Source: Sulfuracidifex tepidarius | GTDB lineage: Archaea; Thermoproteota; Thermoprotei_A; Sulfolobales; Sulfolobaceae | Direction: 5' to 3' | Assembly (NCBI RefSeq): GCF_008326425.1 | Contig: NZ_AP018929.1 | Location: 2,246,875 to 2,310,874 of the forward strand | DNA length: 64,000 bases | In this document: positions 1 through 64,000 of the stretch, one piece after another | Position numbering within the stretch: position 1 is the stretch's first letter | Layout of the letters: each line of letters starts with the position of its first letter | Notes under the pieces: generated by a model | Told to the model about the DNA's origin: nothing | Database searches by the model: none | Seen by the model: only the letters and a program-made list of their open reading frames with translations | Translations under genes and position numbers: made by a program

Positions 1-82
1 CAAGTTAAAACATCTTAATTCACTAAGGCACACTCGCTTAATATTTTTATATCAGTGATATCTAACTGAGTTAGAAAATATA

Positions 83-649
83 ATGATGAAAGAATTCAAG
101 TTAAATGGAAGGGAAGTAGTCCTCGAGATAGGGAAGGAGGATCATTTCCAGCAGTTCCTCTCATTCATCAATGAGATAAAGGACGACCCTGAGAACTTCA
201 ACCTCTTCAGGTATAGGGAACCTGAAAGTCTTAGGTTGAAGTCCTGGGTGTCCTCTTGGAAGGGAAATGTAATGCTCGCCTTCCACGACGAAAAAGTGGT
301 AGGTTTCTCTCAAATGGCTGAGCCCGTCTTCGGAAACCTCCAGAACCACGTGAAGGAGTTCGCGATCTCTCTATCCAAGGAATTCAGAGGATCGGGATTA
401 GCACAGCTCATGTTCCTCAACCACCTAAATTTATATCCAGACGTGAAAAAGATCACCGCTTGGGTCGATGTCAGGAACGTAAGGTCAATTAGGATGCTTA
501 CAAACGCTGGCATGCAGAAGAAGTGCGTATTAGAGGACTTCATCTACTCACAAAGGGAGAGGACGTATTGCTCCGTGACTTTCCTGATGGGAGACGTTAA
601 CGTGATAAGGGATAATCTACTCACGAAGTTGAAGAGCAAGAACATATAG
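83..649 (+). CDS. GNAT-family N-acetyltransferase
   Basis: A 188-residue protein of the usual GNAT size. Residues about 90-140 carry the acetyl-CoA binding region, seen as SKEFRGSGLAQLMFLNHL (the Q/RxxGxG/A-type turn), followed by VDVRNVRSIRMLTNAGMQ, the typical 'N..s...y...GF' strand-helix that closes the GNAT fold. The family transfers an acetyl group from acetyl-CoA to an amine; the substrate here cannot be read. Two ATG codons (83 and 86) are possible. A TATA-like run at about 41-52 lies at a suitable distance for a leaderless start. It stands alone, facing away from the next genes. Confidence 0.85.
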   Translation: MMKEFKLNGREVVLEIGKEDHFQQFLSFINEIKDDPENFNLFRYREPESLRLKSWVSSWKGNVMLAFHDEKVVGFSQMAEPVFGNLQNHVKEFAISLSKEFRGSGLAQLMFLNHLNLYPDVKKITAWVDVRNVRSIRMLTNAGMQKKCVLEDFIYSQRERTYCSVTFLMGDVNVIRDNLLTKLKSKNI

Positions 650-806
650 ATGTGATATATTATAAATATAGAGATACCACTGTTATTATGATAATAAAAA
701 TTAGCCTTAACTAACTTGATGGATAAAAAATACGAATAATCAGAAAAGTAAAGAAACAGATATAGAAAAGAAAAAATGATAATTTTCGTTTCACGCCTAC
801 AATTCA

Positions 807-932
807 TTACTTCTTGTCCTTCTTACCGGTTACCTTCTTAGTTTCTTCCTTCGCTTTGTCCTTAGCTTTCTCCGCTATGTTCCCAGCCGCTTTAGAAGCG
901 TCTTTTACTGTATCCTTTGTTTTCTTTGCCAT
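807..932 (-). CDS. 41-residue lysine/alanine-rich small protein (LEA- or CsbD-like composition)
   Basis: A short open frame on the minus strand, from ATG at 932 to TAA at 807. It starts MAKKTKDTVKDASKAAGN and continues with repeated K-D-K-A-K-E steps to a very basic end. The composition is almost only Lys, Ala, Asp, Glu and Thr, with no aromatic residues, as in small CsbD/LEA-like stress proteins that form amphipathic helices. The codons are well-formed and GC-richer than the AT-rich flanks, which supports coding. The function is inferred from composition only. Confidence 0.6.
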   Translation of the reverse strand: MAKKTKDTVKDASKAAGNIAEKAKDKAKEETKKVTGKKDKK

Positions 933-1090
933 TGATTTATTAAACTCGTCCTATTATTTTAACTTTTCTCTCTTTATTTAGGATGCGTTATAACGCTAAA
1001 ATTATTTTCATTACGATGTAAAAAGACGTTCTACACAGTAAAAGAAAAATAGTTTTCTTTCCTATATCTTCCTTCTCTTTTCCCTTTTCC

Positions 1091-2563
1091 TCACTTCAGC
1101 TTCAGGACCTTCATGAGAACTAGATACATCATCATCCCCATCAACAAGCCTGATAGAGGGCCGACCTGAGCAAGGTCTTCGAGGAAACCTACTTTCAGCC
1201 CTAAATCAGGAGAGTACAAGATCAATGAAAGTACAGCGAACGTTATCAATGAAGCTGGATTTATCCCCTTCCAGTACCAGTACTTAGAGTTCTTTATGAA
1301 GATCGCGTTCGTATCAAGGGAAAACTTCTTCATGACCACGTAATCGGCTACGTTTATCCCCACTATTATTCCAAGCGCAGTACCGTAAGCTAAGAGCCAG
1401 TTGTCCACGAAGTTGTAAGCAGACCCAAGGAAGCTCCAAGCACCCAGTGCCAACCCGATCACTGTAGCTATTATCACCCCTTTGAACCAGGAAATCTTCT
1501 TAGGGAATATATTGGAAATGTCGTACCCCGGAGGAAGGAGGTTCGCCAAGGTGTTCACACCGAAGGTCTCAAGCAGAAGTGAGAAGAGAACGAACATCAA
1601 AAGCGGGGCTGGGAGGGTCAGCAAAGAAAGCAGAACTGGGTCTATGATTGTAGAGTGGACTAAGGAATAGGCAAAAAGAGTCCCCATAACGGACATGAAC
1701 CCGAAAACTGCATAAGTGATAGGAAGGACAAGTTGTCCATACATCTGCGCCTTCTGTGACTTGGAAAACCTCACTAGGTCAGGCATGCTTATCGCCATTG
1801 TGAGCCAATTCGCAGTGTTGCCTGCCAGGAAGGAGAGTGCAGCTATCAAGGAGAACGGTCCGAACGCTGGCGGAAGAGCACCTACGTTCCATCCAGCCTT
1901 GAATCCCTCGTACAGGAAAATGGACGTAAGGGAAGCTATTGAGAGAGGACCTACAATGAGACTGAACTTCCTCAACGTTTCTTGCCCTTTCTTTATAGGA
2001 GAGAAGTATAGGAACACGAGCTCAGCTACCACCACGGATACGAAAACTCCCCAGAAAAGTGAAGGGTCTGCCAGGGAAATCGTGTACGAGTTAGCCGAGC
2101 CGGACTTCACGAGCGGCATCACAACCTTGTCCAAGTTCCCCGTGGCATACAGATAGATCCCAGCCACGATTTCGGTGAAGATGAAGAGCTGAATTCCCCA
2201 CCATCCCGTTCCTATTATGGACCTCACTATGGAGGGTAGCTGGGCTCCCCAAATTCCCCACCTCGTCCTGGTGATCTGGGGTTCTGCAAGTCCGTATTTT
2301 GCTCCGGCGTGGGACTGTATTATCATGGGGACTAGGGTGATCACGTTTCCAAGGAACTCCATTAACAGTGAAACCCCCCAAGGTAGACCTAAAAAGATTC
2401 CGAACCATGGGTATTCCCACGTTAGGACTCCTACGCTCATCACTGTCCATATCATGCCGAAGTCTAACGCGCCCCATTTCTTGAGCGACGTGTTAACTGG
2501 AAGGATGTCCTCGTTTGTAATCGTGGAATTAAATGAACTTTCGACCTTTTCGTTATTTTCCAT
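1091..2563 (-). CDS. NCS1-family nucleobase/hydantoin:cation symporter
   Basis: A 490-residue integral membrane protein with about 12 hydrophobic segments. The N-terminal part has the NCS1 pattern: a short polar tail, then KKWGALDFGMIWTVMSVGVL and, further on, GTGWWGIQLFIFTEIVAG. NCS1 carriers import cytosine, uracil, allantoin, purines or hydantoins with H+ or Na+. Length and layout agree with the PucI/Mhp1/CodB group. The gene lies at the edge of a region rich in hydantoinase-, amidohydrolase- and amidase-like genes, so a cyclic amide or nucleobase is the likely cargo. The exact substrate is inference. An AT-rich run (TTTTTTAA type) upstream on the minus strand near 2585-2595 can serve as promoter. 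Confidence 0.9.
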   Translation of the reverse strand: MENNEKVESSFNSTITNEDILPVNTSLKKWGALDFGMIWTVMSVGVLTWEYPWFGIFLGLPWGVSLLMEFLGNVITLVPMIIQSHAGAKYGLAEPQITRTRWGIWGAQLPSIVRSIIGTGWWGIQLFIFTEIVAGIYLYATGNLDKVVMPLVKSGSANSYTISLADPSLFWGVFVSVVVAELVFLYFSPIKKGQETLRKFSLIVGPLSIASLTSIFLYEGFKAGWNVGALPPAFGPFSLIAALSFLAGNTANWLTMAISMPDLVRFSKSQKAQMYGQLVLPITYAVFGFMSVMGTLFAYSLVHSTIIDPVLLSLLTLPAPLLMFVLFSLLLETFGVNTLANLLPPGYDISNIFPKKISWFKGVIIATVIGLALGAWSFLGSAYNFVDNWLLAYGTALGIIVGINVADYVVMKKFSLDTNAIFIKNSKYWYWKGINPASLITFAVLSLILYSPDLGLKVGFLEDLAQVGPLSGLLMGMMMYLVLMKVLKLK

Positions 2564-2814
2564 GGACTTAGATTAAAGGACTAGTTAAAAAAGATTTAAA
2601 TTTCTTCTTTAAATAAGTTTCATTTCATACATGAGGTCTTCATGTATATTTTACCAATATTTAACAAAACTTCTCTGAAGACATGAAAACTTTATCTCAT
2701 GTTAAGAAAGAAATATGGAAAAAATGAATTAAAAATATATAGGATTAGATCCTCATTTAAGAACAGTAGATAGGAAAAAAGAAAAAAAATTCACGTAATG
2801 TGGTGAGAAACCTG

Positions 2815-3279
2815 TCAGATGGAACTTATTACCTTCTCTATCTCACTATAAGGAGGCTCCACCGTGGGGTCGTCTGAGACCCACTTGTATCTTATTACAC
2901 CTTCCTTGTCGACCACAAAGACGGCCCTCTTGGCGAGGACGTATCCTGGAAGTGACGGGAATTCCCAGGACACTCCGTACTTCTTCACGACCTCCCTGCT
3001 GTAATCACTGAGTATCTCGAAATTGAGCTTGTTATGCTCCTTGAACGCCTTATTACTGAAAGGTGGATCAACGCTTATACCGAGAACCACAGCGTTTAAG
3101 TCGTTGAACTTGCTCATGCTGTCCCTGAAGGTACACATTTCCTTAGTGCATACAGATGTGAACGCGGCTGGGAAAAACGAGAGAACTACAGTCTTTCCTT
3201 TCATATCACTTAACTTAACTGGCTTCAGCTCCGTGTTGTACAACACGAAGTCCGGGGCTTTTTCGTATTCTGATACCAT
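2815..3279 (-). CDS. peroxiredoxin (AhpC/TSA-Bcp type)
   Basis: A 154-residue thioredoxin-fold peroxidase. Residues 37-49 read PAAFTSVCTKEMC, the peroxidatic-cysteine motif (P...T..C) with Cys44 as the attacking residue and Cys49 as a possible resolving partner, as in Bcp-like enzymes. A conserved Arg is present near residue 117 (AKRAVFVVDKEG). The family reduces H2O2 and organic hydroperoxides in the cytosol, with electrons from thioredoxin- or glutaredoxin-like proteins. The gene is single, with AT-rich spacers on both sides. Length is normal. Confidence 0.93.
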   Translation of the reverse strand: MVSEYEKAPDFVLYNTELKPVKLSDMKGKTVVLSFFPAAFTSVCTKEMCTFRDSMSKFNDLNAVVLGISVDPPFSNKAFKEHNKLNFEILSDYSREVVKKYGVSWEFPSLPGYVLAKRAVFVVDKEGVIRYKWVSDDPTVEPPYSEIEKVISSI

Positions 3280-3562
3280 ACTATTCTATAGGTACCATCA
3301 TTTTTAGATTTAACTTGAAAATTTTAAATAAATAATATCTTAATTTTAAAAATAGTAAAATAAATTAAGAATTATGTAGGCTTGATGACCATTAATGTCC
3401 CACCCGTCATAACATATACCTTCCTAAACGCAGAAAACAGGAAGATTACATCAATCCTTTTTTCCTCTCTCATTTTTATATTTACTAGTAATGATTAATA
3501 ATTTTTGTAGATAAGGACTTTTTTAAAAATTCCGATAAAATGTTCCCTCACCTTACTTTCAT

Positions 3563-4741
3563 TTACTGGATTAATTTCTCAACATCGCTCTCTTTTACCT
3601 TCTTGAAATCCCTGATGACAAAGAAGGTGGGAATTCCTAATAAGACCCCGAAAATTCCAACCAAGATAAGTACGTTAACTATACCGATCAGAGTAGCGAC
3701 GAAACCGTAAAATACCGCCATCAAAGGGGATGACCCCATAAGAAATACTTGTATTAATGAATTTGTTCTTCCCATGATCCTCTTAGGAATCACCCTCATC
3801 ATTAACGTTTCTAGTGGGATATTTACCATTGATATCCCGATTCCAATCATAAATGAGATTGTAGACTCTAAAAGCGGAGCTCTAAGGAAAGCGATCAAGA
3901 CAAATGCGAAACCGAAGGCTGACGTTATTATAGAAATGAACCTCTCATCAATTAGTTTTTCAGATACTTTTCCTCCTAAAATTCCCCCAACAAAAGCTCC
4001 GATTGAGAACGTGAGGAGAAAGAGAGTATAGTATATTGCACTGACGTGAAGTATTTGATGGAAAAGGGCTGAGGAATATACGTCTAGCGCAGTGAAAGCT
4101 CCGTTTACTACAAGTCCTAGCAAGAGAAGAGGTAGCATGAGTCTTATCACCTTCCACACTTGATGATAAGAATAAGTTTTCTGGAATAATTCCTTGTTCT
4201 TCTCGTCTTGCTTTATAGGATACGATAAAAAGACGCAGGATAAGCTAATGATGACCAGAAGAACGGGAAAGAACTTCGGTACAAAATATGCAGAAAGACC
4301 TCCCATGATAGTTCCAGCTATCTCGCTGGCAGCCCTTCCCACGGCGTTAAAGGACATGGCTTTAGGCAGTTCATTCTCAGTAACCAACTCCTTTATGCTG
4401 GAGTAATACGCATCACCTGAACCCATGTAAAGCATGAAGGAAAGGAGATCTACACCGTAAATCAAATAGAGTGATTGAAAAAGAACCAAGGTTGCATAAA
4501 TCACGAAAGTCAGTATCGAGAAGAGAAACATAATTTTAGATTTGCTTATCTTATCAAGAACATATCCTAAAGGAAGAGTCAAGATTAGATATCCAACTAA
4601 AGACAGTGCAGGGAGCAGGCTAACGAGAAAGACCGAATGGTATATGACTATAATTTCCCACATGAAGAAAATAGAGAACCCTAAATTTGATGTCCTCAAC
4701 AGGTTTCTAGCCATCCACAGCCTAGTGAAATTAATATCCAT
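3563..4741 (-). CDS. MFS transporter, 12-TM
   Basis: A 392-residue major facilitator protein with 12 predicted membrane segments and a conserved loop 2-3 (LPLGYVLDKISKSKIMF, a degenerate G-x-L-a-D-r-x-g-r-k). The second half has the matching GGKVSEKLIDERF. The open frame extends upstream to TTG 4756, but the TATA-like box at 4766-4777 puts the transcript start near 4745, so ATG 4741 (MDINFTRLWMARN) is the likely leaderless start. MFS members of this kind are often drug or metabolite exporters; the substrate cannot be inferred. There is no operon partner. Confidence 0.85.
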   Translation of the reverse strand: MDINFTRLWMARNLLRTSNLGFSIFFMWEIIVIYHSVFLVSLLPALSLVGYLILTLPLGYVLDKISKSKIMFLFSILTFVIYATLVLFQSLYLIYGVDLLSFMLYMGSGDAYYSSIKELVTENELPKAMSFNAVGRAASEIAGTIMGGLSAYFVPKFFPVLLVIISLSCVFLSYPIKQDEKNKELFQKTYSYHQVWKVIRLMLPLLLLGLVVNGAFTALDVYSSALFHQILHVSAIYYTLFLLTFSIGAFVGGILGGKVSEKLIDERFISIITSAFGFAFVLIAFLRAPLLESTISFMIGIGISMVNIPLETLMMRVIPKRIMGRTNSLIQVFLMGSSPLMAVFYGFVATLIGIVNVLILVGIFGVLLGIPTFFVIRDFKKVKESDVEKLIQ

Positions 4742-4765
4742 GGTAAGCCACACCAATTTATACGT

Positions 4766-4777
4766 CTTTTATAAAAG
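4766..4777 (-). promoter_or_regulatory. TATA-like promoter element of the MFS gene
   Basis: Self-complementary CTTTTATAAAAG. Its centre is about 26-30 bases before ATG 4741, the archaeal spacing for a leaderless transcript, and this argues against the upstream TTG start. Confidence 0.5.
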
Positions 4778-5053
4778 TTTAGTTATAAGCTATTTATACA
4801 GTAACTTAAAAAGATCAAAATTAGAAAAAATTAACTAATAACACGAGACTTATTTAGAAGTCACTTAGGCTGTCATGGGCTGTAAGACAGAGAAATTTCG
4901 TACAATAGACTTCCAATGAACCAGCTCTACGTTTCTTGCAAACTAAATGACATGTCTATAACTGTGAGGTTATCGATTTGAAAAATTCTTTTTTAGATAG
5001 AAAGATATAACAAACATATAAAAGGAAGGAAAGATAAAAATTCTTTTCTCAAG
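4778..5053. other. intergenic spacer with no gene seen
   Basis: The AT-rich stretch between the MFS gene start and the 3' end of the phosphoesterase gene. No open frame with coding character, no long inverted repeat and no tRNA-like pattern was found. T-rich runs near 4985-5040 could end the phosphoesterase transcript. Confidence 0.4.
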
Positions 5054-6034
5054 TCAGCCTAGCACGAATTGATGTGTCTTAACTTTGTCCTGCTCTAGAA
5101 CTATGTAGGTAGCATGGAGAATTCCCTCCCCATACTCACTTCCCGGGTTTATGATGATAGTTTTACCTATCTTGTCGAAAGCCCTCGATTCGTGGATATG
5201 CCCGTGCACTCCCATTAGCGGAGAGTACTCTTCGATTAGCTTTCTGATTGAAGTTGAACCAACATGCGTCATCACAATGTCACCTCCCTTTACCACTGGC
5301 TTCAGGTCCTTGGTAAGGAGAGGTGCGTTGTCCAGATTTGTACCATAAGGAGGTGCATGGAAGTTAAATATGGACTTGGAAGGCTCTGAGACCTTCTCTA
5401 TCTCCTTCTTCAGGTGAGCGTAAATCTCTTCTTCATTCATTTCCCTGGGTGTGTTCCACGGAGTTGGGTTCACATATCCAAAGGAAATCATTTCGTGCCC
5501 CCCGACCTCTAGAAGGTTTCCCTCAGTTTTCTTCATGACCTCTGATGAATCTATCACGTCAAACATGAACATAGGGTCATCGTTCCCAAGATTTACGTAA
5601 ACGGGAACCTTATAGTCCTTCAACTTCTCTTCCCCGATCACGATCCAATCCTCAAGGACTTGCTTTATAGCCAGATTGAACTTCTCGTCTACCTTCTTCT
5701 TGTCCTCCACCATCTCCTTGTATTCGGTCTTGTCCACTATAGTGTAGTAAGTGCCTCCCTTTTTGAATTCCTGAATCACGGTGGACAAACCTTCCTTTCC
5801 AACTGTCTGTCCCTGTATATCGTATTTTCCTTCTCCTAAATCCACTATTGGGACAAGTGTCTTTCCTGCCAGATCTCCTCCTATTATTAAGGCATCCACC
5901 TTATACATCTTCGCTGCGTTCAGGAACTTCCTGAATGCTGTCTCAGAACCGTGCAAGTCTGAAGTAAACAAGATTTTAGTCATATCCTTTTTCCCTACAC
6001 TTTCATTGTTTGATTTCCTTTTAAACAGACCCAT
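5054..6034 (-). CDS. calcineurin-like metallophosphoesterase
   Basis: A 326-residue cytosolic phosphoesterase. The metal-binding motifs are in the canonical order: SDLHG (D-x-H, about residue 24), IIGGDLAG (GD), VNLGNDDP (GN-[HD]), NFHAPPYGT (H) and GVHGHIHES (G-H-x-H). The family hydrolyses phosphomono- or phosphodiesters with two metal ions. A long insertion (about residues 60-130) between the GD and GND motifs makes it larger than the ~170-residue YfcE type. The first 17 residues ([11 protein letters not shown]...) precede the domain; a TATA-like stretch near 6054-6063 supports ATG 6034 rather than the internal MTKILF start. Substrate unknown. Confidence 0.88.
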
Positions 6035-6111
6035 AAAAGCATGTATTTATTATAATATAAAAGGATAATCTGGTAAAAAGTTGCCATTTTTTTAAATTAA
6101 CAGTGAGGTTC

Positions 6112-6219
6112 ATGAAGAATGTATTTAACCTGAAGAGAGGTACTCACGCTCAGGCTAAACATTTGACAGTCATACATTTGGCCTTAACGAAGTTTAACGA
6201 GAGGAATATCAAGTTCTGA
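6112..6219 (+). CDS. 35-residue ORF, possible gene remnant
   Basis: A short frame starting MKNVFNLKRGTHAQAKHL and ending KFNERNIKF, with codon usage like real genes and GC content above the flanks. A GAGGT run sits very close before the ATG. I do not recognise the family. It may be the first part of a lost transposase or other gene, since it ends abruptly in AT-rich sequence and no continuation is seen in other frames. Reported with low confidence. Confidence 0.25.
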   Translation: MKNVFNLKRGTHAQAKHLTVIHLALTKFNERNIKF

Positions 6220-6310
6220 AAGAAAACATCATAATATAATATAGAATTTTCTTCTTCTATACATAATATATAATGAATAAATTTAAAAAAATGATAGATT
6301 CCTTGTACTC

Positions 6311-7630
6311 TTAGGAAAACTCTTGATCTGAGATCGCGAGTGCGTCATCTATGGCGTTAAGTCCCTTGTCCAGTTCCTCCTTCGTGATTATGAGTGGAGG
6401 AGAGATCACCAGCCAAGACGCTCCTCCGAAGATGTATACTCCTCTTTCCATAAGATAGGACGTGATCTTGTCTATCACAGTTAGTCTTCCGCCGTACTTG
6501 TCCTCATAAGTGCCCACTGGAGTCATATTATCGTCCTTCACCAGTTCTATAGCCCAGAATAGACCTACTCCTCTCACATCGCCAACGCTCTTGTGTTTCT
6601 CCTTTATCTCGTTGAGCCTCCTTTCGACATAAGACGACATGTCCCTTACGTGAGAAAGCAGATCCATTCTCCTGTACTCTTGTATCACGGCTGGAATAGA
6701 TGACAACACCACTGGATGAGCCTCAAATGTATGACCGTGGGCGAACACGTGGTCCTCAAAGAAGTCAGATACTTTTTTGCTGACCCCTGTTATGCCGACA
6801 GGGAGGTAAGACGCTGACGCGCCCTTAGCTGTAGTCATTAAGTCCGGTCTTACACCCCACAAGTCCACGGCAAACCACTCCCCTGTCCTACCCCACCCTG
6901 TCATCACCTCGTCTGCTATCATAATGACGTCATTCTCCTCCGTTATCTTCCTCAACAACGGAAGGTATTCCTTGGGTGGTACCACAACCCCGTTAGTTCC
7001 CGTTATAGGCTCCACAATAAGTGACGCGACGTTACCTTCCTGCTTTATCACATAGTCCACGTAGTTTGCACAGGAAATCCCGCATTCAGGGTACTTTAAC
7101 TTCAACGGGCACCTGAAACAGTAAGGTTCGGGTACTCTCACTACTCCAGGCATCGAGTTAGGTTCTGTGAACCATCTTCTATAGTCCCCGGTCAAGGACA
7201 TCGAAGCCAAGGTGGACCCGTGATATGACCTGTACCTAGAGATTACCTTATACTTGGGGGACTTTACCATCCTGGTTATCTTGACCGCGGCCTCGTTGGC
7301 TTCAGTCCCTGAAGTGGAGAAGAAGAACTTCGTTATTCCCTTAGGAACCACCTCTAACAAGGAACGGATGGCGTCAGCCCTCGCCTTTGTGGAGAAAGCC
7401 GGAGAAACATATTGAAGATCCGACATACCTTGTTCAATCGACTTTATGACCCTTTCGTTTCCGTGACCTAAGTTGACGTTCACTAACTGTGAAGACATAT
7501 CCAAGTAACTTCTTCCCTTGTCATCGTAAAGAAATACTCCCTTGGCTGAGACCAAGTTTATCGGGTTCCATCCTCTCTGTTTCCTCCACGTCCCAAAGGA
7601 ATGATTCTTGACTAGCTCCGCGTCATCCAT
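6311..7630 (-). CDS. class III (omega) aminotransferase
   Basis: A 439-residue PLP enzyme of fold type I. Visible motifs are STSGTEANEAAVKITR (cofactor phosphate loop), IADEVMTGWGRTG (PLP-ring Asp) and MTTAKGASASYLPVG, whose Lys forms the Schiff base. A Cys-rich stretch, CFRCPLKLKYPECGISCANY, resembles that of taurine/beta-alanine:pyruvate-type members. The family moves amino groups from beta-alanine, GABA, beta-aminoisobutyrate or other omega-amines to pyruvate or 2-oxoglutarate. Next to dihydropyrimidinase- and nitrilase-like genes, a beta-amino acid is a reasonable donor, but this is inference. A TATA-like box at 7651-7662 fits a leaderless ATG 7630. Confidence 0.92.
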   Translation of the reverse strand: MDDAELVKNHSFGTWRKQRGWNPINLVSAKGVFLYDDKGRSYLDMSSQLVNVNLGHGNERVIKSIEQGMSDLQYVSPAFSTKARADAIRSLLEVVPKGITKFFFSTSGTEANEAAVKITRMVKSPKYKVISRYRSYHGSTLASMSLTGDYRRWFTEPNSMPGVVRVPEPYCFRCPLKLKYPECGISCANYVDYVIKQEGNVASLIVEPITGTNGVVVPPKEYLPLLRKITEENDVIMIADEVMTGWGRTGEWFAVDLWGVRPDLMTTAKGASASYLPVGITGVSKKVSDFFEDHVFAHGHTFEAHPVVLSSIPAVIQEYRRMDLLSHVRDMSSYVERRLNEIKEKHKSVGDVRGVGLFWAIELVKDDNMTPVGTYEDKYGGRLTVIDKITSYLMERGVYIFGGASWLVISPPLIITKEELDKGLNAIDDALAISDQEFS

Positions 7631-7650
7631 ATAACTCTCATTCTGATATA

Positions 7651-7662
7651 GCTATATAAAAA
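7651..7662 (-). promoter_or_regulatory. TATA-like promoter of the aminotransferase gene
   Basis: On the minus strand TTTTTATATAGC; its centre is about 26 bases before ATG 7630, so the transcript should be leaderless. Confidence 0.5.
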
Positions 7663-7931
7663 TTGACGAAAAGAAATGAGAAAAGTTTCAATGAAACCTA
7701 AATAGAGCTGGACAAAAAATAGAAAAGTATACTAAAAAATCGTTTTCTTTATGAAAGATATACAACCATTATATGGACCTGAGTTCAATTCATTTCAACA
7801 CTCTTTAAATGATTTTAAGTTATGTATGATAAAATCTCTCTTTTCTTCCCTTTCTTCTCTTTTTCATTTCATTGATTCACCTACATGATAATAATTGATA
7901 TAATATATGATAATTTACTCCACAACTGCTT
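7663..7931. other. AT-rich intergenic spacer
   Basis: Between the aminotransferase promoter and the MITE-like unit. It is strongly AT-rich with pyrimidine runs (TCTCTTTTCTTCCCTTTC) and has no open frame with coding character. Nothing else seen. Confidence 0.4.
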
Positions 7932-8093
7932 GGGCAATTCACGTCTCCTTTGAGAATTCAGTTTATTTATCAAAATAGAATGAATTTAATTGAACGCTAC
8001 CACATGGGCTGGGTAAGGATTCACGCTAGACAATTTCCTTTATTTGATCTGTTTTGCCATAATTACAATTCACAACTGAATCCTGAATCGCCC
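7932..8093. mobile_element. MITE-like unit, 162 bp, related to the IS at 8899-10068
   Basis: The left end reads GGGCAATTCACGTCTCCTTTG and differs by only a few bases from the IS ends (GGGCGATTCAGGTCTSCATTGC). The right end, CCTGAATCGCCC, is the inverted copy of the outer 12 bases. Internal AT-rich sequence just inside the left end also resembles the sequence just inside the IS left end. No transposase is encoded. The flanking five bases (TGCTT and TCATT) do not match, so this is an old insertion, or one end has been rebuilt. It looks like a non-autonomous derivative of the same IS type. Confidence 0.6.
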
Positions 8094-8127
8094 TCATTGA
8101 ATCTTTCCATATCATGTTGGCCCACAA

Positions 8128-8140
8128 CTTTTTATATATA
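8128..8140 (+). promoter_or_regulatory. TATA box that sets the start of the 160-residue gene
   Basis: CTTTTTATATATA, centred about 26 bases before ATG 8160. It lies 35 bases outside the MITE-like unit and argues that the longer open frame reaching into that unit is not translated. Confidence 0.55.
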
Positions 8141-8159
8141 TAATTCTATAAGTTTTACT

Positions 8160-8642
8160 ATGATAAAAGATTTTCCAAAGTTTGACTGTTTAATAACAGG
8201 AGAAAAAGAAGGTTATGATTCTGAAATAGAGGTTTATTTTGCCAAGGAATTGCAAATAGCGTCTATATTTTCAATTTTACAAAATTATGATACAGAATGG
8301 AAGGAAAATTATTCAAAAATAATAGAAATTTTAGATAAAATGGACAACTATATAGTGAATGGTAAAGATTTACCAGATTATACTCTAATCAAAGACCTTG
8401 ATAAAGGTGATTTTACGTACTCCTATTCACAGCTCCAATCAATTCAATTTTCTGAGAAAAAAATTAGCGTATCTTTGTTATACTATGTAGCAGGTTTGAT
8501 ACAAGAAAATCTATATTGGTATTCTATATTAGCTAAAAAGGATAAGTATTCAAAAAATTTTAACCTGGACGCATTTGAGATACTATATACATTGATGAGC
8601 GTTGTAAGAAAAAGAGCTTATAGTTTATCTCAAGGAAATTAG
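8160..8642 (+). CDS. hypothetical protein, 160 residues, AT-rich
   Basis: The open frame extends upstream to 7950, but that part is MITE sequence. A strong TATA-like box at 8128-8140 places the transcript start at about 8160, where ATG begins MIKDFPKFDCLITGEKEG. The protein is acidic in its first half and mostly helical, with no signal peptide, Cys cluster or recognisable motif. Codons are clearly more AT-rich than in the neighbouring metabolic genes, which suggests a different origin. I do not recognise the family. It stands alone between two mobile-element traces. Confidence 0.6.
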   Translation: MIKDFPKFDCLITGEKEGYDSEIEVYFAKELQIASIFSILQNYDTEWKENYSKIIEILDKMDNYIVNGKDLPDYTLIKDLDKGDFTYSYSQLQSIQFSEKKISVSLLYYVAGLIQENLYWYSILAKKDKYSKNFNLDAFEILYTLMSVVRKRAYSLSQGN

Positions 8643-8893
8643 ATATTTTCTTATAAATCCTTTACTACTTTCCCTTTTTCTTAATATCGTCCATAAGAAG
8701 ATAGAGATCCATATTTTACGATAATTTATAAAAGATTCAGAGTATTGTTTTTTAACTCTCTTATCCTCTTGTTTCTTCATTTATTTATCGTTATTCAACT
8801 CATCATTCTATTTCACATTTTCAATCATATTCGTCTTTTCATAATCATATAAAATGTTTGGACGCCTAATTATTGTATGAAAACTATTGGAAT
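8643..8893. other. AT-rich spacer before the IS
   Basis: About 250 bases of AT-rich sequence with T-rich runs just after the hypothetical gene (a likely terminator region). No coding frame was seen. Confidence 0.4.
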
Positions 8894-8898
8894 AGTTA
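8894..8898. repeat. target-site duplication, left copy (AGTTA)
   Basis: AGTTA lies directly before the first base of the left inverted repeat and recurs at 10069-10073 directly after the right one. Confidence 0.75.
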
Positions 8899-10068
8899 GG
8901 GCGATTCAGGTCTGCATTGCAAATTCGCTTTGTTTCTTTAAGACAAGATAGAAATAATTAGTCGTACATGGAGGGAAAATAACAGGGTAATACTAATAGG
9001 GGATGGCAGGACATTATACCATGCGTGAAGTACAACCAGGACGTGGAGAGCACGACTCCACGATCCTGCTCGTCCCCATCAGGGAAGGACTCGTTATTAA
9101 AGAAGACGTCAAGGAAATAGAGAGGAGAGCGGTTGAGGATACGGAGATGGCGAGCCCCAAGTACGGGGGGAAGGAGACGAGGAGGGATTACGCCACCTAC
9201 AGGTTTCTGAAAGGTTTCACTGTGAAGAAGAGAGGGAGGAGGATAGAGCACGAGGTGAGCTTCCTCACCGTGAAGTTACCCGTCATCTGCAGGGGTGGTA
9301 GGAAGGTGAGGACGAACACGGAGAGGAGGCCTGATAGGGAGAGCTAACAAGTGGAGACGGTGCTTTCCTCACTCTATTCCTTCCTGGGAGGGAAGCTCAA
9401 CGTCAAGCTCATCTCAACGAGGCTGGAGGTACAGGGGAACTTCAAGTACGTATTTGACGGGAGGGAGTCCTCCTCGTGACTCTAGGCATGTCACCAGAAG
9501 GGAGGAGGGCAGTCCTCGACGTACTCCTGGCTATGGAGGAGGACTCAAGGAGTTACTGGACCCTCCTCGCTAGACTATGGCGCAAGTTTAACCCCGTCCT
9601 GGTCGTAGCTGACGGGGTGAAAGCCCTAGATAAGGCAATCTCCCTGTCTGGGATTCCGCCCTCAGGCAACAGTGCTTGGTGCACTTGAAGCGTTCCATGA
9701 CCAGAGAGGAGAGGGAGGAGCTGAACCGCCTCCTCTACGCTGAGGAGGTGAGCACGTACAGGGTAAGTCCGACGTCCTCAATTACCTCGTCTCTCCCAAG
9801 GACGGATGTGACCCAAGCCTAACAACCTCGAGTCGTTCAACTCCTTGAGAGAAGACGTTTCGGTAAGTTCCACTCCCCCTCACGCGTCCTGCAGATCGCC
9901 CTCAATATCGCCAGGGAGTACAACCCGTCGAACTGTTATCTTATTCCAGTAATAATATTACATCACACCTTACTCTCCTCTCCACCTTGACCTAAGGTCA
10001 TTTTTCTTCATAGAATTAGACTAAATCTAAGAGAATATTACAATCTGCAATGGAGACCTGAATCGCCC
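8899..10068 (+). mobile_element. decayed insertion sequence, 1170 bp, with terminal inverted repeats
   Basis: The left end GGGCGATTCAGGTCTGCATTGC (8899-8920) and the right end at 10047-10068 are inverted copies with one mismatch in 22 bases. Directly outside both ends is the same five-base word AGTTA (8894-8898 and 10069-10073), a clean target-site duplication. Inside is a GC-rich transposase gene broken by several frameshifts. Perfect ends with a dead gene suggest a fairly recent insertion whose transposase decayed, or movement in trans. The family is not assigned; the transposase layout recalls DDE transposases of the Mutator/IS256 kind, but those usually duplicate 8-9 bp. Confidence 0.85.
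9003..9930 (+). pseudogene. frameshifted DDE-type transposase remnant
   Basis: The reading continues through at least four frame segments: 9003-9347 (MAGHYTMREVQPGRG...), 9351-9477 (VETVLSSLYSFLGGKLNVKL...), 9476-9680 (VTLGMSPEGRRAVLDVLLAM..., then VVADGVKALDKAISL) and a last part with CLVHLKRSMTREEREEL and LQIALNIAREYN. 'Glycine-rich sheet, then aDG..al..ai, then QxCxxHxxR' is the arrangement of the middle and end of Mutator-like transposases. No intact frame exists, so the protein cannot be made. GC content is well above the flanks, as expected for a mobile gene. Confidence 0.7.
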
Positions 10069-10407
10069 AGTTACTTTGTATATATCTTCAAATCTTATCA
10101 GAACCTGTGTAAAACTCTTTTTCAGTTAAACGCTTTATTTAGAATGTGGTGTAAACTGAGGGACTCAACATCTGAAGAAATTGAAGTACTACACAAGGTA
10201 CTACACAGCTGAACCTTGAGTCAGAGTAGGAAAATCGAAGAAATGCACTAGCATTGGAGAGATTCGCCAGCACGCAACTAGATGAAAACTAAGAAAGAAA
10301 CGTAATTTGCCTATCCGCAAAGTAAATGTTACATGAATCTATAAAATTATTCGTGTATTCTTGAAATCAATAAGAAAAATAAATAATTATTTTTAAAAAA
10401 AATCATT
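10069..10407. other. spacer with a short direct repeat
   Basis: It starts with the right target duplication (AGTTA, 10069-10073). GTACTACACA occurs twice, at 10186-10195 and 10198-10207, only 2 bases apart. That could be an operator or chance. The rest is AT-rich; no coding frame is convincing. Confidence 0.4.
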
Positions 10408-12003
10408 TCATTCTGGAGGAATCTCCTTGAACACTACATTTAGATCCATACCTTCCTTTTCTCTCGCATGTTTAGAAACGAAATAAGTCAACAGCCCTAG
10501 AACTGGTATTATCACGATGAGACCTATGTTCACCGCCAAGTTTCCGGAGAGAACCATTGTGAGATATAGTGGATTGAATGCAGCATACCCTATTGCTATT
10601 ATAACTGAGATCGCTAGAATAACAGAAGCTATTGATCCGAATATTTTCAGCTCTTTCCTCTCCTTCTCCGTAAGGGAGACACCAGGAATTCCCTTGAAAC
10701 CCGCTACCGTGGCGGATATGGTAGCTTGCAGGAACTGATAGATGAAGAGCACTGCAACCAGAGCTATGGTTGAGATCGCAAGCCCTAGCAGGAGTGTAGC
10801 TACCTCGAAGAACACAGCGATTCCCAGTGCTACCAAGGAAGCTAGAAGGGGCGTCTGAAGCTTGGAATTGACGTAGGCTAGACGTTCAGGAAGTATCCTA
10901 TCAAATGACATTGCCAGCATTACCCTGCTAGGAATTGCGAGGGAAAGAGGTCCTGCAACCATTTGTATCCCCACGTTCAAAAGGCCTACTAGAATAGCCA
11001 GAATAGGGACAGAGATAGCCATTACTCCTGCCCAAGCAATGTAGCCTTCACCTGCAGAGACCGGTATGGTAGACCCCCATCCGTTTAATGCCACGTAGTT
11101 GAAGAATGGTATGCCCATCGTGTCTGCTGTTAGGAAAGTCAACGCTACGATGACAAAGGTTGCTATTCCGAATCCTGAAAGCATGCCTACCTTCAGGGAT
11201 CTGGACGCTTGTTTGTATTCACCAGCGAAGTAAGACGGTCCGAAGAACCAGACGAAGAGCCACATTAACATGAGGATAGAGAAAACTAACGTCTGTATAC
11301 CGTCAAACGTGGGAGAGTAGAGCGAGGATCCTTGAGAGGCTATGTAAGAGTACGAGGGTCCACCGAAAATGGAGGAGAACTTGTTAAAGTCTGCCTCGAA
11401 CACGGCTCTGCCTTGGGAGAAGAGGTATATCACCAACAGAGACCCTATGACCTGCATCGACGCTATGACGAATAGGAAATTACCCATTATCCTCTGAGGT
11501 GAGATACTGACCAGCCACATTGCGAAGAGGGAAGCTAGGCTTGCCAAGAAATAGTAAGTGCTGTTGCTGAGAATCGACGTTCCCAAGTTAACCAGATATT
11601 GGTCATGAAGCGAGAGTCCAATTACTTGGATTGCGGGTACTATACCAGCGCTGACCTCTATCTGGGAAAGGATAGAGGCAAGCAAGGGAGTTGATATTAT
11701 GTTCGCTACTCCCTGAATCGTTGCAGGTAAAGGCCCTACAATTCTGGAGATGTAAATGTACTCCCCTGACGATCTTGGTATATACTCGGCTAACTTCAAG
11801 TACGTCATGAATATCGGAAGAGCTAGCAAAGGAGAGATTATTATTCCTACATACCAGCTAGCAGCAGGAAGCGCAGGGGAGTACACCAGAGTATAGTAGA
11901 GAGAGATTGGCACTATCAATGCAAGGACTTTAGCGAAGGCATGCTTTGAACCCATCTGCCTTACTAAACCTGAAGATTCCCTTATGAAGACCTTTTTTGA
12001 CAT
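10408..12003 (-). CDS. APC-superfamily amino acid/amine permease
   Basis: A 531-residue membrane protein with about 12-14 hydrophobic segments. The N-terminal third has the APC pattern: KLAEYIPRSSGEYIYISRIVG (the AxLaellPrsGGeYvYl-like stretch between TM2 and TM3). Later, FFGPSYFAGEYKQASRSLKVG is the typical GfdaisslaeEvknPrr-like loop. APC carriers exchange or import amino acids, polyamines or related amides. It ends about 150 bases beyond the amidohydrolase of the following operon, which is read in the same direction, so a shared substrate is plausible but unproven. A TATA-like box at 12027-12037 fits a leaderless ATG 12003. Confidence 0.88.
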   Translation of the reverse strand: MSKKVFIRESSGLVRQMGSKHAFAKVLALIVPISLYYTLVYSPALPAASWYVGIIISPLLALPIFMTYLKLAEYIPRSSGEYIYISRIVGPLPATIQGVANIISTPLLASILSQIEVSAGIVPAIQVIGLSLHDQYLVNLGTSILSNSTYYFLASLASLFAMWLVSISPQRIMGNFLFVIASMQVIGSLLVIYLFSQGRAVFEADFNKFSSIFGGPSYSYIASQGSSLYSPTFDGIQTLVFSILMLMWLFVWFFGPSYFAGEYKQASRSLKVGMLSGFGIATFVIVALTFLTADTMGIPFFNYVALNGWGSTIPVSAGEGYIAWAGVMAISVPILAILVGLLNVGIQMVAGPLSLAIPSRVMLAMSFDRILPERLAYVNSKLQTPLLASLVALGIAVFFEVATLLLGLAISTIALVAVLFIYQFLQATISATVAGFKGIPGVSLTEKERKELKIFGSIASVILAISVIIAIGYAAFNPLYLTMVLSGNLAVNIGLIVIIPVLGLLTYFVSKHAREKEGMDLNVVFKEIPPE

Positions 12004-12026
12004 AGTCTGTATTGAGGATGAATCCT

Positions 12027-12037
12027 CTTATAAAAAT
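12027..12037 (-). promoter_or_regulatory. TATA-like promoter of the APC permease gene
   Basis: The minus strand reads ATTTTTATAAG, centred about 26-28 bases before ATG 12003. It shows that the permease has its own promoter and is not simply the tail of the upstream operon. Confidence 0.45.
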
Positions 12038-12157
12038 TTCAGAGAAAATTTAAAAACTTTTTATTTTCTTAACCTTAATACATGAATATAGTTCACAACT
12101 ACCGAGAGAATTTTAACCGTTTTACCCTAAAGGTTTTTCGCTTTCCTACATGGCAAA

Positions 12158-13228
12158 TCAAGTGTTGAATCTGCCGTATATTCTCTCCGCGTTCTTGAAC
12201 GATATCATTTCTTCCACCTCTTTCCTCTCCGTTGATGAAAGCACTCCTATTTCCTCAAGTTCTTCTGTTACCTTTGAAATGGCAGACCTGAATAGACTAG
12301 CTGAAGCCCATGCTATCTCAGGTATCTCGAAAGCATCACTACCGTACATCACTTTAGTGAAAGGTGCCACTTCCAGTACTTCAGAGAGCACGTGGTACCC
12401 ACCGAGAGGGGCGAAAGGGAAAACCTGAGACACATCAAGGTACACTGACGGAAAGAGGTAGCTCATCCATGCAGTCTCTCTATGGAACGGATATCCTGCG
12501 TGGACGAAAACGATGGTTCCTTCGTATGTCCTTACCATATCGGTGAGGATTGACGGCATTGATTGGTTCAGCTTTATGTCTCTGTCTCCTGCCCCCGTGT
12601 GGACTTGAAAAGGAACGTTCATGTGAGATGCCTCTTCCATGGTCACACAGAAGAGGAAGTCCCTAAAACCCTTGGCCCTCCTCCCATACCATTCGTGCTC
12701 TCCAGAATGAAAGTCCCTCAGCGCGGACCCCTCATCACAAGATGAAGGTAAGCCAGTCCTGTATGCTATGATACTCTTGAAGCCGGCATAGTCTTCCTTC
12801 TTCACCTTTCTCCTTAACGTCTCCTTGAACGTCTCCAATGCCCTATCGAAGGACATGGAGAAGAGGTCTCCTATGATGTTCTCTATCCTGAAAAGCCTCT
12901 TCACTGGTATGGGTATCTCGTGGACTTTCCTGCCGAACCCCTCGTCTATCACTATACCCTTTATTCCAGCCTCTGAGAGGAGTTCTCCCACGTATTTCAC
13001 AGGATCGTCCTTGATCATCCTGTTCCTCTCGTCAATGAAGTTCCCCCCGAACTTCTTCACCATGAGTTTCCTCAGGTAGAGGTAAAATGGTCTCCATCTG
13101 TTCATCTCTGTTACGTCTTTCTTAACCTCGTTTTCCTTCCAGGATTCAGCTGAAGCCATCATGAACTCTTTCTCGCTCATTGGAGAGGCGTGAAACCAGT
13201 GAGCGTGCTCGTCTATCAGGGGTATCAA
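12158..13228 (-). CDS. amidohydrolase_2-family TIM-barrel hydrolase (FluG N-domain-like)
   Basis: A 356-residue metal-dependent hydrolase. H-x-H is at the very start (IPLIDEHAHWF), then VHTGAGDRD, VFVHAGYPFHRE and the late Asp in KVMYGSDAFE. This is the amidohydrolase_2 pattern and it lacks the carboxylated Lys of the hydantoinases. The gene follows the glutamine-synthetase-like gene by only 13 bases. In fungal FluG and plant nodulin/GS proteins the same two domains are fused in this functional pairing, so these two genes look like the split form. The likely role is hydrolysis of an amide or a gamma-glutamyl product; the substrate is unknown. Confidence 0.85.
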   Translation of the reverse strand: MIPLIDEHAHWFHASPMSEKEFMMASAESWKENEVKKDVTEMNRWRPFYLYLRKLMVKKFGGNFIDERNRMIKDDPVKYVGELLSEAGIKGIVIDEGFGRKVHEIPIPVKRLFRIENIIGDLFSMSFDRALETFKETLRRKVKKEDYAGFKSIIAYRTGLPSSCDEGSALRDFHSGEHEWYGRRAKGFRDFLFCVTMEEASHMNVPFQVHTGAGDRDIKLNQSMPSILTDMVRTYEGTIVFVHAGYPFHRETAWMSYLFPSVYLDVSQVFPFAPLGGYHVLSEVLEVAPFTKVMYGSDAFEIPEIAWASASLFRSAISKVTEELEEIGVLSSTERKEVEEMISFKNAERIYGRFNT

Positions 13229-13241
13229 CTCGCTTCTCCCC

Positions 13242-14516
13242 TCATATCTTGCTATAGGTTTCGTATTCCCAGTCTGTTACGCGGCTTTCGTATTCCTCTA
13301 CCTCAGCCATCTTAACGTTGATGAACTCTCTGACTATTCTCTCTCCCACTGCTCTTTTCAATTGTACGTCTTTATCAAGCTCCTTCAACGCCTCCCTGAG
13401 GTTTCTGGGTATCTCCGGGATGTCCTCCTTGAAGTAAGAGTTCTCGTTCACCGGTAGACCCGGGTCTATTTCCTCTTTCACCCCATCCATTCCTGCAGCT
13501 ATCACAGCCAACGTCACGAGGTAAGGGTTTACGCTGGGATCAGAGACTCTGTACTCCAGTCTGGAGTCATTACCCTGATTACCTCTGTAAGGGGTAGGTA
13601 TCCTTATCATGGCGGACTTATTGTTAGACCCATAGGCTATCTTGGTTGGGGCCCAGGTACCGGACCTGAGCCTTTTATATGAGTTGACCGTTGGTGCAGC
13701 TATTGCCGTGAGGGCCTTAGCGTGCTTCAGAATGCCACCCACGAAGTGCATTCCGAACTTGCTGAGCAACTTTCCCTCGGAGAAGAAGAGGTTCTTATTT
13801 TCCTTCCAAACGCTCAGATTGAGATGAAGTCCTGATCCTGCAAGACCGTTGAAGGGCTTGGGCATGAAGTTGGCCTCTAAACCTGAATTCGACGCCTCAC
13901 TCTTCACTATCCCCTTGACCATGACGAACTCGTCTGACGCCCTCAATGAGTCCCTGTGGGACACGTCTATCTCGTATTGTGCGGGTCCGTATTCCTTTAT
14001 TACCCTCAGCACATCGATGCCGTTCTCTTTCAACGATGAGACTATTTTCGTGATGACAACTTCGTTCATACCCTGAGGATCGAAACATCTGGCGTCATTG
14101 AACGGTTTTCGGTCTTTCACCAGGTAAAACTCGTATTCGAAACCTGACATGAACTCAAGACCTTCCTTTCTAACTTCCTGAAGGACGGATCTCAACCTGG
14201 ACCTCACGTCCATGAACCAGGGGGAATCTCCATCGTAGAGGTCGCAGATCACCGAAGCATAAGGAGGGGTGAAAGTCAGGGTAGTGACGTCTGGAACCAA
14301 GAAGACGTCTTGGTCCTGAGGTCCGAAAGACCCCAAAGGAGAGATGTAGTCCATAGGGGTGAAGCTGAACATAGCCTTGGTGAGTCCGATCCCGCTCTTT
14401 ATCATATCCTCTAAGTGCTCTATGTAAGCGCCCTTGGCCCTCACGTATCCATCGAGTCCGACCCAAGTGAAGTTTACAACGTTCACTCCCCTTCTCTTCA
14501 GCTCATTTACGTTCAT
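13242..14516 (-). CDS. glutamine synthetase-like ligase (FluG/PuuA/GlnA-like)
   Basis: A 424-residue type I-like GS fold. Residues about 1-95 form the beta-grasp domain. The catalytic domain shows GFEYEFYLV (metal Glu pair), YGPAQYEIDVSHRD, GLAGSGLHLNLSVWK and NNKSAMIRIP...RLEYRVSDPS. In true GS the fourth motif is G-S-G-M-H-x-H; here the second His is Asn. The tyrosine-adenylylation loop of bacterial GS is not evident. Such relatives ligate glutamate to amines or amides instead of ammonia. It overlaps the formamidase stop by four bases (ATGA), so the two are translationally coupled. It is probably not the housekeeping GS, because of its length and context. Confidence 0.88.
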   Translation of the reverse strand: MNVNELKRRGVNVVNFTWVGLDGYVRAKGAYIEHLEDMIKSGIGLTKAMFSFTPMDYISPLGSFGPQDQDVFLVPDVTTLTFTPPYASVICDLYDGDSPWFMDVRSRLRSVLQEVRKEGLEFMSGFEYEFYLVKDRKPFNDARCFDPQGMNEVVITKIVSSLKENGIDVLRVIKEYGPAQYEIDVSHRDSLRASDEFVMVKGIVKSEASNSGLEANFMPKPFNGLAGSGLHLNLSVWKENKNLFFSEGKLLSKFGMHFVGGILKHAKALTAIAAPTVNSYKRLRSGTWAPTKIAYGSNNKSAMIRIPTPYRGNQGNDSRLEYRVSDPSVNPYLVTLAVIAAGMDGVKEEIDPGLPVNENSYFKEDIPEIPRNLREALKELDKDVQLKRAVGERIVREFINVKMAEVEEYESRVTDWEYETYSKI

Positions 14517-15445
14517 CTCTCCCTCGCCTCAAAAGCGTCCATGATTTCTCCTCCTTTGTTCCCGAAGACCGAGACGGGTATGAAACCCGATACAGTCCAG
14601 TTGGGGACGTCTACCACTTGGCTTACCTTCAAGTCCATGACTGTACTCAAGAGCATGTATGCCTCAACTGGTTCCATGAAATTTGAGAGAAAGGAGATTG
14701 CCTCCTTCACTACCATCAGGGAAGCGTTCCACAGATCGTTAGAAAACCCCATGAAGGTTATGTGGTCTCCGTCGTATTCCGCCTCCCTGGGCTTGCTCAC
14801 GAAGACAGGAGACTTTAGGTTCCTGCTCTTCACGACTTCTACCCTCAACTTTACCTTAGTTGGTGCCTCCACTGCACTTCCGCATACTTCTCCATCGCCT
14901 TGAGCTAGGTGGGTGTCTCCCACGGAGAGGAGAGCTCCTTTCCTGAAGACCGGGAAGTAAATTCTAGACGACACAGTCATCTGTTTCACGTCCATGTTGC
15001 CACCGTTCTCCCTGGGCGGAATCGTGCTCCAAACTCCGTTAAGCCTCATTCCGGTCCCAATTACTCCAGGGAAAGGAAACTCCTTGACCTTCACGTAAAT
15101 GTCACCGAACTTAGCTGAGACGTATCCCTCATCTGAAGACCAAATCTTTAAGGCTTGACTGTTGACGCCTTCGGGGACGTCGTTTTCTTTAGATAGGAAA
15201 CCGAATCCCGGTATTACGGCAGTCCAGCCCCACCCCTCCCCGTGGATATCGAGTATTTCTACCTTGAGCGCGTCCCCCGGCTCTGCTCCCTCCACAAATA
15301 TCGGACCAGTGAGCGGATGTATCCTGGAGAAGTCCAAGTTCGTAACGTCATTCAAGTCTGAGTTCCTCCTTATTTGTCCGTCGGAGGCCTCTTTCACTTC
15401 TAGCTCTACGGTGTCTCCGTCCTTCACGTAAATGGCCGGTTTCAA
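14513..15445 (-). CDS. acetamidase/formamidase-family hydrolase
   Basis: A beta-rich amidase of about 310 residues with YVKDGDTVELEVKEASDGQI, FVEGAEPGDALKVEILDI, SVGDTHLAQGDGEVCGSAVE (the conserved G-D-x-H-x-x-x-G-x-G-E metal/active site) and a C-terminal half typical of the family. It releases ammonia from formamide or small amides. The first ordinary start is TTG 15445. The conserved frame continues upstream without a stop, through HSTHSRWNSSLKP, to an ATA codon at 15484-15482 nine bases after a perfect GAGGTGA. The true start may therefore be 15484 with a non-standard codon. Second gene of the nitrilase operon. Confidence 0.88.
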   Translation of the reverse strand: MKPAIYVKDGDTVELEVKEASDGQIRRNSDLNDVTNLDFSRIHPLTGPIFVEGAEPGDALKVEILDIHGEGWGWTAVIPGFGFLSKENDVPEGVNSQALKIWSSDEGYVSAKFGDIYVKVKEFPFPGVIGTGMRLNGVWSTIPPRENGGNMDVKQMTVSSRIYFPVFRKGALLSVGDTHLAQGDGEVCGSAVEAPTKVKLRVEVVKSRNLKSPVFVSKPREAEYDGDHITFMGFSNDLWNASLMVVKEAISFLSNFMEPVEAYMLLSTVMDLKVSQVVDVPNWTVSGFIPVSVFGNKGGEIMDAFEARER

Positions 15446-15493
15446 CGACGAGTTCCATCTGCTGTGAGTTGAATGAACGCTTATCGTTCTCCC

Positions 15494-15500
15494 TCACCTC
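15494..15500 (-). promoter_or_regulatory. Shine-Dalgarno site GAGGTGA before the formamidase gene
   Basis: A perfect complement of the crenarchaeal 16S 3' end. It overlaps the nitrilase stop codon, and nine bases later comes ATA instead of ATG/GTG/TTG. The site argues for initiation near 15484 rather than at TTG 15445, 48 bases away. Confidence 0.7.
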
Positions 15501-16293
15501 ACAATCCGTAACTTGGAAGTCTCTTCTTCAAGAAAGGTCTCTTGAGCCTGGCGTCAATTATTTCGTCCTCGTTCACATCTGCGTAAACTATGCTCTCTCC
15601 TTCACCTTTGGAAATAATTTCACCCATCGGTGAGATGACCATGGAGTCCCCGAAATATTCCTGCGGTTGGTAAGGATATTCCTTTCCTACCCTGTTTATT
15701 CCCGCTATGTAAACCGTGTTGAAGATAGCGTGAGCTTTCAGTTCTATCTCCCATATCTCCTTGAAGTACGCTACGGAGGGGACGAAGACCACCTGAGCTC
15801 CTTTGACCACTTCAGCCCTCACGGTCTCAGGGAAGTGCCTATCATGACATATGACCACACCTACTTTCGTCCCTCCCAGATCGAAGACAGGAAAACCGAG
15901 GTCTCCTACTTTAAAGTAATAATATTCATTGAACAAGTTGTCTTGGGGTAGGTGAGTCTTCCTGTACTTCCCCACTATCTTCCCCTCGTCGTTTATCACG
16001 AAAGCTGTGTTGTAGAACATCCCGTTCTCTCTTTCAAATATTGGTACAATGAGATTCACGTTTCTCTCCTTTGCCTTCTCCCTGAACTTAGTAATAGTCG
16101 GACCATTCTCGTCCTCAGCCATTGAGAAGTATTTCACGTTCTGCTCGAACGCGAAGTACACTGTGTTTGAAAGCTCGTCCAGCGCAATTATCCTCGCTCC
16201 CACGTCTGAAGCCTTATCAACCATTTCAATTTGCCTTTTCACGTTGTCCTCCTTATCCCAGGACATGTGGGTTTGAATCAGGGCTATTTTCAT
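15499..16293 (-). CDS. carbon-nitrogen hydrolase (nitrilase superfamily)
   Basis: A 264-residue cytosolic amidase with the Glu-Lys-Cys triad: Glu40 in LDELSNTVYF, Lys in GKYRKTHLP (about residue 113) and Cys in VVICHDRHFPET (about residue 146). The C-x-D-R-H-F-P-E sequence and the length fit N-carbamoyl-amino acid amidohydrolases or beta-ureidopropionase-like branches better than true nitrilases. That would fit downstream of a hydantoinase, cleaving N-carbamoyl products to amino acid, CO2 and NH3; this substrate is inferred. It is the first gene of a four-gene operon (nitrilase, formamidase, GS-like, amidohydrolase) starting from the shared divergent promoter region. Confidence 0.9.
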   Translation of the reverse strand: MKIALIQTHMSWDKEDNVKRQIEMVDKASDVGARIIALDELSNTVYFAFEQNVKYFSMAEDENGPTITKFREKAKERNVNLIVPIFERENGMFYNTAFVINDEGKIVGKYRKTHLPQDNLFNEYYYFKVGDLGFPVFDLGGTKVGVVICHDRHFPETVRAEVVKGAQVVFVPSVAYFKEIWEIELKAHAIFNTVYIAGINRVGKEYPYQPQEYFGDSMVISPMGEIISKGEGESIVYADVNEDEIIDARLKRPFLKKRLPSYGL

Positions 16294-16383
16294 TCTGTTC
16301 GTGTTTATGTAAACGAATAACTTATTAGCTTTTCTTGATCTTACATGAAACGTTTTTAAGATAGTTGCGATGTGTATTTTATA
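16294..16383. promoter_or_regulatory. compact divergent promoter of the nitrilase and molybdenum-hydroxylase operons
   Basis: Ninety bases separate the two start codons. On the plus strand GTTTTTAAGA (16352-16361) is centred about 26 bases before the ATG at 16384 and supports that start. On the minus strand an AT-rich CTAATAAGTTATT element near 16318-16330 serves the nitrilase operon. The close spacing suggests that both operons are controlled together. Confidence 0.5.
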
Positions 16384-18312
16384 ATGCGATGGAATTTAAC
16401 CTACGTGGACGATATTTCGGGAGAATATAAGTTTGTTGGGTTCAAGCGTTCGACCTATAAACACGCCGAGTTCTCGGTCTCGGGGGATTGTTATACTGAA
16501 GAGATACTAGATAATTACAGAGTAAAATTTGTATTTGGGGAAGAGGAAATGAAGATACCAAAAGTCACGTTACTAGCTAAGAAGAAGGCTCTCTATGAGG
16601 GGCATCCTCTATGCATGGTGATTTCGGGGGATAGGTACTCGGTGGAAGACAGGCTGGAGGAAGTCGATGTGGACTACCGGGAGGTGAACGGGCCTCTCTT
16701 CCCTGAGATACCAGATAACGTGATCTACTCTAAATCTCACGGAAGGAAAGGGGAAGCGGAAACGTCCATGTCGCTACACCTGAGGGCAGGAAGGAGTTCC
16801 CCCGCGCCTATGGAGCCCAGAGTGATAGCTGTGAGGTTTACCGGGGACTCGATCTTGGTTCACGCCTCAACGCAAGCGCCTACTGTAGCTAGAATATTGA
16901 TAGCTGAGATGTTAGACGTTCCAATGCACAGGGTGAAGGTAGATGTGCCCAACGTAGGTGGTGGTTTCGGGGCTAAGCAGGATCTGTCATATGAGGAACT
17001 CTCGGTCGTGGCACTCGCATACGAACTAGGAGAGAACCTCAAGTGGGTTGAAACTAGGTCGGAACACGTTCAGAACTCCCAAGCCAGGGACCAGGGGCAT
17101 TTGGTCGAGGTAGGGTTCACCAAGGAAGGTAAATTGGAGTTCCTACACGACGACATAACTTACGATACTGGGGCATTCCCTTTAGCTTGGAGCGGAATCT
17201 CCCCGCTCTTCGTGACTCTGAGCACTATGACTTCAGCGTATTCCTTCGACTTCTCCTATAACGTTAAGGCAGTCCTGAGCAACAAACCTCCACAAGGAGC
17301 TTACAGGGGTTTCGGAAGGCCTGAGGCCGTGTTCGTGATGGAAAGAGTCATGGACGAGATCTCCAGAAGGACTGGGATTGACCAGATAGAGGTAAGGAGG
17401 AAGAACTTGAGGAATCTGGATGACGTAGGTGACGTGAAGTCTGTCCTCGAGGAGATAGAAAGGAAGTACAAGGAATTCAAGGAAATTTACGGTAAAGGCG
17501 TCGGCCTCGCGTTTTACGTGCAGTACGCTGGACCCAACTCCAAACTCATGATAGAGAAGGAAAAGTCCAGGATACCCGGATATGACTGCGTGAGGGCATA
17601 TCTGGACCTAGACGGGTGGGTCGTAATAAAGATTTCAGCTACGAACCAAGGACAGGGAATGGACAGAGCTATCAAGAACTTAGTCTCAAAGGAGCTAGGA
17701 TATGAAAAAGTCAGGGTGCTGTTGGGAGACAACGAGGTGAAGGGGTACGGAGTTTGGGCTAGTAGGACCATGCTCACGATGGGAAACGCTGCAGTCATAG
17801 CTGCAAGGCAACTCAAGGAAAAGGTCTCTACTCTTGGGGACTGGGAGGAAGTATCTAAGATGATGCTGACACAACCTTGGAAGGTGATGGACGTGTCGGC
17901 TGACGCTTGCTATGAAACTGAGGACTTCGTTGGTACTGTCTCGGGTCAAATAAGCGTCGTCAGGGGTGACTGCACAGGGGTCAAAGTTGAAAGACATTTC
18001 ATAGTAGCTGACGTCGGAGTGTCAGGAGATGAGGAGATAGTCAAGGGACAACTCATGGGAGGTGCCCTTCAAGGGATAGGAGGGGTCCTCTATGAGAACG
18101 CCAACGACGGTGTCGAGTTCGCAGTACCTACATCCATGGAGGCGCCTACGTTCGAGGTGAAACTCTTCCATACCCCGTCCAGAACACCTACAGGGGTCAG
18201 AGGAGTCGGAGAGAACGGCCCAACAGGGGCTTACGCTTCGCTGTGTAACGCAATCAGGGACCTGGGGCTGGAGTGTAACTCTTTCCCATTCCCTAGAGGT
18301 GAAAGGAGTTGA
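16384..18312 (+). CDS. molybdopterin-binding large subunit of a xanthine dehydrogenase/CO dehydrogenase-type hydroxylase
   Basis: About 642 residues, somewhat shorter than the usual 700-780. Visible motifs are HASTQAPTVARILIAEML, VPNVGGGFGAKQD (Mo-pterin binding), PPQGAYRGFGRPEAVF and, near the end, TGVRGVGENGPTGAYAS, whose Glu is the catalytic base in this family. It hydroxylates N-heterocycles or aldehydes using water. The N-terminal domain is reduced. No 2Fe-2S small subunit or CoxM-type FAD subunit is adjacent. The frame also opens at GTG 16372, but the TATA position favours ATG 16384. It is coupled to the hydantoinase downstream. The substrate is probably a heterocycle, by context. Confidence 0.9.
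   Translation: MRWNLTYVDDISGEYKFVGFKRSTYKHAEFSVSGDCYTEEILDNYRVKFVFGEEEMKIPKVTLLAKKKALYEGHPLCMVISGDRYSVEDRLEEVDVDYREVNGPLFPEIPDNVIYSKSHGRKGEAETSMSLHLRAGRSSPAPMEPRVIAVRFTGDSILVHASTQAPTVARILIAEMLDVPMHRVKVDVPNVGGGFGAKQDLSYEELSVVALAYELGENLKWVETRSEHVQNSQARDQGHLVEVGFTKEGKLEFLHDDITYDTGAFPLAWSGISPLFVTLSTMTSAYSFDFSYNVKAVLSNKPPQGAYRGFGRPEAVFVMERVMDEISRRTGIDQIEVRRKNLRNLDDVGDVKSVLEEIERKYKEFKEIYGKGVGLAFYVQYAGPNSKLMIEKEKSRIPGYDCVRAYLDLDGWVVIKISATNQGQGMDRAIKNLVSKELGYEKVRVLLGDNEVKGYGVWASRTMLTMGNAAVIAARQLKEKVSTLGDWEEVSKMMLTQPWKVMDVSADACYETEDFVGTVSGQISVVRGDCTGVKVERHFIVADVGVSGDEEIVKGQLMGGALQGIGGVLYENANDGVEFAVPTSMEAPTFEVKLFHTPSRTPTGVRGVGENGPTGAYASLCNAIRDLGLECNSFPFPRGERS
18296..18302 (+). promoter_or_regulatory. 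Shine-Dalgarno site GAGGTGA before the hydantoinase gene
   Basis: A perfect GAGGTGA inside the end of the upstream gene, followed by AAAGGAG. Six bases to TTG 18309 and twelve to ATG 18315; both starts are in frame. Confidence 0.6.
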
Positions 18313-18314
18313 TA

Positions 18315-19613
18315 ATGAAGAACGCTAGGCTTATCACGGAGGGAGGAATAGTTGATGCTGACGTCAAGATAGACGAAGGTAAGATAACGAAGATTTCCCC
18401 TGAGATCCCTTCAGTGGGAGATGACGTAACTGACTTGACCGGAATGTACTTGATGCCATCGGCCATAGACGGGCATACACACTTCGGATCCAGGTTCTTG
18501 GGAGCGAAAGATCCGATCCCCACGGCTGACGATTTCTCTTCAGGGAGTGAAGTATGCTTGGCAGGAGGGATAACTTCCATAGTGAACTTCTTCGAGTCGT
18601 CAGCGAACCCATTAGCCTCGCTCAAGGAGGAAATAAGCAAGGCCGAGGAGTCCATGGTAGACTTTTCCTTTCATTTCATCATAAAGAGAAAGGAGGAAAT
18701 ACCCTACCTGAAGGAGATCTTCAAGTTGGGAGTGAAGAGCGTGAAGGTGTTCATGGCATACGACTCGATCAGGCTTAAAGACTTTCATATCATGGAGGTA
18801 ATGGAGGAAGTAAGGAAATTGGGGGGTGTAGTGGCTGTCCACGCCGAAAACGGTGACATGATAAATTTCCTCCAATCCAGGCAACAGGGAGACGAACCAA
18901 TAAACCACGTCAGAACTAGGCCTACAGAGAGCGAAGAGGAAGCTGTAAATAGGTTCTCGTCAATGGCATTCGTCACGGGAGTCAAGGGATATGCTGTACA
19001 CGTCTCGTCTCCTGCTTCACTCAACGTGATAAGGTATTGGAACAAGAGAGGGGCCAAGGTTTACGCTGAAACTTGTCCTCACTACTTGTTATTCAATGCT
19101 GACGCGTATAAGAGAAAAGACGGAAAGAGGTTCATAATGAGCCCTCCGCTGAGGAGCGAAGAGGAGAGAAAAGAAATGGTATTGAGGTTGAACGAGTTTT
19201 ACACTGTAGGAAGCGACTATTCAGGTTTCCTGTCTAAATACAAGGATGAGCCTTCGTCATATAGGGACGTTCCGAACGGGGTGGCCTCCACTGAGTTCAT
19301 GCTCGTCACTGTCGCATCACTCATGTTCCAAGGTTATCTTGATCCAGGGCTATTGGTCTCCCTGACCTCGGCTAACGCTATAAGGCTTTACGGTATATTG
19401 AACAAGGGGTTAGAGGAAGGGAAGGACGCAGACTTAGTCGTCTTGAAGAGAGAAGACTGGAAAGTGAAGGACTGGCACGGAAAGATGGACCACTCCATTT
19501 ATGAGGGAGTTCAATTCAGTGCAAAAGTGGAGAGAACTTACCTTAGGGGAGAACTCGTCTATGAAGATGGAGATATTAAGGGAGGTAAGGGAAGGATGCT
19601 TCGACGAATTTGA
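18315..19613 (+). CDS. dihydropyrimidinase/hydantoinase/allantoinase-family amidohydrolase
   Basis: A 432-residue cyclic amidohydrolase. Metal ligands appear in order: D-G-H-T-H (SAIDGHTHFGS), the Lys that becomes carboxylated in GVKSVKVFMAYDS, VAVHAENGD, AVHVSSPAS and the late Asp in VGSDYSGF, where most members have G-T-D-H-x-P. The enzyme opens cyclic amides (dihydropyrimidines, hydantoin, allantoin) to carbamoyl acids. The late motif lacks the usual His. The gene follows the Mo-hydroxylase directly with a perfect ribosome site, so the two act together, plausibly oxidation then ring opening. Confidence 0.9.
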   Translation: MKNARLITEGGIVDADVKIDEGKITKISPEIPSVGDDVTDLTGMYLMPSAIDGHTHFGSRFLGAKDPIPTADDFSSGSEVCLAGGITSIVNFFESSANPLASLKEEISKAEESMVDFSFHFIIKRKEEIPYLKEIFKLGVKSVKVFMAYDSIRLKDFHIMEVMEEVRKLGGVVAVHAENGDMINFLQSRQQGDEPINHVRTRPTESEEEAVNRFSSMAFVTGVKGYAVHVSSPASLNVIRYWNKRGAKVYAETCPHYLLFNADAYKRKDGKRFIMSPPLRSEEERKEMVLRLNEFYTVGSDYSGFLSKYKDEPSSYRDVPNGVASTEFMLVTVASLMFQGYLDPGLLVSLTSANAIRLYGILNKGLEEGKDADLVVLKREDWKVKDWHGKMDHSIYEGVQFSAKVERTYLRGELVYEDGDIKGGKGRMLRRI

Positions 19614-20021
19614 GTTTCATCTCGATTTACCTATACTGTCATTTTCTCTTTTAATATTTAAAAACACATGAAGAAATAATGGAGAATTTGCTGAGCTTTT
19701 TAAGTATGTCTTTGTCTGTGTTTTAGTTTCCATGATGTCTATACCATTTAACGCTAAGCAGAAGACATATTCGTCTAATGATGGTATACATTACATTTTG
19801 TTAAAAACAATATTAAAAATAAGCTATTCTGTTGAATTTAAGTTAATATGATAAGTCTATTTTCTAGACTTATCTTCGCATTTTATTCAAATATTCTGAT
19901 ATATTCTGAGAAACAACTCGTGTCACCACACTAAAACATATTATCGTGTAGCGTAAAGGTGATAATTAGTTTTTATTTTTTAAAGGAAATCTCATAGGTC
20001 TTTAACATTTTTTAGGGATAT
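19614..20021. other. AT-rich spacer with a perfect hairpin
   Basis: No coding frame. It contains the inverted repeat at 19850-19874 (listed separately) and T-rich runs just after the hydantoinase stop that may end its transcript. Confidence 0.4.
19850..19874. repeat. perfect 10-bp inverted repeat with 5-base loop
   Basis: GATAAGTCTA, then TTTTC, then TAGACTTATC. It lies in the middle of the spacer, about 240 bases after the hydantoinase and 170 before the next promoter. It could be an operator for a dimeric regulator or an RNA stem. Confidence 0.5.
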
Positions 20022-20032
20022 CCTTTTATATG
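20022..20032 (+). promoter_or_regulatory. TATA box that sets the start of the first cytosine-deaminase-like gene
   Basis: CCTTTTATATG, followed 28-30 bases later by ATG 20060. The earlier in-frame ATG at 20030 lies inside the box itself, so it cannot be the start. Confidence 0.55.
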
Positions 20033-20059
20033 ATTTCTACAAAGTGGCTAGTGGTTGAA

Positions 20060-21226
20060 ATGGTTCTAGTAATAAAGGGACTAAGGGGGATAAAGGAGCT
20101 GAGGGTAGACGGAAGAGGAACCCTCAACGCCGAAGGAAGGATGGCTCTGCCGGCCTTCTACGATATGCACTTCCATCCCGAGAACGCGTTCACGTTGAGA
20201 CGCACAGGGGAAAACACTTCGTCCACACTCCAGGAGGCTGTGGCTAAATGGAGCAAGTTAAGGGACTTGCTATCTGTAGAGGAAATTAAGGATAGAATGA
20301 AGAAGGCTCTTCTCCTGGAGTTATATCACGGAGTCACCCACGTTAGAATTCACGTCGACACTTGCTCCAAAGACCTGAAATCCGTGAAGGCTTCTGTGAT
20401 ACTTAAGGAGGAAATGAAAGACCTTATGGACATACAGACTGTCTCCTTTCCTGAACAGAGCGTGTTCAAGTGCAGCAACGACTTCACTTATGCGTCGCAG
20501 CTAACAGACATTGTAGGAGGAAAGCCGGACGCTGAGGACGACATAGAAACTTCCATAAAGCATCTAAGTTACGTAACTATGATAGCTAAGAAGTTGGGCA
20601 AGAACATGGACGTCCACATAGACCAGGACGCTAGGAGAACCAGGTTTGCAGAGTACCTGCTGTCCTTCGCCGACATGCACCTAGCGTTGTCTCACATGTC
20701 TTCCTTGCATTACGAGGACGACGACTACGTGAGGAAGATAACCCAGATGATCAGAAACAAAAGGGCTTCGGTCATAAGCTCTCCTCTAACGGGTGTGTAT
20801 CTAGCGACTGAGAAGGGATATCCTAAAGGAAGGGGAATAACCAGGATAAGGGAATTGATGAAGGAAGAGATAAACGTCTGCCTAGGTAATGACGATACAC
20901 AGAACGTATTCTATCCTTTCGGATCAGGTGATATATTGCTATCTCTTTTCATGGCAATTAACATGGAACAGTCATTCAACGCTGATGAATGGATACCATT
21001 AGTCACCTATAACTCGGAGAAGGAGTTCTCCACGACCTCAAACCCAGGGAAGGACTTCGTGATATTGGACGCGTCGTCAATGAGAGAACAGATGTCCACC
21101 TTGGCCCCCAGGTTCATGGTCATAAGGAACGGGAGGATAGTTGCTAAGACCAACAGAGAAGCAAGGTTACTAATAGATGGAACTAGCCTTGACCCAGTTA
21201 TGCTGATGAGATCTCTAACAGGATAA
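20060..21226 (+). CDS. cytosine deaminase-like amidohydrolase, paralogue A
   Basis: A 388-residue TIM-barrel amidohydrolase of the CodA/TrzN-like class. Motifs are AFYDMHFHPENAF (H-x-H), MDVHIDQDARRTRF, LALSHMSSLHYEDDDY and CLGNDDTQNVFYPFG. Against E. coli CodA as I recall it (V-H-C-D-E and G-H-D-D), the catalytic Glu position is Gln and the His before the Asp pair is Asn. Deamination of cytosine is therefore doubtful; an amide hydrolase role is as likely. It has its own promoter. A paralogue lies at 23060-24262. Confidence 0.82.
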   Translation: MVLVIKGLRGIKELRVDGRGTLNAEGRMALPAFYDMHFHPENAFTLRRTGENTSSTLQEAVAKWSKLRDLLSVEEIKDRMKKALLLELYHGVTHVRIHVDTCSKDLKSVKASVILKEEMKDLMDIQTVSFPEQSVFKCSNDFTYASQLTDIVGGKPDAEDDIETSIKHLSYVTMIAKKLGKNMDVHIDQDARRTRFAEYLLSFADMHLALSHMSSLHYEDDDYVRKITQMIRNKRASVISSPLTGVYLATEKGYPKGRGITRIRELMKEEINVCLGNDDTQNVFYPFGSGDILLSLFMAINMEQSFNADEWIPLVTYNSEKEFSTTSNPGKDFVILDASSMREQMSTLAPRFMVIRNGRIVAKTNREARLLIDGTSLDPVMLMRSLTG

Positions 21227-21369
21227 GACGTTATGAGGAGTAGGAAAGAAGCATTATCAGGTTCATGTAAATTTATTTCTAATTTGTATAAGTATACACG
21301 CATATATTTGCTCTCTTATTATTAAACTCTCTTTGCTCTTTGTTTTAAGCTCCGAGACCTATTAATCAT

Positions 21370-21753
21370 ATGTCAATTTTAAAGTATTTGGCAATCTCAA
21401 TAGACATCATCCTGTTGTTACAGTTCATGGACGGATGGTACGTAGACTTCTCAAACGACTTTCCTTCAGTTTTTTCCCTCGCTGGAGTCATAGGTTACAC
21501 CGTTCTGGTTGTCCATTTCTTCATGGGACTACTTGCAGGTGCCATGGGAGTTATAGCTGTTATACTAGCTGTCAAGTTAGAACCGAAGGTCATAAAAACC
21601 TCAATAGCGTCCCTTGTTCTCCTATCCATTGCTGGAATAGGAGGAATTATGTTCATGATTACTAACTTTCAAAACAACGTCTATTCTGACGTGATGTTGC
21701 TGGGTTCAATTTTATCACTTTTCAGCTATTTCTATCTCTCCTTGGAAGCTTAA
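21370..21753 (+). CDS. small membrane protein, four transmembrane segments
   Basis: A 127-residue protein that is almost all hydrophobic, with four segments at about residues 3-20, 35-67, 77-97 and 105-125, separated by short polar loops (DGWYVDFSNDF, KLEPKVIKT, TNFQNNVYSD). There is no signal peptide and no known motif. TGTTTTAAGC upstream is centred about 26 bases before ATG 21370, so it is probably transcribed alone. Position between the amidohydrolase and the FAD oxidoreductase hints at a link to that pathway, but nothing in the sequence shows it. Confidence 0.65.
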   Translation: MSILKYLAISIDIILLLQFMDGWYVDFSNDFPSVFSLAGVIGYTVLVVHFFMGLLAGAMGVIAVILAVKLEPKVIKTSIASLVLLSIAGIGGIMFMITNFQNNVYSDVMLLGSILSLFSYFYLSLEA

Positions 21754-21934
21754 CCAGAGTCTCAACATGAGTCATTTCACCATGTAATCATTCTTTCTTT
21801 ATGAAAATTGGTCAATTAATTTCAATGCATGAAATAGTTTGTTGAAAGGAGTCCTTCTTCTTCTCCCTTAAAAATGAAAAGTTTTAATGAGAAATCCTGA
21901 AAAGAATATAATCTATTTTAAGTTAAGACATGGC

Positions 21935-23047
21935 ATGAATAGGATAGTTGAATTACTAAAAGGCTTCGACGTTAAGGACGATTACGAGACCCTTCAGAAG
22001 TACTCTGCAGATTACGGAATTATGTCGAAATCCATTGAGAGCAAGAGAAAGCTACCTTCTGCGGTAATATTCCTGAGAAGAAGGGATGAGGTCGAACGTC
22101 TAATGGAGGTAGTAAGGGAATATCACGTTCCAATAGTTGAAAGAGGAAAGGGAACCAATACCCTGGGGGGAGCTATCCCACTAAAGGAGGACAGTGTAGT
22201 TGTCGACCTCTCCGGAATGAAAGGGTACTGCACAGAGGAAGACAGCATCACGTCCCTCCCTGGGACGGAGTTTGACGAAGTTGGTATAGAGAGATTTCCC
22301 GTCTTACCAACGTCGTTCTATATGGCTACTCTCGGAGGATTCGTATCAGGAGGATCCCTTGGGTTAGGGTCGCTCAAGAACGGAGCGATATGGGACAACG
22401 TGATGGAGGTTGAAGTCTATACTCCTTCAGGTAGAAAGGAGTTGCATGGGGATGAGGTAAAGGCAGTTGTACAGGCAGGAGGAACTAACGGAATAGTAAC
22501 GAGAGTGAAGCTGAGATCCGTTAAGAGGGGAAAGATAAAGGTAAGGAGGACTCACTTTAGCTCTCTTGATAAGGCAGTGGATTACGCAGTAGATCAGGAC
22601 GGCGCTGAGTTCGTGAGCATAAGGAACAAAAAGATGATGTCTGCGATGGGATATAGTTCAGGAGGCTGGACTGTCATAGTGGGTGAAGAGGAAGGGGGAG
22701 GCGACGACGTAGCCTTCAGAGACCTCATAACAAATTTCGCCGGAGCGTATTACACTGTTGTGAACAAGATGAAGGTATCTTACACCTCTTTGGACTTGCC
22801 CTTATATAGACTATACGAATTGGACGACGAATGCATGATAGACGCTGAACTGTCGAAGAGCCAGGGGATCATGTTCTCCCACACATATTTCCTAGACTGT
22901 ACACCTAAACTGGAAGGTTTCAAGTTCGATCTCCACTCTGTCCTGATAAACGATAGGGCTGAAGAAAACAGACTGTCGAAGATGATAGAGTTCAAGAGAA
23001 GGTATGACCCAGAGGACTTGATGAACCCCGGCAAACTACTGTTCTGA
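21935..23047 (+). CDS. FAD-binding oxidoreductase (PCMH/GlcD type)
   Basis: About 370 residues of the vanillyl-alcohol-oxidase/glycolate-oxidase fold. The FAD pyrophosphate loop is IVERGKGTNTLGGAIP; PTSFYMATLGGFVSGGSLGL follows, and the C-terminus ends with YDPEDLMNPGKLLF, the family signature (D-P-x-x-x-x-N-P-G-K). The family oxidises hydroxy acids, alcohols or related donors. It is shorter than most GlcD proteins (about 450) because the substrate-cap domain is reduced. The frame opens at 21887, but MNRIVELLKGFDVKDDYETL matches the usual N-terminus. It ends 12 bases before the next gene, so they form an operon. It may supply flavin electron transfer in this degradation region; this is inference. 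Confidence 0.85.
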   Translation: MNRIVELLKGFDVKDDYETLQKYSADYGIMSKSIESKRKLPSAVIFLRRRDEVERLMEVVREYHVPIVERGKGTNTLGGAIPLKEDSVVVDLSGMKGYCTEEDSITSLPGTEFDEVGIERFPVLPTSFYMATLGGFVSGGSLGLGSLKNGAIWDNVMEVEVYTPSGRKELHGDEVKAVVQAGGTNGIVTRVKLRSVKRGKIKVRRTHFSSLDKAVDYAVDQDGAEFVSIRNKKMMSAMGYSSGGWTVIVGEEEGGGDDVAFRDLITNFAGAYYTVVNKMKVSYTSLDLPLYRLYELDDECMIDAELSKSQGIMFSHTYFLDCTPKLEGFKFDLHSVLINDRAEENRLSKMIEFKRRYDPEDLMNPGKLLF

Positions 23048-23059
23048 AGGTTTGGCTTG

Positions 23060-24262
23060 ATGATTCTGAACAACCTTAAGACGATTGAAGGAAAAGTAAT
23101 CTCCATAGAGGTTGAAGGTTCGACTCAACACCTGACAAACGAGAAAGGAGATGATATGGAAGGCAGGCTAGTCCTTCCTGCATTCGTGGACTCCCACGCT
23201 CACATGGATAGCAATTTCCTGCTTGACGTATGCAAGGAGGTTGAAAGCGAGAAGTTCACTGAAGCGTTAAGAGCGTTGATAGAGTGCAAGGAGAACTTGT
23301 CCGAAAGTCAAATTTACGATCTAGCCAAGAAGTCCATCAAGGCCTACGCTGAACACGGCTCACTTTTCGTCAGGTCTCACGTCATGATAGATGGGGTGAA
23401 ATGGAAGGAAAGGGCTAGATCACTACTAAAATTAAAAGAGGAGTACAAAGGGGTAATGAACCTTCAATTAATAGGTTTCATACAGAGTTACGATTATTTC
23501 GATGAGGAAATGGTAGACAGAGCAGCGAAAGTGATCGAGATGGGCTTCGACGGAATAGGAGGACAGCCTCATCTCCAACCGTCTGTAGATGACGGAAAAA
23601 GGATGATAAAGTCACTTTTCGACATCGGAACTGAGAAAGGAGTTCATCTAGACTTCCACGCGGATTACGCTGACGAACCTGACTCTAAGTTCAGTGAGGT
23701 AATTGTCTCGGAGTCCCTGAGGAGAAACTACAAAAAGGTAGCGTTGAGCCACCTCACAGCTCTCCACTCATATTACGACGACTATGCCAGGAGACTTATG
23801 AGATGGATGGCAGAGGCAGGTGTTTCAGTTGTGGTTTCTCCCATCACTGTTCTTGAGGAATCTGGAGCACATGAAAATTATCCTAAAAGGAGAGGGATAG
23901 CGAGAGTGAGGGACATGTTGTCCTTTAACGTCAACGTAGTGCTAGGACATGACGACATACAGAACCACCTCAATCCCCTAGGAGTGGGAAACCTCATGCA
24001 CTCTGCTTTCACCTTGGCAATAGGGGAGTACATGTACTTCCCAAAATACGTTAAATCCATCTTTCAAATGATGACATATAACGGTGCTATACTTCAAGGC
24101 ATTTCGAATTACGGAATCGGTGAGGGAAAGCGAGCGAGCTTCGTAGTTCTAGACTCTGGAGACCCCATGGAGGCATTGAGAGAGATATCTCCCGTTAAGA
24201 TGGTAGTAAGCGAAGGTAAAGTGGTTTACGAAAATGAAAACGCAAGACGCTTGTATATCTAA
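23060..24262 (+). CDS. cytosine deaminase-like amidohydrolase, paralogue B
   Basis: A 400-residue relative of paralogue A. It shows [14 protein letters not shown] (H-x-H), [36 protein letters not shown] and [19 protein letters not shown]. The G-H-D-D motif is intact, unlike paralogue A, but the residue aligned with the CodA catalytic Glu (H-C-D-E) appears to be Tyr. A TTG three bases earlier (23057) is also in frame. It follows the FAD oxidoreductase immediately, as second gene of that operon. Substrate probably a cyclic or aromatic amide/amine; it cannot be specified. Confidence 0.82.
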
Positions 24263-24627
24263 GTGTATGAGTTTAATAGAAGTTATAACCTTTTCAAACT
24301 AACCACTTTGATGTTTTCGTCCCCCAATGAATTGAAGCTCGTATAACCTTACGAAATGAGGCTTCTCACTTTTTTGATAAGGCTATAAGTTAATGATATT
24401 CTTGATTTCATACTTTAAACCTGATATTGAAAACCTCTGATCAATTTACACATTGAGAGAAAATAAGGAAACTGGTGTCTTTTGTTTCCTTGGAGAGAGT
24501 GGAAAAAGCTCGAGATTAGTGCCATAGCTTTCCATAAAGCGAAAGAATAATCTTGAACTTCATATAACTAATTCATCAAGAATGAGGTTCTCTATTCTGA
24601 CTATAATATCCGATTTTCTTTAAATCC
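24263..24627. other. intergenic spacer between convergent genes
   Basis: About 365 bases between two gene 3' ends. It is AT-rich with T runs (CACTTTTTTG near 24370; TTTTGTTTCC near 24480) suitable for termination on either strand. No coding frame, repeat or RNA gene recognised. Confidence 0.4.
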
Positions 24628-25032
24628 TTATATCTTCCTCCTGATTCTCTCAAGTCTTAAGATCTCGTTTATTTCCTTTTTTAATTTACTGACCTTCCTA
24701 TTCATAGAGATAGCCAGAATAGGATCAGTCCAAATACTTGAAGTTCCTTTGATGTCTATCCTCTTGTCTTCTGGTTTAATCATCATTTTACCTACACCTT
24801 TTGGACGTATTAAATTCACTATGAGGGTTATGGTATCTCCGTTATTTACATATCTTGTACTCATCTTGACGTTTCCTAAGGTTCCAGGTAAAGTAACAGA
24901 GTAAAGATTTTCAGATTCCTTTTTAATCTCTTTAACTGGAAGAAATGTTTTAATAGTAAATTCGGGGTCAGAGAGTAAGGCCAATACTACGTCCTTCGAG
25001 TAATCGGTTTCGATAGTATAATTGACGTCCAT
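24628..25032 (-). CDS. SRPBCC/Bet v1-like small protein (DUF3211-like)
   Basis: A 134-residue protein starting MDVNYTIETDYSKDVVLALL, followed by alternating beta-strands and a long basic C-terminal helix (SMNRKVSKLKKEINEIL). The strand pattern and the 'D...v...l.dp.f....lp' opening are those of SRPBCC ligand-binding folds, and the size fits the Sulfolobales DUF3211 group as I know it. The ligand is unknown. An upstream GAGGTGATTAAATGG-type sequence gives a ribosome site very close to the ATG. Confidence 0.6.
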   Translation of the reverse strand: MDVNYTIETDYSKDVVLALLSDPEFTIKTFLPVKEIKKESENLYSVTLPGTLGNVKMSTRYVNNGDTITLIVNLIRPKGVGKMMIKPEDKRIDIKGTSSIWTDPILAISMNRKVSKLKKEINEILRLERIRRKI

Positions 25033-25201
25033 TTAATCACCTCTTGAACTCTGTACCTTTAGTTACTTCTTACTTTCTAGTAAAATTATCGCATGCCCTC
25101 TTCAACGTTTCTTTAATCAGATTATCTTCTATTTACTCGTCTTTTCGTAGAGTTAGAAGATCATCTAGCTGTAAATAAAGAGCCTAAAATGAGGGATAGG
25201 A

Positions 25202-26158
25202 CTATACCATCATAGTCCTAAGCAAGGTAGGTGTAAAGTCCTCATAATAAACAGCGTCAGGGTAGCCCTCTTTTATCATCCTTTCCTTTAACTCTGTAAA
25301 TTCTCTCCTGTTATTGTAATAGCATATGAAGCTTAGAAAGTTTGTGTAGTAATCAGTGTACGTTAGATATCTTTCCCCCAGAACTCTCTTCATCTCCCTG
25401 ATCTTTTCCCGTCTGTTATTTCCCTTCACCTTACTCTGATCTATGGAGACGATGAAAAGTGTAGAACCTTCTATGTTACTAGACTGAAAGAAGGGCTCCA
25501 GAAGAAAGGCTTTAGACCTAGTGAAGGCATCTAGGATTCTCCTTATTTTCCTGTAAGTTTCTGACGTATATTTGAGGAACACTTTCCTTGACATGTCCTT
25601 GATTGAAACAAACGGATCATGAATTAGCTCTCTCAATAGCATCCTCTCCACGGACCCAGGGATCTTCAATGCTTCTATTACATGCTTGTCCTCTTCTTGT
25701 AATTCAACCTCTACCCCGAATTGTTCCATAGGTTCCATGAAAGTCACATCCAAATAGCTGCCCTTTATTTTTTTCAAATAGTTGTCCAGCTCTCCGTCGT
25801 CACGGTAAACTATCCCCATGCTTCCTACGTTTACGTCAAGGGGGTCTTTCCTTAAAATCGTGAACTCGTCCAAGTAGCTGGGAGGAGCTTCAGTTATGTC
25901 ATTCATCATTCTCGTCATGATGACGTGTGGAGTTCGAAAGATGACTTTAGCCTTCTTAAGACCTATGTAGTTATAGTTTGGAATCAAATAGATATTGAAA
26001 CCTATCCTCTTCAAATCGTCCAGACTTCTCTTCACTATGAAGAACGAAGTCTTCAGCTCTCTGGCGATTCGAAGGGCTGTGGGGAGCTGAAAGTACTTGT
26101 CCTCGTCAGTAGGAAACTTCAACGCTCTTATCACGTCTCTTGTGATGCAATCGATCAT
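25202..26158 (-). CDS. predicted HTH transcriptional regulator, 318 residues
   Basis: The N-terminal part (residues 15-60) reads like a winged helix: LPTALRIARELKTSFFIVKRSLDDLKRIG. A second possible HTH follows at about 165-215 (EDKHVIEALKIPG..., MSRKVFLKYTSETYRKIRRI). Between and after them lie alternating alpha/beta segments that could be ligand domains. A duplicated HTH-plus-sensor layout is seen in some archaeal regulators, but I do not recognise the exact family. A TATA-like TTCTATAAATAG lies just upstream. It sits at the end of the degradation region and could control it; that is inference. Confidence 0.5.
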   Translation of the reverse strand: MIDCITRDVIRALKFPTDEDKYFQLPTALRIARELKTSFFIVKRSLDDLKRIGFNIYLIPNYNYIGLKKAKVIFRTPHVIMTRMMNDITEAPPSYLDEFTILRKDPLDVNVGSMGIVYRDDGELDNYLKKIKGSYLDVTFMEPMEQFGVEVELQEEDKHVIEALKIPGSVERMLLRELIHDPFVSIKDMSRKVFLKYTSETYRKIRRILDAFTRSKAFLLEPFFQSSNIEGSTLFIVSIDQSKVKGNNRREKIREMKRVLGERYLTYTDYYTNFLSFICYYNNRREFTELKERMIKEGYPDAVYYEDFTPTLLRTMMV

Positions 26159-26619
26159 GGATGATTATCTATCTATTTATAGAAAGATTAATATAGATTT
26201 CGTCTATTCCATAATCTTTTAAAGGGAGTTCGTTCTACGAAACTGATGTGTAGTCTTTCCCCTCTTTCTAATCCTCTCTTTTTATAGAATATTAAAGACA
26301 TAACGTTTGTAGAGAAACCAGATGTTCTCATTCTGATGCAAGATGTCTGAAAATATTATATATTTAAATATAAATTGATCAAGTAATTTCGTATTGTACT
26401 TAATATATTTGGTCCATCTATGATTTTTATGTAATTAGAGTTCACTGCCTCATAAGCAAAAACATTCATAATAATCCTATCTAAATAGAAGTTGTTTTTA
26501 TAATTTTTGATCTATGTTTAAAATAGCTAGATCGTCCCAAGCTCATTAATGGTTTGGCTAATTTCTCTATCAAAAGAAATTTAGCGAGGCAAACTCATTG
26601 ACTTAAATGCTTGTTATCA
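26159..26619. other. AT-rich intergenic region
   Basis: About 460 bases of AT-rich sequence with no coding frame. It contains the regulator promoter near 26170-26190. The rest shows nothing recognisable until the IS200/IS605-like end at 26620. Confidence 0.4.
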
Positions 26620-26808
<189 letters not shown>

Positions 26809-26952
26809 ATTTAGATATCATATTTCATGATTACTCAAGGGAGTTAACCGGTTTTTAGAGAACAAATTTATTTCAGAAAGAACTCTCTTATGTAGTTTCA
26901 ATGATTACAGACAGCTAAACTAATATTTCAGATGCTGTATAAATTTGATGTA

Positions 26953-27774
26953 ATGCTACTTAACGTGAATCACTTATGGAAGAAGTACAAGAACTTCGTT
27001 GCTAACGAAGATGTGACCCTCCATGTAGATGAGGGAGAGATAGTAGCTCTCCTTGGACCGAACGGTGCGGGAAAGACCACGTTGGTGAAGCAAGTATACG
27101 GTGAGCTCTACCCTACTAAGGGGGAGATTGAGGTACTCGGTGGTAAGCCTTGGGAAGGAAAGATCAAGAGAAAAATGGGCGTCATACCCCAGGAATGTGT
27201 GCCGTACGGCGATCTCACAGTAGAGGACAATCTATACTACATAGCTAGAATCAAGGGATTGGACAGGAACACAGCTCAGAGGAACGTCCAAGATATCATG
27301 GAAAAGCTGGATCTCTCGAAAAGGAAGAAAGTTATGACAAGGGACCTCTCAGGAGGACTAAAGAGAAGACTACTGATAGGAATGGCACTGGTCAATTCTC
27401 CTTCCCTCATCATTCTAGATGAACCTACCACTGGTCTGGATCCTGAGGCTAGAAGGGACGTATGGAACTTGCTGCTTTCATTGAAGGAACAAGGTAAGGG
27501 AATGTTGCTCACTACGCATTACTTGGATGAGGCAGAACGTTTAGCAGATAGAATATATTTTCTAAATAGAAAAGTGATATCTGAGGGAACTCCTTCCCAG
27601 ATAAAGGAGAAGTTCTCAGCTTATTACGAGGTAATAGACTACTCCACGGGAAAGACTTATTACGTTAAGGAGGACGAAATAAAGGATTTCGTGGCCAAGC
27701 TAAACGGCAGATTTGAGGTTAGGCTTCCTTCTCTGGAGGAGATATACTTGAAGGTGATCAACAACGATTCGTGA
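26953..27774 (+). CDS. ABC transporter ATP-binding protein (ABC-2 exporter type)
   Basis: A 273-residue nucleotide-binding subunit. Walker A is LLGPNGAGKTTLVKQ (about residues 39-53), the Q-loop is in GVIPQECVPYGDLTVEDNL, the signature is DLSGGLKRRLLIGMAL, Walker B with Glu is SLIILDEPTTGLDPEAR, and the switch His is in LLTTHYLDEAERL. This pattern matches DrrA/CcmA-type exporters. A longer start at 26932 is possible, but MLLNVNHLWKKYKNF is the normal domain opening. It is followed 19 bases later by the permease gene, with which it forms a complete small exporter. The cargo is unknown. Confidence 0.95.
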   Translation: MLLNVNHLWKKYKNFVANEDVTLHVDEGEIVALLGPNGAGKTTLVKQVYGELYPTKGEIEVLGGKPWEGKIKRKMGVIPQECVPYGDLTVEDNLYYIARIKGLDRNTAQRNVQDIMEKLDLSKRKKVMTRDLSGGLKRRLLIGMALVNSPSLIILDEPTTGLDPEARRDVWNLLLSLKEQGKGMLLTTHYLDEAERLADRIYFLNRKVISEGTPSQIKEKFSAYYEVIDYSTGKTYYVKEDEIKDFVAKLNGRFEVRLPSLEEIYLKVINNDS

Positions 27775-27793
27775 GTTCTTTAACCTCTTGATA

Positions 27794-28474
27794 ATGGGGT
27801 TCAAGACCATTAAGGCTTACCTGCCCAGCTTTCTGTTCTTCTCAATATTCTTCCCCATAGGGCTCCTAACTCTGTTCGGCTCAATATCGTCCGGGGACTA
27901 TTCACCCTTCGTGATCTCCGGGACGTTAACCTTCTACATCTCTCTTGGGACTATCACTAGTGTAGCTCAAACTTTAGCTAGCGAAAGACAAAGCGGAAGA
28001 ATTTCCCTCATGATAGCGTCTGGTATACCGAGGGAACTATACATAGTGAGCATAATGCTCACCAACGGTCTTTCAACTCTTTTAGTTGTTCCGATCATAG
28101 TGTTCATAGGTGAGGTATTTCTTCACGTCTACGTAGAGTCTATTCCCTCTTTAGTACTGACTTTAGCCCTCTCAGCTTTCATGGGATCAATGTTGGGTAC
28201 TGACCTTGGCTTCGCTTTCAAGAACGTGTATGCTGTGAACCAATATTCCTCCATAATTACGTTCGTTCTCTCCTTCTTCGCACCTGTCTATTATCCTCCT
28301 TCTGCTGTCTCGTTGCCTTTCAGGTACCTAACTTACTTAGAACCAACAACTTACGTATCTCAAGCTATCTTTTCGTCCTACTCGGGGGAATTAATAACTT
28401 CGCTTGAGTGGTGTGCAGGAATCATAGTATACTCTATTATATTCATGATCATAAGTAGGATAATACTCAGATAG
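27794..28474 (+). CDS. ABC-2 type permease
   Basis: A 226-residue membrane protein with six hydrophobic segments and the ABC-2 features: the conserved ASERQSGRISLMIASGIPRE loop between TM2 and TM3 (the 'R..Gtle.ll..p.s' stretch) and a late FFAPVYYPPSAVSLPFRYLTYLEPTTY. It partners the ATPase just upstream in export. TTG 27788 is also in frame; ATG 27794 is chosen. Loss of a large outer domain is normal for the DrrB class. Downstream lies an IS200/IS605 relic. Confidence 0.9.
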   Translation: MGFKTIKAYLPSFLFFSIFFPIGLLTLFGSISSGDYSPFVISGTLTFYISLGTITSVAQTLASERQSGRISLMIASGIPRELYIVSIMLTNGLSTLLVVPIIVFIGEVFLHVYVESIPSLVLTLALSAFMGSMLGTDLGFAFKNVYAVNQYSSIITFVLSFFAPVYYPPSAVSLPFRYLTYLEPTTYVSQAIFSSYSGELITSLEWCAGIIVYSIIFMIISRIILR

Positions 28475-29065
28475 AGTCGTGAAATGATAGAGAATCTTTA
28501 GATTTTCTAAATGAAACTAAAAAGCAGGTCTCCTTATCTTAGGGGTTCAAAGAGGGCGGAAGACCGCCATCCTTGAAAATGGAGATAGACACCCCCCTTG
28601 TAGCAAAGGATAAAATACAAAAGTGCAATATATGTCTCAATAACAGTCACACACGGGGCAAGCGTCACCAGAGGCCTCTAACCGAGGGTCTCATGCACGT
28701 CTCTGCTCCAACGGTCTTTTGGACACGTGGGATGTCCGCTCAAGGCCAGGGCCTAGACGAATCGCAGTGCATAGCTCCCCCTACCCCTGGGAAGGTAGAG
28801 CTAGGAGGCAGGAAGCCCCGTCCGTGAGTGCAGGCTATTTCACTTGACGAAGACCTTCCAGTCTAGGGCTGTTTAGGGAAAGACCAGTTAAGGCTGCCAG
28901 AATGAAAGCATAAATAGAACTCTTTCAGTTATATTGATATCCTTCTTAACTTCCATGAAAATGGACGGTAAATTAAATATATGGGTTGGAGAAAAACTAT
29001 TAACATATATCTTGTTGAAATAAGTTGTAATTTAAGCCGATCTAAAACGGAGGAATCATCGTCCC
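28475..29065. other. region with IS200/IS605-like relic
   Basis: Between the permease and the convergent AIM24 gene. The part 28536-28830 is GC-rich and mobile-element-like (listed separately); the part 28870-29050 is AT-rich with no coding frame. Confidence 0.45.
28536..28830 (+). mobile_element. probable tnpB C-terminal remnant and IS200/IS605 right end
   Basis: It begins with a hairpin-like GGGCGGAAGACCGCC. The open frame 28573-28827 is GC-rich, with a CNIC that may be a worn zinc-finger half, and ends VELGGRKPRP with the DNA GGAAGCCCCGTCCGTGA. This is similar to the palindromic Cys-less tails that follow tnpB genes in Sulfolobales. No catalytic RuvC motif is left. The call is based on style of sequence and the presence of other such relics nearby. 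Confidence 0.4.
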
Positions 29066-29737
29066 TCAAACTTTGAGTACCTTGAGCAGGGACGCTGCCA
29101 ACTGGAGTCTAGACACTGCGTGCATGAACACTCTCCCAGGTCCCTTGATGTTTACGAAGAACAGTCCTTCACCCTCTAGACCTGATAGGATCATGGTCTT
29201 GAGACCACCTACCCTCGTTATTCCGTATTGCATTCCTTCGTCGAACGCTAAGAGATGCGAAGCCTCTATCTGAACTTCCTGTCCTTCCGCCAAGTTAAGC
29301 TGTACTAAACCGCCTATTGCGTGCAACCATACCATGCCAATCCCGGAGAACCTGGCCATGAATAAACCCTCGCCTCCTAGGATCCCTGCTGAGAGCCTTG
29401 CTAGAGAAGCTCCGTATTCCACGCTCTCCTCGGCTGCTAAAAACGATGTATGTTCAACTAGTATTGAGTTATTATTTAGTTCGAGAGGAATGATTTTTCC
29501 TGGCATGAAACCTGACATTGTAGACACTCCTGGACCTTCAAGCTCTGCTACAAAGAAGTCGCTTCCCGTCAGAGACCTACTTATTGATTTCAATATTCCT
29601 CCTTTTGCTTTCATATCGAGCTTAACCGAGACGTCCTTGTAAACTACATGGCCTGGCTCAGCGTAAATCTTATCACCTCCTTGTAAATTCAGTATAAGTA
29701 CTTGCATATCGTTTCCGCTGATAGTATAGTTTATCAT
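29066..29737 (-). CDS. AIM24-family protein (TIGR00266 type)
   Basis: A 223-residue beta-rich protein. It opens with MINYTISGNDMQVLILNLQG and an 'aepG.vvy' segment (KIYAEPGHVVYKDVSV), continues with GSDFFVAELEGPG and FLAAEESVEY, and repeats the module GEGLFMARFSGIGMVWLHAIGG / GEGLFFVNIKGPGRVFMHAVSR. That repeated beta-helix-like layout is characteristic of the AIM24/DUF124 family. Its biochemical role is unsettled. A TATA-like element lies near 29757-29766. It is convergent with the relic region downstream. Confidence 0.88.
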   Translation of the reverse strand: MINYTISGNDMQVLILNLQGGDKIYAEPGHVVYKDVSVKLDMKAKGGILKSISRSLTGSDFFVAELEGPGVSTMSGFMPGKIIPLELNNNSILVEHTSFLAAEESVEYGASLARLSAGILGGEGLFMARFSGIGMVWLHAIGGLVQLNLAEGQEVQIEASHLLAFDEGMQYGITRVGGLKTMILSGLEGEGLFFVNIKGPGRVFMHAVSRLQLAASLLKVLKV

Positions 29738-29766
29738 AATAGATAATTAGAAAAGATAAATTTAAA

Positions 29767-30263
29767 TCCTATGTCTATGAAATTGTGATCTAAGGCTATT
29801 AGGCTAGTGTTAAAGTGAATCTACTTTCCTATATACAATAGAAAGTCCACGTAATGGAATTAAATAGGTTACGTCTTTGTAGTTCCTTACAGACGGTCAG
29901 ATTTCTTATTTATTAAACTATAACTTAAATTATTCCAATGAAAGATCTTCCTTCTCTCAGCTATACTCAGTCAGACCTTAAAAGACAAGATCTATATTTC
30001 AGATCTGTACTATCTTGAGACCTCAACGTTCGCCGTAAAGAGTTACTTCGATGTTTAAATGAGCTAATGGTCTAACACCAAGCGTGAGGTAGCGCTGTGA
30101 GCCTTGAACGTCGACGCAGAATGTTTCTTGCCCTTTAACGCCTGATGAAGTATAAAGCCGAGATAAAACACGTTTAATACAGATTTAATTTCGTCAGTAT
30201 TAGACACATTAAATGGATGAAAGATTTTAAACTTTTTCTATTAGTGAGACTGAATATGTTCAA
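29767..30263. other. spacer with a possible worn mobile-gene fragment
   Basis: Mostly AT-rich. A GC-richer patch at about 30015-30165 (with AACGTTCGCCGTAAAGAG and TTGAACGTCGACGCAG) looks like former coding DNA in broken frames, perhaps another tnpB tail (one frame gives DLNVRRKELL). No complete gene is present. Confidence 0.3.
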
Positions 30264-30296
30264 TACTTTTAATAATCACTCGAAATAACTTAGACC

Positions 30297-30926
30297 ATGT
30301 TAAAGCCTATATTCAATTCCTTCGGAGGAGGAAGACCGACTTACATGAAGTCTTTAGATCTTCTGATATCTAATTTAGTTCTCTTTGTGCCTTCATTCGT
30401 CTATTTAATTATAACGATAATAGTTCCCGTAATTATAGGAGTGCCGGCTTTCCTAATATCTCCGTCAGTAGGGCTATTGGCGTTGTTCATCGAAAGCATA
30501 ATTCTAGGAGCTGCCCTTGCTGTCACGTTATTAGTTACTCAAAACATGGTAAGCTCATCCATGAACGGAGTATCTCCTTCCTTGGACAGTTCCTTTAACT
30601 CAGCTATAGGAGGAGCTAAAGCCTCTGGGGTCCTAGTAGCGATCGTGGGAGCATACGTTATTGACTATCTCCTAGACTTCGCCGGTGTCGGTGTTTTAGG
30701 ATCCCTAATACTCCTGATAGTCGTGATCCTTGTGATCCCTTCATTGTCAGTTAACGGTTCATTCGATGTAGTCCTCAAAGGAGGATATGAGAAAATAAGG
30801 TCGGTGTACTTGAGGGATCCTCTCTTGGCCCTGATATTGGTAGTCTCATCAGCCCTGATACTAGTACCAATATTAAATGTATTCTTTATCCCTTATGCCA
30901 TAGTCTTAGCAAATATGTCAAGCTAA
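30297..30926 (+). CDS. integral membrane protein, 209 residues
   Basis: Five to six hydrophobic segments separated by short loops, with a polar loop containing MNGVSPSLDSSFNSAIGGAK in the middle and KGGYEKIRSVYLRDPLLAL near the end. The opening MLKPIFNSFGGGRPTYMKSL is cytosolic. The glycine/serine-rich central loop and the repeated half-structure recall DUF4013-like archaeal proteins, but this assignment is weak. CTTTTAATA upstream at about 30264-30272 suits a leaderless ATG 30297. Function unknown. Confidence 0.6.
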   Translation: MLKPIFNSFGGGRPTYMKSLDLLISNLVLFVPSFVYLIITIIVPVIIGVPAFLISPSVGLLALFIESIILGAALAVTLLVTQNMVSSSMNGVSPSLDSSFNSAIGGAKASGVLVAIVGAYVIDYLLDFAGVGVLGSLILLIVVILVIPSLSVNGSFDVVLKGGYEKIRSVYLRDPLLALILVVSSALILVPILNVFFIPYAIVLANMSS

Positions 30927-31124
30927 TCTACACGTTTTAGCTTTTCCCGAACTTTAAGATAGAATATGTAATCCTTTTGTATATCGGGAGTAAGCAGATA
31001 AACTCGTATAATAGATAAGGCTAACGTGAAATCTCTTTAAGGGAAAGATCTGTAGATCAAGTTTCTTTCTTCATCACCTCAAGTGTTTACACGTGGCGTA
31101 ACTTATGCTTACTTTTAGCCACTT
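30927..31124. other. AT-rich spacer before tnpB remnants
   Basis: No coding frame. It contains the end of the membrane-protein transcript and leads into the remnant at 31125. Confidence 0.35.
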
Positions 31125-31385
31125 CTAATTCCGCCACGGCACACCTCTTAAGGGATCATAGACGGTCACCCTCAACTCATTGGCACTAGTCGAGGGAAAC
31201 ACAACTACCCTCCCATCCACCCTTCTCATAATGTTTAGAGGTGCAATTGAGTCCCTCTCTAATAAAACATCCCCACCGTCTAAATATCTTAGCATTCACT
31301 TTAACTACTTTAATACCCATACCCTCGTGAGCAGTGCCCGTCACCAGGTAGGAGTTAAAAATCTTGATAACCTTCTCGACGACTT
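31125..31385 (-). pseudogene. C-terminal remnant of a second tnpB-like gene
   Basis: Read on the minus strand, two overlapping frames give KVIKIFNSYLVTGTAHEGMG, then IKVVKVNAK, and after a shift YLDGGDVLLERDSIAPLNIM, ending RVTVYDPLRGVPWRN. The E-R-D-x-I-A-x-x-N-I string is the third RuvC motif of TnpB proteins. The zinc-finger part that should precede it is deleted, and the N-terminal two thirds are missing. It has the same orientation as the larger tnpB relic next door. Confidence 0.5.
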
Positions 31386-31434
31386 ACCTACCCTTCTTTA
31401 GCCCCTCACCGTTAAACGGGTTAATTGACGAAGT

Positions 31435-31460
31435 CTGACTTCCTCCCCGCCACGGCGAGG
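31435..31460 (-). repeat. IS200/IS605-type right-end hairpin
   Basis: The minus strand reads CCTCGCCGTGGCGGGGAGG followed by AAGTCAG, a short stem of CCTCGCC/GGCGGGG. It lies just behind the tnpB relic and matches the left edge of the unit at 26620-26649. Confidence 0.55.
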
Positions 31461-31467
31461 GTTCCCC

Positions 31468-32602
31468 TCATCGGTTCGTGTTTACATATCTCATTTGAGG
31501 GGCAGTCGAGAGGGTCAGAGAACCCCTCCTGTTGAGGTTCATGATTGCAATAACGTCACGGTCGTTCTCGTAACCGCAAGACGGAAAGCGGAAAAATACC
31601 TATGAGAGATCTCCTCCATCCTTTTCCTACTTTTAGGGCATGAAACGGAAGAGTAACTGGGATTCACGAATTCTACGACCGCCACGCTCCTTAGCTTGCC
31701 ACACTATCCAGTACTGCAAACGACGGTATTGCATTAGATATAACTTATCCCTAAACTCCTTAGATAATTTATCCACGTTCTTGATGAGGTTCCTGAGACT
31801 CTCTAACTTTATGACGTTGGCACCCATCATCCTTGCTATTTCAACTACCCACTTCCCCACTTTCCTAGCATCCTCCATTCTCTCAGCCTTTAGGTGGAAG
31901 GAGTGAGTCCTGTGGAGGATCCTCTTATTCTCCCTCCGCCTCTTTGATACTTCTGTAACCTCTCAGCTAAAGACTTGCAGTGATGAACTTCAAGCCTAGT
32001 TGGGATCCTAACGTAGCGTTTGTCATCTCTTCCTACGACTACCTCACCCATGTTAACATCAACAGCAACACTTTCCCTTGGTTCATCTCTCTCCAACGGT
32101 TTGTCAAAAACGACCTTGAGGAAAGCATTGTCTCCTTTAACTATTAGACGTGCTTCTTCATCTTCCAAATCATGTAGTCCTTGAGGTTCCTGGGATAACC
32201 CAGTGGTAGTTTTCACCAACACTCGCTATCCTAACAGTCATGTTATCGAAGTCCACGCTATAGCTCGCTCTAGGGTAGCCACACTGTAGGTTTGTACACT
32301 CTCGGGAAACGTCCTCTTCTCGGGTTGTTGTACCAACCCTTGTATATCGCGAGAGCATCTCTATAACAGTCCTCAGCAACCTTTGATGGTAGGTCGTATT
32401 CCTCTCTTAACTTCGTGTATAACTCCTCGTGGACTTTTCCTAACACTCCCTTCTCTTCCGGGTTCGGAACATTTTCCTTCAACCAAAATAACGAAAAACG
32501 TATTGCTTTCACGTAGTTGTTCACGAGGGCTAGGAGGGGTTCAGAGAGAGCGATCTTCATAGAAACAGTAGCTCTGATCGCTTTAACCCTCCCAGCCATC
32601 AA
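31468..32602 (-). pseudogene. tnpB: broken tnpB (IS200/IS605 OrfB), several frameshifts
   Basis: Four frame segments in order on the minus strand: 32602-32270 (N-terminal helical part), 32379-32170, 32222-31890 with the RuvC-I-like [19 protein letters not shown], and 31878-31633 with [20 protein letters not shown] and [20 protein letters not shown]. After another shift, [16 protein letters not shown] precedes a worn zinc finger in which the second Cys pair is lost, then [19 protein letters not shown] (RuvC-III). TnpB is an RNA-guided nuclease linked to single-strand transposition; this copy cannot make one. No tnpA is present. Confidence 0.85.
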
Positions 32603-32650
32603 TAGAATTTCGAAAAAAAACTAATATTTAAACAAAGGGGACTATCCATC

Positions 32651-32670
32651 CCCGCCTCAGAGAGGCGAGG
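32651..32670. repeat. hairpin resembling an IS200/IS605 end, 5' of the tnpB relic
   Basis: CCCGCCTCAGAGAGGCGAGG: stem GCCTC/GAGGC. It is flanked by AAAGCC and a GGGGGCGG run, like the other ends in this region. It may be the other border of the tnpB element or an independent end. Confidence 0.45.
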
Positions 32671-32891
32671 CTTTCCGCCCCCTTAACCCCTTTTTCTGTA
32701 AGGAAAAGTATTTAAAAAGTTACGTAAAAATATTACAGTCTATATACTTTTGTACATGGAAGTAGAAAGTCTTAATTCCTGTAATTGGTCACTGATTATT
32801 CTGAGCAAAACGTACTATGCACTGATATCGTTATATTTCAGAAACGTTGGACATCCATCTTTCCCTTTCGTTTCATTTCTCTCAAAAAAAT

Positions 32892-32898
32892 TTTATTA
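32892..32898 (+). promoter_or_regulatory. TATA-like element of the MHS transporter gene
   Basis: TTTATTA preceded by an A run; the centre is 26 bases before ATG 32921. Confidence 0.4.
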
Positions 32899-32920
32899 AA
32901 CTATGCTCCATCAAGTGTTC

Positions 32921-34141
32921 ATGGCTGAGAAGAGCAATTACATCGGGTCTTATCTATCCTGGATAATGGATTCCTACGACTTAGGAGCTGTCGTGATAAC
33001 GGCCAGCATATTGGAGAAGCTTTTCTACCCCTCTCTGGGGCTTCTCGGAGCAGTCCTACCTATAGTGTTCACAGTTGTGTCCAGACCTTTGGGAGGATTT
33101 GTCTTCGGTCTGTTATCCGATCTACGAGGTAGGAAGCTCACTCTGGTCATCACAGTGATAGGGTATTCCTTCACAATAGGAGCGACAGGGCTCCTTCCGA
33201 CGTATTATCAAATAGGAATCTTAGCCCCATTAGCCTTATCAGTCCTTAGAATAGTTCAAGGTATCTTCATAGGAGGAGATGTTTCTTCGAGCTTCACCCT
33301 TGCAATGGAGAGCTCTTTAAAGAGGAGGGGAATCCTCTCTGGGATCATGCAGTCAGGTACCCTTGTAGGTTTCGTCTTAGTTGACTTGCTTTTCACTAAG
33401 TTGGCTTCTGAGACCTTCTTCTTGAGTTACGGATGGAGGATCATATTCATTGTGGGTATCATACCTGCAGTGTTGGCTGCTGTGATCAGATCAAAGCTAT
33501 CCGAGTCAAAGGTCTTCATGGAGGAAAAGAGAGGTACTGAGAGAGAGGTGATTCAAGGTCTGAAACCGATCTTCCAGACTCTGGGTGTCATGATAGGGTT
33601 CTGGGTAATGATTTACGCTGGTCCTCAGTTCGTTCCAGTATTGCTTGGGACTGTCATGAAGTTACCTCCAGCTGAATACGGTTACTTGTCTCTCTTAATG
33701 AACCTAATAGGGATTCCTTCCATGCTGTTATCAGGTTTACTCTCCGACAGGATTGGAAGGAGAACTATGGGAATAGTTGGCTCTCTCGCATCTCTCGCAG
33801 TTGCATCCCTATTTTACATTGGCGCTATGGAGGGACTTCCTCTGTTGAGCCTAATACTTATATTCGGGTTCGGGATAAACTTGCCTTCGGCAATATCACC
33901 GGCTTATCTAGCCGAAAGGTTCAGGACTTTGAGCAGGGCTACTGGAGTCGGATTCTCTTATAATGGTGCTTTCCTGATAGCAGGGTTTTCGTCGATCTAT
34001 ATCTCTCTGTTTTCCAGGGTGACTTCTCCTTACGTAGGGGCTTTAATTGTAGTAGGTATAGGAGCAATAATTTCCACCGTATCCCTGATGATGGGGCCTG
34101 AGACGTTGAGAATGTCTGAACTGAAAGTAGATAGCCAATAG
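32921..34141 (+). CDS. MFS transporter, MHS (metabolite:H+ symporter) type
   Basis: A 406-residue, 12-TM protein. Loop 2-3 is [17 protein letters not shown] (G-x-L-x-D-x-x-G-R-K) and loop 8-9 is [16 protein letters not shown]. Near TM1, [16 protein letters not shown] is the MHS-type 'D.yD' stretch, and [21 protein letters not shown] in TM4-5 matches the R-x-x-Q-G-x-x-x-G-G-E pattern with Asp in place of Glu. Likely cargo is a small carboxylate or amino acid. ATG 32903 is also possible, but TTTATTA at 32892-32898 is 26 bases before ATG 32921. Single gene. Confidence 0.88.
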
Positions 34142-34302
34142 ACTGAGGTTAGTTATCAATTCCTTTTTTCTTTTTGTTTCTCCATAATACATAAGGAATT
34201 ATTTTTCACTCTCCTTCCTCATTTCTATTCCTCAATTGGTGAATAGCTCAATTATGCTTCTAAAAAAACTTCTTTGGATTAAAGTTTAAACTACAATTTT
34301 CA

Positions 34303-35892
34303 ATGAGATCACGCATGAGAGAAGTAATAGCTTTGCTCATGGTCGTCCTCTTTTTGATTTCACCTGTCATGACTGCCTCGGAAAACAGTGTCGTGAAGAA
34401 GTTAGACTATTACATGGAGTGTACAATCCTCCCATCTGGTATCGGGGTTTACGGAGTAGCCAATGAAAGCGGCAAGATCTCGTTTTTCACTGTGGCGACC
34501 CACGAGATCTTAGGATATTTTAATATCACTAATGTGAAATCTACAAGCACTTGTTCTATGTTCCCTCATGGGGCTAGCTTACAGCTCAACTCGGTAGTCC
34601 TAACTCGGACTACCGAAAACAATTTTTCGTTCTGGATTCAGAACGTATTGCTTTTTAACACTAGTGATAACGCAATTAAGGTCTTAGACAACGTATGGAA
34701 CTTCTCTTCCCAATACTCTACTCTGAACGCATCAGGGAAAGGAGAGATCCTGAATTCCAACGAGGGGTCATACTATGTGTTCTCCGAACCTTGGGAACTT
34801 ATCAAGTTCCCCTTTGCAGGATACCTCCTGGAGAAGGAAACCAGAAATGAAGCTCACCTCACAGTAAGTTTCGGTTACGTTATAATACAGAACGGAAGCT
34901 TCGTCCCACCATCAGTAGTCTGGTACGATAACGTGAGCATCCCTGTACTTAACTCTACATCGTCCTGCATACTAGTTTCGCCCCGTGAGACACCTCAAGG
35001 AAGCCTATTCGATGCGGAATTAGTCTTCGGGGGACCAGGGAGCGGGTCTCAATCCTGTTTCTCCGCCTTAAACGCGTCTTTGGGTTTGTTCTACAACAAC
35101 ACTCACGTGGTACCTTTTAAATCAATTTATGATTTCGGAACAGACACTGCAGAGAGGTCCCTAGATGTCCATGCTTACCTTAATGGATTAGTCGATCTTT
35201 ATGCTGGGGAAGAAAATCCGTCCTTTCTAACGGACAACTACTCGTTTGTTACCCCCTTCACCGCAGTCGAGATAGAGAACGTAGTGAACCATGAGATTAT
35301 CAGCAAGGAGCTGATCTACATCGATTCTGCTTTCCGGGAGAACCTAACTAATATCACTAACGCAAGCGTGGATCTCGTTCCTGAAAACCTCTCAGTGTCG
35401 GTACAGCCGTCTGACGTTTTCCAGACCAAGACGATATTTATAACATACGAGGAGATAGTGGAGGTCTCTCTGAATCTTCCTAACGGTACAACGCACGTTT
35501 GGGTCAAAAAGGGGGATAGCATAAGGTTGCCTGAGACAATACTTGAGGGTACTACTAGATACTCGCTAGAAGGAAACGATATGTTGAAAATATGCTCTCC
35601 GATTAACCTCACTCCTGTCTATCAGAAGCAGTTTCTGGTAAAGTTAATTACTATGCAGGGGGCTCAAACGTTCTGGGTCAGAGATGGTTCTAAAATTAGA
35701 CTTTACCAAGAGAGCCTCCTACCAACCCAGTGGATAGGAACTTATGATGTTAAAAACGGCTTTTACGTAACTGTAAATCAACCCATAGTTGAAAGAGAAG
35801 TCGTATCTGGTTCGCCTTACTACATAGTCGCTGGAATTGTTATCCTAATTCTACTTACTGTTCTGGCCAGAAGGAGACGTCGATCTTCTTAG
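34303..35892 (+). CDS. secreted, C-terminally membrane-anchored surface protein
   Basis: A 529-residue protein with an N-terminal signal peptide (EVIALLMVVLFLISPVMTA, cleavage probably after TASA-like small residues at about 27) and a single C-terminal membrane helix (YYIVAGIVILILLTVLA) followed by a basic RRRRRSS stop-transfer tail. The outer part is rich in Asn, Ser and Thr with many N-x-S/T sites, and beta-strand-like in character, as in S-layer-associated glycoproteins of Sulfolobales. No enzymatic motif was found. Transcribed alone. Function unknown; structural or binding role inferred. Confidence 0.75.
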   Translation: MRSRMREVIALLMVVLFLISPVMTASENSVVKKLDYYMECTILPSGIGVYGVANESGKISFFTVATHEILGYFNITNVKSTSTCSMFPHGASLQLNSVVLTRTTENNFSFWIQNVLLFNTSDNAIKVLDNVWNFSSQYSTLNASGKGEILNSNEGSYYVFSEPWELIKFPFAGYLLEKETRNEAHLTVSFGYVIIQNGSFVPPSVVWYDNVSIPVLNSTSSCILVSPRETPQGSLFDAELVFGGPGSGSQSCFSALNASLGLFYNNTHVVPFKSIYDFGTDTAERSLDVHAYLNGLVDLYAGEENPSFLTDNYSFVTPFTAVEIENVVNHEIISKELIYIDSAFRENLTNITNASVDLVPENLSVSVQPSDVFQTKTIFITYEEIVEVSLNLPNGTTHVWVKKGDSIRLPETILEGTTRYSLEGNDMLKICSPINLTPVYQKQFLVKLITMQGAQTFWVRDGSKIRLYQESLLPTQWIGTYDVKNGFYVTVNQPIVEREVVSGSPYYIVAGIVILILLTVLARRRRRSS

Positions 35893-35904
35893 CTATCAAA
35901 TAGC

Positions 35905-36147
35905 CTAAAGTAATTTAAGGTTCTTGAGAAACCTAAAGGAAATGAAAGCCAACATTATAGATATTCCCAAGATTATTGCTAGAACTAGATTGCCTAAATA
36001 ATAAATCAGAAGAGCAGTGTAATAGGAAGCGTAGACGAAATAGAAAATTATAGTATCGACAAACTTGGGTTTCCTTAATATGTAGAAAGTCATTAAGACA
36101 GTAGTTATGATAAATCCTCCCATTATTGCAAAAAGTAGGAAATTCAT
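35905..36147 (-). CDS. 80-residue membrane protein, three transmembrane helices
   Basis: It begins MNFLLFAIMGGFIITTVLMT, then has YASYYTALLIYYLGNLVLAI and ends KNLKLL. There is almost no loop. A TATA-like GTATTTATAATTG (about 36163-36175) is at the right distance for a leaderless ATG 36147. The gene is convergent with the surface-protein gene, 13 bases apart. I do not recognise the family; it could be an accessory membrane subunit. Confidence 0.55.
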   Translation of the reverse strand: MNFLLFAIMGGFIITTVLMTFYILRKPKFVDTIIFYFVYASYYTALLIYYLGNLVLAIILGISIMLAFISFRFLKNLKLL

Positions 36148-36605
36148 AAATTATATTTCGTTTAAAACAATTATAAATACCTTTTTCATACATTAAACGC
36201 GCTCTGGACTAAAATATCCGCGACTCAGAGATTCACTCTCTACCATTACTGCGAAGGCTGAAGCTGAGAAATTAATCTCTATCGTGAAGGAATTCCCGTC
36301 ACGACAGTTCAGTCTAGGGATATACCAAAAGTTTATATGGTAGATAATACGCGTACAACATCAAATCACTCTGATGGTTCTCGGTCTCCCAAAGTAGATA
36401 ATTATAGCGAAAACAGAGTCTTGGTCATAACTAAGCGAAGCTTCTCTAACCCCTCTGAAGGGGTCTCTGTCTTCTTAAACCCTATTAAGATAAACGTAAA
36501 AAAGTTCAAATTCATAACTGATTTCATAATTAGGAAAAAAGAAAATTGTAAGTTGGTTTAATACCTCTTTTTTAGTAGACATAAAAAAACTCATCATTAA
36601 AGCAA
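36148..36605. other. intergenic region with an uncertain open frame
   Basis: An open frame at 36337-36561 (74 codons, Ser/Asn-rich, starting MVDNTRTTSNHSDGSR) has weak coding character. A second short stretch at about 36240-36340 reads TITAKAEAEKLISIVKEF in frame but has no start. These may be gene fragments. Otherwise AT-rich with no clear signals. Confidence 0.3.
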
Positions 36606-37325
36606 TCAGAAGTCTTGAGTCAACGACTCCAGTTGACCTTCCGAAAGATAGATTCCATTCATTATTAAGAGGTTTACTTGGTCTCCATTTCTAGATACTA
36701 TCAATGAACCTTGCGTATTTGTTATGTTCTCCACAAACGTGTTATTTGAAATTTGAACTTCATGACCTCCTATACCAAAGAGCAAGGCTAAAGTCAAATA
36801 TGTTTCATTGGAGTATGTAGAATTATCGTAACATAACTCCGCTGCCTGTAGGGTCAGTGGAGTATCATTAATAGAGCCGTACAAGACCTCCTCTTGTCCT
36901 GAAGAGAGACCTTCACTGACTTGCATCGATCCGGACGTCGAGGAAGAGAAGAAGGTGGAATAATCTGCTTCCTCCTTGGTACCATTAAGGTAATTTATTG
37001 ACACCTTGTTGCCTTGAACCGAGAAGTAGAACGTGTTATTTCCCACCTTCCAAGTACCTCCAACCACAGAGGAGACCTGAGAGGGGGTCAGAATCTCTCC
37101 ATTAGGTTGTATGAAAGCAGGAAGGACTCCCGCGATCACTATCAAAATTACGACTACTGCTACAAGAGCTAAAATTGCCTTCATCGGAAACTTAGATCCA
37201 GCTTGAGGAGGTGTGTAATTTGATGGTGGAGTTGGAGGAAAGTTGAACATAAGAGGAGAGCCACACTTAGCACAGAAGCGCGCATCGTCCTTGTTTTCAT
37301 ATCCACATTTGTTACACTTAATCAT
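36606..37325 (-). CDS. zinc-ribbon membrane protein with an outer repeat domain
   Basis: Three parts are visible. Residues 1-25 form a zinc ribbon (CNKCGYENKDDARFCAKCGS). A Pro-rich linker and one membrane helix (residues about 47-70, MKAILALVAVVVILIVIAGV) follow, and then an outer domain with ILTPSQVSSVVGGTWKVGN and a beta-rich, N-glycosylation-rich body. The same outer module occurs twice in the protein at 41375-42592. The ribbon should be cytosolic and the module outside, so it may pass a signal or hold a complex across the membrane. Function unknown. Confidence 0.75.
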   Translation of the reverse strand: MIKCNKCGYENKDDARFCAKCGSPLMFNFPPTPPSNYTPPQAGSKFPMKAILALVAVVVILIVIAGVLPAFIQPNGEILTPSQVSSVVGGTWKVGNNTFYFSVQGNKVSINYLNGTKEEADYSTFFSSSTSGSMQVSEGLSSGQEEVLYGSINDTPLTLQAAELCYDNSTYSNETYLTLALLFGIGGHEVQISNNTFVENITNTQGSLIVSRNGDQVNLLIMNGIYLSEGQLESLTQDF

Positions 37326-37481
37326 TCCGACTCAGTTTTAAGTTCAACCGATTACCTTATAAGTTTTTCATTATTTTTAACGTCTCCATTATTAAGATTT
37401 ATAATTTATTTTTAAATTATAAAAATAATAAAAATTGGATTTTATCTAGGAAAAGAGTTTGAAGCTTCAAAACTAATAAAA

Positions 37482-39074
37482 TCAAACGTTCTTTTCTTGA
37501 CTTTCACTTCCTTTCACGTTGAGATCAGATCCTTTAAAATTGAACTCCGACTGGGAGACCCCAGTGTTAGAAGACTTATTCACTGTCACATCAGTGGTTG
37601 GTGTGTTAGTAGTAACTTGTTTCTCAGGTATTTTTGAAATGTCTATGTTCCTGGACATTAGAGCTATCAGCACCATTACAAGCCCTACACCAGCTGCAAT
37701 GAAGAACGTAGCTTGGAAGGCAAAGTCAGTCGGCAGCTTGACGGTCATGTAACTCGTAACTCCGTTCACTGTCATGGGGTACACACGGTAGCTGTAATAT
37801 GTAGCTAACAGAGACCCTGCTATTGATGGACCGAAGGCACCGCCTATGAGCCTGAATACCGTGTTCATTCCGGTTGCCACTCCCAGGAATTTCCTCTCTA
37901 TAGAGAAAGTCAATACGTTTATGAGGACTACGTTCAGCATAGCTGACCCGAGCATCATCATTGCTGCTAAGAATGTTATTGAGAGCTCTCCTGCGTTAGA
38001 GCCGTTTATCGACACAAGTCCTAGAAGGAAGTAGAACACTGAAACTAGGGCTGACGCTCCCACTAGAACGGGTTTGGTGCCACTCTTTACCACAGACCTA
38101 GACGCTACTGCTGCTCCAACTATCTGCATTAGAGAAACGGGCAAGAGGAGTAACCCAGTACTCAGGATGTCTAAGCCGAAACCTACAGGGGTAGGAAGCT
38201 CGTAAAGGTACGATAGAGACTGATAAGCCATGAACATGCTTATTCCAGCCACCAGCGCAGCTAGGTTAGCCACTAACACGTTCCTCCTGCTCAACAGTTT
38301 AGTTGAGATCAGCGGGAACTTGGCCCTGCTCTGATAGAATATGAACGAAGCGAACAGGATTCCTCCAAGGGCCATCACAGAGAAGAACTCCAGCGAAGTC
38401 CATCCCCATGTTGGGGCCTCGGAGAAACCTAGTGTAAGCATGGTGAGTGAAATCCCCATCATTGCAGCTCCTAAATAGTCGATCTTACTGTCACGGTTAA
38501 CGAACCTCGACTCCCTTATGTATTTTATGGTTAATATATCTAGTAAAATTACAACCGGAATTACAGTGTGATAAGTGTACTGCCAACCGAAGGTCTGAGC
38601 GATATATCCTGCTATCGGAAGGCTTATGGCAGAGCCTATCCCGAACATTGCGCTTACCGTGCCCTGTGCCTTGGGGACCATCTTGGGAGGAAACTCCTCA
38701 CGTATCAAGCTGAAAGCCAATGGAAACATACCTAGGCCTATTCCCTGAAGGACCCTGAATGCCACGAAAGCGTCGAAGTTCGGGGCGAACCCGTTTAGCG
38801 TGACAGCTACAGCGTAGATTGACATCACGACAACTAGTATCTTCTTCTTACCGTATATGTCGCCTAGTTTGCCTACAATCGGGTTAGCCACGACTCCGCT
38901 TATCAAGTAAGCAGTGAGTACCCAGCTCACAGTGGCTGAGTTAACTCCGAAGTCGCTCGCGATTGTCGGAAGAGAAGGTATTAACATTGCTTCAGTATAC
39001 ATTACCATTATAGCTATGGGAGCTAAGATGAACAAAGCTCTCTTAGCGTAATTTAAGTCGTACTCGTCAGACAT
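37482..39074 (-). CDS. MFS drug exporter, DHA2 (14-TM) type
   Basis: A 530-residue membrane protein with 14 hydrophobic segments. It has the DHA2 opening TEAMLIPSLPTIASDFGVN followed by SWVLTAYLISGVVANPIVGKL-type sequence and loop 2-3 GDIYGKKKILVV; motif C in TM5 is IGSAISLPIAGYIAQTFGW. The last 50 residues are a polar Asn/Thr/Lys tail in the cytosol. Such pumps export lipophilic compounds by H+ antiport. It is near a DsrE-like gene with the same orientation, about 70 bases apart, but each seems to have its own promoter. Substrate unknown. Confidence 0.9.
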   Translation of the reverse strand: MSDEYDLNYAKRALFILAPIAIMVMYTEAMLIPSLPTIASDFGVNSATVSWVLTAYLISGVVANPIVGKLGDIYGKKKILVVVMSIYAVAVTLNGFAPNFDAFVAFRVLQGIGLGMFPLAFSLIREEFPPKMVPKAQGTVSAMFGIGSAISLPIAGYIAQTFGWQYTYHTVIPVVILLDILTIKYIRESRFVNRDSKIDYLGAAMMGISLTMLTLGFSEAPTWGWTSLEFFSVMALGGILFASFIFYQSRAKFPLISTKLLSRRNVLVANLAALVAGISMFMAYQSLSYLYELPTPVGFGLDILSTGLLLLPVSLMQIVGAAVASRSVVKSGTKPVLVGASALVSVFYFLLGLVSINGSNAGELSITFLAAMMMLGSAMLNVVLINVLTFSIERKFLGVATGMNTVFRLIGGAFGPSIAGSLLATYYSYRVYPMTVNGVTSYMTVKLPTDFAFQATFFIAAGVGLVMVLIALMSRNIDISKIPEKQVTTNTPTTDVTVNKSSNTGVSQSEFNFKGSDLNVKGSESQEKNV

Positions 39075-39147
39075 AGTTATCAGGAAGGTAGGTGAATTTA
39101 TAAACTTATCTAAAATTTCGTTTAACGAAAAATTTGATATTTGACCT

Positions 39148-39512
39148 TTAAATGGTTAAGGTTTCGTACCCCTCCTTTATCCTGTTGAGTACATATATGC
39201 CTCCTACTGGAGCGAACTCGTCCACTAGCCCTTCCTCTAGGTCATCTTTGTCCAAACCGACGTTCTTCATTGCCACCTCGCAAGCGATCACTTTAACTCC
39301 TCTCTTCTTAGCTTTCCTGATGGAATCTAGAATAGGTTTGAACATGGCTTGCTTCTTGTTCAATGCCTCAACTGCAGGAGTTAAGAATATCATTTCCACG
39401 TATATGTTAGGGTCAGCCTCCTTGATCTTTGACGCCATTCCGACGTTAGCTAAGAGCTTAACCATGTTTTCTCCCTTCCGGTCATGAACACGAAAAGTAT
39501 TTTGTCGTTCAT
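39148..39512 (-). pseudogene. DsrE/DsrF-like protein gene with a single-base frameshift
   Basis: The open part from 39465 gives MVKLLANVGMASKIKEADPN..., a DsrE-like fold lacking its first strand. That strand is present upstream in another frame: ATG 39512 begins MNDKILFVFMTGREK, a typical DsrE start. One extra A in the AAAA run (39467-39470) would join the two as GREKNMVKLLANVG. A TATA-like element at 39533-39542 is exactly 26 bases before ATG 39512, so 39465 is not the real start. DsrE-type proteins handle sulfur or act as small regulators. A real mutation, a sequence error or programmed shifting is possible. Confidence 0.75.
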
Positions 39513-39532
39513 GTAATGTGAGTCTCTTATGT

Positions 39533-39542
39533 GTTTTTAAGC
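39533..39542 (-). promoter_or_regulatory. TATA box that places the DsrE-like start at 39512
   Basis: The minus strand reads GCTTAAAAAC; its centre is 26 bases before ATG 39512. Confidence 0.5.
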
Positions 39543-39681
39543 TTGAATATTAAAATAATCTAAGAATTTTATTATTATATCTTTTTAATTTTTTAAGTTA
39601 AATAAATAAAAGTTAGAGCACTTAGGCTTTGTGGCTTATAGAGAGAAATAGATTCTTGCCTGAATTAGGTCCCACTCTAAC

Positions 39682-39697
39682 CTTTATATTTATAAAT
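39682..39697 (+). promoter_or_regulatory. TATA box that sets the GTG start of guaA
   Basis: CTTTATATTTATAAAT; GTG 39719 is about 29 bases from the centre. It excludes the longer open frame from 39629. Confidence 0.55.
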
Positions 39698-39718
39698 TTG
39701 GTTCCTTTAAAGGGTACC

Positions 39719-40285
39719 GTGAGAATTGCCTTAATATATTACGGGGGCCAGTACAACCACCTCATACTTAAGAACTTGAAGTATCTGGGTGTAGACGTGA
39801 TGACCGTCTCTCCTGACAGGGGAGTGGAGGAGCTGAACGCATTTGACGGGATAGTGTTCAGCGGTGGGCCTTTCTCCGTGGAAGAGGAGATCTCTAAGAT
39901 GGGGAATTCCCCTGTATACGTTAAGGAGACCAGCGTTCCGAAGCTTGGGATATGTCTAGGACATCAACTCATCTCCTACGTGTTGGGAGGTAAGGTAAGG
40001 AAAGCTGTATCGCCGGAGTACGGGTTGGTGAAAGTGGAGGTCTTGGACAACGATACGATACTCTCTGGGTTCACCAAGCAGTTCAATGCGTGGGAGAGCC
40101 ACTGGGACGAAGTCATAGAACCGCCTCCTGGGTTCAGGGTATTAGCGTCAAGCCCCAGCTCTAAGGTTCAAGCAATGGTGAATCAAGACAACACAGTGTT
40201 CGGGGTCCAGTTCCATCCGGAGGTCAAACACACCGAGAACGGGACTCTAGTATTTAAAAATTTCATAACAGCAATAAAGAAGTAA
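39719..40285 (+). CDS. guaA: GMP synthase glutaminase subunit (archaeal GuaA-A)
   Basis: A 188-residue class I glutamine amidotransferase, the separate glutaminase subunit of archaeal GMP synthase. The catalytic nucleophile is in [12 protein letters not shown] (Cys near residue 79) and the His-Glu pair is in [16 protein letters not shown]. It produces ammonia for the ATP-dependent XMP amination subunit, which is not in this window. The GTG start fits [14 protein letters not shown], the family N-terminus, and a TATA box upstream. The stop codon overlaps the nadC start by one base (TAATG), so the two are coupled. Confidence 0.95.
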
Positions 40286-41115
40286 TGTTGGACACTTTCG
40301 TGATCGAGAAACTGCTCTCTTTCCTAAAGGAGGACGCATACCCTGAGGACGTGACCGGGAGGTTCGCCTCGGGGATAAGGGCATATGCCGAGATCAAAGT
40401 AAAGGACTCGGGAGTTCTGTGTGGAGTGAAGATAGTGATCCCCTTCCTTAAATACATGGGGCTGGAGGTGAAAGGGTTCTCTGAGGATGGCACACAAGTC
40501 AACAGAGGAGATGTAGTACTGCGTTTTGAGGGGGACGGTGAAGTAGTCCTAGCTGTGGAGAGGACTGTTCTAAACGTTGTGTCTAAACTTTCAGGGATAT
40601 CAACCTCAACCATGGAAATGGTGAAGAAAGCTAAGGAGGTTAACCCTGAGGTGAAGATAGCTGGGACAAGGAAGACCACTCCAGGCCTCAGGGACTTTGA
40701 GAAATACGCTATAGAGATAGGAGGAGGAGACCCACACCGACTCGGGTTGTTTGACGCCGTACTGATAAAGGACAACCACATTTCCCTCTTGGGAGGGGTT
40801 TCTGAGAGCTTGAGGAAAGTCAAGTCCATGACCAGCTTCACGAAAAAGGTGGAAATAGAGGTATTATCACTGGAGGACGCTTTAATAGCGTATAATGAGG
40901 GGGCTGACGCTATCTTACTCGATAATATGACGCCGGCCCAAGTGAGGGAAGTTGTTGAAAGGTTGAAAGGAAAGGTCATCCTGGAAGCGTCAGGAAACAT
41001 AAACCCAGAGAACGTGAAAGAGTACGCTTCTACTGGAGTTGACGTTATCTCCAGCGGGTTCATTACTCACTCTTCAAGAGCATTAGACATCAGCTTGGAC
41101 GTGTTCAAGCTCTAG
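40285..41115 (+). CDS. nadC: nicotinate-nucleotide diphosphorylase (quinolinate phosphoribosyltransferase)
   Basis: A 276-residue enzyme of NAD biosynthesis. Key stretches are GTRKTTPGLRDFEKYAIEIG (phosphate and quinolinate binding Arg/Lys), HRLGLFDAVLIKDNH, VEIEVLSLEDA, DAILLDNMTPAQV and EASGNINPENVKEYASTGVD, in the usual order. It converts quinolinate and PRPP to nicotinate mononucleotide, CO2 and PPi in the cytosol. Translation is coupled to guaA, so both nucleotide genes share a transcript. Length and motifs are complete. Confidence 0.96.
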   Translation: MLDTFVIEKLLSFLKEDAYPEDVTGRFASGIRAYAEIKVKDSGVLCGVKIVIPFLKYMGLEVKGFSEDGTQVNRGDVVLRFEGDGEVVLAVERTVLNVVSKLSGISTSTMEMVKKAKEVNPEVKIAGTRKTTPGLRDFEKYAIEIGGGDPHRLGLFDAVLIKDNHISLLGGVSESLRKVKSMTSFTKKVEIEVLSLEDALIAYNEGADAILLDNMTPAQVREVVERLKGKVILEASGNINPENVKEYASTGVDVISSGFITHSSRALDISLDVFKL

Positions 41116-41374
41116 AGTAACAAGCATACGAAAGGTTCAGCTTCTTTTAATCTATATAATAGTCGCAATCGTCAGAAAAATGCCAACATATTTCTAGGTA
41201 ACAGTTACAACGATAACCGTGGTAACTGAAGTGTGAGTCCCACATGATCCTGTTATTACATGTTATTATATAGGTCTGTTAGACTATATACTTCTTTGTG
41301 ATACATATTTCCTTAATATTAACTATGTATTTTATATTGGTCATCCTTTTTTATTTCCGTAATTCATTTTTCCT
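41116..41374. other. AT-rich spacer
   Basis: About 260 bases without a gene. A short direct motif (CATGTTATTA-like) near 41255-41275 is not convincing as a signal. It holds the promoter of the next gene. Confidence 0.35.
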
Positions 41375-42592
41375 ATGAATAAGAACCAGAAAATTTTGGC
41401 TGTAGGTATAGCTATATTGGTTATCCTAGTAGCCTTGGCGTCTCTATATCCGTATCTGAGCAAGAAGTCTGAAGTGACTGAATCATCGTTTTCAGGCTAC
41501 CTATCGACCAGCGACCTTGAAAAGGCTGTAGGAGGTACGTGGAGCTTTGATGAGAGCGGATCGTATAACTACACGGTAAGCAACGGAAACGTGACATATC
41601 ACTACTATAAAGGGAGTCCTAAAGTATATCCCGTGGATACTGCCATAGGAAAGGATCCATTCTCGTACCTCATACACCAGGAAGAAGCAGTACTCGGGTA
41701 TTTCCCAAGCTCTCCCGCATCATTCGTCAGTGGAGTGGTGAGAGGATATCACCTGAAGTTCGTTAACGGAAACGACGAAATAGAACTTGATCTAGTCAAC
41801 ATGTCTTCGTCTCTCGCCAGTCAGCTTTACAGCTCAGCTAAGTCCTCTTCTTACTATGTGTCTACCTCAAAAGGAGACCTCTACTACGGGTTCTACAGCG
41901 GTAGCGGATACTGCGCCGTTGTGGGGGCTGTTTCGACTTACATGTTCAATATCTACTTCAAACCCGCTCAGAGTAAAACAGCGATGACGCAAGTGCTAGA
42001 GGACGTAGCAACTAACTTGGGCCTCTCCCCTTCATCTTCCGTCTCGACCAAAGAGCCAACTGTGAGTGTGGCTCCAAAGGAGATCAAGCTACCTTTCAAC
42101 CTGAGCTTGACTTCAAGTGAGGTGAGTAGCGTGTTGGGTAATAAGTGGACTTTCGACCCAACGTGTACGCTGAACGCTTCCATATCTAATGGTGACGTCC
42201 AATACCTTTTCTATAACGGTAAGTACTATAACGTGAGCGTGGACAAGTTCTCAGCTGCAGATCCAATGTATTACCTGTCTGGGAACATGAAGGACGCAAT
42301 GAACGTGTCCATTCAGGACCAATACCTCTACGGGAACTCATCTTACGTCCAGATAGTCACTTTCGAGTACAACGGGACTCAGTTCCAAGCATACGTGTTG
42401 AACGTGTCAACCTCTATACTTAACATGTTGCCTTCTTCAGGAGTTCACGTGTCCAAGTACGACACTATACTCAGCTTCAAGTACGACGGTTTGCTGTTAA
42501 ACTTGTACGTGGGGATGTCCACCAGTTCGTCTCAGCAGTCACAGTTGATGAACTTGTTGGAGAAATCTCTGATTATAATTAATAATAATTAA
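41375..42592 (+). CDS. membrane-anchored surface protein with two copies of an outer module
   Basis: A 405-residue protein with an N-terminal signal anchor (KILAVGIAILVILVALASLY, residues 5-24). Two similar outer modules follow. The first begins LSTSDLEKAVGGTWSFDESG (about residue 47); the second begins LTSSEVSSVLGNKWTFDPTC (about residue 248). Both continue with a 'SNGxVxYxxYxGx' strand pair and end in a long Ser-rich helix. The module in the zinc-ribbon protein at 36606-37325 is the third member. Many N-x-S/T sites suggest surface exposure. Function unknown; the shared module suggests that the two proteins work in one system. Confidence 0.75.
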   Translation: MNKNQKILAVGIAILVILVALASLYPYLSKKSEVTESSFSGYLSTSDLEKAVGGTWSFDESGSYNYTVSNGNVTYHYYKGSPKVYPVDTAIGKDPFSYLIHQEEAVLGYFPSSPASFVSGVVRGYHLKFVNGNDEIELDLVNMSSSLASQLYSSAKSSSYYVSTSKGDLYYGFYSGSGYCAVVGAVSTYMFNIYFKPAQSKTAMTQVLEDVATNLGLSPSSSVSTKEPTVSVAPKEIKLPFNLSLTSSEVSSVLGNKWTFDPTCTLNASISNGDVQYLFYNGKYYNVSVDKFSAADPMYYLSGNMKDAMNVSIQDQYLYGNSSYVQIVTFEYNGTQFQAYVLNVSTSILNMLPSSGVHVSKYDTILSFKYDGLLLNLYVGMSTSSSQQSQLMNLLEKSLIIINNN

Positions 42593-42686
42593 CCTTTTTC
42601 TTATCAAGTTCTATTAATTCCTCTTTCTCTTATTTGTATTTTATTTATTGTGTCTTTTAACTCTTATATACATTATTTTCGTATAT

Positions 42687-42917
42687 ATGACTATATCAGA
42701 CGTAATAAGCGTAAGGGTCAGGAGGGAACTAAAGAAGAAGGCAGAAGAGTTAGGAATTAACTTTAGAGAAGTTGTTGAGAAAGCATTAGAGAATGCAATA
42801 AATGAGAAGAAGGGAGATGAACTCAGGGACACTGCTACTAAGATTAAAGACTTGATGAAGGACGTACGAGAAGAGGACTGGGTAAAGGCAGTCAGAGAGG
42901 ATAGGAATGAAAGATAG
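42687..42917 (+). CDS. vapB: VapB-type antitoxin (ribbon-helix-helix)
   Basis: A 76-residue protein. MTISDVISVRVRRELKKKAE is the ribbon-helix-helix start (a strand, then a basic helix), followed by EELGINFREVVEKALENAIN and an acidic tail that would bind the toxin. The frame opens at 42648 with a hydrophobic leader that is not part of the fold, so ATG 42687 is chosen. It overlaps the toxin by 11 bases, as usual for vapBC. It represses its own operon and neutralises VapC. Confidence 0.8.
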   Translation: MTISDVISVRVRRELKKKAEELGINFREVVEKALENAINEKKGDELRDTATKIKDLMKDVREEDWVKAVREDRNER

Positions 42918-43372
42918 GTTTCTCTTCGATACTTCTGCTTTATACCCTGTTCTCAACTACATCGATGAAATTGATGTGAGTAGAGTTCACATATTGAGTT
43001 TAACTTTCTACGAAGTAGGAAACGTAATATGGAGAGAGTTTTCTGTGCGCAAAAAGATCGTGGACCCCATCTCACTGGCTAAACTTTTTCAAAAAATTCA
43101 TGAAGGAGCTCAGAGTGTTGGAAGGCCCTCCATTAGATGAGGTGATGAAAGTAGCGTCAGAAAAGGGCTTAACTTTTTATGACGCTTCATACGTCTGTTC
43201 CGCTGAATCAAATGGGCTTATCCTAGTATCGGAAGACAAAGAGTTGATAAAGAGAGCTAAGGCTATTCCTTTAAAAGATATCCTAAATAGGACAAAAAAA
43301 TTAGGGTGTTCTTCAGGGAACGGCGACTCATGTGACCTCTGCAAGTTATATTTCAAGAAGAGACGAGTATAA
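42907..43372 (+). pseudogene. vapC: VapC PIN-domain toxin gene split by a one-base insertion
   Basis: The first frame (42907-43140) has FLFDTSALYPVLNY (first acidic residue) and SLTFYEVGNVIWREF (Glu). The second (43100-43372) has KGLTFYDASYVCSAES (Asp) and LVSEDKELIKRA (Asp). All four PIN acidic residues are there but in two frames. Removing one A from the A6 run at 43091-43096 gives LFQKFMKELRVLEGPP and one intact protein. PIN toxins cut tRNA or mRNA. As written the protein stops before half of the active site, so it should be inactive. Confidence 0.8.
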
Positions 43373-43669
43373 TGAAGTAGATTGCTAAGCGCAAATCCTT
43401 ACCTTGTCGACTTGAAAACATTCAATTAATTTTATTATAATTATTTAAATAAACTGAATCTGCAGTAGACTCATGAAGGACCGTAAAGCCACTGGAGCGT
43501 CATCCTCTACCAGTCCTGGTGAGGTAGAGTGACGAGAAAGGAAGTTACGTGGAATTTACGTCCATGAGGCGGGATAGTTCACTAAAAATTACGTTTCTTC
43601 GTTTTTACTACGTATTTCAAAGAGGGTAGAAATCCATGATAGGTTTTAAATATGTATATGATCAGATGA
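43373..43669. other. spacer with a structured segment
   Basis: The AT-rich first part is followed by a GC-richer block at 43465-43590 with the hairpin at 43498-43534. The end of this block, ATGAGGCGGGATAGTTCAC, looks like a mobile-element border. TTTTAAATATGTAT at about 43641-43655 is the promoter of the CBS gene. Confidence 0.4.
43498..43534. repeat. hairpin of 11 bp with a two-base bulge
   Basis: GTCA-(TC)-CTCTACC pairs with GGTAGAG-TGAC around an 11-base loop. It may be part of an IS200/IS605 right end or guide-RNA scaffold, or an independent structured RNA. Confidence 0.4.
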
Positions 43670-44068
43670 ATGATAATGGACGTAGGAGAACTTATAAAGA
43701 GAGAACCGGTTAAGGTCGCTCCTGATTCTTCTATAAGGGAAGCATGCGTAATCATGAAGAGGGAAGGAGTAGGTTCTTTGCTCGTAGAGTCCGGTGGGAA
43801 CCCCGTGGGGTTCTTCACAGAAAGAGACGTGATAAACGCTATAGCGAACGGTATTTCGCTTGACGAGAAGGTCTCCTCAGTGATGACACAGGGAGTGGTT
43901 ACGATACAAGCAGACAAGGACGTGTCGGAGGCAATTCTGCTCATGAATAACGAAGGGATAAGACACTTAGTGGTCGTGGACGGACAAGGAAAAGTGATAG
44001 GCGTGATCTCCATGAGGGAAGCAGCTTGGGCCCTGAACTCCATGACGCTCGACTCTTCGGTTTGGTGA
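43670..44068 (+). CDS. CBS-domain pair protein
   Basis: A 132-residue protein with two CBS motifs in tandem. CBS1 is about residues 6-60 (VAPDSSIREACVIMKREGVG, then PVGFFTERDVINAI); CBS2 is about residues 68-124 (VTIQADKDVSEAILLMNNEG, then VIGVISMREAAWAL). The pair forms a Bateman module that binds adenosine nucleotides or similar ligands and usually senses energy state. Nothing is fused to it. The family is common in Sulfolobales as stand-alone small proteins. Its target is not visible, though it sits before the treT operon. Confidence 0.93.
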   Translation: MIMDVGELIKREPVKVAPDSSIREACVIMKREGVGSLLVESGGNPVGFFTERDVINAIANGISLDEKVSSVMTQGVVTIQADKDVSEAILLMNNEGIRHLVVVDGQGKVIGVISMREAAWALNSMTLDSSVW

Positions 44069-44110
44069 CGTATCTATATTTATAAACAATAAAAGAGAAT
44101 TTTAAGTGAA

Positions 44111-44761
44111 ATGGATATCTACAGCTACGGTAAGGGTATACCCTTCGTTTTTCAAGGTGCTTATTACCCGAAGAAATACTCCAAATTGAAGGCAACTAAC
44201 CTGGTTCAGTTAGCTGACGGAATAGCTAAAGCTGATAAGTACTCGATCTTCTACCACATGTTCCATCCTATATTCACATCGCACCTCGTTACAGAAGACC
44301 TACCTAACGACTTCGCAGTTTGGATAGACCAATCACTGGGACTTAGGGAACTTGCTGAGAAAGTGGCTGACTTACCAGGAGCTGAACCGAAGACAGCTGA
44401 GGACGTCAGGAAGGACCTCTTCAACGTCATCAGCTCATACAAGAGTGTGAGGGAAGGCCTTAGGGAGTTCGTCTTCGTATCGTGCTATCCCATAGTTTAC
44501 GATACTGGAAAGAGAGCATCTACCCTGGCTGAGTTCCTGGACACGTTAGCTACTGTAGACCCTAGGTCTGTGGTGTGGCATTTCGTGTCGAAGAGGATCC
44601 TCGGGATGAGTCCTAAGAACGACTTCTCTTTGTGGCTGGAGGAGAACTTCGGGCTCAAGGACTTGTCCTCTAAGTTGTCCTCTATAGACCCCCAGACGTA
44701 CACCAGCGAGGAGAAGCTCAGGGAAGACCTGATAGAGAACCTAGAGGAGGAGTTGCTATGA
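44111..44761 (+). CDS. DUF5752-type protein coupled to trehalose synthase
   Basis: A 216-residue soluble protein made of two similar halves: HPIFTSHLVTEDLPNDFAVW...DQSLGLRELAEKVADL (about residues 55-95) and VSKRILGMSPKNDFSLW...ENFGLKDLSSKLSSID (about residues 160-198). It ends with ATGA overlapping the treT start, so the two are translationally coupled. This neighbour of treT in Sulfolobales is called DUF5752; its role is not known to me, and a regulatory or subunit role for TreT is inferred. TATTTATAAAC at about 44078-44088 is 26-30 bases before ATG 44111. Confidence 0.8.
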   Translation: MDIYSYGKGIPFVFQGAYYPKKYSKLKATNLVQLADGIAKADKYSIFYHMFHPIFTSHLVTEDLPNDFAVWIDQSLGLRELAEKVADLPGAEPKTAEDVRKDLFNVISSYKSVREGLREFVFVSCYPIVYDTGKRASTLAEFLDTLATVDPRSVVWHFVSKRILGMSPKNDFSLWLEENFGLKDLSSKLSSIDPQTYTSEEKLREDLIENLEEELL

Positions 44762-45957
44762 TCGAGAAGTATGCTCCAATCGTTGGAGAACAGGAAATAG
44801 ACGGTATAGTGAAGATAGCTGAGAAACTGAAGGGAGTTTCAGTCCTACACGTGAACTCCACCAAGGCTGGTGGGGGAGTCGCTGAGATCCTCAATAGGAT
44901 GGTCCCACTCATGAAGGACCTCGGTATCAACGTGGACTGGAAGGTAATAAGGGGAGACTCGGAGTTCTTCAACGTGACTAAAGCGTTCCACAACTCGCTT
45001 CAAAACGGTGCAGGGAACCTCACAGATGAGCACTTCAAGATATACGACAAGTGGCAGGAAATCAACTCCACGGAGGTCCCCCTCGACTACGACGTCATGT
45101 TCATCCACGACCCTCAACCTGCTGGATTAGTGAAGTACAGGAAGAACAATACTTGGATATGGAGGTGCCACATAGACATTTCAAACCCATATCCTCCCAC
45201 ATGGAAGTTCCTGAGCCAATACGTCTCTCAGTACAAAAGCATGATAATCTCAGTACCTTCCTTCGGAAGGGACGACATGGAGATACCTCAGTTCATCATC
45301 CCACCTTCAATAGACCCTCTCTCTGTGAAGAACTCTCAAATCCATGACGTTACAGTCAGGAGGGTGCTGAAGAAATACGACATAAAGGAGGACAAACCTA
45401 TCATCACACAAGTCTCGCGTTTCGATAGGGCCAAGGACCCGATAGGAGTAATAAAGGCTTTCAAGCTCACCAGGAACCACGTTGACTCACAGCTAGTTTA
45501 CGTCGGTAGCCCGGCGTCTGACGACCCAGAGGGAGAGATAGTATATAACGAAGTAGTCAAGGAAGTGGACGGTGAAAAAGACATACACCTCCTCATGTTA
45601 CCTCCTGGGAGCGATCTGGAGATAAATGCGTTCCAGAGGGCTTCTTCCCTGGTGATGCAGAAGTCTATCAAGGAAGGGTTCGGGTTGACGGTGAGCGAGG
45701 CATTATGGAAGGAGAGACCAGTCATAGGAGGGAACACCGGCGGGATACCGCTTCAGGTGATCCACGGCGTAACAGGGTACCTAGTTGACAGCGTGGAAGG
45801 GGCATCACATTACATGACTTTCCTCTTGAAGAACAAGGAATACGGTTCTCTCCTTGGAAGCAGGGGGAAGGAACATGTAAGACAGAACTTCCTGATAACG
45901 AGAGAGTTAAGGGACTATTTGCTTACTATTCTATATTCAATGGGAAAGTCACTCTGA
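44758..45957 (+). CDS. treT: trehalose glycosyltransferring synthase (GT4)
   Basis: A 399-residue GT-B glycosyltransferase of family GT4. The N-terminal domain has VNSTKAGGGVAEILNRMVPL, the characteristic G-G-G-V-A-E-x-L of TreT and trehalose phosphorylases, and FIHDPQPAGLV. The C-terminal domain has QVSRFDRAKDPIGVIKAF and KEGFGLTVSEALWKERPVIG (E-x7-E). TreT reversibly joins the glucose of NDP-glucose to glucose, giving trehalose, a stress protectant in Sulfolobales. Full length. It is the second gene of the operon with the DUF5752 protein. Confidence 0.93.
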   Translation: MIEKYAPIVGEQEIDGIVKIAEKLKGVSVLHVNSTKAGGGVAEILNRMVPLMKDLGINVDWKVIRGDSEFFNVTKAFHNSLQNGAGNLTDEHFKIYDKWQEINSTEVPLDYDVMFIHDPQPAGLVKYRKNNTWIWRCHIDISNPYPPTWKFLSQYVSQYKSMIISVPSFGRDDMEIPQFIIPPSIDPLSVKNSQIHDVTVRRVLKKYDIKEDKPIITQVSRFDRAKDPIGVIKAFKLTRNHVDSQLVYVGSPASDDPEGEIVYNEVVKEVDGEKDIHLLMLPPGSDLEINAFQRASSLVMQKSIKEGFGLTVSEALWKERPVIGGNTGGIPLQVIHGVTGYLVDSVEGASHYMTFLLKNKEYGSLLGSRGKEHVRQNFLITRELRDYLLTILYSMGKSL

Positions 45958-46129
45958 ATTTTCTTTTAATTTAATTCAGTTTCCTACTATAAACATTATA
46001 ATTGCACTTCAAAAGATAAAAGCTTTAGTTAGCACTCAATTCATGAATTAAAAGTTTAGGTTTCTTTCAATCTAATCTACGTTCAAGGCAACATAAGTTA
46101 TAACCATTTTATTTAACTAAAGGGATTTA

Positions 46130-47015
46130 ATGACAACAAGAAGAAGCTCTATTTGCCTTGAAATGGAAATTATACTAGCGATGAGCTCTGGACAGGAAAC
46201 TAGGGCATCAATCATAAAGACATTGAGAATAAATTCTATGATATTTGAAAAATACATAAATAGTTTAGAAAAGAAAGGAATAGTAAAACAAAAAGGTGAT
46301 AGTTATTTCGAACTTACAGAGAAAGGAAAAAACATAGCAATAAAAATAAAAAAGCTGTATGAAATTTCTCAGAGCATTAATTTTATAGAAGAAGAGGTTA
46401 GAAGATATTTGGAGATGACAGATTCAGAAGAGCTTAAAGGATCTAATAGAACTGCTTAAAGAAATTCAGGCAGGCAATCAACTGACTAAGTTTCAGATAA
46501 GGGAAAGGATAGGAAACTCGTACACTAAGTTTCTCATCGATATAGGTTTTCTTGTGAAGACAGGCAATAAATTGTCAATAAATAGTAATATAATAAATGA
46601 AGGAATAATTTATAGAGTATCTAAGGAAATTAAAGTAGACAGTATAGGAAACAAGGAGTCAGCCACTAAGATCGTTTCCCTTAAAAATATGAAAATTAAC
46701 GTGGAGAAAAAGAAGGAAAGTGTCCCGCTCTTCTATCCCATGAGTGTAGAAGAGAGTTTGAAGAAGTTCAATAGTAAATGGAGCTATGCTGGAGTGTTCA
46801 TCCCTTACGCCTACTCATTGTCTATAAGGGTTATTCTACCTTTCACACCCAAAGAGGTTTTCGTGTTCCAATCAGAAAAGGTAACTGATGACGTTCCTCT
46901 GAATCCCGTACCCATTAGGGAGCCCAAGGTGTATAGCCCTAGAGTATTCTATTATAACTTCAAAATGGTTAGAAGAGGAGGTTACTTCATAGGTTGGGTT
47001 CCACCCAATTTATAG
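46130..47015 (+). pseudogene. two-part HTH regulator gene with a single-base frameshift
   Basis: The first frame (46130-46459) is a winged-helix domain: EIILAMSSGQETRASIIKTL, then EKKGIVKQKGDSYFELTEKG. It stops after EELKGSNRTA. The frame reading to 47015 is open from about 46428 and has no start codon. Taking one base out of CTTAAAGGAT (46433-46442) gives EELKDLIELLKEIQAGNQLT and continues into a second helix-turn-helix-like stretch (QIRERIGNSYTKFLIDIGFL) and a beta-rich end. The complete protein would have about 295 residues. It is probably one regulator gene carrying an indel. Confidence 0.65.
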
Positions 47016-47080
47016 GCTTACATGCGCTTGTCCTACAAATTGAATTTTAAATTTTCATAGATCTTTGCCCCCATCCGGAG

Positions 47081-47929
47081 TTATCGAAATAAGTTAACTG
47101 AGGAGAAGAAGCTGTTTAACGCTTGGGCTATCTCTCTATCTACGCTTATATTTGCCTTAACCTCGTCGTATGGAGTACAGCTTAGAGACAGCTTCTTTTC
47201 GTTAAACTTTATTGTAATTTCTGATCTAGAAGTCTCAATAGAAATCTTCACCGGGCCTGAGGAGTTACCAGAATAGTTTGTTACACCTTTCTCGGTCACT
47301 GTGATTATCACCCTAGAGAATTCGCTTATCTTATTGTTTGAGATAATCTGCCCTTTACCTAGGATCAGGTAATACATCCAAAGCTTTATCACGAAGAGGT
47401 CCTTGTCTATCTTTCTGATGTTGTACTCCTCGTCTCCGAAGACCGAACAGCCCCTCATCCCGACACAGACCTGAGGTCCGAATATGTAAACCCCGTTCTC
47501 AGCCATTTCATTGAACTTATCAGCAGGTCTGAAGAGGGGCTCTTTATCCACGAAATACCCGTTCCCTATCTCTATGAGCTTTGAAGGGGGCAAGTAGACG
47601 ATAGAGTCTTCGGGCATATCCGTGAAGCTAACGTGGCTAGGCAGTCCGTTCCTCCATATACTATAAACACCTTCAGCGGTCTTGTGTACCTCCTTCACTG
47701 GAGTCGTGTTGTAAAGTGAGGCATATACCTTCTCCCCCTCCTCAAGTTTACCTATTACTAAGGCCCTGAAAGCAGGGGTAAGCATGGAAATGTAAGGCAT
47801 TATTTCCTTGTAATTTTTAATCCGTTTAATTATTCCGTTCCTGACCACATATACTTCGTTCTCATCGCTTATCTGTACTTCCAGCTCGCACATCTCAGGG
47901 CTTCCCTTGACGCACTGCCTATATACCAT
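47081..47929 (-). CDS. hypothetical protein, 282 residues
   Basis: A soluble, beta-rich protein with scattered Cys residues: CVKGSPEMCELEV near the start, QVCVGMRGCSVFGDEE in the middle and LSLSCTPYDEV near the end, which could bind metal or form disulfides. The first part (VQISDENEVYVVRNGIIKRI) looks like a small sheet. No signal peptide. I do not recognise the family. The gene is convergent with the regulator gene and lies 70 bases beyond the antiporter in the same direction, so it might share that transcript. Confidence 0.6.
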   Translation of the reverse strand: MVYRQCVKGSPEMCELEVQISDENEVYVVRNGIIKRIKNYKEIMPYISMLTPAFRALVIGKLEEGEKVYASLYNTTPVKEVHKTAEGVYSIWRNGLPSHVSFTDMPEDSIVYLPPSKLIEIGNGYFVDKEPLFRPADKFNEMAENGVYIFGPQVCVGMRGCSVFGDEEYNIRKIDKDLFVIKLWMYYLILGKGQIISNNKISEFSRVIITVTEKGVTNYSGNSSGPVKISIETSRSEITIKFNEKKLSLSCTPYDEVKANISVDREIAQALNSFFSSVNLFR

Positions 47930-48002
47930 TGATTATTTACTTTCTTGTCTCTTCCTAATAATATTTTGTACTTACATTGGAGGATTGTCTATTTGGAACT
48001 TG

Positions 48003-49568
48003 TTAGACTGAGGAACCGACTATTTTACTGATCCTGTGCCTGAAGAGAAAAGACAATACTAAAATGACAAGCAACACAATTGAAGCCAAAACTATCCCAG
48101 GGATTGGGAGAGAGTAGACTTCCACTCCAGTTACCATCCAATCCAGAGAAAGAGTACCTGAAATTAGGTACAGTATTCCCCTCACAGTTCCCCTCAGTAG
48201 TGGGTCGATCTTGTAAGTTAGCCTCAACACCGTAAAGAACCAAATAGCTGTAATTGAAAACCAAGTAATGAGAAAAAGCAATGCCCTAGTTAGCTCTGAG
48301 AGAGACCCAGGCAGGAAAAGGTCTGCTACACCTCCCACGATATAAGAGGAAAATAACAATGCAATACTGTAAAATGAAAACTTTGTCAGGACGGCCAAGA
48401 AGTAAGGATACCTTATCTTAATGTCCCTCGCGGATAGGGATCTGATTACGTAGTCAGTCTGAGTTACAAGCTGGGTCTGTGATACCCTGGATAGTCCCTT
48501 CAGGATAGTCCTCTCGAACAGGACCAGTATGGAGGAGATCGTGGAGGAGCCTGTTATAACGAGTGTCGATACGTCGTAGGCTAGAGGTACTTGATAGCCC
48601 AAGCTCATGGCGTTCATGGAGAGGATGAGACCGAACTCGCTGAGCGGGGTCATGTAAAGACCGAGCCTAAATGCCTTCAAGAATTGGTCTCCGGTTATCC
48701 AAGTAGCGAAGCTGAACGCGAAGTACTTCAAGGCTATGAGAACGAAGAGGAAAGGTAGGGCGTCCCATGAGAATTGAAAGTAAGTCCCCGCTATAATGAA
48801 GAAGAAAATCAGGGAGAAGTCCCGTATACCCTTGAGGCTTTCCACTACTTTCTCAGCGTTGTTAACTGCGCTCGCGACAGAGAGGCCTAGGATGAAGGAA
48901 CCAAGGGAGGAGGGTATGTCCACAAGCCCGCTTATGAGATTGAAAAAGAAAATTGAGGAAACTGCCGAAAGTATGACGCTCTCCGTCCCTAGAGATAAGT
49001 TATACCTTATGAAGTACTTTGAAATCCCTATGCCTATCATCAGGGAAGCTATAGAGAAGAACACCGTGTAAATCACACTTTCTCCAAGCAGAGAGGAGAA
49101 GAGCACGAAGACCATTACGTCCTCTACTGAGCTCACGGCTAACATGAATGACCTATCCTTAGGGTCTACTCTCCTCTCAGACATCTTGTAGACTATGCTC
49201 GTACTGGAGTCAACCCCTATGATACCTATCATTACTGTCTGGATGAGCGAAATATCGAGGAATTTAGAAGTCAGGAAGACCGCGATCAGCACTATGGAGC
49301 TCTCTATCAGGACAGTGAAAGTCACTCTTCTCCCCGTGGCACGAAGGTTCTTCACGTCTAAGGTAGCTCCTATTTCGAACGAAACCAGACCCGTGGCGAG
49401 TAAGGTCAGGAAGTTGAAAAGATCAGGAGGGTAAGAGAAGCCCAAGGTCTTCCCAAGAAAGCCTGCGAGCAGGTAAGCGACCACAGGGGATATCTTAATC
49501 CTGCTGAGGACCAACCCAAGTCCTCCCGCAATGAGAAGGACCAAGGTTAGGCCTGCGTTGGAGTCCAC
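48003..49568 (-). CDS. CPA2-family cation:proton antiporter (KefB/NapA type)
   Basis: A 521-residue membrane protein. The first 370 residues form a CPA2 domain: KISPVVAYLLAGFLGKTLGF (TM2), TGLVSFEIGATLDVKNLRATGRR-like TM3 loop, GVDSSTSIVYKMSERRVDP (TM5, Asp in the ion site) and SSVEDVMVFVLFSSLLGES (TM6). The remaining 150 residues are four further hydrophobic segments without a TrkA-N domain, an extension not usual in the family. It probably exchanges Na+ or K+ for H+ in the acid-loving cell. The start MDSNAGLTLVLL is 38 bases into an AT-rich spacer. Confidence 0.88.
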   Translation of the reverse strand: MDSNAGLTLVLLIAGGLGLVLSRIKISPVVAYLLAGFLGKTLGFSYPPDLFNFLTLLATGLVSFEIGATLDVKNLRATGRRVTFTVLIESSIVLIAVFLTSKFLDISLIQTVMIGIIGVDSSTSIVYKMSERRVDPKDRSFMLAVSSVEDVMVFVLFSSLLGESVIYTVFFSIASLMIGIGISKYFIRYNLSLGTESVILSAVSSIFFFNLISGLVDIPSSLGSFILGLSVASAVNNAEKVVESLKGIRDFSLIFFFIIAGTYFQFSWDALPFLFVLIALKYFAFSFATWITGDQFLKAFRLGLYMTPLSEFGLILSMNAMSLGYQVPLAYDVSTLVITGSSTISSILVLFERTILKGLSRVSQTQLVTQTDYVIRSLSARDIKIRYPYFLAVLTKFSFYSIALLFSSYIVGGVADLFLPGSLSELTRALLFLITWFSITAIWFFTVLRLTYKIDPLLRGTVRGILYLISGTLSLDWMVTGVEVYSLPIPGIVLASIVLLVILVLSFLFRHRISKIVGSSV

Positions 49569-49662
49569 AAGAATTAGAAGAATGACACTAGTTTAAGATT
49601 GGTAATTAGAAAGAGTTAGAAAGAGTAAGAAGTAAATGTTTCAATATAGAACTTCCCCAGTA

Positions 49663-50532
49663 TCACGTAGGTCTGTGAACTTGTCCTAGTCTCTTCTTCG
49701 GCTTCACCTTTCCTATTCCTCCCTTTAACCTTGACACTCCTATTCCTAGCGTCATTAAGGTGAGCCCAGAGACGGAGTAAGATGAAGGCAAGCTGTAGGA
49801 CGTGAGTGACTGGAGGACAGTAGTGAAAATTGGAATAGAGTAGCTAGCCACAGTGACCTTATTCACCTTTTCATACTTCATCATCATGTTCCAGAGGAGA
49901 AATGTCACTGACCCTCCAAAGGTGCTCACGAAGAGCAGGTCCCCTACCTCGTTGACAGTGAAGGCGATCTGAGTCCCAAACAATGGAGAAACCACGAGTA
50001 TCATAAGCCCGCCTATGAGGAGCTGAGACGTGTTGACTACCATGGGATCCATGTCCTTCATTTTCCTGTAATAAACAGTATAGGAAGCCCAGAAGAACGC
50101 GTTAGCTAACGTGAGGACAGCCCCTTCCAGCTGGAAACCTCTCATTAAGGGTATGCTGTAAATTCCCAGACCTAGAGACGCTACTGCGAGTCCGACTATT
50201 TCCTCCTTCTGAGGTATCTCCTTTATCAGGAGGAGAGCTATCGGTAAAGAGAAGATCGGCATTGAGTAGCTCAAGACCGCAGACTCGCTGGGAGAAACGT
50301 AAACCAGACCGTAACCCCAGAGCACTGAGCTTATTGAAGTGAGGAGAGCTAAAACCACAGTGTCCTTGTTTATTACCATCTTTCTAACAAAGAGGAGGAG
50401 AGGGAGTCCGGCTATCACGTACCTGATCCCCATGAAGAAAACGGGTGAAGAGTGTTCCACACCATCCTTAGCGAAGTAAAAAGCTAAAGTAGAAAAAATT
50501 ATATAAGGGATTAAATATTTTGCTATATTCAT
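49663..50532 (-). CDS. DMT-superfamily (EamA) transporter
   Basis: A 289-residue protein with ten hydrophobic segments arranged as two EamA repeats. Repeat one starts YIIFSTLAFYFAKDGVEHSS and has SSVLWGYGLVYVSPSESAVL; repeat two starts GAVLTLANAFFWASYTVYYR. The C-terminus is basic (KPKKRLGQVHRP). Members export amino acids, sugars or other metabolites. The gene is single and its promoter lies in the AT-rich stretch near 50545-50560. Substrate unknown. Confidence 0.9.
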   Translation of the reverse strand: MNIAKYLIPYIIFSTLAFYFAKDGVEHSSPVFFMGIRYVIAGLPLLLFVRKMVINKDTVVLALLTSISSVLWGYGLVYVSPSESAVLSYSMPIFSLPIALLLIKEIPQKEEIVGLAVASLGLGIYSIPLMRGFQLEGAVLTLANAFFWASYTVYYRKMKDMDPMVVNTSQLLIGGLMILVVSPLFGTQIAFTVNEVGDLLFVSTFGGSVTFLLWNMMMKYEKVNKVTVASYSIPIFTTVLQSLTSYSLPSSYSVSGLTLMTLGIGVSRLKGGIGKVKPKKRLGQVHRPT

Positions 50533-50772
50533 AAATTGGTCTTTAACTTTTTCATCCTTGTGACATTTTTAAAGTTAGCGAGTGCTTCGTCCGTTTCTGT
50601 TACAACTGAAATGAGTTATGAGAACCAGGAAACCTTGTAAGTTGGAAACCTAGATGGACAGGACGATACAGACTGCTCAAGAATGTCTCCGCTAACTATG
50701 TCCTATGTCTGACTAGACGAAAGATATGGTAGCTAAAGTGGGGAAAACATACAAAAAATAAATCAGTTATTT
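50533..50772. other. spacer
   Basis: About 240 bases, mixed composition, no coding frame. Nothing recognised. Confidence 0.3.
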
Positions 50773-50961
50773 TTAATTCATATAATCGGAAGAAAGATGG
50801 TATATCTGATTAGATAACTTAGATAGCACGAAAAAGCAAGTTTCGTCATTAGTTACAGTCTCCGTTCTAGCATGTTCTACAATGAAATACCCTAGTAAGG
50901 GAAGGCAGTTCTCATCCTCTATCCTTAATCTCCAGGGCAAAGACGAAACCTTAGCGAACAC
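50773..50961 (-). CDS. possible 62-residue protein coupled to the ATPase gene
   Basis: A GTG start overlaps the ATPase stop by one base (TAGTG). The frame reads VFAKVSSLPWRLRIEDENCL... and ends YHLSSDYMN. There is no known motif and codon usage is only moderately gene-like. It may be a coupled small protein or a chance frame in former coding DNA. Confidence 0.3.
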   Translation of the reverse strand: MFAKVSSLPWRLRIEDENCLPLLGYFIVEHARTETVTNDETCFFVLSKLSNQIYHLSSDYMN

Positions 50962-52271
50962 TATAATTCATAAAATATCTTTTTTGATGATACTAAGTAG
51001 AGAAATATTGACAAGGGCAACACGATTTTCTTATCGCCGAACTCCATCTCGTCAAACGTGAGTATGTATCCTTTTTCCATCCTTAAGTCCGTGAAATTTC
51101 CCTTCCCCCACTTGACCTCTATCCCGATACCTTGCACTACGAAATCCACTTCCCTTCCACCTTTAAAGAAAGTGTACCCCACGCCATTGTATTCTCTAGC
51201 TAAGTGCTCACCAACCACGCCCTCTATCACGTGGGGGATTTCTCCCTCTTCCATGTCGCCCAGTCCCTTTGTGTATCTCTTCATTACCCTATAGATGAAC
51301 GGGTCGGTGAAGTATATCTTCTTGAACGACTTGTTGTTTACTTTGTTTCCCTCTATCTTTCGGAAGACCCTCAACATGAAGAGGTTCTCAGTCAGGTCCA
51401 AGTAGTTTGACACTGTGCTATGAGATCCTATCGATGTGTCTCTCGCTATCGTGTTCTCAGAGATCCTAGAGCCGTAAGAGTCTATGACCTTCTCGACTAT
51501 TTCCTTGAATATCCTCTCGTCCTTGCCCAGTTTAGCTAGGTCGCTCAACACTGCGTCCTTATAGGTCTCATAGAGGGAATACAAAGGATCGCCATCGACG
51601 TAATTAGTCGCGAAAATTCCCCCTCTCTTCAAGTACTCGAATAAGGCTTTGTTGAGCTCACCCAAGTACGGGACTAGCTTCATCGCATTAGCTTGAAGAC
51701 CTTTCATGTCAAGGACGTTGGACGCACCCACGTTCAGACTTTTCTTGAAAAATATGTCAAAGAACATTCTAAAGTTTAATGGAAGAAAGGACACTTTCAT
51801 CAAGGGTCTTCCAGGAAGAGTCTCCTTCTTTAGGGACACAGACGAGGACCCGCTCACATACACCAAGGAGTCTTTGAAATAACCTCCGTTGAATAGATGG
51901 AGTAACCCAACGTTCCACTCCCTCACGAAAGTTATTTCGTCCAGGAAGATGAACCCTCCCTCTTGGTTGATGAGCGATCTGTACTGTGACAGTAGAGATA
52001 TGAGATCTTCCTTGTCCTTCAGGGAATCACAAGAAAAGAAAAATATCTTCTTGGGTTCAACACCTTTCTCAAGGAGGCTCATTATGGTCGTCTTCATGTA
52101 AGTCGTTTTCCCCACCTGCCTAGGTCCCACAATGAGGGCACTCTGCTCTGAAGGGGGTATTACAAACCTCGGGTTCGAGGAGAGGACTTTCCTCACTTGG
52201 TCGTCATCATAAATTCTCTTTACGTCTATCCACCACGGGTTCTGAAAGCTCATCTGCGATATTAGGGACAT
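50961..52271 (-). CDS. AAA_14/DUF4143-type ATPase
   Basis: A 436-residue protein. Walker A is ALIVGPRQVGKTTYMKTT (about residue 46). Walker B is GFIFLDEITFVREWNVGLLH. The sensor Ser/Arg part is VYVSGSSSVSLKKETLPGRP. The second half has DUF4143 features: a winged-helix DTSIGSHSTVSNYLDLTENL and a PD-(D/E)xK-like end (GVGYTFFKGGREVDFVVQG, then IEVKWGKG). It is common in archaea and bacteria; a DNA-linked role is often suggested. The frame opens at TTG 52292, but ATG 52271 (MSLISQM) fits the AT-rich element near 52300. Confidence 0.88.
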   Translation of the reverse strand: MSLISQMSFQNPWWIDVKRIYDDDQVRKVLSSNPRFVIPPSEQSALIVGPRQVGKTTYMKTTIMSLLEKGVEPKKIFFFSCDSLKDKEDLISLLSQYRSLINQEGGFIFLDEITFVREWNVGLLHLFNGGYFKDSLVYVSGSSSVSLKKETLPGRPLMKVSFLPLNFRMFFDIFFKKSLNVGASNVLDMKGLQANAMKLVPYLGELNKALFEYLKRGGIFATNYVDGDPLYSLYETYKDAVLSDLAKLGKDERIFKEIVEKVIDSYGSRISENTIARDTSIGSHSTVSNYLDLTENLFMLRVFRKIEGNKVNNKSFKKIYFTDPFIYRVMKRYTKGLGDMEEGEIPHVIEGVVGEHLAREYNGVGYTFFKGGREVDFVVQGIGIEVKWGKGNFTDLRMEKGYILTFDEMEFGDKKIVLPLSIFLYLVSSKKIFYEL

Positions 52272-52525
52272 CTTGAGATAGTATAACGGCAAGTTTAACT
52301 TAAAACTTGCTTTAGATCTGTCAAGTTTTACGTAAAGATTGATTTCTAATTAGCAAGTTTTCCGTGAAATGTGGTGGAATTTCCAACACAAAGTCTAGAA
52401 TAATGAAAGATAGATCAAATGATCCTTCCTAGATTCACCACTTTCATAGAGAGCCTCTACCTCGAACTTACGTTAGGTAAATGGATCGATGCGTTTTTCG
52501 TTCTAGTTTCCTATAATAACTTATA
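52272..52525. other. spacer
   Basis: About 250 bases. It holds the ATPase promoter (TTTTAAGTTAAAC near 52297-52310). No other signal or gene seen. Confidence 0.35.
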
Positions 52526-52540
52526 ACTTTTATATATTAC
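52526..52540 (+). promoter_or_regulatory. TATA box of the second vapBC pair
   Basis: AACTTTTATATATTA, centred about 26 bases before ATG 52559; leaderless start. Confidence 0.5.
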
Positions 52541-52558
52541 TAGTCATCGTTACTATTT

Positions 52559-52795
52559 ATGGAAGAGGTTGAGGTGACAAGAAACTATCAAACCGCAATA
52601 CCTTACGAAGCTAGACGAAAGCTCGGCATAGAGGTCGTAGACAAGTTGATAGTGACAGTTGAGGGTGATAAGATGATAATTCAGAAGAAGAAGGGGGACA
52701 TAGCATCCCTTAACCTTACGTTGGGTAAGAAAATAACTGATGAGGAGATCGACAATATAAATGAAGCCGGAGAGAATGTTGGAAGCAATAGTTGA
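52559..52795 (+). CDS. vapB: VapB-type antitoxin (AbrB/SpoVT fold)
   Basis: A 78-residue protein. Residues 1-45, EEVEVTRNYQTAIPYEARRK through LGIEVVDKLIVTVEGDKMII, form the swapped-hairpin DNA-binding fold typical of AbrB-type antitoxins. The acidic end (ITDEEIDNINEAGENVG) should fit the toxin. It overlaps the vapC gene by 35 bases, the usual layout. A TATA box 26 bases upstream supports the start. This antitoxin type differs from the ribbon-helix-helix type at 42687. Confidence 0.9.
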   Translation: MEEVEVTRNYQTAIPYEARRKLGIEVVDKLIVTVEGDKMIIQKKKGDIASLNLTLGKKITDEEIDNINEAGENVGSNS

Positions 52796-53167
52796 CACGA
52801 ACTTAATAGTAGCGATTATTTTCAGACATCACGAAAAGCATTGTGAAGCTCTTAAGGAATGGAAAGACATAGATAAGGCATATTTACCCCTGGTATGTGT
52901 CTCGGAAATCGCTTATTTCTTCATAAAGAACAGTCTTAATTTAGAAATATTAAATGAGGTCTTGAACGACCCAAAAATTGAGATAGTCCAAAACACTAAT
53001 GAAGACGTATATTATACGCTACGTAATAAAGAAGCCGTAAAAGGTTACGACGATTTCAATGACCTTCTAATACTATCTGTAGCTGGGAGACTGAACTTAC
53101 GTTACTTACCTTTGACAGAAAGTTCAAGATGAAGATGAAAAGTGGAGGTAAAAAAGACCGCGTGTAG
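52761..53167 (+). pseudogene. vapC: VapC PIN-domain toxin gene with a late one-base deletion
   Basis: The open frame (to 53132) has three of the four acidic residues: AIVDTNLIVAIIF, CVSEIAYFFIKN and KGYDDFNDLLILSVAG. It then ends in LRYLPLTESSR. Adding one base near 53091-53097 restores LTLLTFDRKFKMKMKSGG and a stop at 53165-53167. The fourth motif (T-F-D-x-x-F) would otherwise be lost. The fold is mostly complete but the active site is probably damaged. It could be a real mutation or an indel error. Confidence 0.8.
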
Positions 53168-53218
53168 AGACATGCATGTGAGTACAACTTGTCCTCAAAC
53201 ACACAAAAAAACAAAGAC

Positions 53219-54214
53219 TTAGTTTACCTTGATCAATATCCTGCCGTCTCTCGAAGGGTCAAATAACATTTTGAGGGCCTCTTGACCTTGTTCTAAGGGA
53301 TAAGTCCTCCATACCTTAACTTTGCATTTATCGCAACTGTTCAATATTTCCATTAGGTCGAGCCTCGAACCTCCTGTAGTGCCTATTATCCTCGTATAGT
53401 TGCTGTATACACGAGAGAGATCTAAACTAACGTTAGAACCTGTGATCCCTCCGAAGAACACAATCCTCCCCGCGACTCCCAACACTTGAAGGCTGGAATC
53501 CCACACGGAAGATCCAATAGAGTTGACGACAACGTCCCCCATTTTACCTTTGGTTACTCTGGATACCTCTTCCTTTACGTTTTCGTACCCCATCAAGTAG
53601 TCTGCACCGAAGTCTTTTAACCAACCCTTCCTGCTCACTGCCACTACTGTGGCACCCATCCTCTTGGCGAATTGAACTGCGAACTGACCCGTGTTCCCGG
53701 AAGCTCCGAAAACCACTACATTCTCGTTCGCCCTGACACCTGCAGACTTGAGCGCGTGATACGCGGTGAGGGCAGAGACGGGCATGCTCACTGCTAGCTC
53801 GTCGCTCATGTAATCGGGCACTTTGAAGACGTTTTTATCTGGAGCCACGAAGTACTCAGCGTAACCTCCGTTCGTCACCACGCTCATTATGCCTCCGTTC
53901 CTACACAGCATTTCCCTTGACGATAGACACATGTCGCAGGTTCCGTCGAAAACCCTGTTATACACCACAACACGGTCTCCGCTCTTGATGTTTCTCACGT
54001 GTTCTCCCACAGCTTCAACTTCTCCGTAAATCTCGGCCCCAGCTATGTGGGGCATGGGTTTCACAGGGAGGGCATTCACTACAAAGTAATCTATTGGGTT
54101 CACTCCAGCCATCTTCACCCTTATTCTAACGTCATGAGTCCCCACGTCAGGCTTTTGGACATCCGCTACCTTCAGGTTATCTACTCCACTTTTCTCAAAC
54201 GAGAGAGCTTTCAT
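53219..54214 (-). CDS. medium-chain dehydrogenase/reductase (zinc-type, quinone-reductase-like)
   Basis: A 331-residue MDR protein. The structural zinc loop is present (CDMCLSSREMLCRNGG). The catalytic-zinc Cys of alcohol dehydrogenases (G-x-C-G/H) is replaced by NPIDYFV, and G-H-E by AGAEIYG, so the enzyme likely works without catalytic zinc. The Rossmann part is VVVFGASGNTGQFAVQFAKR, NAD(P)-binding. Likely an enoyl or quinone reductase; the substrate is not readable. Single gene with an AT-rich upstream region of about 500 bases. Confidence 0.85.
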   Translation of the reverse strand: MKALSFEKSGVDNLKVADVQKPDVGTHDVRIRVKMAGVNPIDYFVVNALPVKPMPHIAGAEIYGEVEAVGEHVRNIKSGDRVVVYNRVFDGTCDMCLSSREMLCRNGGIMSVVTNGGYAEYFVAPDKNVFKVPDYMSDELAVSMPVSALTAYHALKSAGVRANENVVVFGASGNTGQFAVQFAKRMGATVVAVSRKGWLKDFGADYLMGYENVKEEVSRVTKGKMGDVVVNSIGSSVWDSSLQVLGVAGRIVFFGGITGSNVSLDLSRVYSNYTRIIGTTGGSRLDLMEILNSCDKCKVKVWRTYPLEQGQEALKMLFDPSRDGRILIKVN

Positions 54215-54709
54215 AATATATTATGATTTTATTGATAATAAAAAAATTAGCTTAATATAAGTAAAGTTACTTACTTTCACTCTAGTTTAGTAGGTGACGC
54301 ATATATCTCCCTGCTTATATTATCTTCAACATTCTCTTCAATATCTATTAATAATAAAATTTTATTACACTTCGCTTTATTGAAGTTTAAGATAAAAGAT
54401 GTAAATTTCTTTAAATAACATTATTATAAGTTAAAATATTTTACAGCTAATAAGTGTTAATCAAGCAAAAGGATGAGCCAAATGAAATGAAGAATGGAAG
54501 GAATTCGTTTAGACTTGGAGAAACAGAGAAAACTGGTATTCCGCTTGAAGTTCAGCTAATCTCTAGAGATGTCAGCAACGAGTATATTAGACAGGTAACA
54601 ATGGAGCTGGAATTCTTTAGAAGAGACGTGTAGAGTCTACATGTCTACCTAGTATCCTCAGAACCTTTAAAAGAAGAGTTATATTTTATAATAAAAATAA
54701 GCTTATAAT
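54215..54709. other. spacer with a short open frame
   Basis: A 495-base region, very AT-rich in its first half. It contains the 48-codon frame at 54487-54633 (listed separately) and the TATA box of the TPR gene near 54682-54692. Nothing else seen. Confidence 0.4.
54487..54633 (+). CDS. possible 48-residue protein or gene remnant
   Basis: A frame from ATG 54487 reading MKNGRNSFRLGETEKTGIPL and ending FFRRDV. Codon use is protein-like and GC content is higher than the sequence before it. No TATA box is at the right distance. It may be a leftover of a longer gene. I do not recognise it. Confidence 0.25.
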   Translation: MKNGRNSFRLGETEKTGIPLEVQLISRDVSNEYIRQVTMELEFFRRDV

Positions 54710-55171
54710 ATGAATATAACCGATGGAATCTCTCTTTTTAATCAAAATAAATACAGAGAGGCTCTCTCATTCTTTGAAGAATACGTAAAGGAGAACCCTG
54801 GTGATGGTAGAGCATATTATTATATCGGTATGATTTATGACGGAAGAAATAAGGAGAGAATAGCAATAGGATACTATAAGAGAGCTCTAGAGTTGGGTCT
54901 GAAGGACAAGGAGTTAATTAGTTGTCTGCTTAGCCTATCAAGTTCCTTAAGGAAAGTAGGAGAATATGAGGAGCCACTCAAATACCTTGAGAAGGCGGAA
55001 GAGTTAGGGAGCAGAGATCCTTTCCTTTACTATGTGAGGTCGTTATGTTTGATGAAGCTAGGCAGGATAAAAGAGGCTGAGGAAAACATAGAAATCGCAA
55101 TTAAGTTAAATCCTAAAGCGATCATATATAGAAGAATAAAAAATGAAATACTAAAAATATATAGTAAATAA
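54710..55171 (+). CDS. TPR-repeat protein
   Basis: A 153-residue protein made of about four tetratricopeptide repeats: LFNQNKYREALSFFEEYVKE, GRAYYYIGMIYDGRNKERIA, a third at about residues 70-105 (LRKVGEYEEPLKYLEKAEEL) and DPFLYYVRSLCLMKLGRIKE. TPRs form helical scaffolds for protein-protein contacts. It has its own TATA box and is leaderless. It precedes the small protein/cupin/MFS cassette by about 300 bases in the same direction and shares its AT-rich codon use, so it may belong to it. Confidence 0.85.
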   Translation: MNITDGISLFNQNKYREALSFFEEYVKENPGDGRAYYYIGMIYDGRNKERIAIGYYKRALELGLKDKELISCLLSLSSSLRKVGEYEEPLKYLEKAEELGSRDPFLYYVRSLCLMKLGRIKEAEENIEIAIKLNPKAIIYRRIKNEILKIYSK

Positions 55172-55466
55172 ATTATAAATAAAGAATGTCGTTATACTAA
55201 AAGTATAATAATATTCTTCCTTATATACTAGATCGAATGAGATATTTGAAAGTTTATCAAAATTATTTTCCATAAAAATGATGTGGAAGTTAGATCATTG
55301 GAGAGATCTATGGATAAATAATAAAATATATTTAAGTTAGAGCCTTATTATTTATAAAGTATTCAACCCTCAAAATGACTCGCTCATCTAGAGTTTAATT
55401 ATTTTTCATTAATTATGACAGTAATATATATATATATAGGATTGATAAGAGTTATAATGAGCAAAA
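55172..55466. other. very AT-rich spacer with promoter of the cassette
   Basis: About 295 bases, over 70% A+T by eye, without a coding frame. A run of alternating TATATATATATA at about 55424-55437 lies 30-40 bases before ATG 55467 and is the likely promoter. Confidence 0.4.
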
Positions 55467-55676
55467 ATGAGTGAATATATATATAAATCTGGTGAAAAAG
55501 ATCAAGATATATTTTTTGAGATGCAATTATTAAATGGTAATATAGCAGCGCTCGGTGTAGGTGTGAAAAGAACAACAGCAAATCTGATTGAAGAGCTACT
55601 ACGTGATCCCAATAGAGATGAAAGAGAGATAAAGAAAATAGTAGAAGAGTATGGTCACGAGTTAATAGCAGCCTAG
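55467..55676 (+). CDS. 69-residue small acidic protein, possible PqqD-like/precursor protein
   Basis: The sequence starts MSEYIYKSGEKDQDIFFEMQ, has LLNGNIAALGVGVKRTTANL in the middle, and ends with two charged helices (EELLRDPNRDEREIKKIVEE, then YGHELIAA). The last part looks like the helix-turn-helix end of PqqD-like RiPP recognition elements ('ta..i.eLl.....t.eEi...l...y'). It could equally be a peptide precursor, or neither. It lies 23 bases before a cupin gene with which it forms an operon with an MFS exporter. Function unknown. Confidence 0.6.
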   Translation: MSEYIYKSGEKDQDIFFEMQLLNGNIAALGVGVKRTTANLIEELLRDPNRDEREIKKIVEEYGHELIAA

Positions 55677-55699
55677 AAATGCCTTTCAGGTAGAATGAA

Positions 55700-56386
55700 T
55701 TGGGCGAGATTGTTAAGTCTACTGAAATAGAAGGACTAGTCTTTGAAAGAAATCATTTTTTTGATACCGGTGAAGGAAGCAGGATTCTCATACCTTCAGA
55801 AGGTTCATTATTTACCACTATAGTTTATCACGCGCCGAAAAAGAATGACGAATGGAGTTATCCCTTTTTCGCACTTCACCTTTCCGGAGACGATAAGCTA
55901 ACTTACATTAATCCTCCCTTGAACGGTGGAAAAATTATAGGAGAGTTCGTAGATTGTAGAGCTAATTCTCCAACCTTACATAAACGAATTAGAATAGAAT
56001 TTGATGCGGATCCAGACGTTTCATTAAAAATACCTGCAGGAGTAGCTCATCTATTCATGAATCTAGCAGGAGTTGTAACTAGAAATGAACCAGTATTAAG
56101 ATGGGATCCAGAGCCAGATAAGTTGTTTTCACCTATTGCTGACATATTGAACGTCTCAGCCAACGCAAAAGACGAAGAGTTTCCTGTGGTGAGGCCTCAT
56201 CGGTATGTGGTTCCATTGAGTTACCATCAGTACATAGCTAGCCTTCATAGAAAGTGGAGCGAAAGAGTAAAGGTTTATCCCGTAAGACTTGTGATAAAAG
56301 ACAAAAGTTATTACATTATCCCAAAGGAATACGGATCTAATTATGTCTCTAAGTTTACCTCTAATTTGTCAAAAAATTCCATATAG
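55700..56386 (+). CDS. RmlC-like cupin protein
   Basis: A 228-residue protein starting at TTG 55700 after AGGT-like sequence. The cupin core resembles dTDP-4-dehydrorhamnose 3,5-epimerase: KRIRIEFDADPDVSLKIPAG followed by VAHLFMNLAGVVTRNEPVLR, compared with 'l.IP.G.AHgF..l...t...Y'. The usual catalytic His before this (xxxHxR) is not clearly visible, so an epimerase call is uncertain. The C-terminal part (RPHRYVVPLSYHQYIASLHR) is extra. It is between the 69-residue protein and the MFS exporter; a peptide- or sugar-modifying role is inferred. Confidence 0.65.
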   Translation: MGEIVKSTEIEGLVFERNHFFDTGEGSRILIPSEGSLFTTIVYHAPKKNDEWSYPFFALHLSGDDKLTYINPPLNGGKIIGEFVDCRANSPTLHKRIRIEFDADPDVSLKIPAGVAHLFMNLAGVVTRNEPVLRWDPEPDKLFSPIADILNVSANAKDEEFPVVRPHRYVVPLSYHQYIASLHRKWSERVKVYPVRLVIKDKSYYIIPKEYGSNYVSKFTSNLSKNSI

Positions 56387-56394
56387 GATTGTAG

Positions 56395-57615
56395 GTGAAG
56401 TTTATAGCCAAAACTTGGTATAATAAGGGTTTCATCTACTACATGATAGGCAGATTGCTTGAGTTAGCGGAAGCAGTGTTTTATCCTGCTATAATGGTTT
56501 TTATTATATTTTTTATTACTAGATCGCCAATTTTCGTCTCCCTGGTCTACTTCGTTGAGATGATAGTCAACTTAGTGGGTACAACATATTTCTCAAAGCT
56601 ACCTCGAAGGTTTTCCCTGAAGAAGTTGCTCATTTTCCCTACTTTCCTCTCAGCAATTAACGACTTTTCCTTCGCCACTATTATAAAAGCATTCTTGAAC
56701 CAAACATTAACTGACGTAATATTCATTTTAGTGAGCACTACAATCACATCTTTCCTTTTTACTTTCACCTACAGTGCACGAAGGCTCTACGTTTATAACG
56801 TGATAGGCAAAGACTTCTTGAATAAGGCGTACTCTGTTCTGTCAGGGACAAACCAAGCAGTTCAGCTTATTTCGTACCTAATAATTGCGTTAGCTCTAAA
56901 TATAAATAATTTTCAGATATTAATTTACATAGGCGTAGCATTGACCTTACTTGGGGTGCTTTTCTATTTCCTGTTGTCAGATGTAAAGGTCGATTATCGC
57001 TCAAAGGAACAAGAGGACAGAGAAGGAGAAAATCTCTTCTCTTTAAAGAAGGATTTCAAGTTGCTCTTAGGTTATAGGAAACTTTTACTTCTAATCATGA
57101 TGTCGTCGATTTTCAACTTTCTTACAACTTTCCCTTCTACCTTAGAAGTAGTGTACATATCTGCATTTCACATCCTTTCATCTAAGTACACTATCCTCGA
57201 GTCACTGAACTTCTTAGGATCAATCGTGGGATCATATGTGGTTAATTTTCAGTCCAGTAAAAGACTTACCTTTAACTTGGTTTTATCCCTCTTTCTAACC
57301 TCGTTCTTCATTTTAGGGCTTTCCTTGACGAGATCTTTCACTGTAGGTCTTGCACTTTATGGTGTGATCGGTCTATCTTCAGCCTTATTCTCAGTGTCGT
57401 ATACATCTTTCTTCCAGATGACCTGCCCTAAGGAGAATCTAGACGTGTTTTCAGGCATAGAAAGTACCTTATCATACATTTTCGTGCCCGCGGGGATGTT
57501 GCTCAGCGGTATAATAACGACCTTAGTTGGAGTGTTCAACGCTTTTCTTATAATATCAATAATTTCCTTTATTGTTTCCCTAATGGCGTTTTTCATAACT
57601 AAAACAAGGCTCTAA
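56395..57615 (+). CDS. MFS exporter, 12-TM, of the small-protein cassette
   Basis: A 406-residue membrane protein with 12 hydrophobic segments and a cytosolic charged loop in the middle (KVDYRSKEQEDREGENLFSL). Loop 2-3 is short and degenerate (FSKLPRRFSLKKLLIFP). The GTG start lies in TAGGTGA, eight bases after the cupin stop, so the two are co-translated. The AT-rich codon use agrees with the cassette. It could export the product of the upstream genes; no substrate can be inferred. Confidence 0.8.
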   Translation: MKFIAKTWYNKGFIYYMIGRLLELAEAVFYPAIMVFIIFFITRSPIFVSLVYFVEMIVNLVGTTYFSKLPRRFSLKKLLIFPTFLSAINDFSFATIIKAFLNQTLTDVIFILVSTTITSFLFTFTYSARRLYVYNVIGKDFLNKAYSVLSGTNQAVQLISYLIIALALNINNFQILIYIGVALTLLGVLFYFLLSDVKVDYRSKEQEDREGENLFSLKKDFKLLLGYRKLLLLIMMSSIFNFLTTFPSTLEVVYISAFHILSSKYTILESLNFLGSIVGSYVVNFQSSKRLTFNLVLSLFLTSFFILGLSLTRSFTVGLALYGVIGLSSALFSVSYTSFFQMTCPKENLDVFSGIESTLSYIFVPAGMLLSGIITTLVGVFNAFLIISIISFIVSLMAFFITKTRL

Positions 57616-57881
57616 TGTCAACAAGTTTGTGATTTTTTAGAATTTTTGATTTAATTACAATTTCTTTCATGGTTTCTATTTAGCCAGGAAAATTCTCATG
57701 AAATGTTCTGACCTTACGGACATGGATTCATTCTTGATAGCCATCAACTTGAGAGATTAATCGGACGAGAAGAGGCAAACACTGGAGCTGAGGTCGGAAC
57801 GACCCTGATAGATTGAAGTAACATTTATGAATAGACAGTAATTCTGTTGATGTACCAGAGATTACGCTTCATTAACTATCA
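57616..57881. other. spacer
   Basis: About 265 bases without a gene; T-rich runs just after the MFS gene (GTGATTTTTTAG) may end the cassette transcript. Confidence 0.35.
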
Positions 57882-58007
57882 TTATTTTACCAAGACAACT
57901 AGACGAGGTTTACCCTCTTTAAATATCATGAATTTGACCTCTGATTTTGTCTGTACTTGTGTATCACTTTCTAAATCTGAGATCTTAATGTGTTGACTAT
58001 CTCTCAA
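57882..58007 (-). CDS. possible 41-residue small protein with TTG start
   Basis: The open frame is longer (to 58097), but a TATA-like TTTATATT at 58033-58040 lies 26 bases before TTG 58007. From there the protein reads LRDSQHIKISDLESDTQV and ends with FMIFKEGKPRLVVLVK, a well-formed sequence with good codons. No family recognised. Together the promoter and codon use make a small leaderless gene plausible. Confidence 0.35.
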   Translation of the reverse strand: MRDSQHIKISDLESDTQVQTKSEVKFMIFKEGKPRLVVLVK

Positions 58008-58083
58008 TTTGGTCTTATGTCCCCAACCTAACAATATAAATGAAGTGTCTTGAAAAACAAGTCGGAATCCTGAAAACCTACTT

Positions 58084-59418
58084 TCAACCGAAGTCAAGTC
58101 TCTTTAGGAAGTTGGGTATGAACCCATCCATGGAGGATATGGAACTCGAAATACCTTTTAAAGGCATTATAACCACTTTCCCGAGAAGCCCTCCTAAGTC
58201 AACCACGGACCCTGGCTTACCATCTACGGGTACAAGCCTCACTCCAAGCGACTTGTTCAAGGAAAGGCCCAAGGTCAGTTCGTCCAGTATCATGGAAGCT
58301 ACCTCGTTTCTGTCGGAATCCTTGCTTATTCCAACCATGTCTATCCCAGTGTTACACACTGCAGACATCATGATCAGAGTTTCGAAAGTAATGGAACCTG
58401 ACATGGCTGCTTCCGTCATGCCGGAGTCCTCGCTCACCGGTATGAAGGCGCCGCTCAACCCCCCGACCGAGGATGTGGCCATCGCCCCTCCCTTCTTTAC
58501 CGCATCCAAGAGAATCGCCAGGGCTGTCAACGACCCGAAACCTCCGACCCTCTGTACTCCCATAGCTTCAATTACCCTAGCTACGCTGTCCATTGTCTTC
58601 GGGGAGGGAGCTAACGACAAGTCTACCGCTCCGAAAGGGACGTTCATGAGCCTCGACACTTCCTTTCCTACTAACTCCCCTAGTCTAGTTACCTTGAACG
58701 CATGCCTCTTTATCAGGTTATGTAGCTCCCTTATGTCGTTCACTCTGTTCTTCCTTATCGCTGACTCTATCACCCCTGGTCCGCTTACAGCAACGTTGAC
58801 CTGCATGTCGGGCATCCCCAACCCGTGAGTTGCGGAGGGGACGAAGGGGGAATCGGGTGGGAGGTTGACCATCACTGCGACTCTTGAAGATGACTCGGGT
58901 CTCATGTCAAAAATTTGATCCACGAAGCCCCTCACAGACCCCAAGTTGATCCCGCTGAACGTAGAACCTGCAGAGAGGACACCCGCAATCCTACTAGTGC
59001 TGTTCATCACGTCTGCCAGAGACGATATGTAGACGTCAGCGCTCCTCGATGTACCTCTGTCAGCGAAAGCCGAGAACCCTCCCACGTAGTCTATCCCTCC
59101 CTTGATAGCGAGGGAATCTAGGGCTTTACCTAGCTTGATAGCATAGCCCTTGGAGGGGTTCGCCTCAAGGAAGAACTGAACCGGCGAGGTCGCGACTCTC
59201 TTTGTGATTATACTTACACCGTACTTTTCTTTCACTTCGTCGACTACTTGAGAGAACCTCTGAACTACCTCTACTCTATCCATGATTCTGGAGACAGATC
59301 TCTCCTCTTCTCTATCGATGGCGTCGAGCATGTTCATACTCAGAGTCACAGACCTTATGTCCAGGTCTTCCTCCGTAAGCATCTTTATTACTTCAGTTAT
59401 CTCCTCAGGAGAGAACAT
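58084..59418 (-). CDS. UPF0210 (PFL-like, DUF711) family protein
   Basis: A 444-residue protein of the UPF0210 family, related in fold to pyruvate formate-lyase-like barrels but without radical function known. Visible stretches are LDIRSVTLSMNMLDAIDREE, GGIDYVGGFSAFADRGTSRS, FGAVDLSLAPSPKTMDSVAR and GGLSGAFIPVSEDSGMTEAA. The family is almost always encoded next to an ACT-domain protein, as here, where only one base lies between the ACT stop and this ATG. The biochemical role is unknown; regulation by amino acids or nucleotides is often assumed. Confidence 0.9.
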   Translation of the reverse strand: MFSPEEITEVIKMLTEEDLDIRSVTLSMNMLDAIDREEERSVSRIMDRVEVVQRFSQVVDEVKEKYGVSIITKRVATSPVQFFLEANPSKGYAIKLGKALDSLAIKGGIDYVGGFSAFADRGTSRSADVYISSLADVMNSTSRIAGVLSAGSTFSGINLGSVRGFVDQIFDMRPESSSRVAVMVNLPPDSPFVPSATHGLGMPDMQVNVAVSGPGVIESAIRKNRVNDIRELHNLIKRHAFKVTRLGELVGKEVSRLMNVPFGAVDLSLAPSPKTMDSVARVIEAMGVQRVGGFGSLTALAILLDAVKKGGAMATSSVGGLSGAFIPVSEDSGMTEAAMSGSITFETLIMMSAVCNTGIDMVGISKDSDRNEVASMILDELTLGLSLNKSLGVRLVPVDGKPGSVVDLGGLLGKVVIMPLKGISSSISSMDGFIPNFLKRLDFG

Positions 59419-59419
59419 G

Positions 59420-59692
59420 TCAGATCCTCTCTATGTAGTTGAACACATCTATATGATAAAGCAACACGTCGACATTGAGGTCTTTCCCCTTGTTTTTCAG
59501 GGAATCCCTCAGCTGACCTATCTTCACAGACGAGTTTGAGATGTCTACGACCATTATCATGGAGAAGACCCCTCTGAGGACGGTCTGGGAGATGTCTACT
59601 ATGTTCACGTTGTTTTTTGCTAACTCAGATGATATCCCGGCTACAATTCCCGGCTTATCCGAACCGACCACCACTACAACAGCAAGTTCCAT
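59420..59692 (-). CDS. ACT-domain protein (UPF0237 family)
   Basis: A 90-residue single ACT domain: VVVVVGSDKPGIVAGISSEL, then NNVNIVDISQTVLRGVFSMI, then a C-terminal strand pair. D-K-P-G at the first turn is the ligand-binding spot of GcvR/ACT domains. ACT domains bind amino acids. It is the first gene of an operon with the UPF0210 protein, its constant partner, and may be its sensor subunit. The promoter lies in the AT-rich part near 59700-59730. Confidence 0.93.
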   Translation of the reverse strand: MELAVVVVVGSDKPGIVAGISSELAKNNVNIVDISQTVLRGVFSMIMVVDISNSSVKIGQLRDSLKNKGKDLNVDVLLYHIDVFNYIERI

Positions 59693-59805
59693 AAGGAGAA
59701 ATGTAAGTTCAAGGATTTAAGTGAAGAGAAGAGATTCTGTATGTTAGGCTCTATCTGCATCTCTCGCGAAACCTTCAAGATGTGGAAAAGCTACATGGTC
59801 TAGAG

Positions 59806-60771
59806 ATGAACCTTAAGTTAGTGGAATTTGAGAGCGAATCACTAAAGGACAACCCCTTGAAAGACCCTTACAAGAGGAAAGTTGCAGTAATAGAGCCGGA
59901 AAACCCCCAGGGAAAACCCTTGATCATTTACCTCAGCGGTTTCCTCAGCTCCTCCTTGTCCATGTTGAACTACGACCCTTTCTCAGAGGACATGAAGACG
60001 AGGCTGGAGAGGATGAAAGCTGAAGGGAAATCCAACGGGGTCGTGATGGTACTTCCGGACACTTTCACTAAGATGGGAGGGAATCAGTACCTGAACTCAT
60101 CTGCCGTGGGCAACTACGAGGACTACGTTATGGAGGTAGTGAAGACGCTTTCTGAAACATACAAGACAGACAAGATAGGGATAATGGGTAAGTCCTCGGG
60201 AGGATACGGCTCTGTCATGATAGGGATGAAACACAAGGAGATCAGGGCTATCGCTGACCACTCAGGTGACGCTTACTTCGAGTACATATATATTCCCGAG
60301 TTCCCCGTGGCAATAGAGAGGCTCGGTAGGTTTTCCTCATGGAGGGAATGGTTCACGACGTTCTGGAACAGGGAGACCAAGAAGAGAAGGGACGAGTTAA
60401 CCACTCTCATGATCTTAGCAATGTCAGCGTTCTACTCACCCAGGGGAGAAGACGTGGAACTGCCTTTCAGCTTAGAGACCGGCGAGATAGTGGAGGACGT
60501 ATGGAAGAGATGGGTAGAGAAGGATCCAGTTAGGGCTTTAAAGAACTACGTGACTGCCCTCAGAGAAAAGGAAGTGGTTTACATAGACGTGGGCAAAAGG
60601 GACGAGTACAACATACAGTACGGCAGTAGGATTATTCACTCCATCCTTTCTAAGTCTGGAGTTGACCACGTCTACGAGGAGTTCGATGGTGGGCACCACG
60701 ACACTTCCTTTAGATACGATTATTCGATAGCCATTTTGGAGAAGTATTTAAATGATGGAGAGAAACAATGA
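59806..60771 (+). CDS. alpha/beta-hydrolase, esterase D-like
   Basis: A 321-residue hydrolase. The nucleophile elbow is IGIMGKSSGGYGSVMIG (G-x-S-x-G with Ser in KSSGG), the oxyanion strand is LIIYLSGFLSS, and the late acid and His are in VVYIDVGKRDEYN and EFDGGHHDTSFRY. The family cleaves esters or thioesters in the cytosol. The frame opens at GTG 59782, but MNLKLVEFESESL matches the usual opening strand. Its last bases overlap the next start (ATGA), so it is coupled to the ATPase-like gene that follows. No signal peptide. Confidence 0.88.
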   Translation: MNLKLVEFESESLKDNPLKDPYKRKVAVIEPENPQGKPLIIYLSGFLSSSLSMLNYDPFSEDMKTRLERMKAEGKSNGVVMVLPDTFTKMGGNQYLNSSAVGNYEDYVMEVVKTLSETYKTDKIGIMGKSSGGYGSVMIGMKHKEIRAIADHSGDAYFEYIYIPEFPVAIERLGRFSSWREWFTTFWNRETKKRRDELTTLMILAMSAFYSPRGEDVELPFSLETGEIVEDVWKRWVEKDPVRALKNYVTALREKEVVYIDVGKRDEYNIQYGSRIIHSILSKSGVDHVYEEFDGGHHDTSFRYDYSIAILEKYLNDGEKQ

Positions 60772-61952
60772 GAATGGAAGCCATTCTTAACGAGGTAAAG
60801 GATAAAGGGATAACCGCAGTTTACGGGTATGAAGACCTCGCGAAGATTTACAATTCGTACTATATCCTGGATTATGAGGGGTATTCTCAGATAAGGAAAA
60901 GGGTAGGGTGGGAGCTAGCTTCAGCCATAACTAGGGGAAGTGAGGGAAAACTGGAGAGCTTCTACATGACATTGACTACCTTACTAGTGTTCTTCAGAGA
61001 GGTTTCCTTCAAGATGATAAAGCCGTCTAAGGCAATTCCTTTACTCAGGGAGCTTGGCACTCCCCTTCCAGTCAAGTATGAGAACTACACAGTCTCGCTG
61101 GAGAACCCCGTGAGAGTTGAGGTCAATTTCGACTTTGAAAAGGTAATGGGCAGGATTATGGAAAGGAAGGTAGAAATGGACTTATTTGACGTACACGGCA
61201 GCAGGGAAGTCGACGGTTTGAAGTCTATAGCGATGAAAGGGCTTAAAATCCTGTTGAAGGTTGACTACTCTCAAGGAAAGGTTTCCCTTACACTAGACTT
61301 GAGGGTGAAGGTTGAGGATAGAGGACTGGACAGGGAAATTAAGATAGACGAGCTCAGGGCAGCTGTAGGCAGAAGCTTGAAGGAAATCCTTGGAGGGTCG
61401 TTCAATATACACTCCGAGTTCGAGGAAATGGTCTCCCAGGAAATGGAGAGCATGATTGAACCCGTAATCTCGGCGTATAGGAAGAAGCTAGAAGACGAAA
61501 CCGGCTTCCAGGAAGTAGTGATCGTCCCTGCGGATAGGGCTTCACTCATAAACGTGTTAGAATCCGGGATATCGCAAGAGGAGATCATCCAGTTCGTTGA
61601 CGACATTAGGCTAAAGGCGATGTCGAGGATAAGGAAAGGGATAACAGAGATCCATAACCTTGAAATAGGAGACTTAGTTCCGGAAAAGGTCGAGATACAA
61701 GGAGGAATAATACAATACGGGAATGGAAGGCTGTCAAACTCTCCTACTTGGGTTAAATCTCTAGTTACAATGCTGTCTATTATCGCCTCAGCCCAGCCAG
61801 GATCACTAGTACTTGTGGATGAACCTGAAGAGCACTTGAAAGATGAGGACGTCGAGAAAGTGGGGAAATTCCTGCTTTCACTGTCGTCATTCAAGGTAAT
61901 CGTTTCAACAAGGAATAGGAAACTTTACGATCTGATAAGAACATCATCCTAA
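60768..61952 (+). CDS. ABC/SMC-like ATPase-related protein without a visible Walker A
   Basis: A 394-residue protein. The C-terminal third looks like an ABC/Rad50-type ATPase: VEIQGGIIQYGNGRLSNSPT (signature-like) and LVLVDEPEEHLKDEDVEKVG (Walker B D-E and D-loop), followed by FKVIVSTRNRKL in place of the switch-His segment. A Walker A (G-x-x-G-x-G-K-S/T) should lie near the N-terminus, where GITAVYGYEDLAKIYNSYYI occurs instead. The middle is helical, with no coiled-coil long enough for SMC. It is translationally coupled to the esterase. It may bind but not hydrolyse ATP. Confidence 0.6.
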   Translation: MRMEAILNEVKDKGITAVYGYEDLAKIYNSYYILDYEGYSQIRKRVGWELASAITRGSEGKLESFYMTLTTLLVFFREVSFKMIKPSKAIPLLRELGTPLPVKYENYTVSLENPVRVEVNFDFEKVMGRIMERKVEMDLFDVHGSREVDGLKSIAMKGLKILLKVDYSQGKVSLTLDLRVKVEDRGLDREIKIDELRAAVGRSLKEILGGSFNIHSEFEEMVSQEMESMIEPVISAYRKKLEDETGFQEVVIVPADRASLINVLESGISQEEIIQFVDDIRLKAMSRIRKGITEIHNLEIGDLVPEKVEIQGGIIQYGNGRLSNSPTWVKSLVTMLSIIASAQPGSLVLVDEPEEHLKDEDVEKVGKFLLSLSSFKVIVSTRNRKLYDLIRTSS

Positions 61953-62308
61953 CCCTATTTCTCTGCTTCAATATTTCTTAATCATGTCTCCCTATTCTGT
62001 TTTCATCGTAATTCAAGTTATTTTTCTCGCCCACTAAGATAAAAGTAATGTCATTTCAGTTCTACTTTAGCTCTTCTTTTGAAACGTTCTTATTTCATTG
62101 CAATTACAGTTAGTTTAGTTTTTCTTTATAGTTAAATATTAAGAATCAATGTCTATTGTACCAGAACTCTTTCTCAGGTCGAAGTTACAAGGAAGAAGCC
62201 TCTAACATTCCTTAGGATACATAATAAATAGAGAAATATATAGATATATATAACAATAAATAGAATATTTTCAAAATGCTTAAATTCTATACGTTTCATA
62301 TCGAGTTA
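61953..62308. other. AT-rich spacer with promoter elements
   Basis: About 350 bases, T-rich at first (possible termination of the esterase operon), then a TATA run (TATAGATATATATAAC near 62237-62252). No coding frame other than the extended start of the next gene. Confidence 0.4.
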
Positions 62309-63742
62309 ATGAGACAAAATCCCTTCAAACCTTTAGACGAGACCAGACTGAACTTTTTCCACTTCAAGAATCTGTTCACTACTGGAATGGGCGTATTCAC
62401 AGACGGGTACGATCTATCCTCCATAGGAATAGTGCTTGCAATAGTCTTGTCCTCTTATGGGATAAAACCGGGAAGTTCAACATACGTTTTTTACGACTCG
62501 TTAGTTGCAGGATCTGCGTTGATAGGAGCGGCTGTTGGTTCAATAATCTTTGGTCAACTATCAAGAATGGGGAGAAAGAAGTTCTATGGAATAGATGTAG
62601 CTTTAATGACTGTAGGTGCATTGCTACAAGCCTTCGCGCCTAATGCTCCTACGTTAATAGCTATCAGATTTCTCCTGGGTATGGGTGTTGGAGCTGACTA
62701 CGTTCTGTCCCCTATGATAATGGCTGAACATACTAACGCTAAGGACAGAGGGAAGATAATTGCGTTAGGCTTCGGAATGTTCTGGGGATTCGGAGCTACA
62801 GTCGCAGCTGCAATAGCTTTGGTACTGGGATACCTCCATGTTTCTCCCGACCTTACCTGGAGGATCGTACTCGCTGCAGGGGCCATTCCAGCGGCTTCAG
62901 TCATCTACCTCAGAAGGAAGATACCAGAGACTGCAAGGTTCTTGGGCAGAATAGAAGGCAACGTTGAGAAGGTAAAGGAAGTCGTAAAGGAAGTCGCGAA
63001 GAGCGAGGTCTCAATAGACGCTGACTTGAAAGATAACAACGGATTCGGATATTACTTCAGGAAGAACCTTAGGGTATTCTTTGGAGCTATGTTCCTCTGG
63101 TTCCTGTTCGATATAGCTGCATACTCTTCGATCTTGTTCGGGCCAACAAGTATAGCGAAAGTCTTGGGTCTTACCCCGTCTCTGTTTCAGTTTATGACCG
63201 AATTCGCGTTCACAGTTCCCGGAGGAATACTTGCAATACTGCTCATAGACCGCGTTGGGAGGAAACCCATGCAAATAGCAGGATTCTTAGGAATGGCAGC
63301 GTTCCTCCTTGCCTTCAGCCTTTACCTCTCTTCAACCGGGACTTCTTATGATCTGAAGACTGGAGCACTAGTTATAGGTCCAGCCTTCTCTCCTCTCCTT
63401 GGAATATTGTTGTTCGGAATGTTTAACTTCATGGAACAAGCGGGTCCAGGCTCCATAAGTGCCTCAGGAATGTTGGGCGTTGAACTGGCCCCTACTAAGA
63501 TAAGGGGACAAGTACAATCCTTCACAGTTTCTGCAGGCAGAATAGGAGCATCATTCTCGTCTTTCGTCTTCCCCTCTCTCTTGGCGACATACGGACTGTC
63601 ATTCGCGATCACCTTCCTATCTGTGCTCATGTTCATAGCTGCAGCGGTTACGTTCTTCATGATTCCTGAGACTAAAGGTAAGCCTCTGGAAGTATCCTCA
63701 GGAGAAATAACGGAGATAGAACAAGGACAAAACAAGACATAA
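62309..63742 (+). CDS. MFS transporter, PHS/sugar-porter-like
   Basis: A 477-residue, 12-TM protein. It begins [19 protein letters not shown], then [20 protein letters not shown] (TM1 D-G-Y-D of the PHS group), [20 protein letters not shown] (loop 2-3), [22 protein letters not shown] (TM4-5) and [18 protein letters not shown] (loop 8-9). Members import phosphate, sugars or carboxylates with H+. The frame opens at ATG 62276 and that start is also possible; a TTAAATT element 26 bases before 62309 and the family N-terminus favour 62309. Cargo unknown. Confidence 0.88.
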
Positions 63743-63858
63743 AAGAAGTTTTTCCTCTTCTCTTATTTTTACCTTTAACTTATAACTTCTTTTTAGAATT
63801 TCTATAATATTTTTGATATCAGATCATAACTTCTTATTTAGAGCTCTTCAGATTATTT

Positions 63859-64000
63859 TTATATTCCCTTCTTGCGGTCGAAAGCCATCTTCAAGATCTG
63901 TCTAACGTTCTCATATGTATCTAGTTGGTCAATCTCTTGATAAGAGAACCACTTCCCCTCAGACAGCTCCCCTCCTATCCTTTTGACGAGAAATATCATG
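63859..64000 (-). CDS. C-terminal part of a probable Nudix hydrolase (runs off the window)
   Basis: The minus-strand frame is open at the window edge and ends at 63859-63861. It contains GGELSEGKWFSYQEIDQL, the 'gE..egrWf...El..l' segment that follows the Nudix core, and ends ILKMAFDRKKGI. The Nudix box itself lies outside the window. The family hydrolyses nucleoside diphosphate derivatives. It is convergent with the MFS gene. Confidence 0.6.
   Translation of the reverse strand, partial: MIFLVKRIGGELSEGKWFSYQEIDQLDTYENVRQILKMAFDRKKGI

What the first reader, a model, noticed from the sequence alone, without database searches (positions are those of the whole stretch)
1091..24262. A 23-kb island of uptake, oxidation, ring opening and amide hydrolysis genes
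Seen: NCS1 permease, class III aminotransferase, APC permease, nitrilase, formamidase, GS-like ligase, amidohydrolase_2, Mo-hydroxylase, hydantoinase, two CodA-like amidohydrolases and a FAD oxidoreductase, in a few operons around a shared divergent promoter. Known: hydantoinase, N-carbamoyl hydrolase (nitrilase family) and omega-transaminase are successive steps of reductive pyrimidine and hydantoin breakdown. Inference: a complete archaeal route for an N-heterocycle, with the Mo enzyme in place of a dihydropyrimidine dehydrogenase. I know of no described Sulfolobales pathway with this set.
Basis: partly seen in the sequence, partly recalled or inferred. Interest (0 to 1): 0.72.

Follow-up and report, generated by a model that had tools for sequence, protein, structure and literature searches.

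The report
Archaeal nitrogen-ring breakdown gene cluster
Some heat- and acid-loving archaea keep together, in shuffled order, a set of genes that looks built to oxidise and hydrolyse a nitrogen-containing ring compound (perhaps a purine or a pterin), and it is separate from their ordinary pyrimidine-breakdown genes.

Summary
A core (Mo-hydroxylase, divergent hydantoinase, CodA-like enzyme, nitrilase-family carbamoylase, FAD oxidoreductase) is clustered within 7.3-15.3 kb in 8 of 8 Sulfolobaceae genomes with intact copies, in four gene orders, and is decayed in a ninth. Best reading: a separate oxidative-hydrolytic route for an N-heterocycle. Closest solved relatives of its FAD and (in other genera) Rieske enzymes act in folate catabolism and on methylxanthine/saxitoxin-type rings; the Mo enzyme ties between quinoline 2-oxidoreductase and an oxidoreductase that aligns as well. 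Urocanase and uricase gave no match in 31 family genomes. Both island CodA enzymes lack the Glu conserved in cytosine deaminase. Substrate unproven. New variant of a known kind.

The parts
16384..18312 (+). MoL: short (about 640 aa) molybdenum-hydroxylase large subunit, no adjacent FeS or FAD subunit; conserved start at 16384 (ORF opens at 16372)
   Evidence: profile match in 9 of 157 order genomes; genome has 6 large subunits but 2 FAD_binding_5 and 2 Fer2_2
18309..19613 (+). HYD: divergent hydantoinase/dihydropyrimidinase-like cyclic amidohydrolase, overlaps MoL by 4 nt
   Evidence: (279 bits, cut-off 393)
20030..21226 (+). CodA1: cytosine-deaminase-fold amidohydrolase with Gln in place of the catalytic Glu
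21370..21753 (+). small hydrophobic protein, no family; no match listed near the core in the other genomes
21887..23047 (+). FAD4: FAD_binding_4 flavoenzyme, closest solved relative the flavin oxygenase of folate catabolism (6v42)
23057..24262 (+). CodA2: second CodA-fold amidohydrolase, Tyr in place of the catalytic Glu; orthologues in 6 of 8 intact clusters
15499..16293 (-). NIT: nitrilase-superfamily C-N hydrolase, likely N-carbamoyl amino acid hydrolase (CHDRHFPE motif)
14513..15445 (-). FMD: formamidase/acetamidase family; in 4 of 8 intact clusters
13242..14516 (-). GSl: glutamine-synthetase-like ligase, perhaps a gamma-glutamyl-amine ligase (inferred); accessory
12158..13228 (-). AH2: Amidohydro_2 enzyme next to GSl, pair also in G108; accessory
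10408..12003 (-). APC-type permease (c4), relatives in 7 of 8 genomes with intact core (in G011 on another contig)
16294..16383 (.). divergent intergenic region NIT/MoL with a TATA-like element read by eye
   Evidence: divergent order in 5 of 8 genomes
6311..7630 (-). class III aminotransferase; possibly the last step of the separate pyrimidine pathway
1091..2563 (-). NCS1 permease; relatives next to the pyrimidine set in G011 and G078, next to CodA2 in G136
24628..25032 (-). STK_08120-like protein (CoxG match of 16 bits, below its cut-off) just beyond the given end, also at this place in G066
9000..9822 (+). decayed Mutator-family transposase inside the stated island

Best explanation
The core of the island (within 10408-24262) is a catabolic module, distinct from the reductive pyrimidine pathway, that oxidises and then hydrolyses a nitrogen heterocycle, most likely a fused one such as a purine or pteridine, mainly to obtain nitrogen. 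Inferred scheme: an APC permease imports the compound. The molybdenum hydroxylase (MoL, borrowing FeS/FAD subunits from elsewhere) puts an oxygen on a ring carbon next to N. The cyclic amidohydrolases (HYD; the second enzyme c8 outside the window; CodA1 and CodA2, probably no longer cytosine deaminases) open the rings. NIT removes the resulting carbamoyl group as CO2 and NH3. FAD4, and in other genera a Rieske oxygenase, supply further oxidations. FMD, GSl and AH2 are accessory and handle released formamide or amines. Shown: gene content, clustering, shuffled order, decay in one genome, presence without PreA, active-site residues. Inferred: every substrate and the order of steps.
For: Core genes clustered in 8 of 8 intact genomes in four orders. 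MoL in 9 of 157 order genomes, the same nine as the HYD orthologues counting the broken G114. CodA1 orthologues in 10 of 31 family genomes and NIT in 10 of 31, nine shared. In G114, HYD, MoL and CodA1 are broken, NIT gave no match in the whole genome and FAD4 no close match in the stretch fetched. PreA set separate and not required. MoL overlaps HYD here; a MoL paralogue adjoins the PreA-side hydantoinase in G090. HYD keeps the His/Lys/Asp metal set and the MAY/TAY and SPP motifs. NIT has C-H-D-R-H-F-P-E and the PreA-linked NIT C-Y-D-R-H-F-P-E. Redox partners hint at N-rings: MoL to quinoline 2-oxidoreductase 1t3q (228.3 bits, a tie), FAD4 to folate-catabolism flavin oxygenase 6v42 (88 bits, next 50), Rieske c11 to SxtDIOX/SxtT and methylxanthine demethylases NdmA/NdmB (194-129 bits).
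Against: MoL scores equally with the putative oxidoreductase 4zoh (228.0 vs 228.3 bits) and its best NCBIfam hit is glyceraldehyde dehydrogenase (303 bits, cut-off 790), so it might oxidise an aldehyde. No dedicated FeS/FAD subunits lie nearby. The Rieske gene was not seen in the 124 kb examined of the window's genome nor in the readable part of the G066 stretch, so the methylxanthine hint does not apply directly here. The FAD4 model is mediocre (mean pLDDT 70), and D-lactate dehydrogenases follow closely. Both CodA enzymes still have cytosine deaminase as their best named family, below cut-off. CodA2 orthologues are missing from the stretches of G078 and G125. Joint decay rests on one genome. 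The eight genomes are related, not independent. No expression or growth data.
Confidence: 0.62

Rival explanations
1. One reading: a reductive-type pyrimidine (or hydantoin) pathway in which the Mo enzyme stands in for dihydropyrimidine dehydrogenase, ending with the omega-transaminase.
For: HYD, NIT and the aminotransferase match the three steps after the dehydrogenase by family.
Against: PreA and a dihydropyrimidinase, both over curated cut-offs, plus a second carbamoylase sit together in the same genome. All 7 PreA genomes have CodA1 and NIT orthologues but 2 core genomes lack PreA. Island HYD is below the dihydropyrimidinase cut-off and forms its own clade with an Arg in the loop after HxH in 8 of 8, against 0 of 7 in the clade of the PreA-side enzymes.
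Confidence: 0.08
2. Hydrolytic purine route analogous to the clostridial xanthinase pathway: MoL makes xanthine, HYD opens its pyrimidine ring, NIT removes the ureido group, CodA1/CodA2 handle aminoimidazole and imidazolone, FMD takes the one-carbon product.
For: Number and kind of hydrolases fit the xanthinase steps (outlined in PMC12507026 and PMC3519856, passages read; the aminoimidazole and imidazolone steps and my assignment of genes to steps are recalled or inferred). No uricase match in 31 of 31. Rieske c11 near methylxanthine demethylases.
Against: The report of the xanthinase gene cluster (Tong 2023, seen only as a reference) was not read, so the genes could not be compared. No xanthine-amidohydrolase model was among the 25 of 55 NCBIfam hits shown for HYD. 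An Arg in HYD's loop suggests an anionic substrate. FMD is in only 4 of 8. Xanthine uptake by the APC permease is untested.
Confidence: 0.2
3. Pterin/folate breakdown: MoL hydroxylates and FAD4 oxygenates a pteridine; CodA1/CodA2 and HYD hydrolyse the products.
For: FAD4's best sequence and fold match is the folate-catabolism flavin oxygenase 6v42.
Against: Rests on one protein at about 20% identity. D-lactate dehydrogenases follow closely in fold rank.
Confidence: 0.15
4. Histidine or imidazole route through hydantoin-5-propionate (an anionic hydantoin) to carbamoyl-glutamate.
For: Arg in HYD's loop; hydantoin-5-propionate amidohydrolase among HYD's family hits (188 bits, cut-off 650).
Against: No urocanase match in 31 of 31 family genomes, with matches in 5 of 14 control genomes.
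Confidence: 0.06
5. Aldehyde oxidation plus unrelated nitrogen-scavenging amidases that share a favourable neighbourhood, not one pathway.
For: MoL's best NCBIfam hit is glyceraldehyde dehydrogenase, far below cut-off; MoL lacks partner subunits nearby.
Against: Clustering survives in four gene orders, and the genes are decayed together in G114.
Confidence: 0.12

Closest known systems
Reductive pyrimidine pathway (PreA/PydA, dihydropyrimidinase, beta-ureidopropionase, transaminase)
   Same: Hydantoinase and carbamoylase families shared; paralogues of both lie 52-55 kb upstream of the window start
   Different: That pathway is encoded separately with a true PreA; the island has a Mo hydroxylase, CodA-like enzymes and a flavoenzyme instead
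Bacterial reductive uric-acid cluster (XdhD, YgfK/UacX, SsnA, HyuA, YgeW/UacY, YgeY, YgeX; PMC12507026, abstract and passages read)
   Same: Mo hydroxylase, Amidohydro_1 enzyme and hydantoinase in one cluster
   Different: No YgfK-, YgeW- or YgeX-type gene was named among the family hits of the window core (direct search not made); carbamoyl removal would be by a nitrilase
Clostridial xanthinase pathway (PMC3519856, PMC12507026, passages read)
   Same: Expected chemistry: Mo oxidation, hydrolytic ring opening, further hydrolytic steps
Hydantoinase-carbamoylase (Hyu) operons (recalled)
   Same: HYD and NIT together; G119 has a hydantoinase next to a NIT orthologue without MoL or CodA1 orthologues
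   Different: Mo, CodA-like and FAD enzymes added; no M20-type carbamoylase among the core's family hits
E. coli cytosine deaminase CodA / AtzC
   Same: Family and metal residues
   Different: Catalytic Glu is Gln in 9 of 9 CodA1 and Tyr/Phe in 6 of 6 CodA2, while 8 of 8 c7 paralogues keep it

Membership tests
Reductive pyrimidine pathway (island as such) | PreA/PydA dehydrogenase in the set | tested here: not met
   PreA lies 53 kb upstream of the window start with its own hydantoinase and carbamoylase; no PreA match in 2 core genomes
Dihydropyrimidinase equivalog TIGR02033 (HYD) | score over curated cut-off | tested here: not met
   279 bits vs 393; the PreA-side paralogue scores 500
Cyclic amidohydrolase (hydantoinase family) | HxH, carboxylated Lys, His, His, Asp metal set (recalled) | tested here: met
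   H56, H58, K146, H178, H231, D303 invariant in 8 of 8; closest solved 1k1d
Cytosine deaminase (CodA1, CodA2) | catalytic Glu after H-x-D (role recalled) | tested here: not met
   Q in 9 of 9, Y/F in 6 of 6; alignments to 1k6w
Nitrilase-superfamily N-carbamoyl amino acid hydrolase (NIT) | Glu-Lys-Cys triad and Arg after the Cys (recalled) | tested here: met
   invariant E40, K112, C149, R152 in 8 of 8; that the Arg binds a carboxylate is recalled, and the closest solved relative is N-carbamoylputrescine amidohydrolase
Mo hydroxylase, xanthine-oxidase family (MoL) | MoCo-binding domains and catalytic Glu near the C terminus (recalled) | tested here: met
   MoCoBD_1/2, invariant E614 in GVGEN or GIGEN
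Mo hydroxylase, complete three-subunit enzyme | FeS and FAD subunits encoded with it | tested here: not met
   Only 2 Fer2_2 and 2 FAD_binding_5 matches in the genome, none adjacent
Uricase-dependent purine pathway | uricase | tested here: not met
   PF01014 in 0 of 31; other urate oxidases not tested
Xanthinase pathway | homology to characterised xanthine amidohydrolase cluster | not tested
   Tong 2023 was seen only as a reference and no sequence was at hand

The most novel reading that the evidence does not exclude
A new archaeal purine or pteridine catabolic pathway: Mo hydroxylase and flavin/Rieske oxygenases feeding a divergent hydantoinase, two repurposed CodA-fold ring hydrolases and a nitrilase-type carbamoylase. 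It would be independent of uricase, YgfK and PreA, and found even in lithoautotrophic sulfur oxidisers as a nitrogen source.
Probability: 0.33. Interest if true: 0.68.

Novelty: new variant of a known kind. Interest (0 to 1): 0.5.

Why it matters
If right, thermoacidophilic archaea, including a relative described as an obligate lithoautotroph, have a ring-degradation route for a nucleobase-like compound that does not follow the purine or pyrimidine pathways compared here. It would give functions to CodA-fold enzymes whose best database name is cytosine deaminase, and to Mo large subunits with no partner nearby. It also shows how a correct gene list can be merged wrongly into one pathway when the true pyrimidine set lies just outside the window.

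Tried and rejected
Rejected: Mo enzyme as substitute for dihydropyrimidine dehydrogenase; histidine route (urocanase 0 of 31); uricase route (0 of 31); canonical cytosine deaminases. None had the module: one Thermomicrobium locus had a CodA-like gene, one locus a hydantoinase, one a nitrilase and an aminotransferase, another an aminotransferase. The sigma-70-type promoter and terminator scan is not suited to archaea. No tRNA. Family scans of the small hydrophobic protein, the 230-aa ORF and the G136 154-aa ORF gave nothing. Paper search for 'xanthine amidohydrolase' gave none.

Limits: the ORF sets are mine (greedy, at least 90 aa). Neighbourhoods were read over 28-124 kb per genome, so absence of a gene from a 'cluster' means absence from that stretch unless a whole-genome search is cited. 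Some alignments used part of the copies: CodA1 five of nine, FAD4 six of eight, Rieske five of seven. Broken genes in G114 are judged from stops and fragments. Part of the G066 neighbourhood reads N, so absence of genes there means nothing. FAD4, c8, Rieske, APC, AT3 and NCS1 were not searched genome-wide. G163 was seen only through CodA1, NIT and PreA matches.
Full report
What is there. The window is G000:C1:2246875-2310874 of a 2.56-Mb, single-contig genome. Its one same-genus relative in the order sample, G066, has a contig of 2,191,724 bases, the length given in the abstract for Sulfuracidifex metallicus DSM 6482 (PMC10793343, part 1 of the text read; the body and table print 2,194,724). 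The window is therefore probably Sulfuracidifex, perhaps S. tepidarius (G+C 42.4% in the table of PMC8551704, passages read); this is inference.

Not one island. Between 1091 and 10400 lie the NCS1 permease, a peroxiredoxin, an MFS transporter, a phosphoesterase, the aminotransferase, an unknown ORF and a decayed transposase (Mutator family, 21.1 bits against cut-off 21). Relatives of the NCS1, phosphoesterase and aminotransferase occur in the other neighbourhoods, but not in a fixed arrangement with the core.

The core is real. HYD orthologues (56-75% identity) occur in 7 other genomes, plus stop-ridden pieces in G114, of 157 order genomes searched (63 of 157 have some hydantoinase-like match at E<=1e-20; the next best is 39%). 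The MoL profile (E<=1e-100) finds the same nine genomes of 157. Among 31 family genomes, CodA1 orthologues (49% identity or more; others 34% or less) are in 10 and NIT orthologues (E<1e-130) in 10. Nine are shared; the exceptions are the broken G114 and G119, which has a NIT next to a hydantoinase but no CodA1 orthologue or MoL match. In 398 phylum genomes the CodA1 profile gives 8 matches at 379 bits or more and then drops to 284. MoL, HYD, CodA1, NIT and FAD4 span 7.3, 7.5, 7.7, 7.7, 11.1, 11.1, 11.1 and 15.3 kb in the 8 intact genomes, in four gene orders. I made no formal test; the genomes are related, so the eight are not independent, but the four orders are hard to explain by shared chromosome structure alone.

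Further members. c8, a 409-aa cyclic amidohydrolase (best family hit D-hydantoinase 195 bits, cut-off 393), is in the fetched stretches of 8 of 8 genomes (in G011 on another contig); in the window's genome it ends 6.8 kb left of the window. A Rieske oxygenase (Rieske plus VanA_C) is in 6 of 8 intact genomes and in G114. It lies directly before c8, and c8 before FAD4, in five genomes. CodA2 is in 6 of 8, the APC permease in 7 of 8, FMD in 4 of 8.

The pyrimidine pathway is elsewhere. At G000 2191.6-2195.0 kb a dihydropyrimidinase (500 bits, cut-off 393), PreA (376, cut-off 335) and a NIT paralogue lie together, 52-55 kb before the window start; a polysaccharide-deacetylase-family gene and another NCS1 permease lie just beyond, out to 59 kb. 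PreA is in 7 of 31 family genomes, all with CodA1 and NIT orthologues; G108 and G125 have the core without PreA. In G078 the aminotransferase, an NCS1 (41% to the window's), dihydropyrimidinase, PreA and NIT paralogue lie within 11 kb, about 100 kb from the core. Against this assignment, in G011 the aminotransferase is 1.6 kb from CodA1, and in G136 the NCS1 is next to CodA2. So their membership is open.

Active sites. The hydantoinase tree has three clades: PreA-side (including G119), island, c8. The island clade keeps the metal residues but carries an Arg in the loop after HxH (8 of 8; c8 7 of 8; PreA-side 0 of 7). By recollection this is a substrate-gating loop, so an anionic substrate is a guess. 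CodA1 and CodA2 align to E. coli cytosine deaminase 1k6w, but the Glu of H-C-D-E (E217 by recollection, needed for deamination) is Gln in 9 of 9 and Tyr/Phe in 6 of 6; 8 of 8 c7 paralogues keep Glu. By family score, c7 in this genome is also the closest of the three to cytosine deaminase (308 bits against 197 and 247; cut-off 438). NIT carries C-H-D-R-H-F-P-E and the PreA-linked NIT C-Y-D-R-H-F-P-E.

Mo enzyme. MoL is about 640 aa, against 706-809 in its eight top-scoring solved relatives. The genome encodes 6 large subunits but two FAD and two FeS subunits. One FAD/FeS pair stands with a large subunit at 663-666 kb; the other stands alone at 2363-2364 kb, about 100 kb from MoL. Sharing is inferred. 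MoL ties between quinoline 2-oxidoreductase and 4zoh, a putative oxidoreductase.

Substrate. FAD4's best relative by sequence (88 vs 50 bits for the next) and by predicted fold (mean pLDDT 70) is 6v42, titled a flavin oxygenase of folate catabolism; D-lactate dehydrogenases follow. The Rieske enzyme's best are SxtDIOX/SxtT and NdmA/NdmB. These, with the ring and amide hydrolases, favour a purine- or pteridine-like ring. Urocanase and uricase gave no match in 31 of 31 family genomes, with matches in 5 and 2 of 14 control genomes. The specific compound is not identified.

Literature. Searches for Sulfolobales hydantoinase, archaeal purine degradation with allantoin, Sulfolobus pyrimidine catabolism, Sulfolobus dihydropyrimidine dehydrogenase and thermoacidophilic hydantoin listed no paper whose title or abstract start describes such a module. 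Of the listed papers I read passages of one (PMC4016543), which discusses bacterial clusters; the others were seen as listings only. The library is open-access only. Known analogues are the bacterial reductive uric-acid cluster (PMC12507026, abstract and passages) and the clostridial purine route (PMC3519856, passages).

Verdict. A real, conserved, patchily distributed catabolic module. Interest 0.5.

Noticed in passing
G000 C1 663470, 723379, 1457608, 2217026, 2263579, 2552246: Six Mo-hydroxylase large subunits but only two FAD (665445, 2363837) and two FeS (664666, 2363049) subunits; one FAD/FeS pair stands alone.
   Followed up: partly
L051:1768-11246 (G000 2208.6-2218.1 kb): HyuA/HyuB-like pair (best NCBIfam caprolactamase, below cut-off), DAO/SoxB-like protein, an unassigned 460-aa ORF and a second Mo large subunit: another apparent N-compound catabolic set.
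   Followed up: partly
G114 C1 1410321-1417432: MoL, CodA1 and HYD all broken by stops or splits while the Rieske and APC genes remain: the module apparently decaying as a whole.
   Followed up: yes
window 9000-9822: Decayed Mutator-family transposase between the aminotransferase and the APC permease.
   Followed up: yes
L060 (G090 2930491-2932296): A MoL paralogue (42%) beside the PreA-side dihydropyrimidinase: a second Mo-hydroxylase/hydantoinase pairing.
   Followed up: partly
G000, G090, G011, G136, G108 neighbourhoods (cluster c3): Many FAD_binding_4 paralogues (3 in G000, 4 in G090, 2 in G011, 2 in G136, 1 in G108) in these catabolic regions.
   Followed up: no
L038:9740-10645: DUF1177 protein next to an APC permease and a FAD4 paralogue in G108 (cluster shared with G090).
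   Followed up: no
L050:1307-2194 (G000 2188181-2189068): Polysaccharide-deacetylase-family protein near the PreA set in four genomes and near the G119 hydantoinase; may be a PuuE-type allantoinase (recalled resemblance).
   Followed up: no
PMC10793343: Genome length differs between abstract (2,191,724) and body/table (2,194,724).
   Followed up: no

Follow-up and report, generated by a model that had tools for sequence, protein, structure and literature searches.

A gene set for a small protein, an RmlC-fold cupin and an MFS exporter, shared by bacteria and Sulfuracidifex tepidarius, and its possible role in a RiPP-like pathway

A gene set encoding a small protein, an RmlC-fold cupin and an MFS exporter was found to recur across bacterial phyla, and one copy lies in an AT-rich island in the genome of the archaeon Sulfuracidifex tepidarius. 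The association of small ORF, cupin and MFS gene across phyla is the firm result of this study. It suggests that the gene set represents a shared, transferable pathway which makes and exports a product from the small protein. The reading favoured here, in which our confidence is evenly balanced, is that of a horizontally acquired RiPP-like pathway where the small protein would be the target of the RmlC-fold cupin, and the processed product would leave through the MFS protein. The gene set crosses the boundary between bacteria and archaea and is apparently undescribed, with its small protein unnamed in Pfam and NCBIfam. No published description was found in a literature search which covered few subscription journals, a prior description therefore being possible.

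The preliminary description of this DNA had outlined an AT-rich cassette of three packed genes preceded by a TPR gene. An ORF check of the window (the whole stretch of S. tepidarius DNA analysed, 64 kb in length) bore out this layout in full, including coordinates and gaps, with all four ORFs on the plus strand. The first gene (54710–55171) encodes a small TPR protein of 153 aa (PF07719), a probable accessory component. It is followed by the gene for a 69-aa small protein (55467–55676), the candidate substrate or precursor, by that for a 228-aa RmlC-fold cupin with a TTG start (55700–56386; PF00908), the putative modifying enzyme, and by that for a 406-aa MFS exporter with a GTG start (56395–57615; MFS_1, TIGR00900). 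A gap of 23 bp separates the 69-aa gene from the cupin gene, and one of 8 bp the cupin gene from the MFS gene. The TPR gene, with 295 bp between it and the downstream 69-aa gene, is probably transcribed apart from the other three. A TATA-like AT run 5′ of the 69-aa gene (55423–55439, plus strand) may, judging from sequence alone, be a promoter. AT-rich codons had been ascribed to all three packed genes. This holds for the 69-aa gene (GC3 of 0.22) and the cupin gene (0.31), which are clearly AT-rich, but the MFS gene (0.45) is mildly so when set against the other long ORFs of the window (0.53 ± 0.08); the TPR gene has a GC3 of 0.37. It should also be noted that a 230-aa ORF at 7950–8642 has the lowest GC3 (0.25) among the long ORFs of the window and is possibly another foreign gene.

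The cassette is held within an AT-rich island of 3.8 kb (54289–58083, no strand assigned) which is missing from the congener G183. Window positions 53221–54288 and 58084–59999 match one 6-kb stretch of the G183 genome with 80% DNA identity. The genes which flank the island, an alcohol dehydrogenase-like gene (53219–54214) and a 444-aa gene (58084–59418), sit 275 bp apart in G183, and the window DNA between 54288 and 58084 is unaligned. No direct repeats of note were detected flanking the island, and no second copy of its leading 422 bp was found in the genome. The island has either been gained in S. tepidarius or lost in G183, with gain by transfer appearing the simpler reading because the cupin and MFS genes are missing from 30 other genomes of the family, in which no MFS relatives were detected at E ≤ 1e-5. 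With the cupin profile, the window scored 200 bits and no other of the 398 sampled Thermoproteota genomes scored above 38.5 bits, this runner-up being an ordinary RmlC. Among these genomes S. tepidarius alone has the cassette cupin. On genome comparison the cassette is foreign, and it is a rare archaeal representative of a family found mainly in bacteria. A 59-aa ORF (54454–54633) at the left edge of the island has no family match, is present as a single copy in the genome and may be a remnant. Just outside the island, a MazE/AbrB-type antitoxin gene (52559–52795) overlaps a PIN-domain toxin gene (52761–53132), the latter being AT-rich too (GC3 of 0.37).

A single-sequence scan of genome contigs with the window cupin returned no match, and its bacterial relatives surfaced only through plasmids and then with an alignment as query. 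Using tblastn, cupin homologues of 28–34% identity were found in plasmids of Streptomyces, Pantoea, Chimaeribacter, Proteus and Leptolyngbya, and an alignment-based cupin scan of GTDB species genomes brought the number up by a further 51 loci, these being from Bacillota, Actinomycetota, Pseudomonadota and Bacteroidota. In total, 58 cupin-anchored loci were compared, mostly with 6–8 kb on each side, from these four phyla, cyanobacteria and S. tepidarius. A small ORF adjoins the cupin gene or genes in 55 of the 58. An MFS gene was placed within 1.5 kb of the cupin in 47 loci by script, or 48–49 with two loci judged by eye, namely those of Xenorhabdus (L079), where cupin genes stand on both sides of the MFS gene, and Proteus penneri (L106), where the MFS gene is broken. 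The proposal that the four genes belong together is supported, and the layout of small protein, RmlC-fold cupin and exporter recurs across phyla; the cassette is not confined to S. tepidarius, and nothing found here speaks specifically for the bacteriocin-like product suggested at the outset. Enterobacterial cassettes have the same small protein-cupin-MFS order as the window. The distribution of the cassettes is patchy and sometimes plasmid-borne, as in secondary metabolism.

The association was also seen from the side of the small proteins, three bacterial types of which were used as queries against 72,556 plasmid records. The enterobacterial type matched four records and one Streptomyces type three, with the cupin present in 7/7, and the third type had no match in these records. 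The reverse pattern, a small protein found mostly without the cupin, had been put forward as evidence against the idea and was not seen in these records. The window MFS protein matched MFS_1 (E 1.6e-17) and TIGR00900 (E 1e-17), the latter being the top NCBIfam match both of this protein and of 8/8 bacterial cassette MFS proteins tested; against a profile of 44 MFS proteins from the loci it gave an E of 6e-25. Within the loci, no further biosynthetic gene able to supply a small molecule was seen to recur beside the small ORF, cupin and MFS genes, nor was any known RiPP enzyme (YcaO, LanM, radical SAM). There were no matches in phages or in E. coli. Defence-system models gave weak TPR matches only, and PHROGs gave TPR and weak RmlC matches with nothing convincing for the small proteins.

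The small proteins of the bacterial cassettes are approximately 80–135 aa in length and fall into two groups, each with a conserved C-terminal part. A G-I-K, G-K-I or, in one case, G-K-V motif is present in 48 of 50, mostly 29–40 residues from the C-terminus, and the remaining two, both Proteobacterial, read N-I-K. In the enterobacterial type, G-I-K is located exactly 35 residues from the C-terminus, which is also the spacing of the G-V-K of the window protein (residues 32–34; codons at 55560–55568). The 69-aa protein itself belongs to no Pfam or NCBIfam family. In shuffles of its sequence, the chance of such a motif 30–38 residues from the end was 1.5%, and 1 of 1000 shuffles equalled the mean score of the protein in alignments with 13 members of the family, although both tests were picked after the pattern had been seen and overstate the match somewhat. 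With HMMs of the bacterial small proteins, the score of the window protein was not above that of shuffles. Operon position and size class match those of the small proteins in the bacterial cassettes. What ties the window protein to them is its position, the spacing of the motif and the mean alignment score, and it is likely to be homologous to the bacterial ones. An AlphaFold2 model of the 69-aa protein yielded a rough layout of a flexible middle and a C-terminal helix-helix-strand at low confidence (mean pLDDT 61). A viral match to the 69-aa protein (L062) was dropped as a repeat within a 2464-aa viral protein, and matches in other genomes of the order were weak and mostly inside larger frames.

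For the favoured RiPP-like pathway, we infer the substrate, modification site, reaction, product and role of the TPR protein as follows. The 69-aa protein would be a gene-encoded substrate, recognised through its C-terminal helix-helix-strand and altered in the flexible stretch that contains Gly-Val-Lys. Its modification would be the work of the cupin, through acid-base chemistry like that of RmlC, with no cofactor, e.g. epimerisation or isomerisation at a position adjoining a carbonyl. As a helper, the TPR protein may bind the peptide, and the small processed product would be exported by the MFS protein. This reading is favoured because of weak matches to Frankia_peptide and Nif11 leaders, a C39 peptidase in one locus and the MFS exporters, none of which is decisive. 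The matches, all sub-cut-off, come from some of the bacterial small proteins (PF14407, E 0.0012; TIGR03798 Nif11 leader, E 0.0012; PF07862, E 0.02–0.08). The Peptidase_C39 gene lies close downstream in one Chitinophagales locus and in no other bacterial locus; this domain type processes RiPP leaders. The window cassette has no protease gene, and no double-Gly site is evident in its 69-aa protein.

The likeness to Nif11-like and Frankia_peptide precursors (E 0.001–0.08) lies mainly in a C-terminal helix and a G-Y-x-V end, and in these systems too a small ORF adjoins an enzyme and an exporter. Curated RiPP-precursor models, however, gave no match for the window protein and none above cut-off for its bacterial relatives, and no YcaO, LanM or radical SAM gene was seen to recur in the cassettes. 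The leader-like part also lies at the very C-terminus of the cassette proteins, and it counts against a RiPP-like pathway that little or nothing comes after this conserved region, which resembles the end of a leader. So do the one cupin domain of the window, where most bacterial systems have two, the long branch of the window cupin in the tree and the non-significant profile scores of the window small protein. RiPP pathways with MFS export, such as those of the ryptides and the biphenomycin-like pbs cluster, resemble the cassette in having a gene-encoded peptide, a tailoring enzyme and an MFS exporter, and the ryptide-export MFS model in NCBIfam is a precedent for RiPP export by this kind of protein. 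The pbs cluster has an MFS gene and a cupin-fold hydroxylase; modification there is carried out by an MNIO, a B12-radical SAM enzyme, an arginase and a JmjC-type cupin hydroxylase, and the precursor carries the motif FHAFRF (PMC12257519). It differs from the cassettes in that none of its enzymes is an RmlC-type cupin and in that FHAFRF is unlike the motif of the cassette small proteins.

The bolder form of the proposal, which can be put forward tentatively as somewhat doubtful, is a new RiPP-like class, present in bacteria and in at least one archaeon, whose RmlC-fold cupins would alter a peptide in a way not known for the fold (e.g. cofactor-free epimerisation or isomerisation at the conserved Gly-Ile/Val-Lys) and whose MFS protein would release the product. 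We know of no peptide modification by an RmlC-fold cupin. If the cupin does modify the small protein, a sugar-epimerase fold would join the chemistry of peptide tailoring, and no version would be simpler to study than the archaeal one with its single cupin.

In the main rival to a RiPP-like pathway, the small protein serves the cupin as a partner or regulator, be it as an obligatory subunit, a chaperone or a sensor, with the cupin acting on an independent small molecule which the MFS protein exports. The bacterial small proteins are conserved well past a short core and up to the C-terminus, which suits a folded partner, and the MFS subfamily, to which EntS and Mef belong, is one that exports small molecules. 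Some of the small proteins are also labelled XRE regulators by NCBI, but no helix-turn-helix domain passes in Pfam. Against a partner role, no biosynthetic gene recurs in the loci which could supply the small molecule, and the sub-threshold matches of the small proteins are to RiPP precursors. This explanation is considered rather unlikely; the association of the genes stands under either reading.

A further alternative sees in the cupin a nucleotide-sugar epimerase which has diverged and which serves the making of a surface glycan or a glycosylated compound, with the small protein incidental. The preliminary description had likewise pointed to the sugar or epimerase role of RmlC-type cupins. 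The cupin does have this fold. It was assigned to the dTDP_sugar_isom/RmlC family PF00908 at 27.8 bits, barely over the cut-off of 27, and its AlphaFold2 model (mean pLDDT 82.8, core mostly >90, residues 194–228 not confident) has RmlC-type epimerases as its best Foldseek matches (E 2.6e-7, probability 1.0), placing it in the RmlC cupin fold by predicted structure. The cassette cupins share with RmlC (dTDP-4-dehydrorhamnose 3,5-epimerase) a D-x-R-x-x-S-P-T strand, an I-P-x-G-x-A-H motif and a G-[IL]-H strand end. The histidine of this strand end, H60 in the window cupin, is near invariant in the family and may match the catalytic one of RmlC, although the alignment to RmlC is offset by 4–5 columns here; where RmlC has its Tyr, the window cupin has Arg or Trp. 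On the other hand, the window cupin scored 17.7 bits against the RmlC equivalog TIGR01221, far below the cut-off of 155.75, and the N-terminal substrate motif D-x-R-G-F-F-x-E (RGFF-E) of the aligned archaeal RmlCs is missing from it and from the cassette cupins aligned. In the phylogenetic tree, the cassette cupins form a clade separate from the RmlC sugar epimerases with a support of 100/100; the window cupin lies within it on a long branch with poorly resolved placement. No dTDP-sugar genes were found in the island, and an ordinary RmlC is encoded elsewhere in the S. tepidarius genome. Beside the cassette cupins stand a small-protein gene and an MFS gene rather than sugar genes, and these cupins often have two tandem domains, two being present in most bacterial systems and one in the window. 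A sugar epimerase role for the window cupin is judged unlikely because of the absent RGFF-E motif, curated score and adjoining sugar genes, and since the small protein accompanies the cupin in 55 of the loci, this whole explanation is improbable. The window cupin has 33% identity to that of a Streptomyces plasmid cassette (E 2e-26), and the TTG start is backed by a colinear N-terminus in a Streptomyces homologue (MGEVIQETEISGLRLERN against MGEIVKSTEIEGLVFERN).

The TPR protein (PF07719, E 5e-18) matched a profile of bacterial cupin-linked TPR proteins, built with the window left out, over 120 residues (69.6 bits, E 7.5e-20), and this family was found in 10 of the 58 loci, in each case no more than 2.3 kb from the cupin. 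This linkage would suit a gene set whose product is not an antimicrobial but a peptide signal, with the TPR protein as the intracellular peptide receptor, since a peptide exporter with a TPR protein is the layout of RRNPP-type quorum sensing systems. The protein has no DNA-binding or phosphatase domain, however, and is absent from most loci. The same TPR family also occurs solo, in differing neighbourhoods, in five other genomes of the window's family (L160, L161, L162, L163 and L164), with no cupin, small-protein or MFS profile match nearby. A peptide signal is accordingly rated as quite improbable. The TPR protein as an obligatory part was rejected because of the small number of loci with it and its solo occurrence, and it is an accessory part of the set, not a defining one.

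That unrelated AT-rich genes came together by chance is very improbable: the 295-bp distance and solo occurrence of the TPR gene and the weak similarity of the window small protein to the bacterial ones would allow it, but all four components recur together in bacteria, with the enterobacterial gene order being that of the window, and more than chance is indicated because the segment is an insertion relative to the congener and bacteria unrelated to one another have these genes side by side. With its enterobacterial and Bacillus versions, the set can be tested in ordinary laboratory hosts. Among the bacterial loci, a run of four cupin genes, two genes for G-K-I small proteins and two MFS genes on a Streptomyces plasmid (L063:3500–10884) resembles two joined cassettes. 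In the cassettes of Janthinobacterium (L117:9316–10482) and Methylocystis (L096:5902–7227), homologous genes for proteins of approximately 390–440 aa (36% identity, without Pfam match) sit after the cupin gene, in the usual place of the MFS gene.
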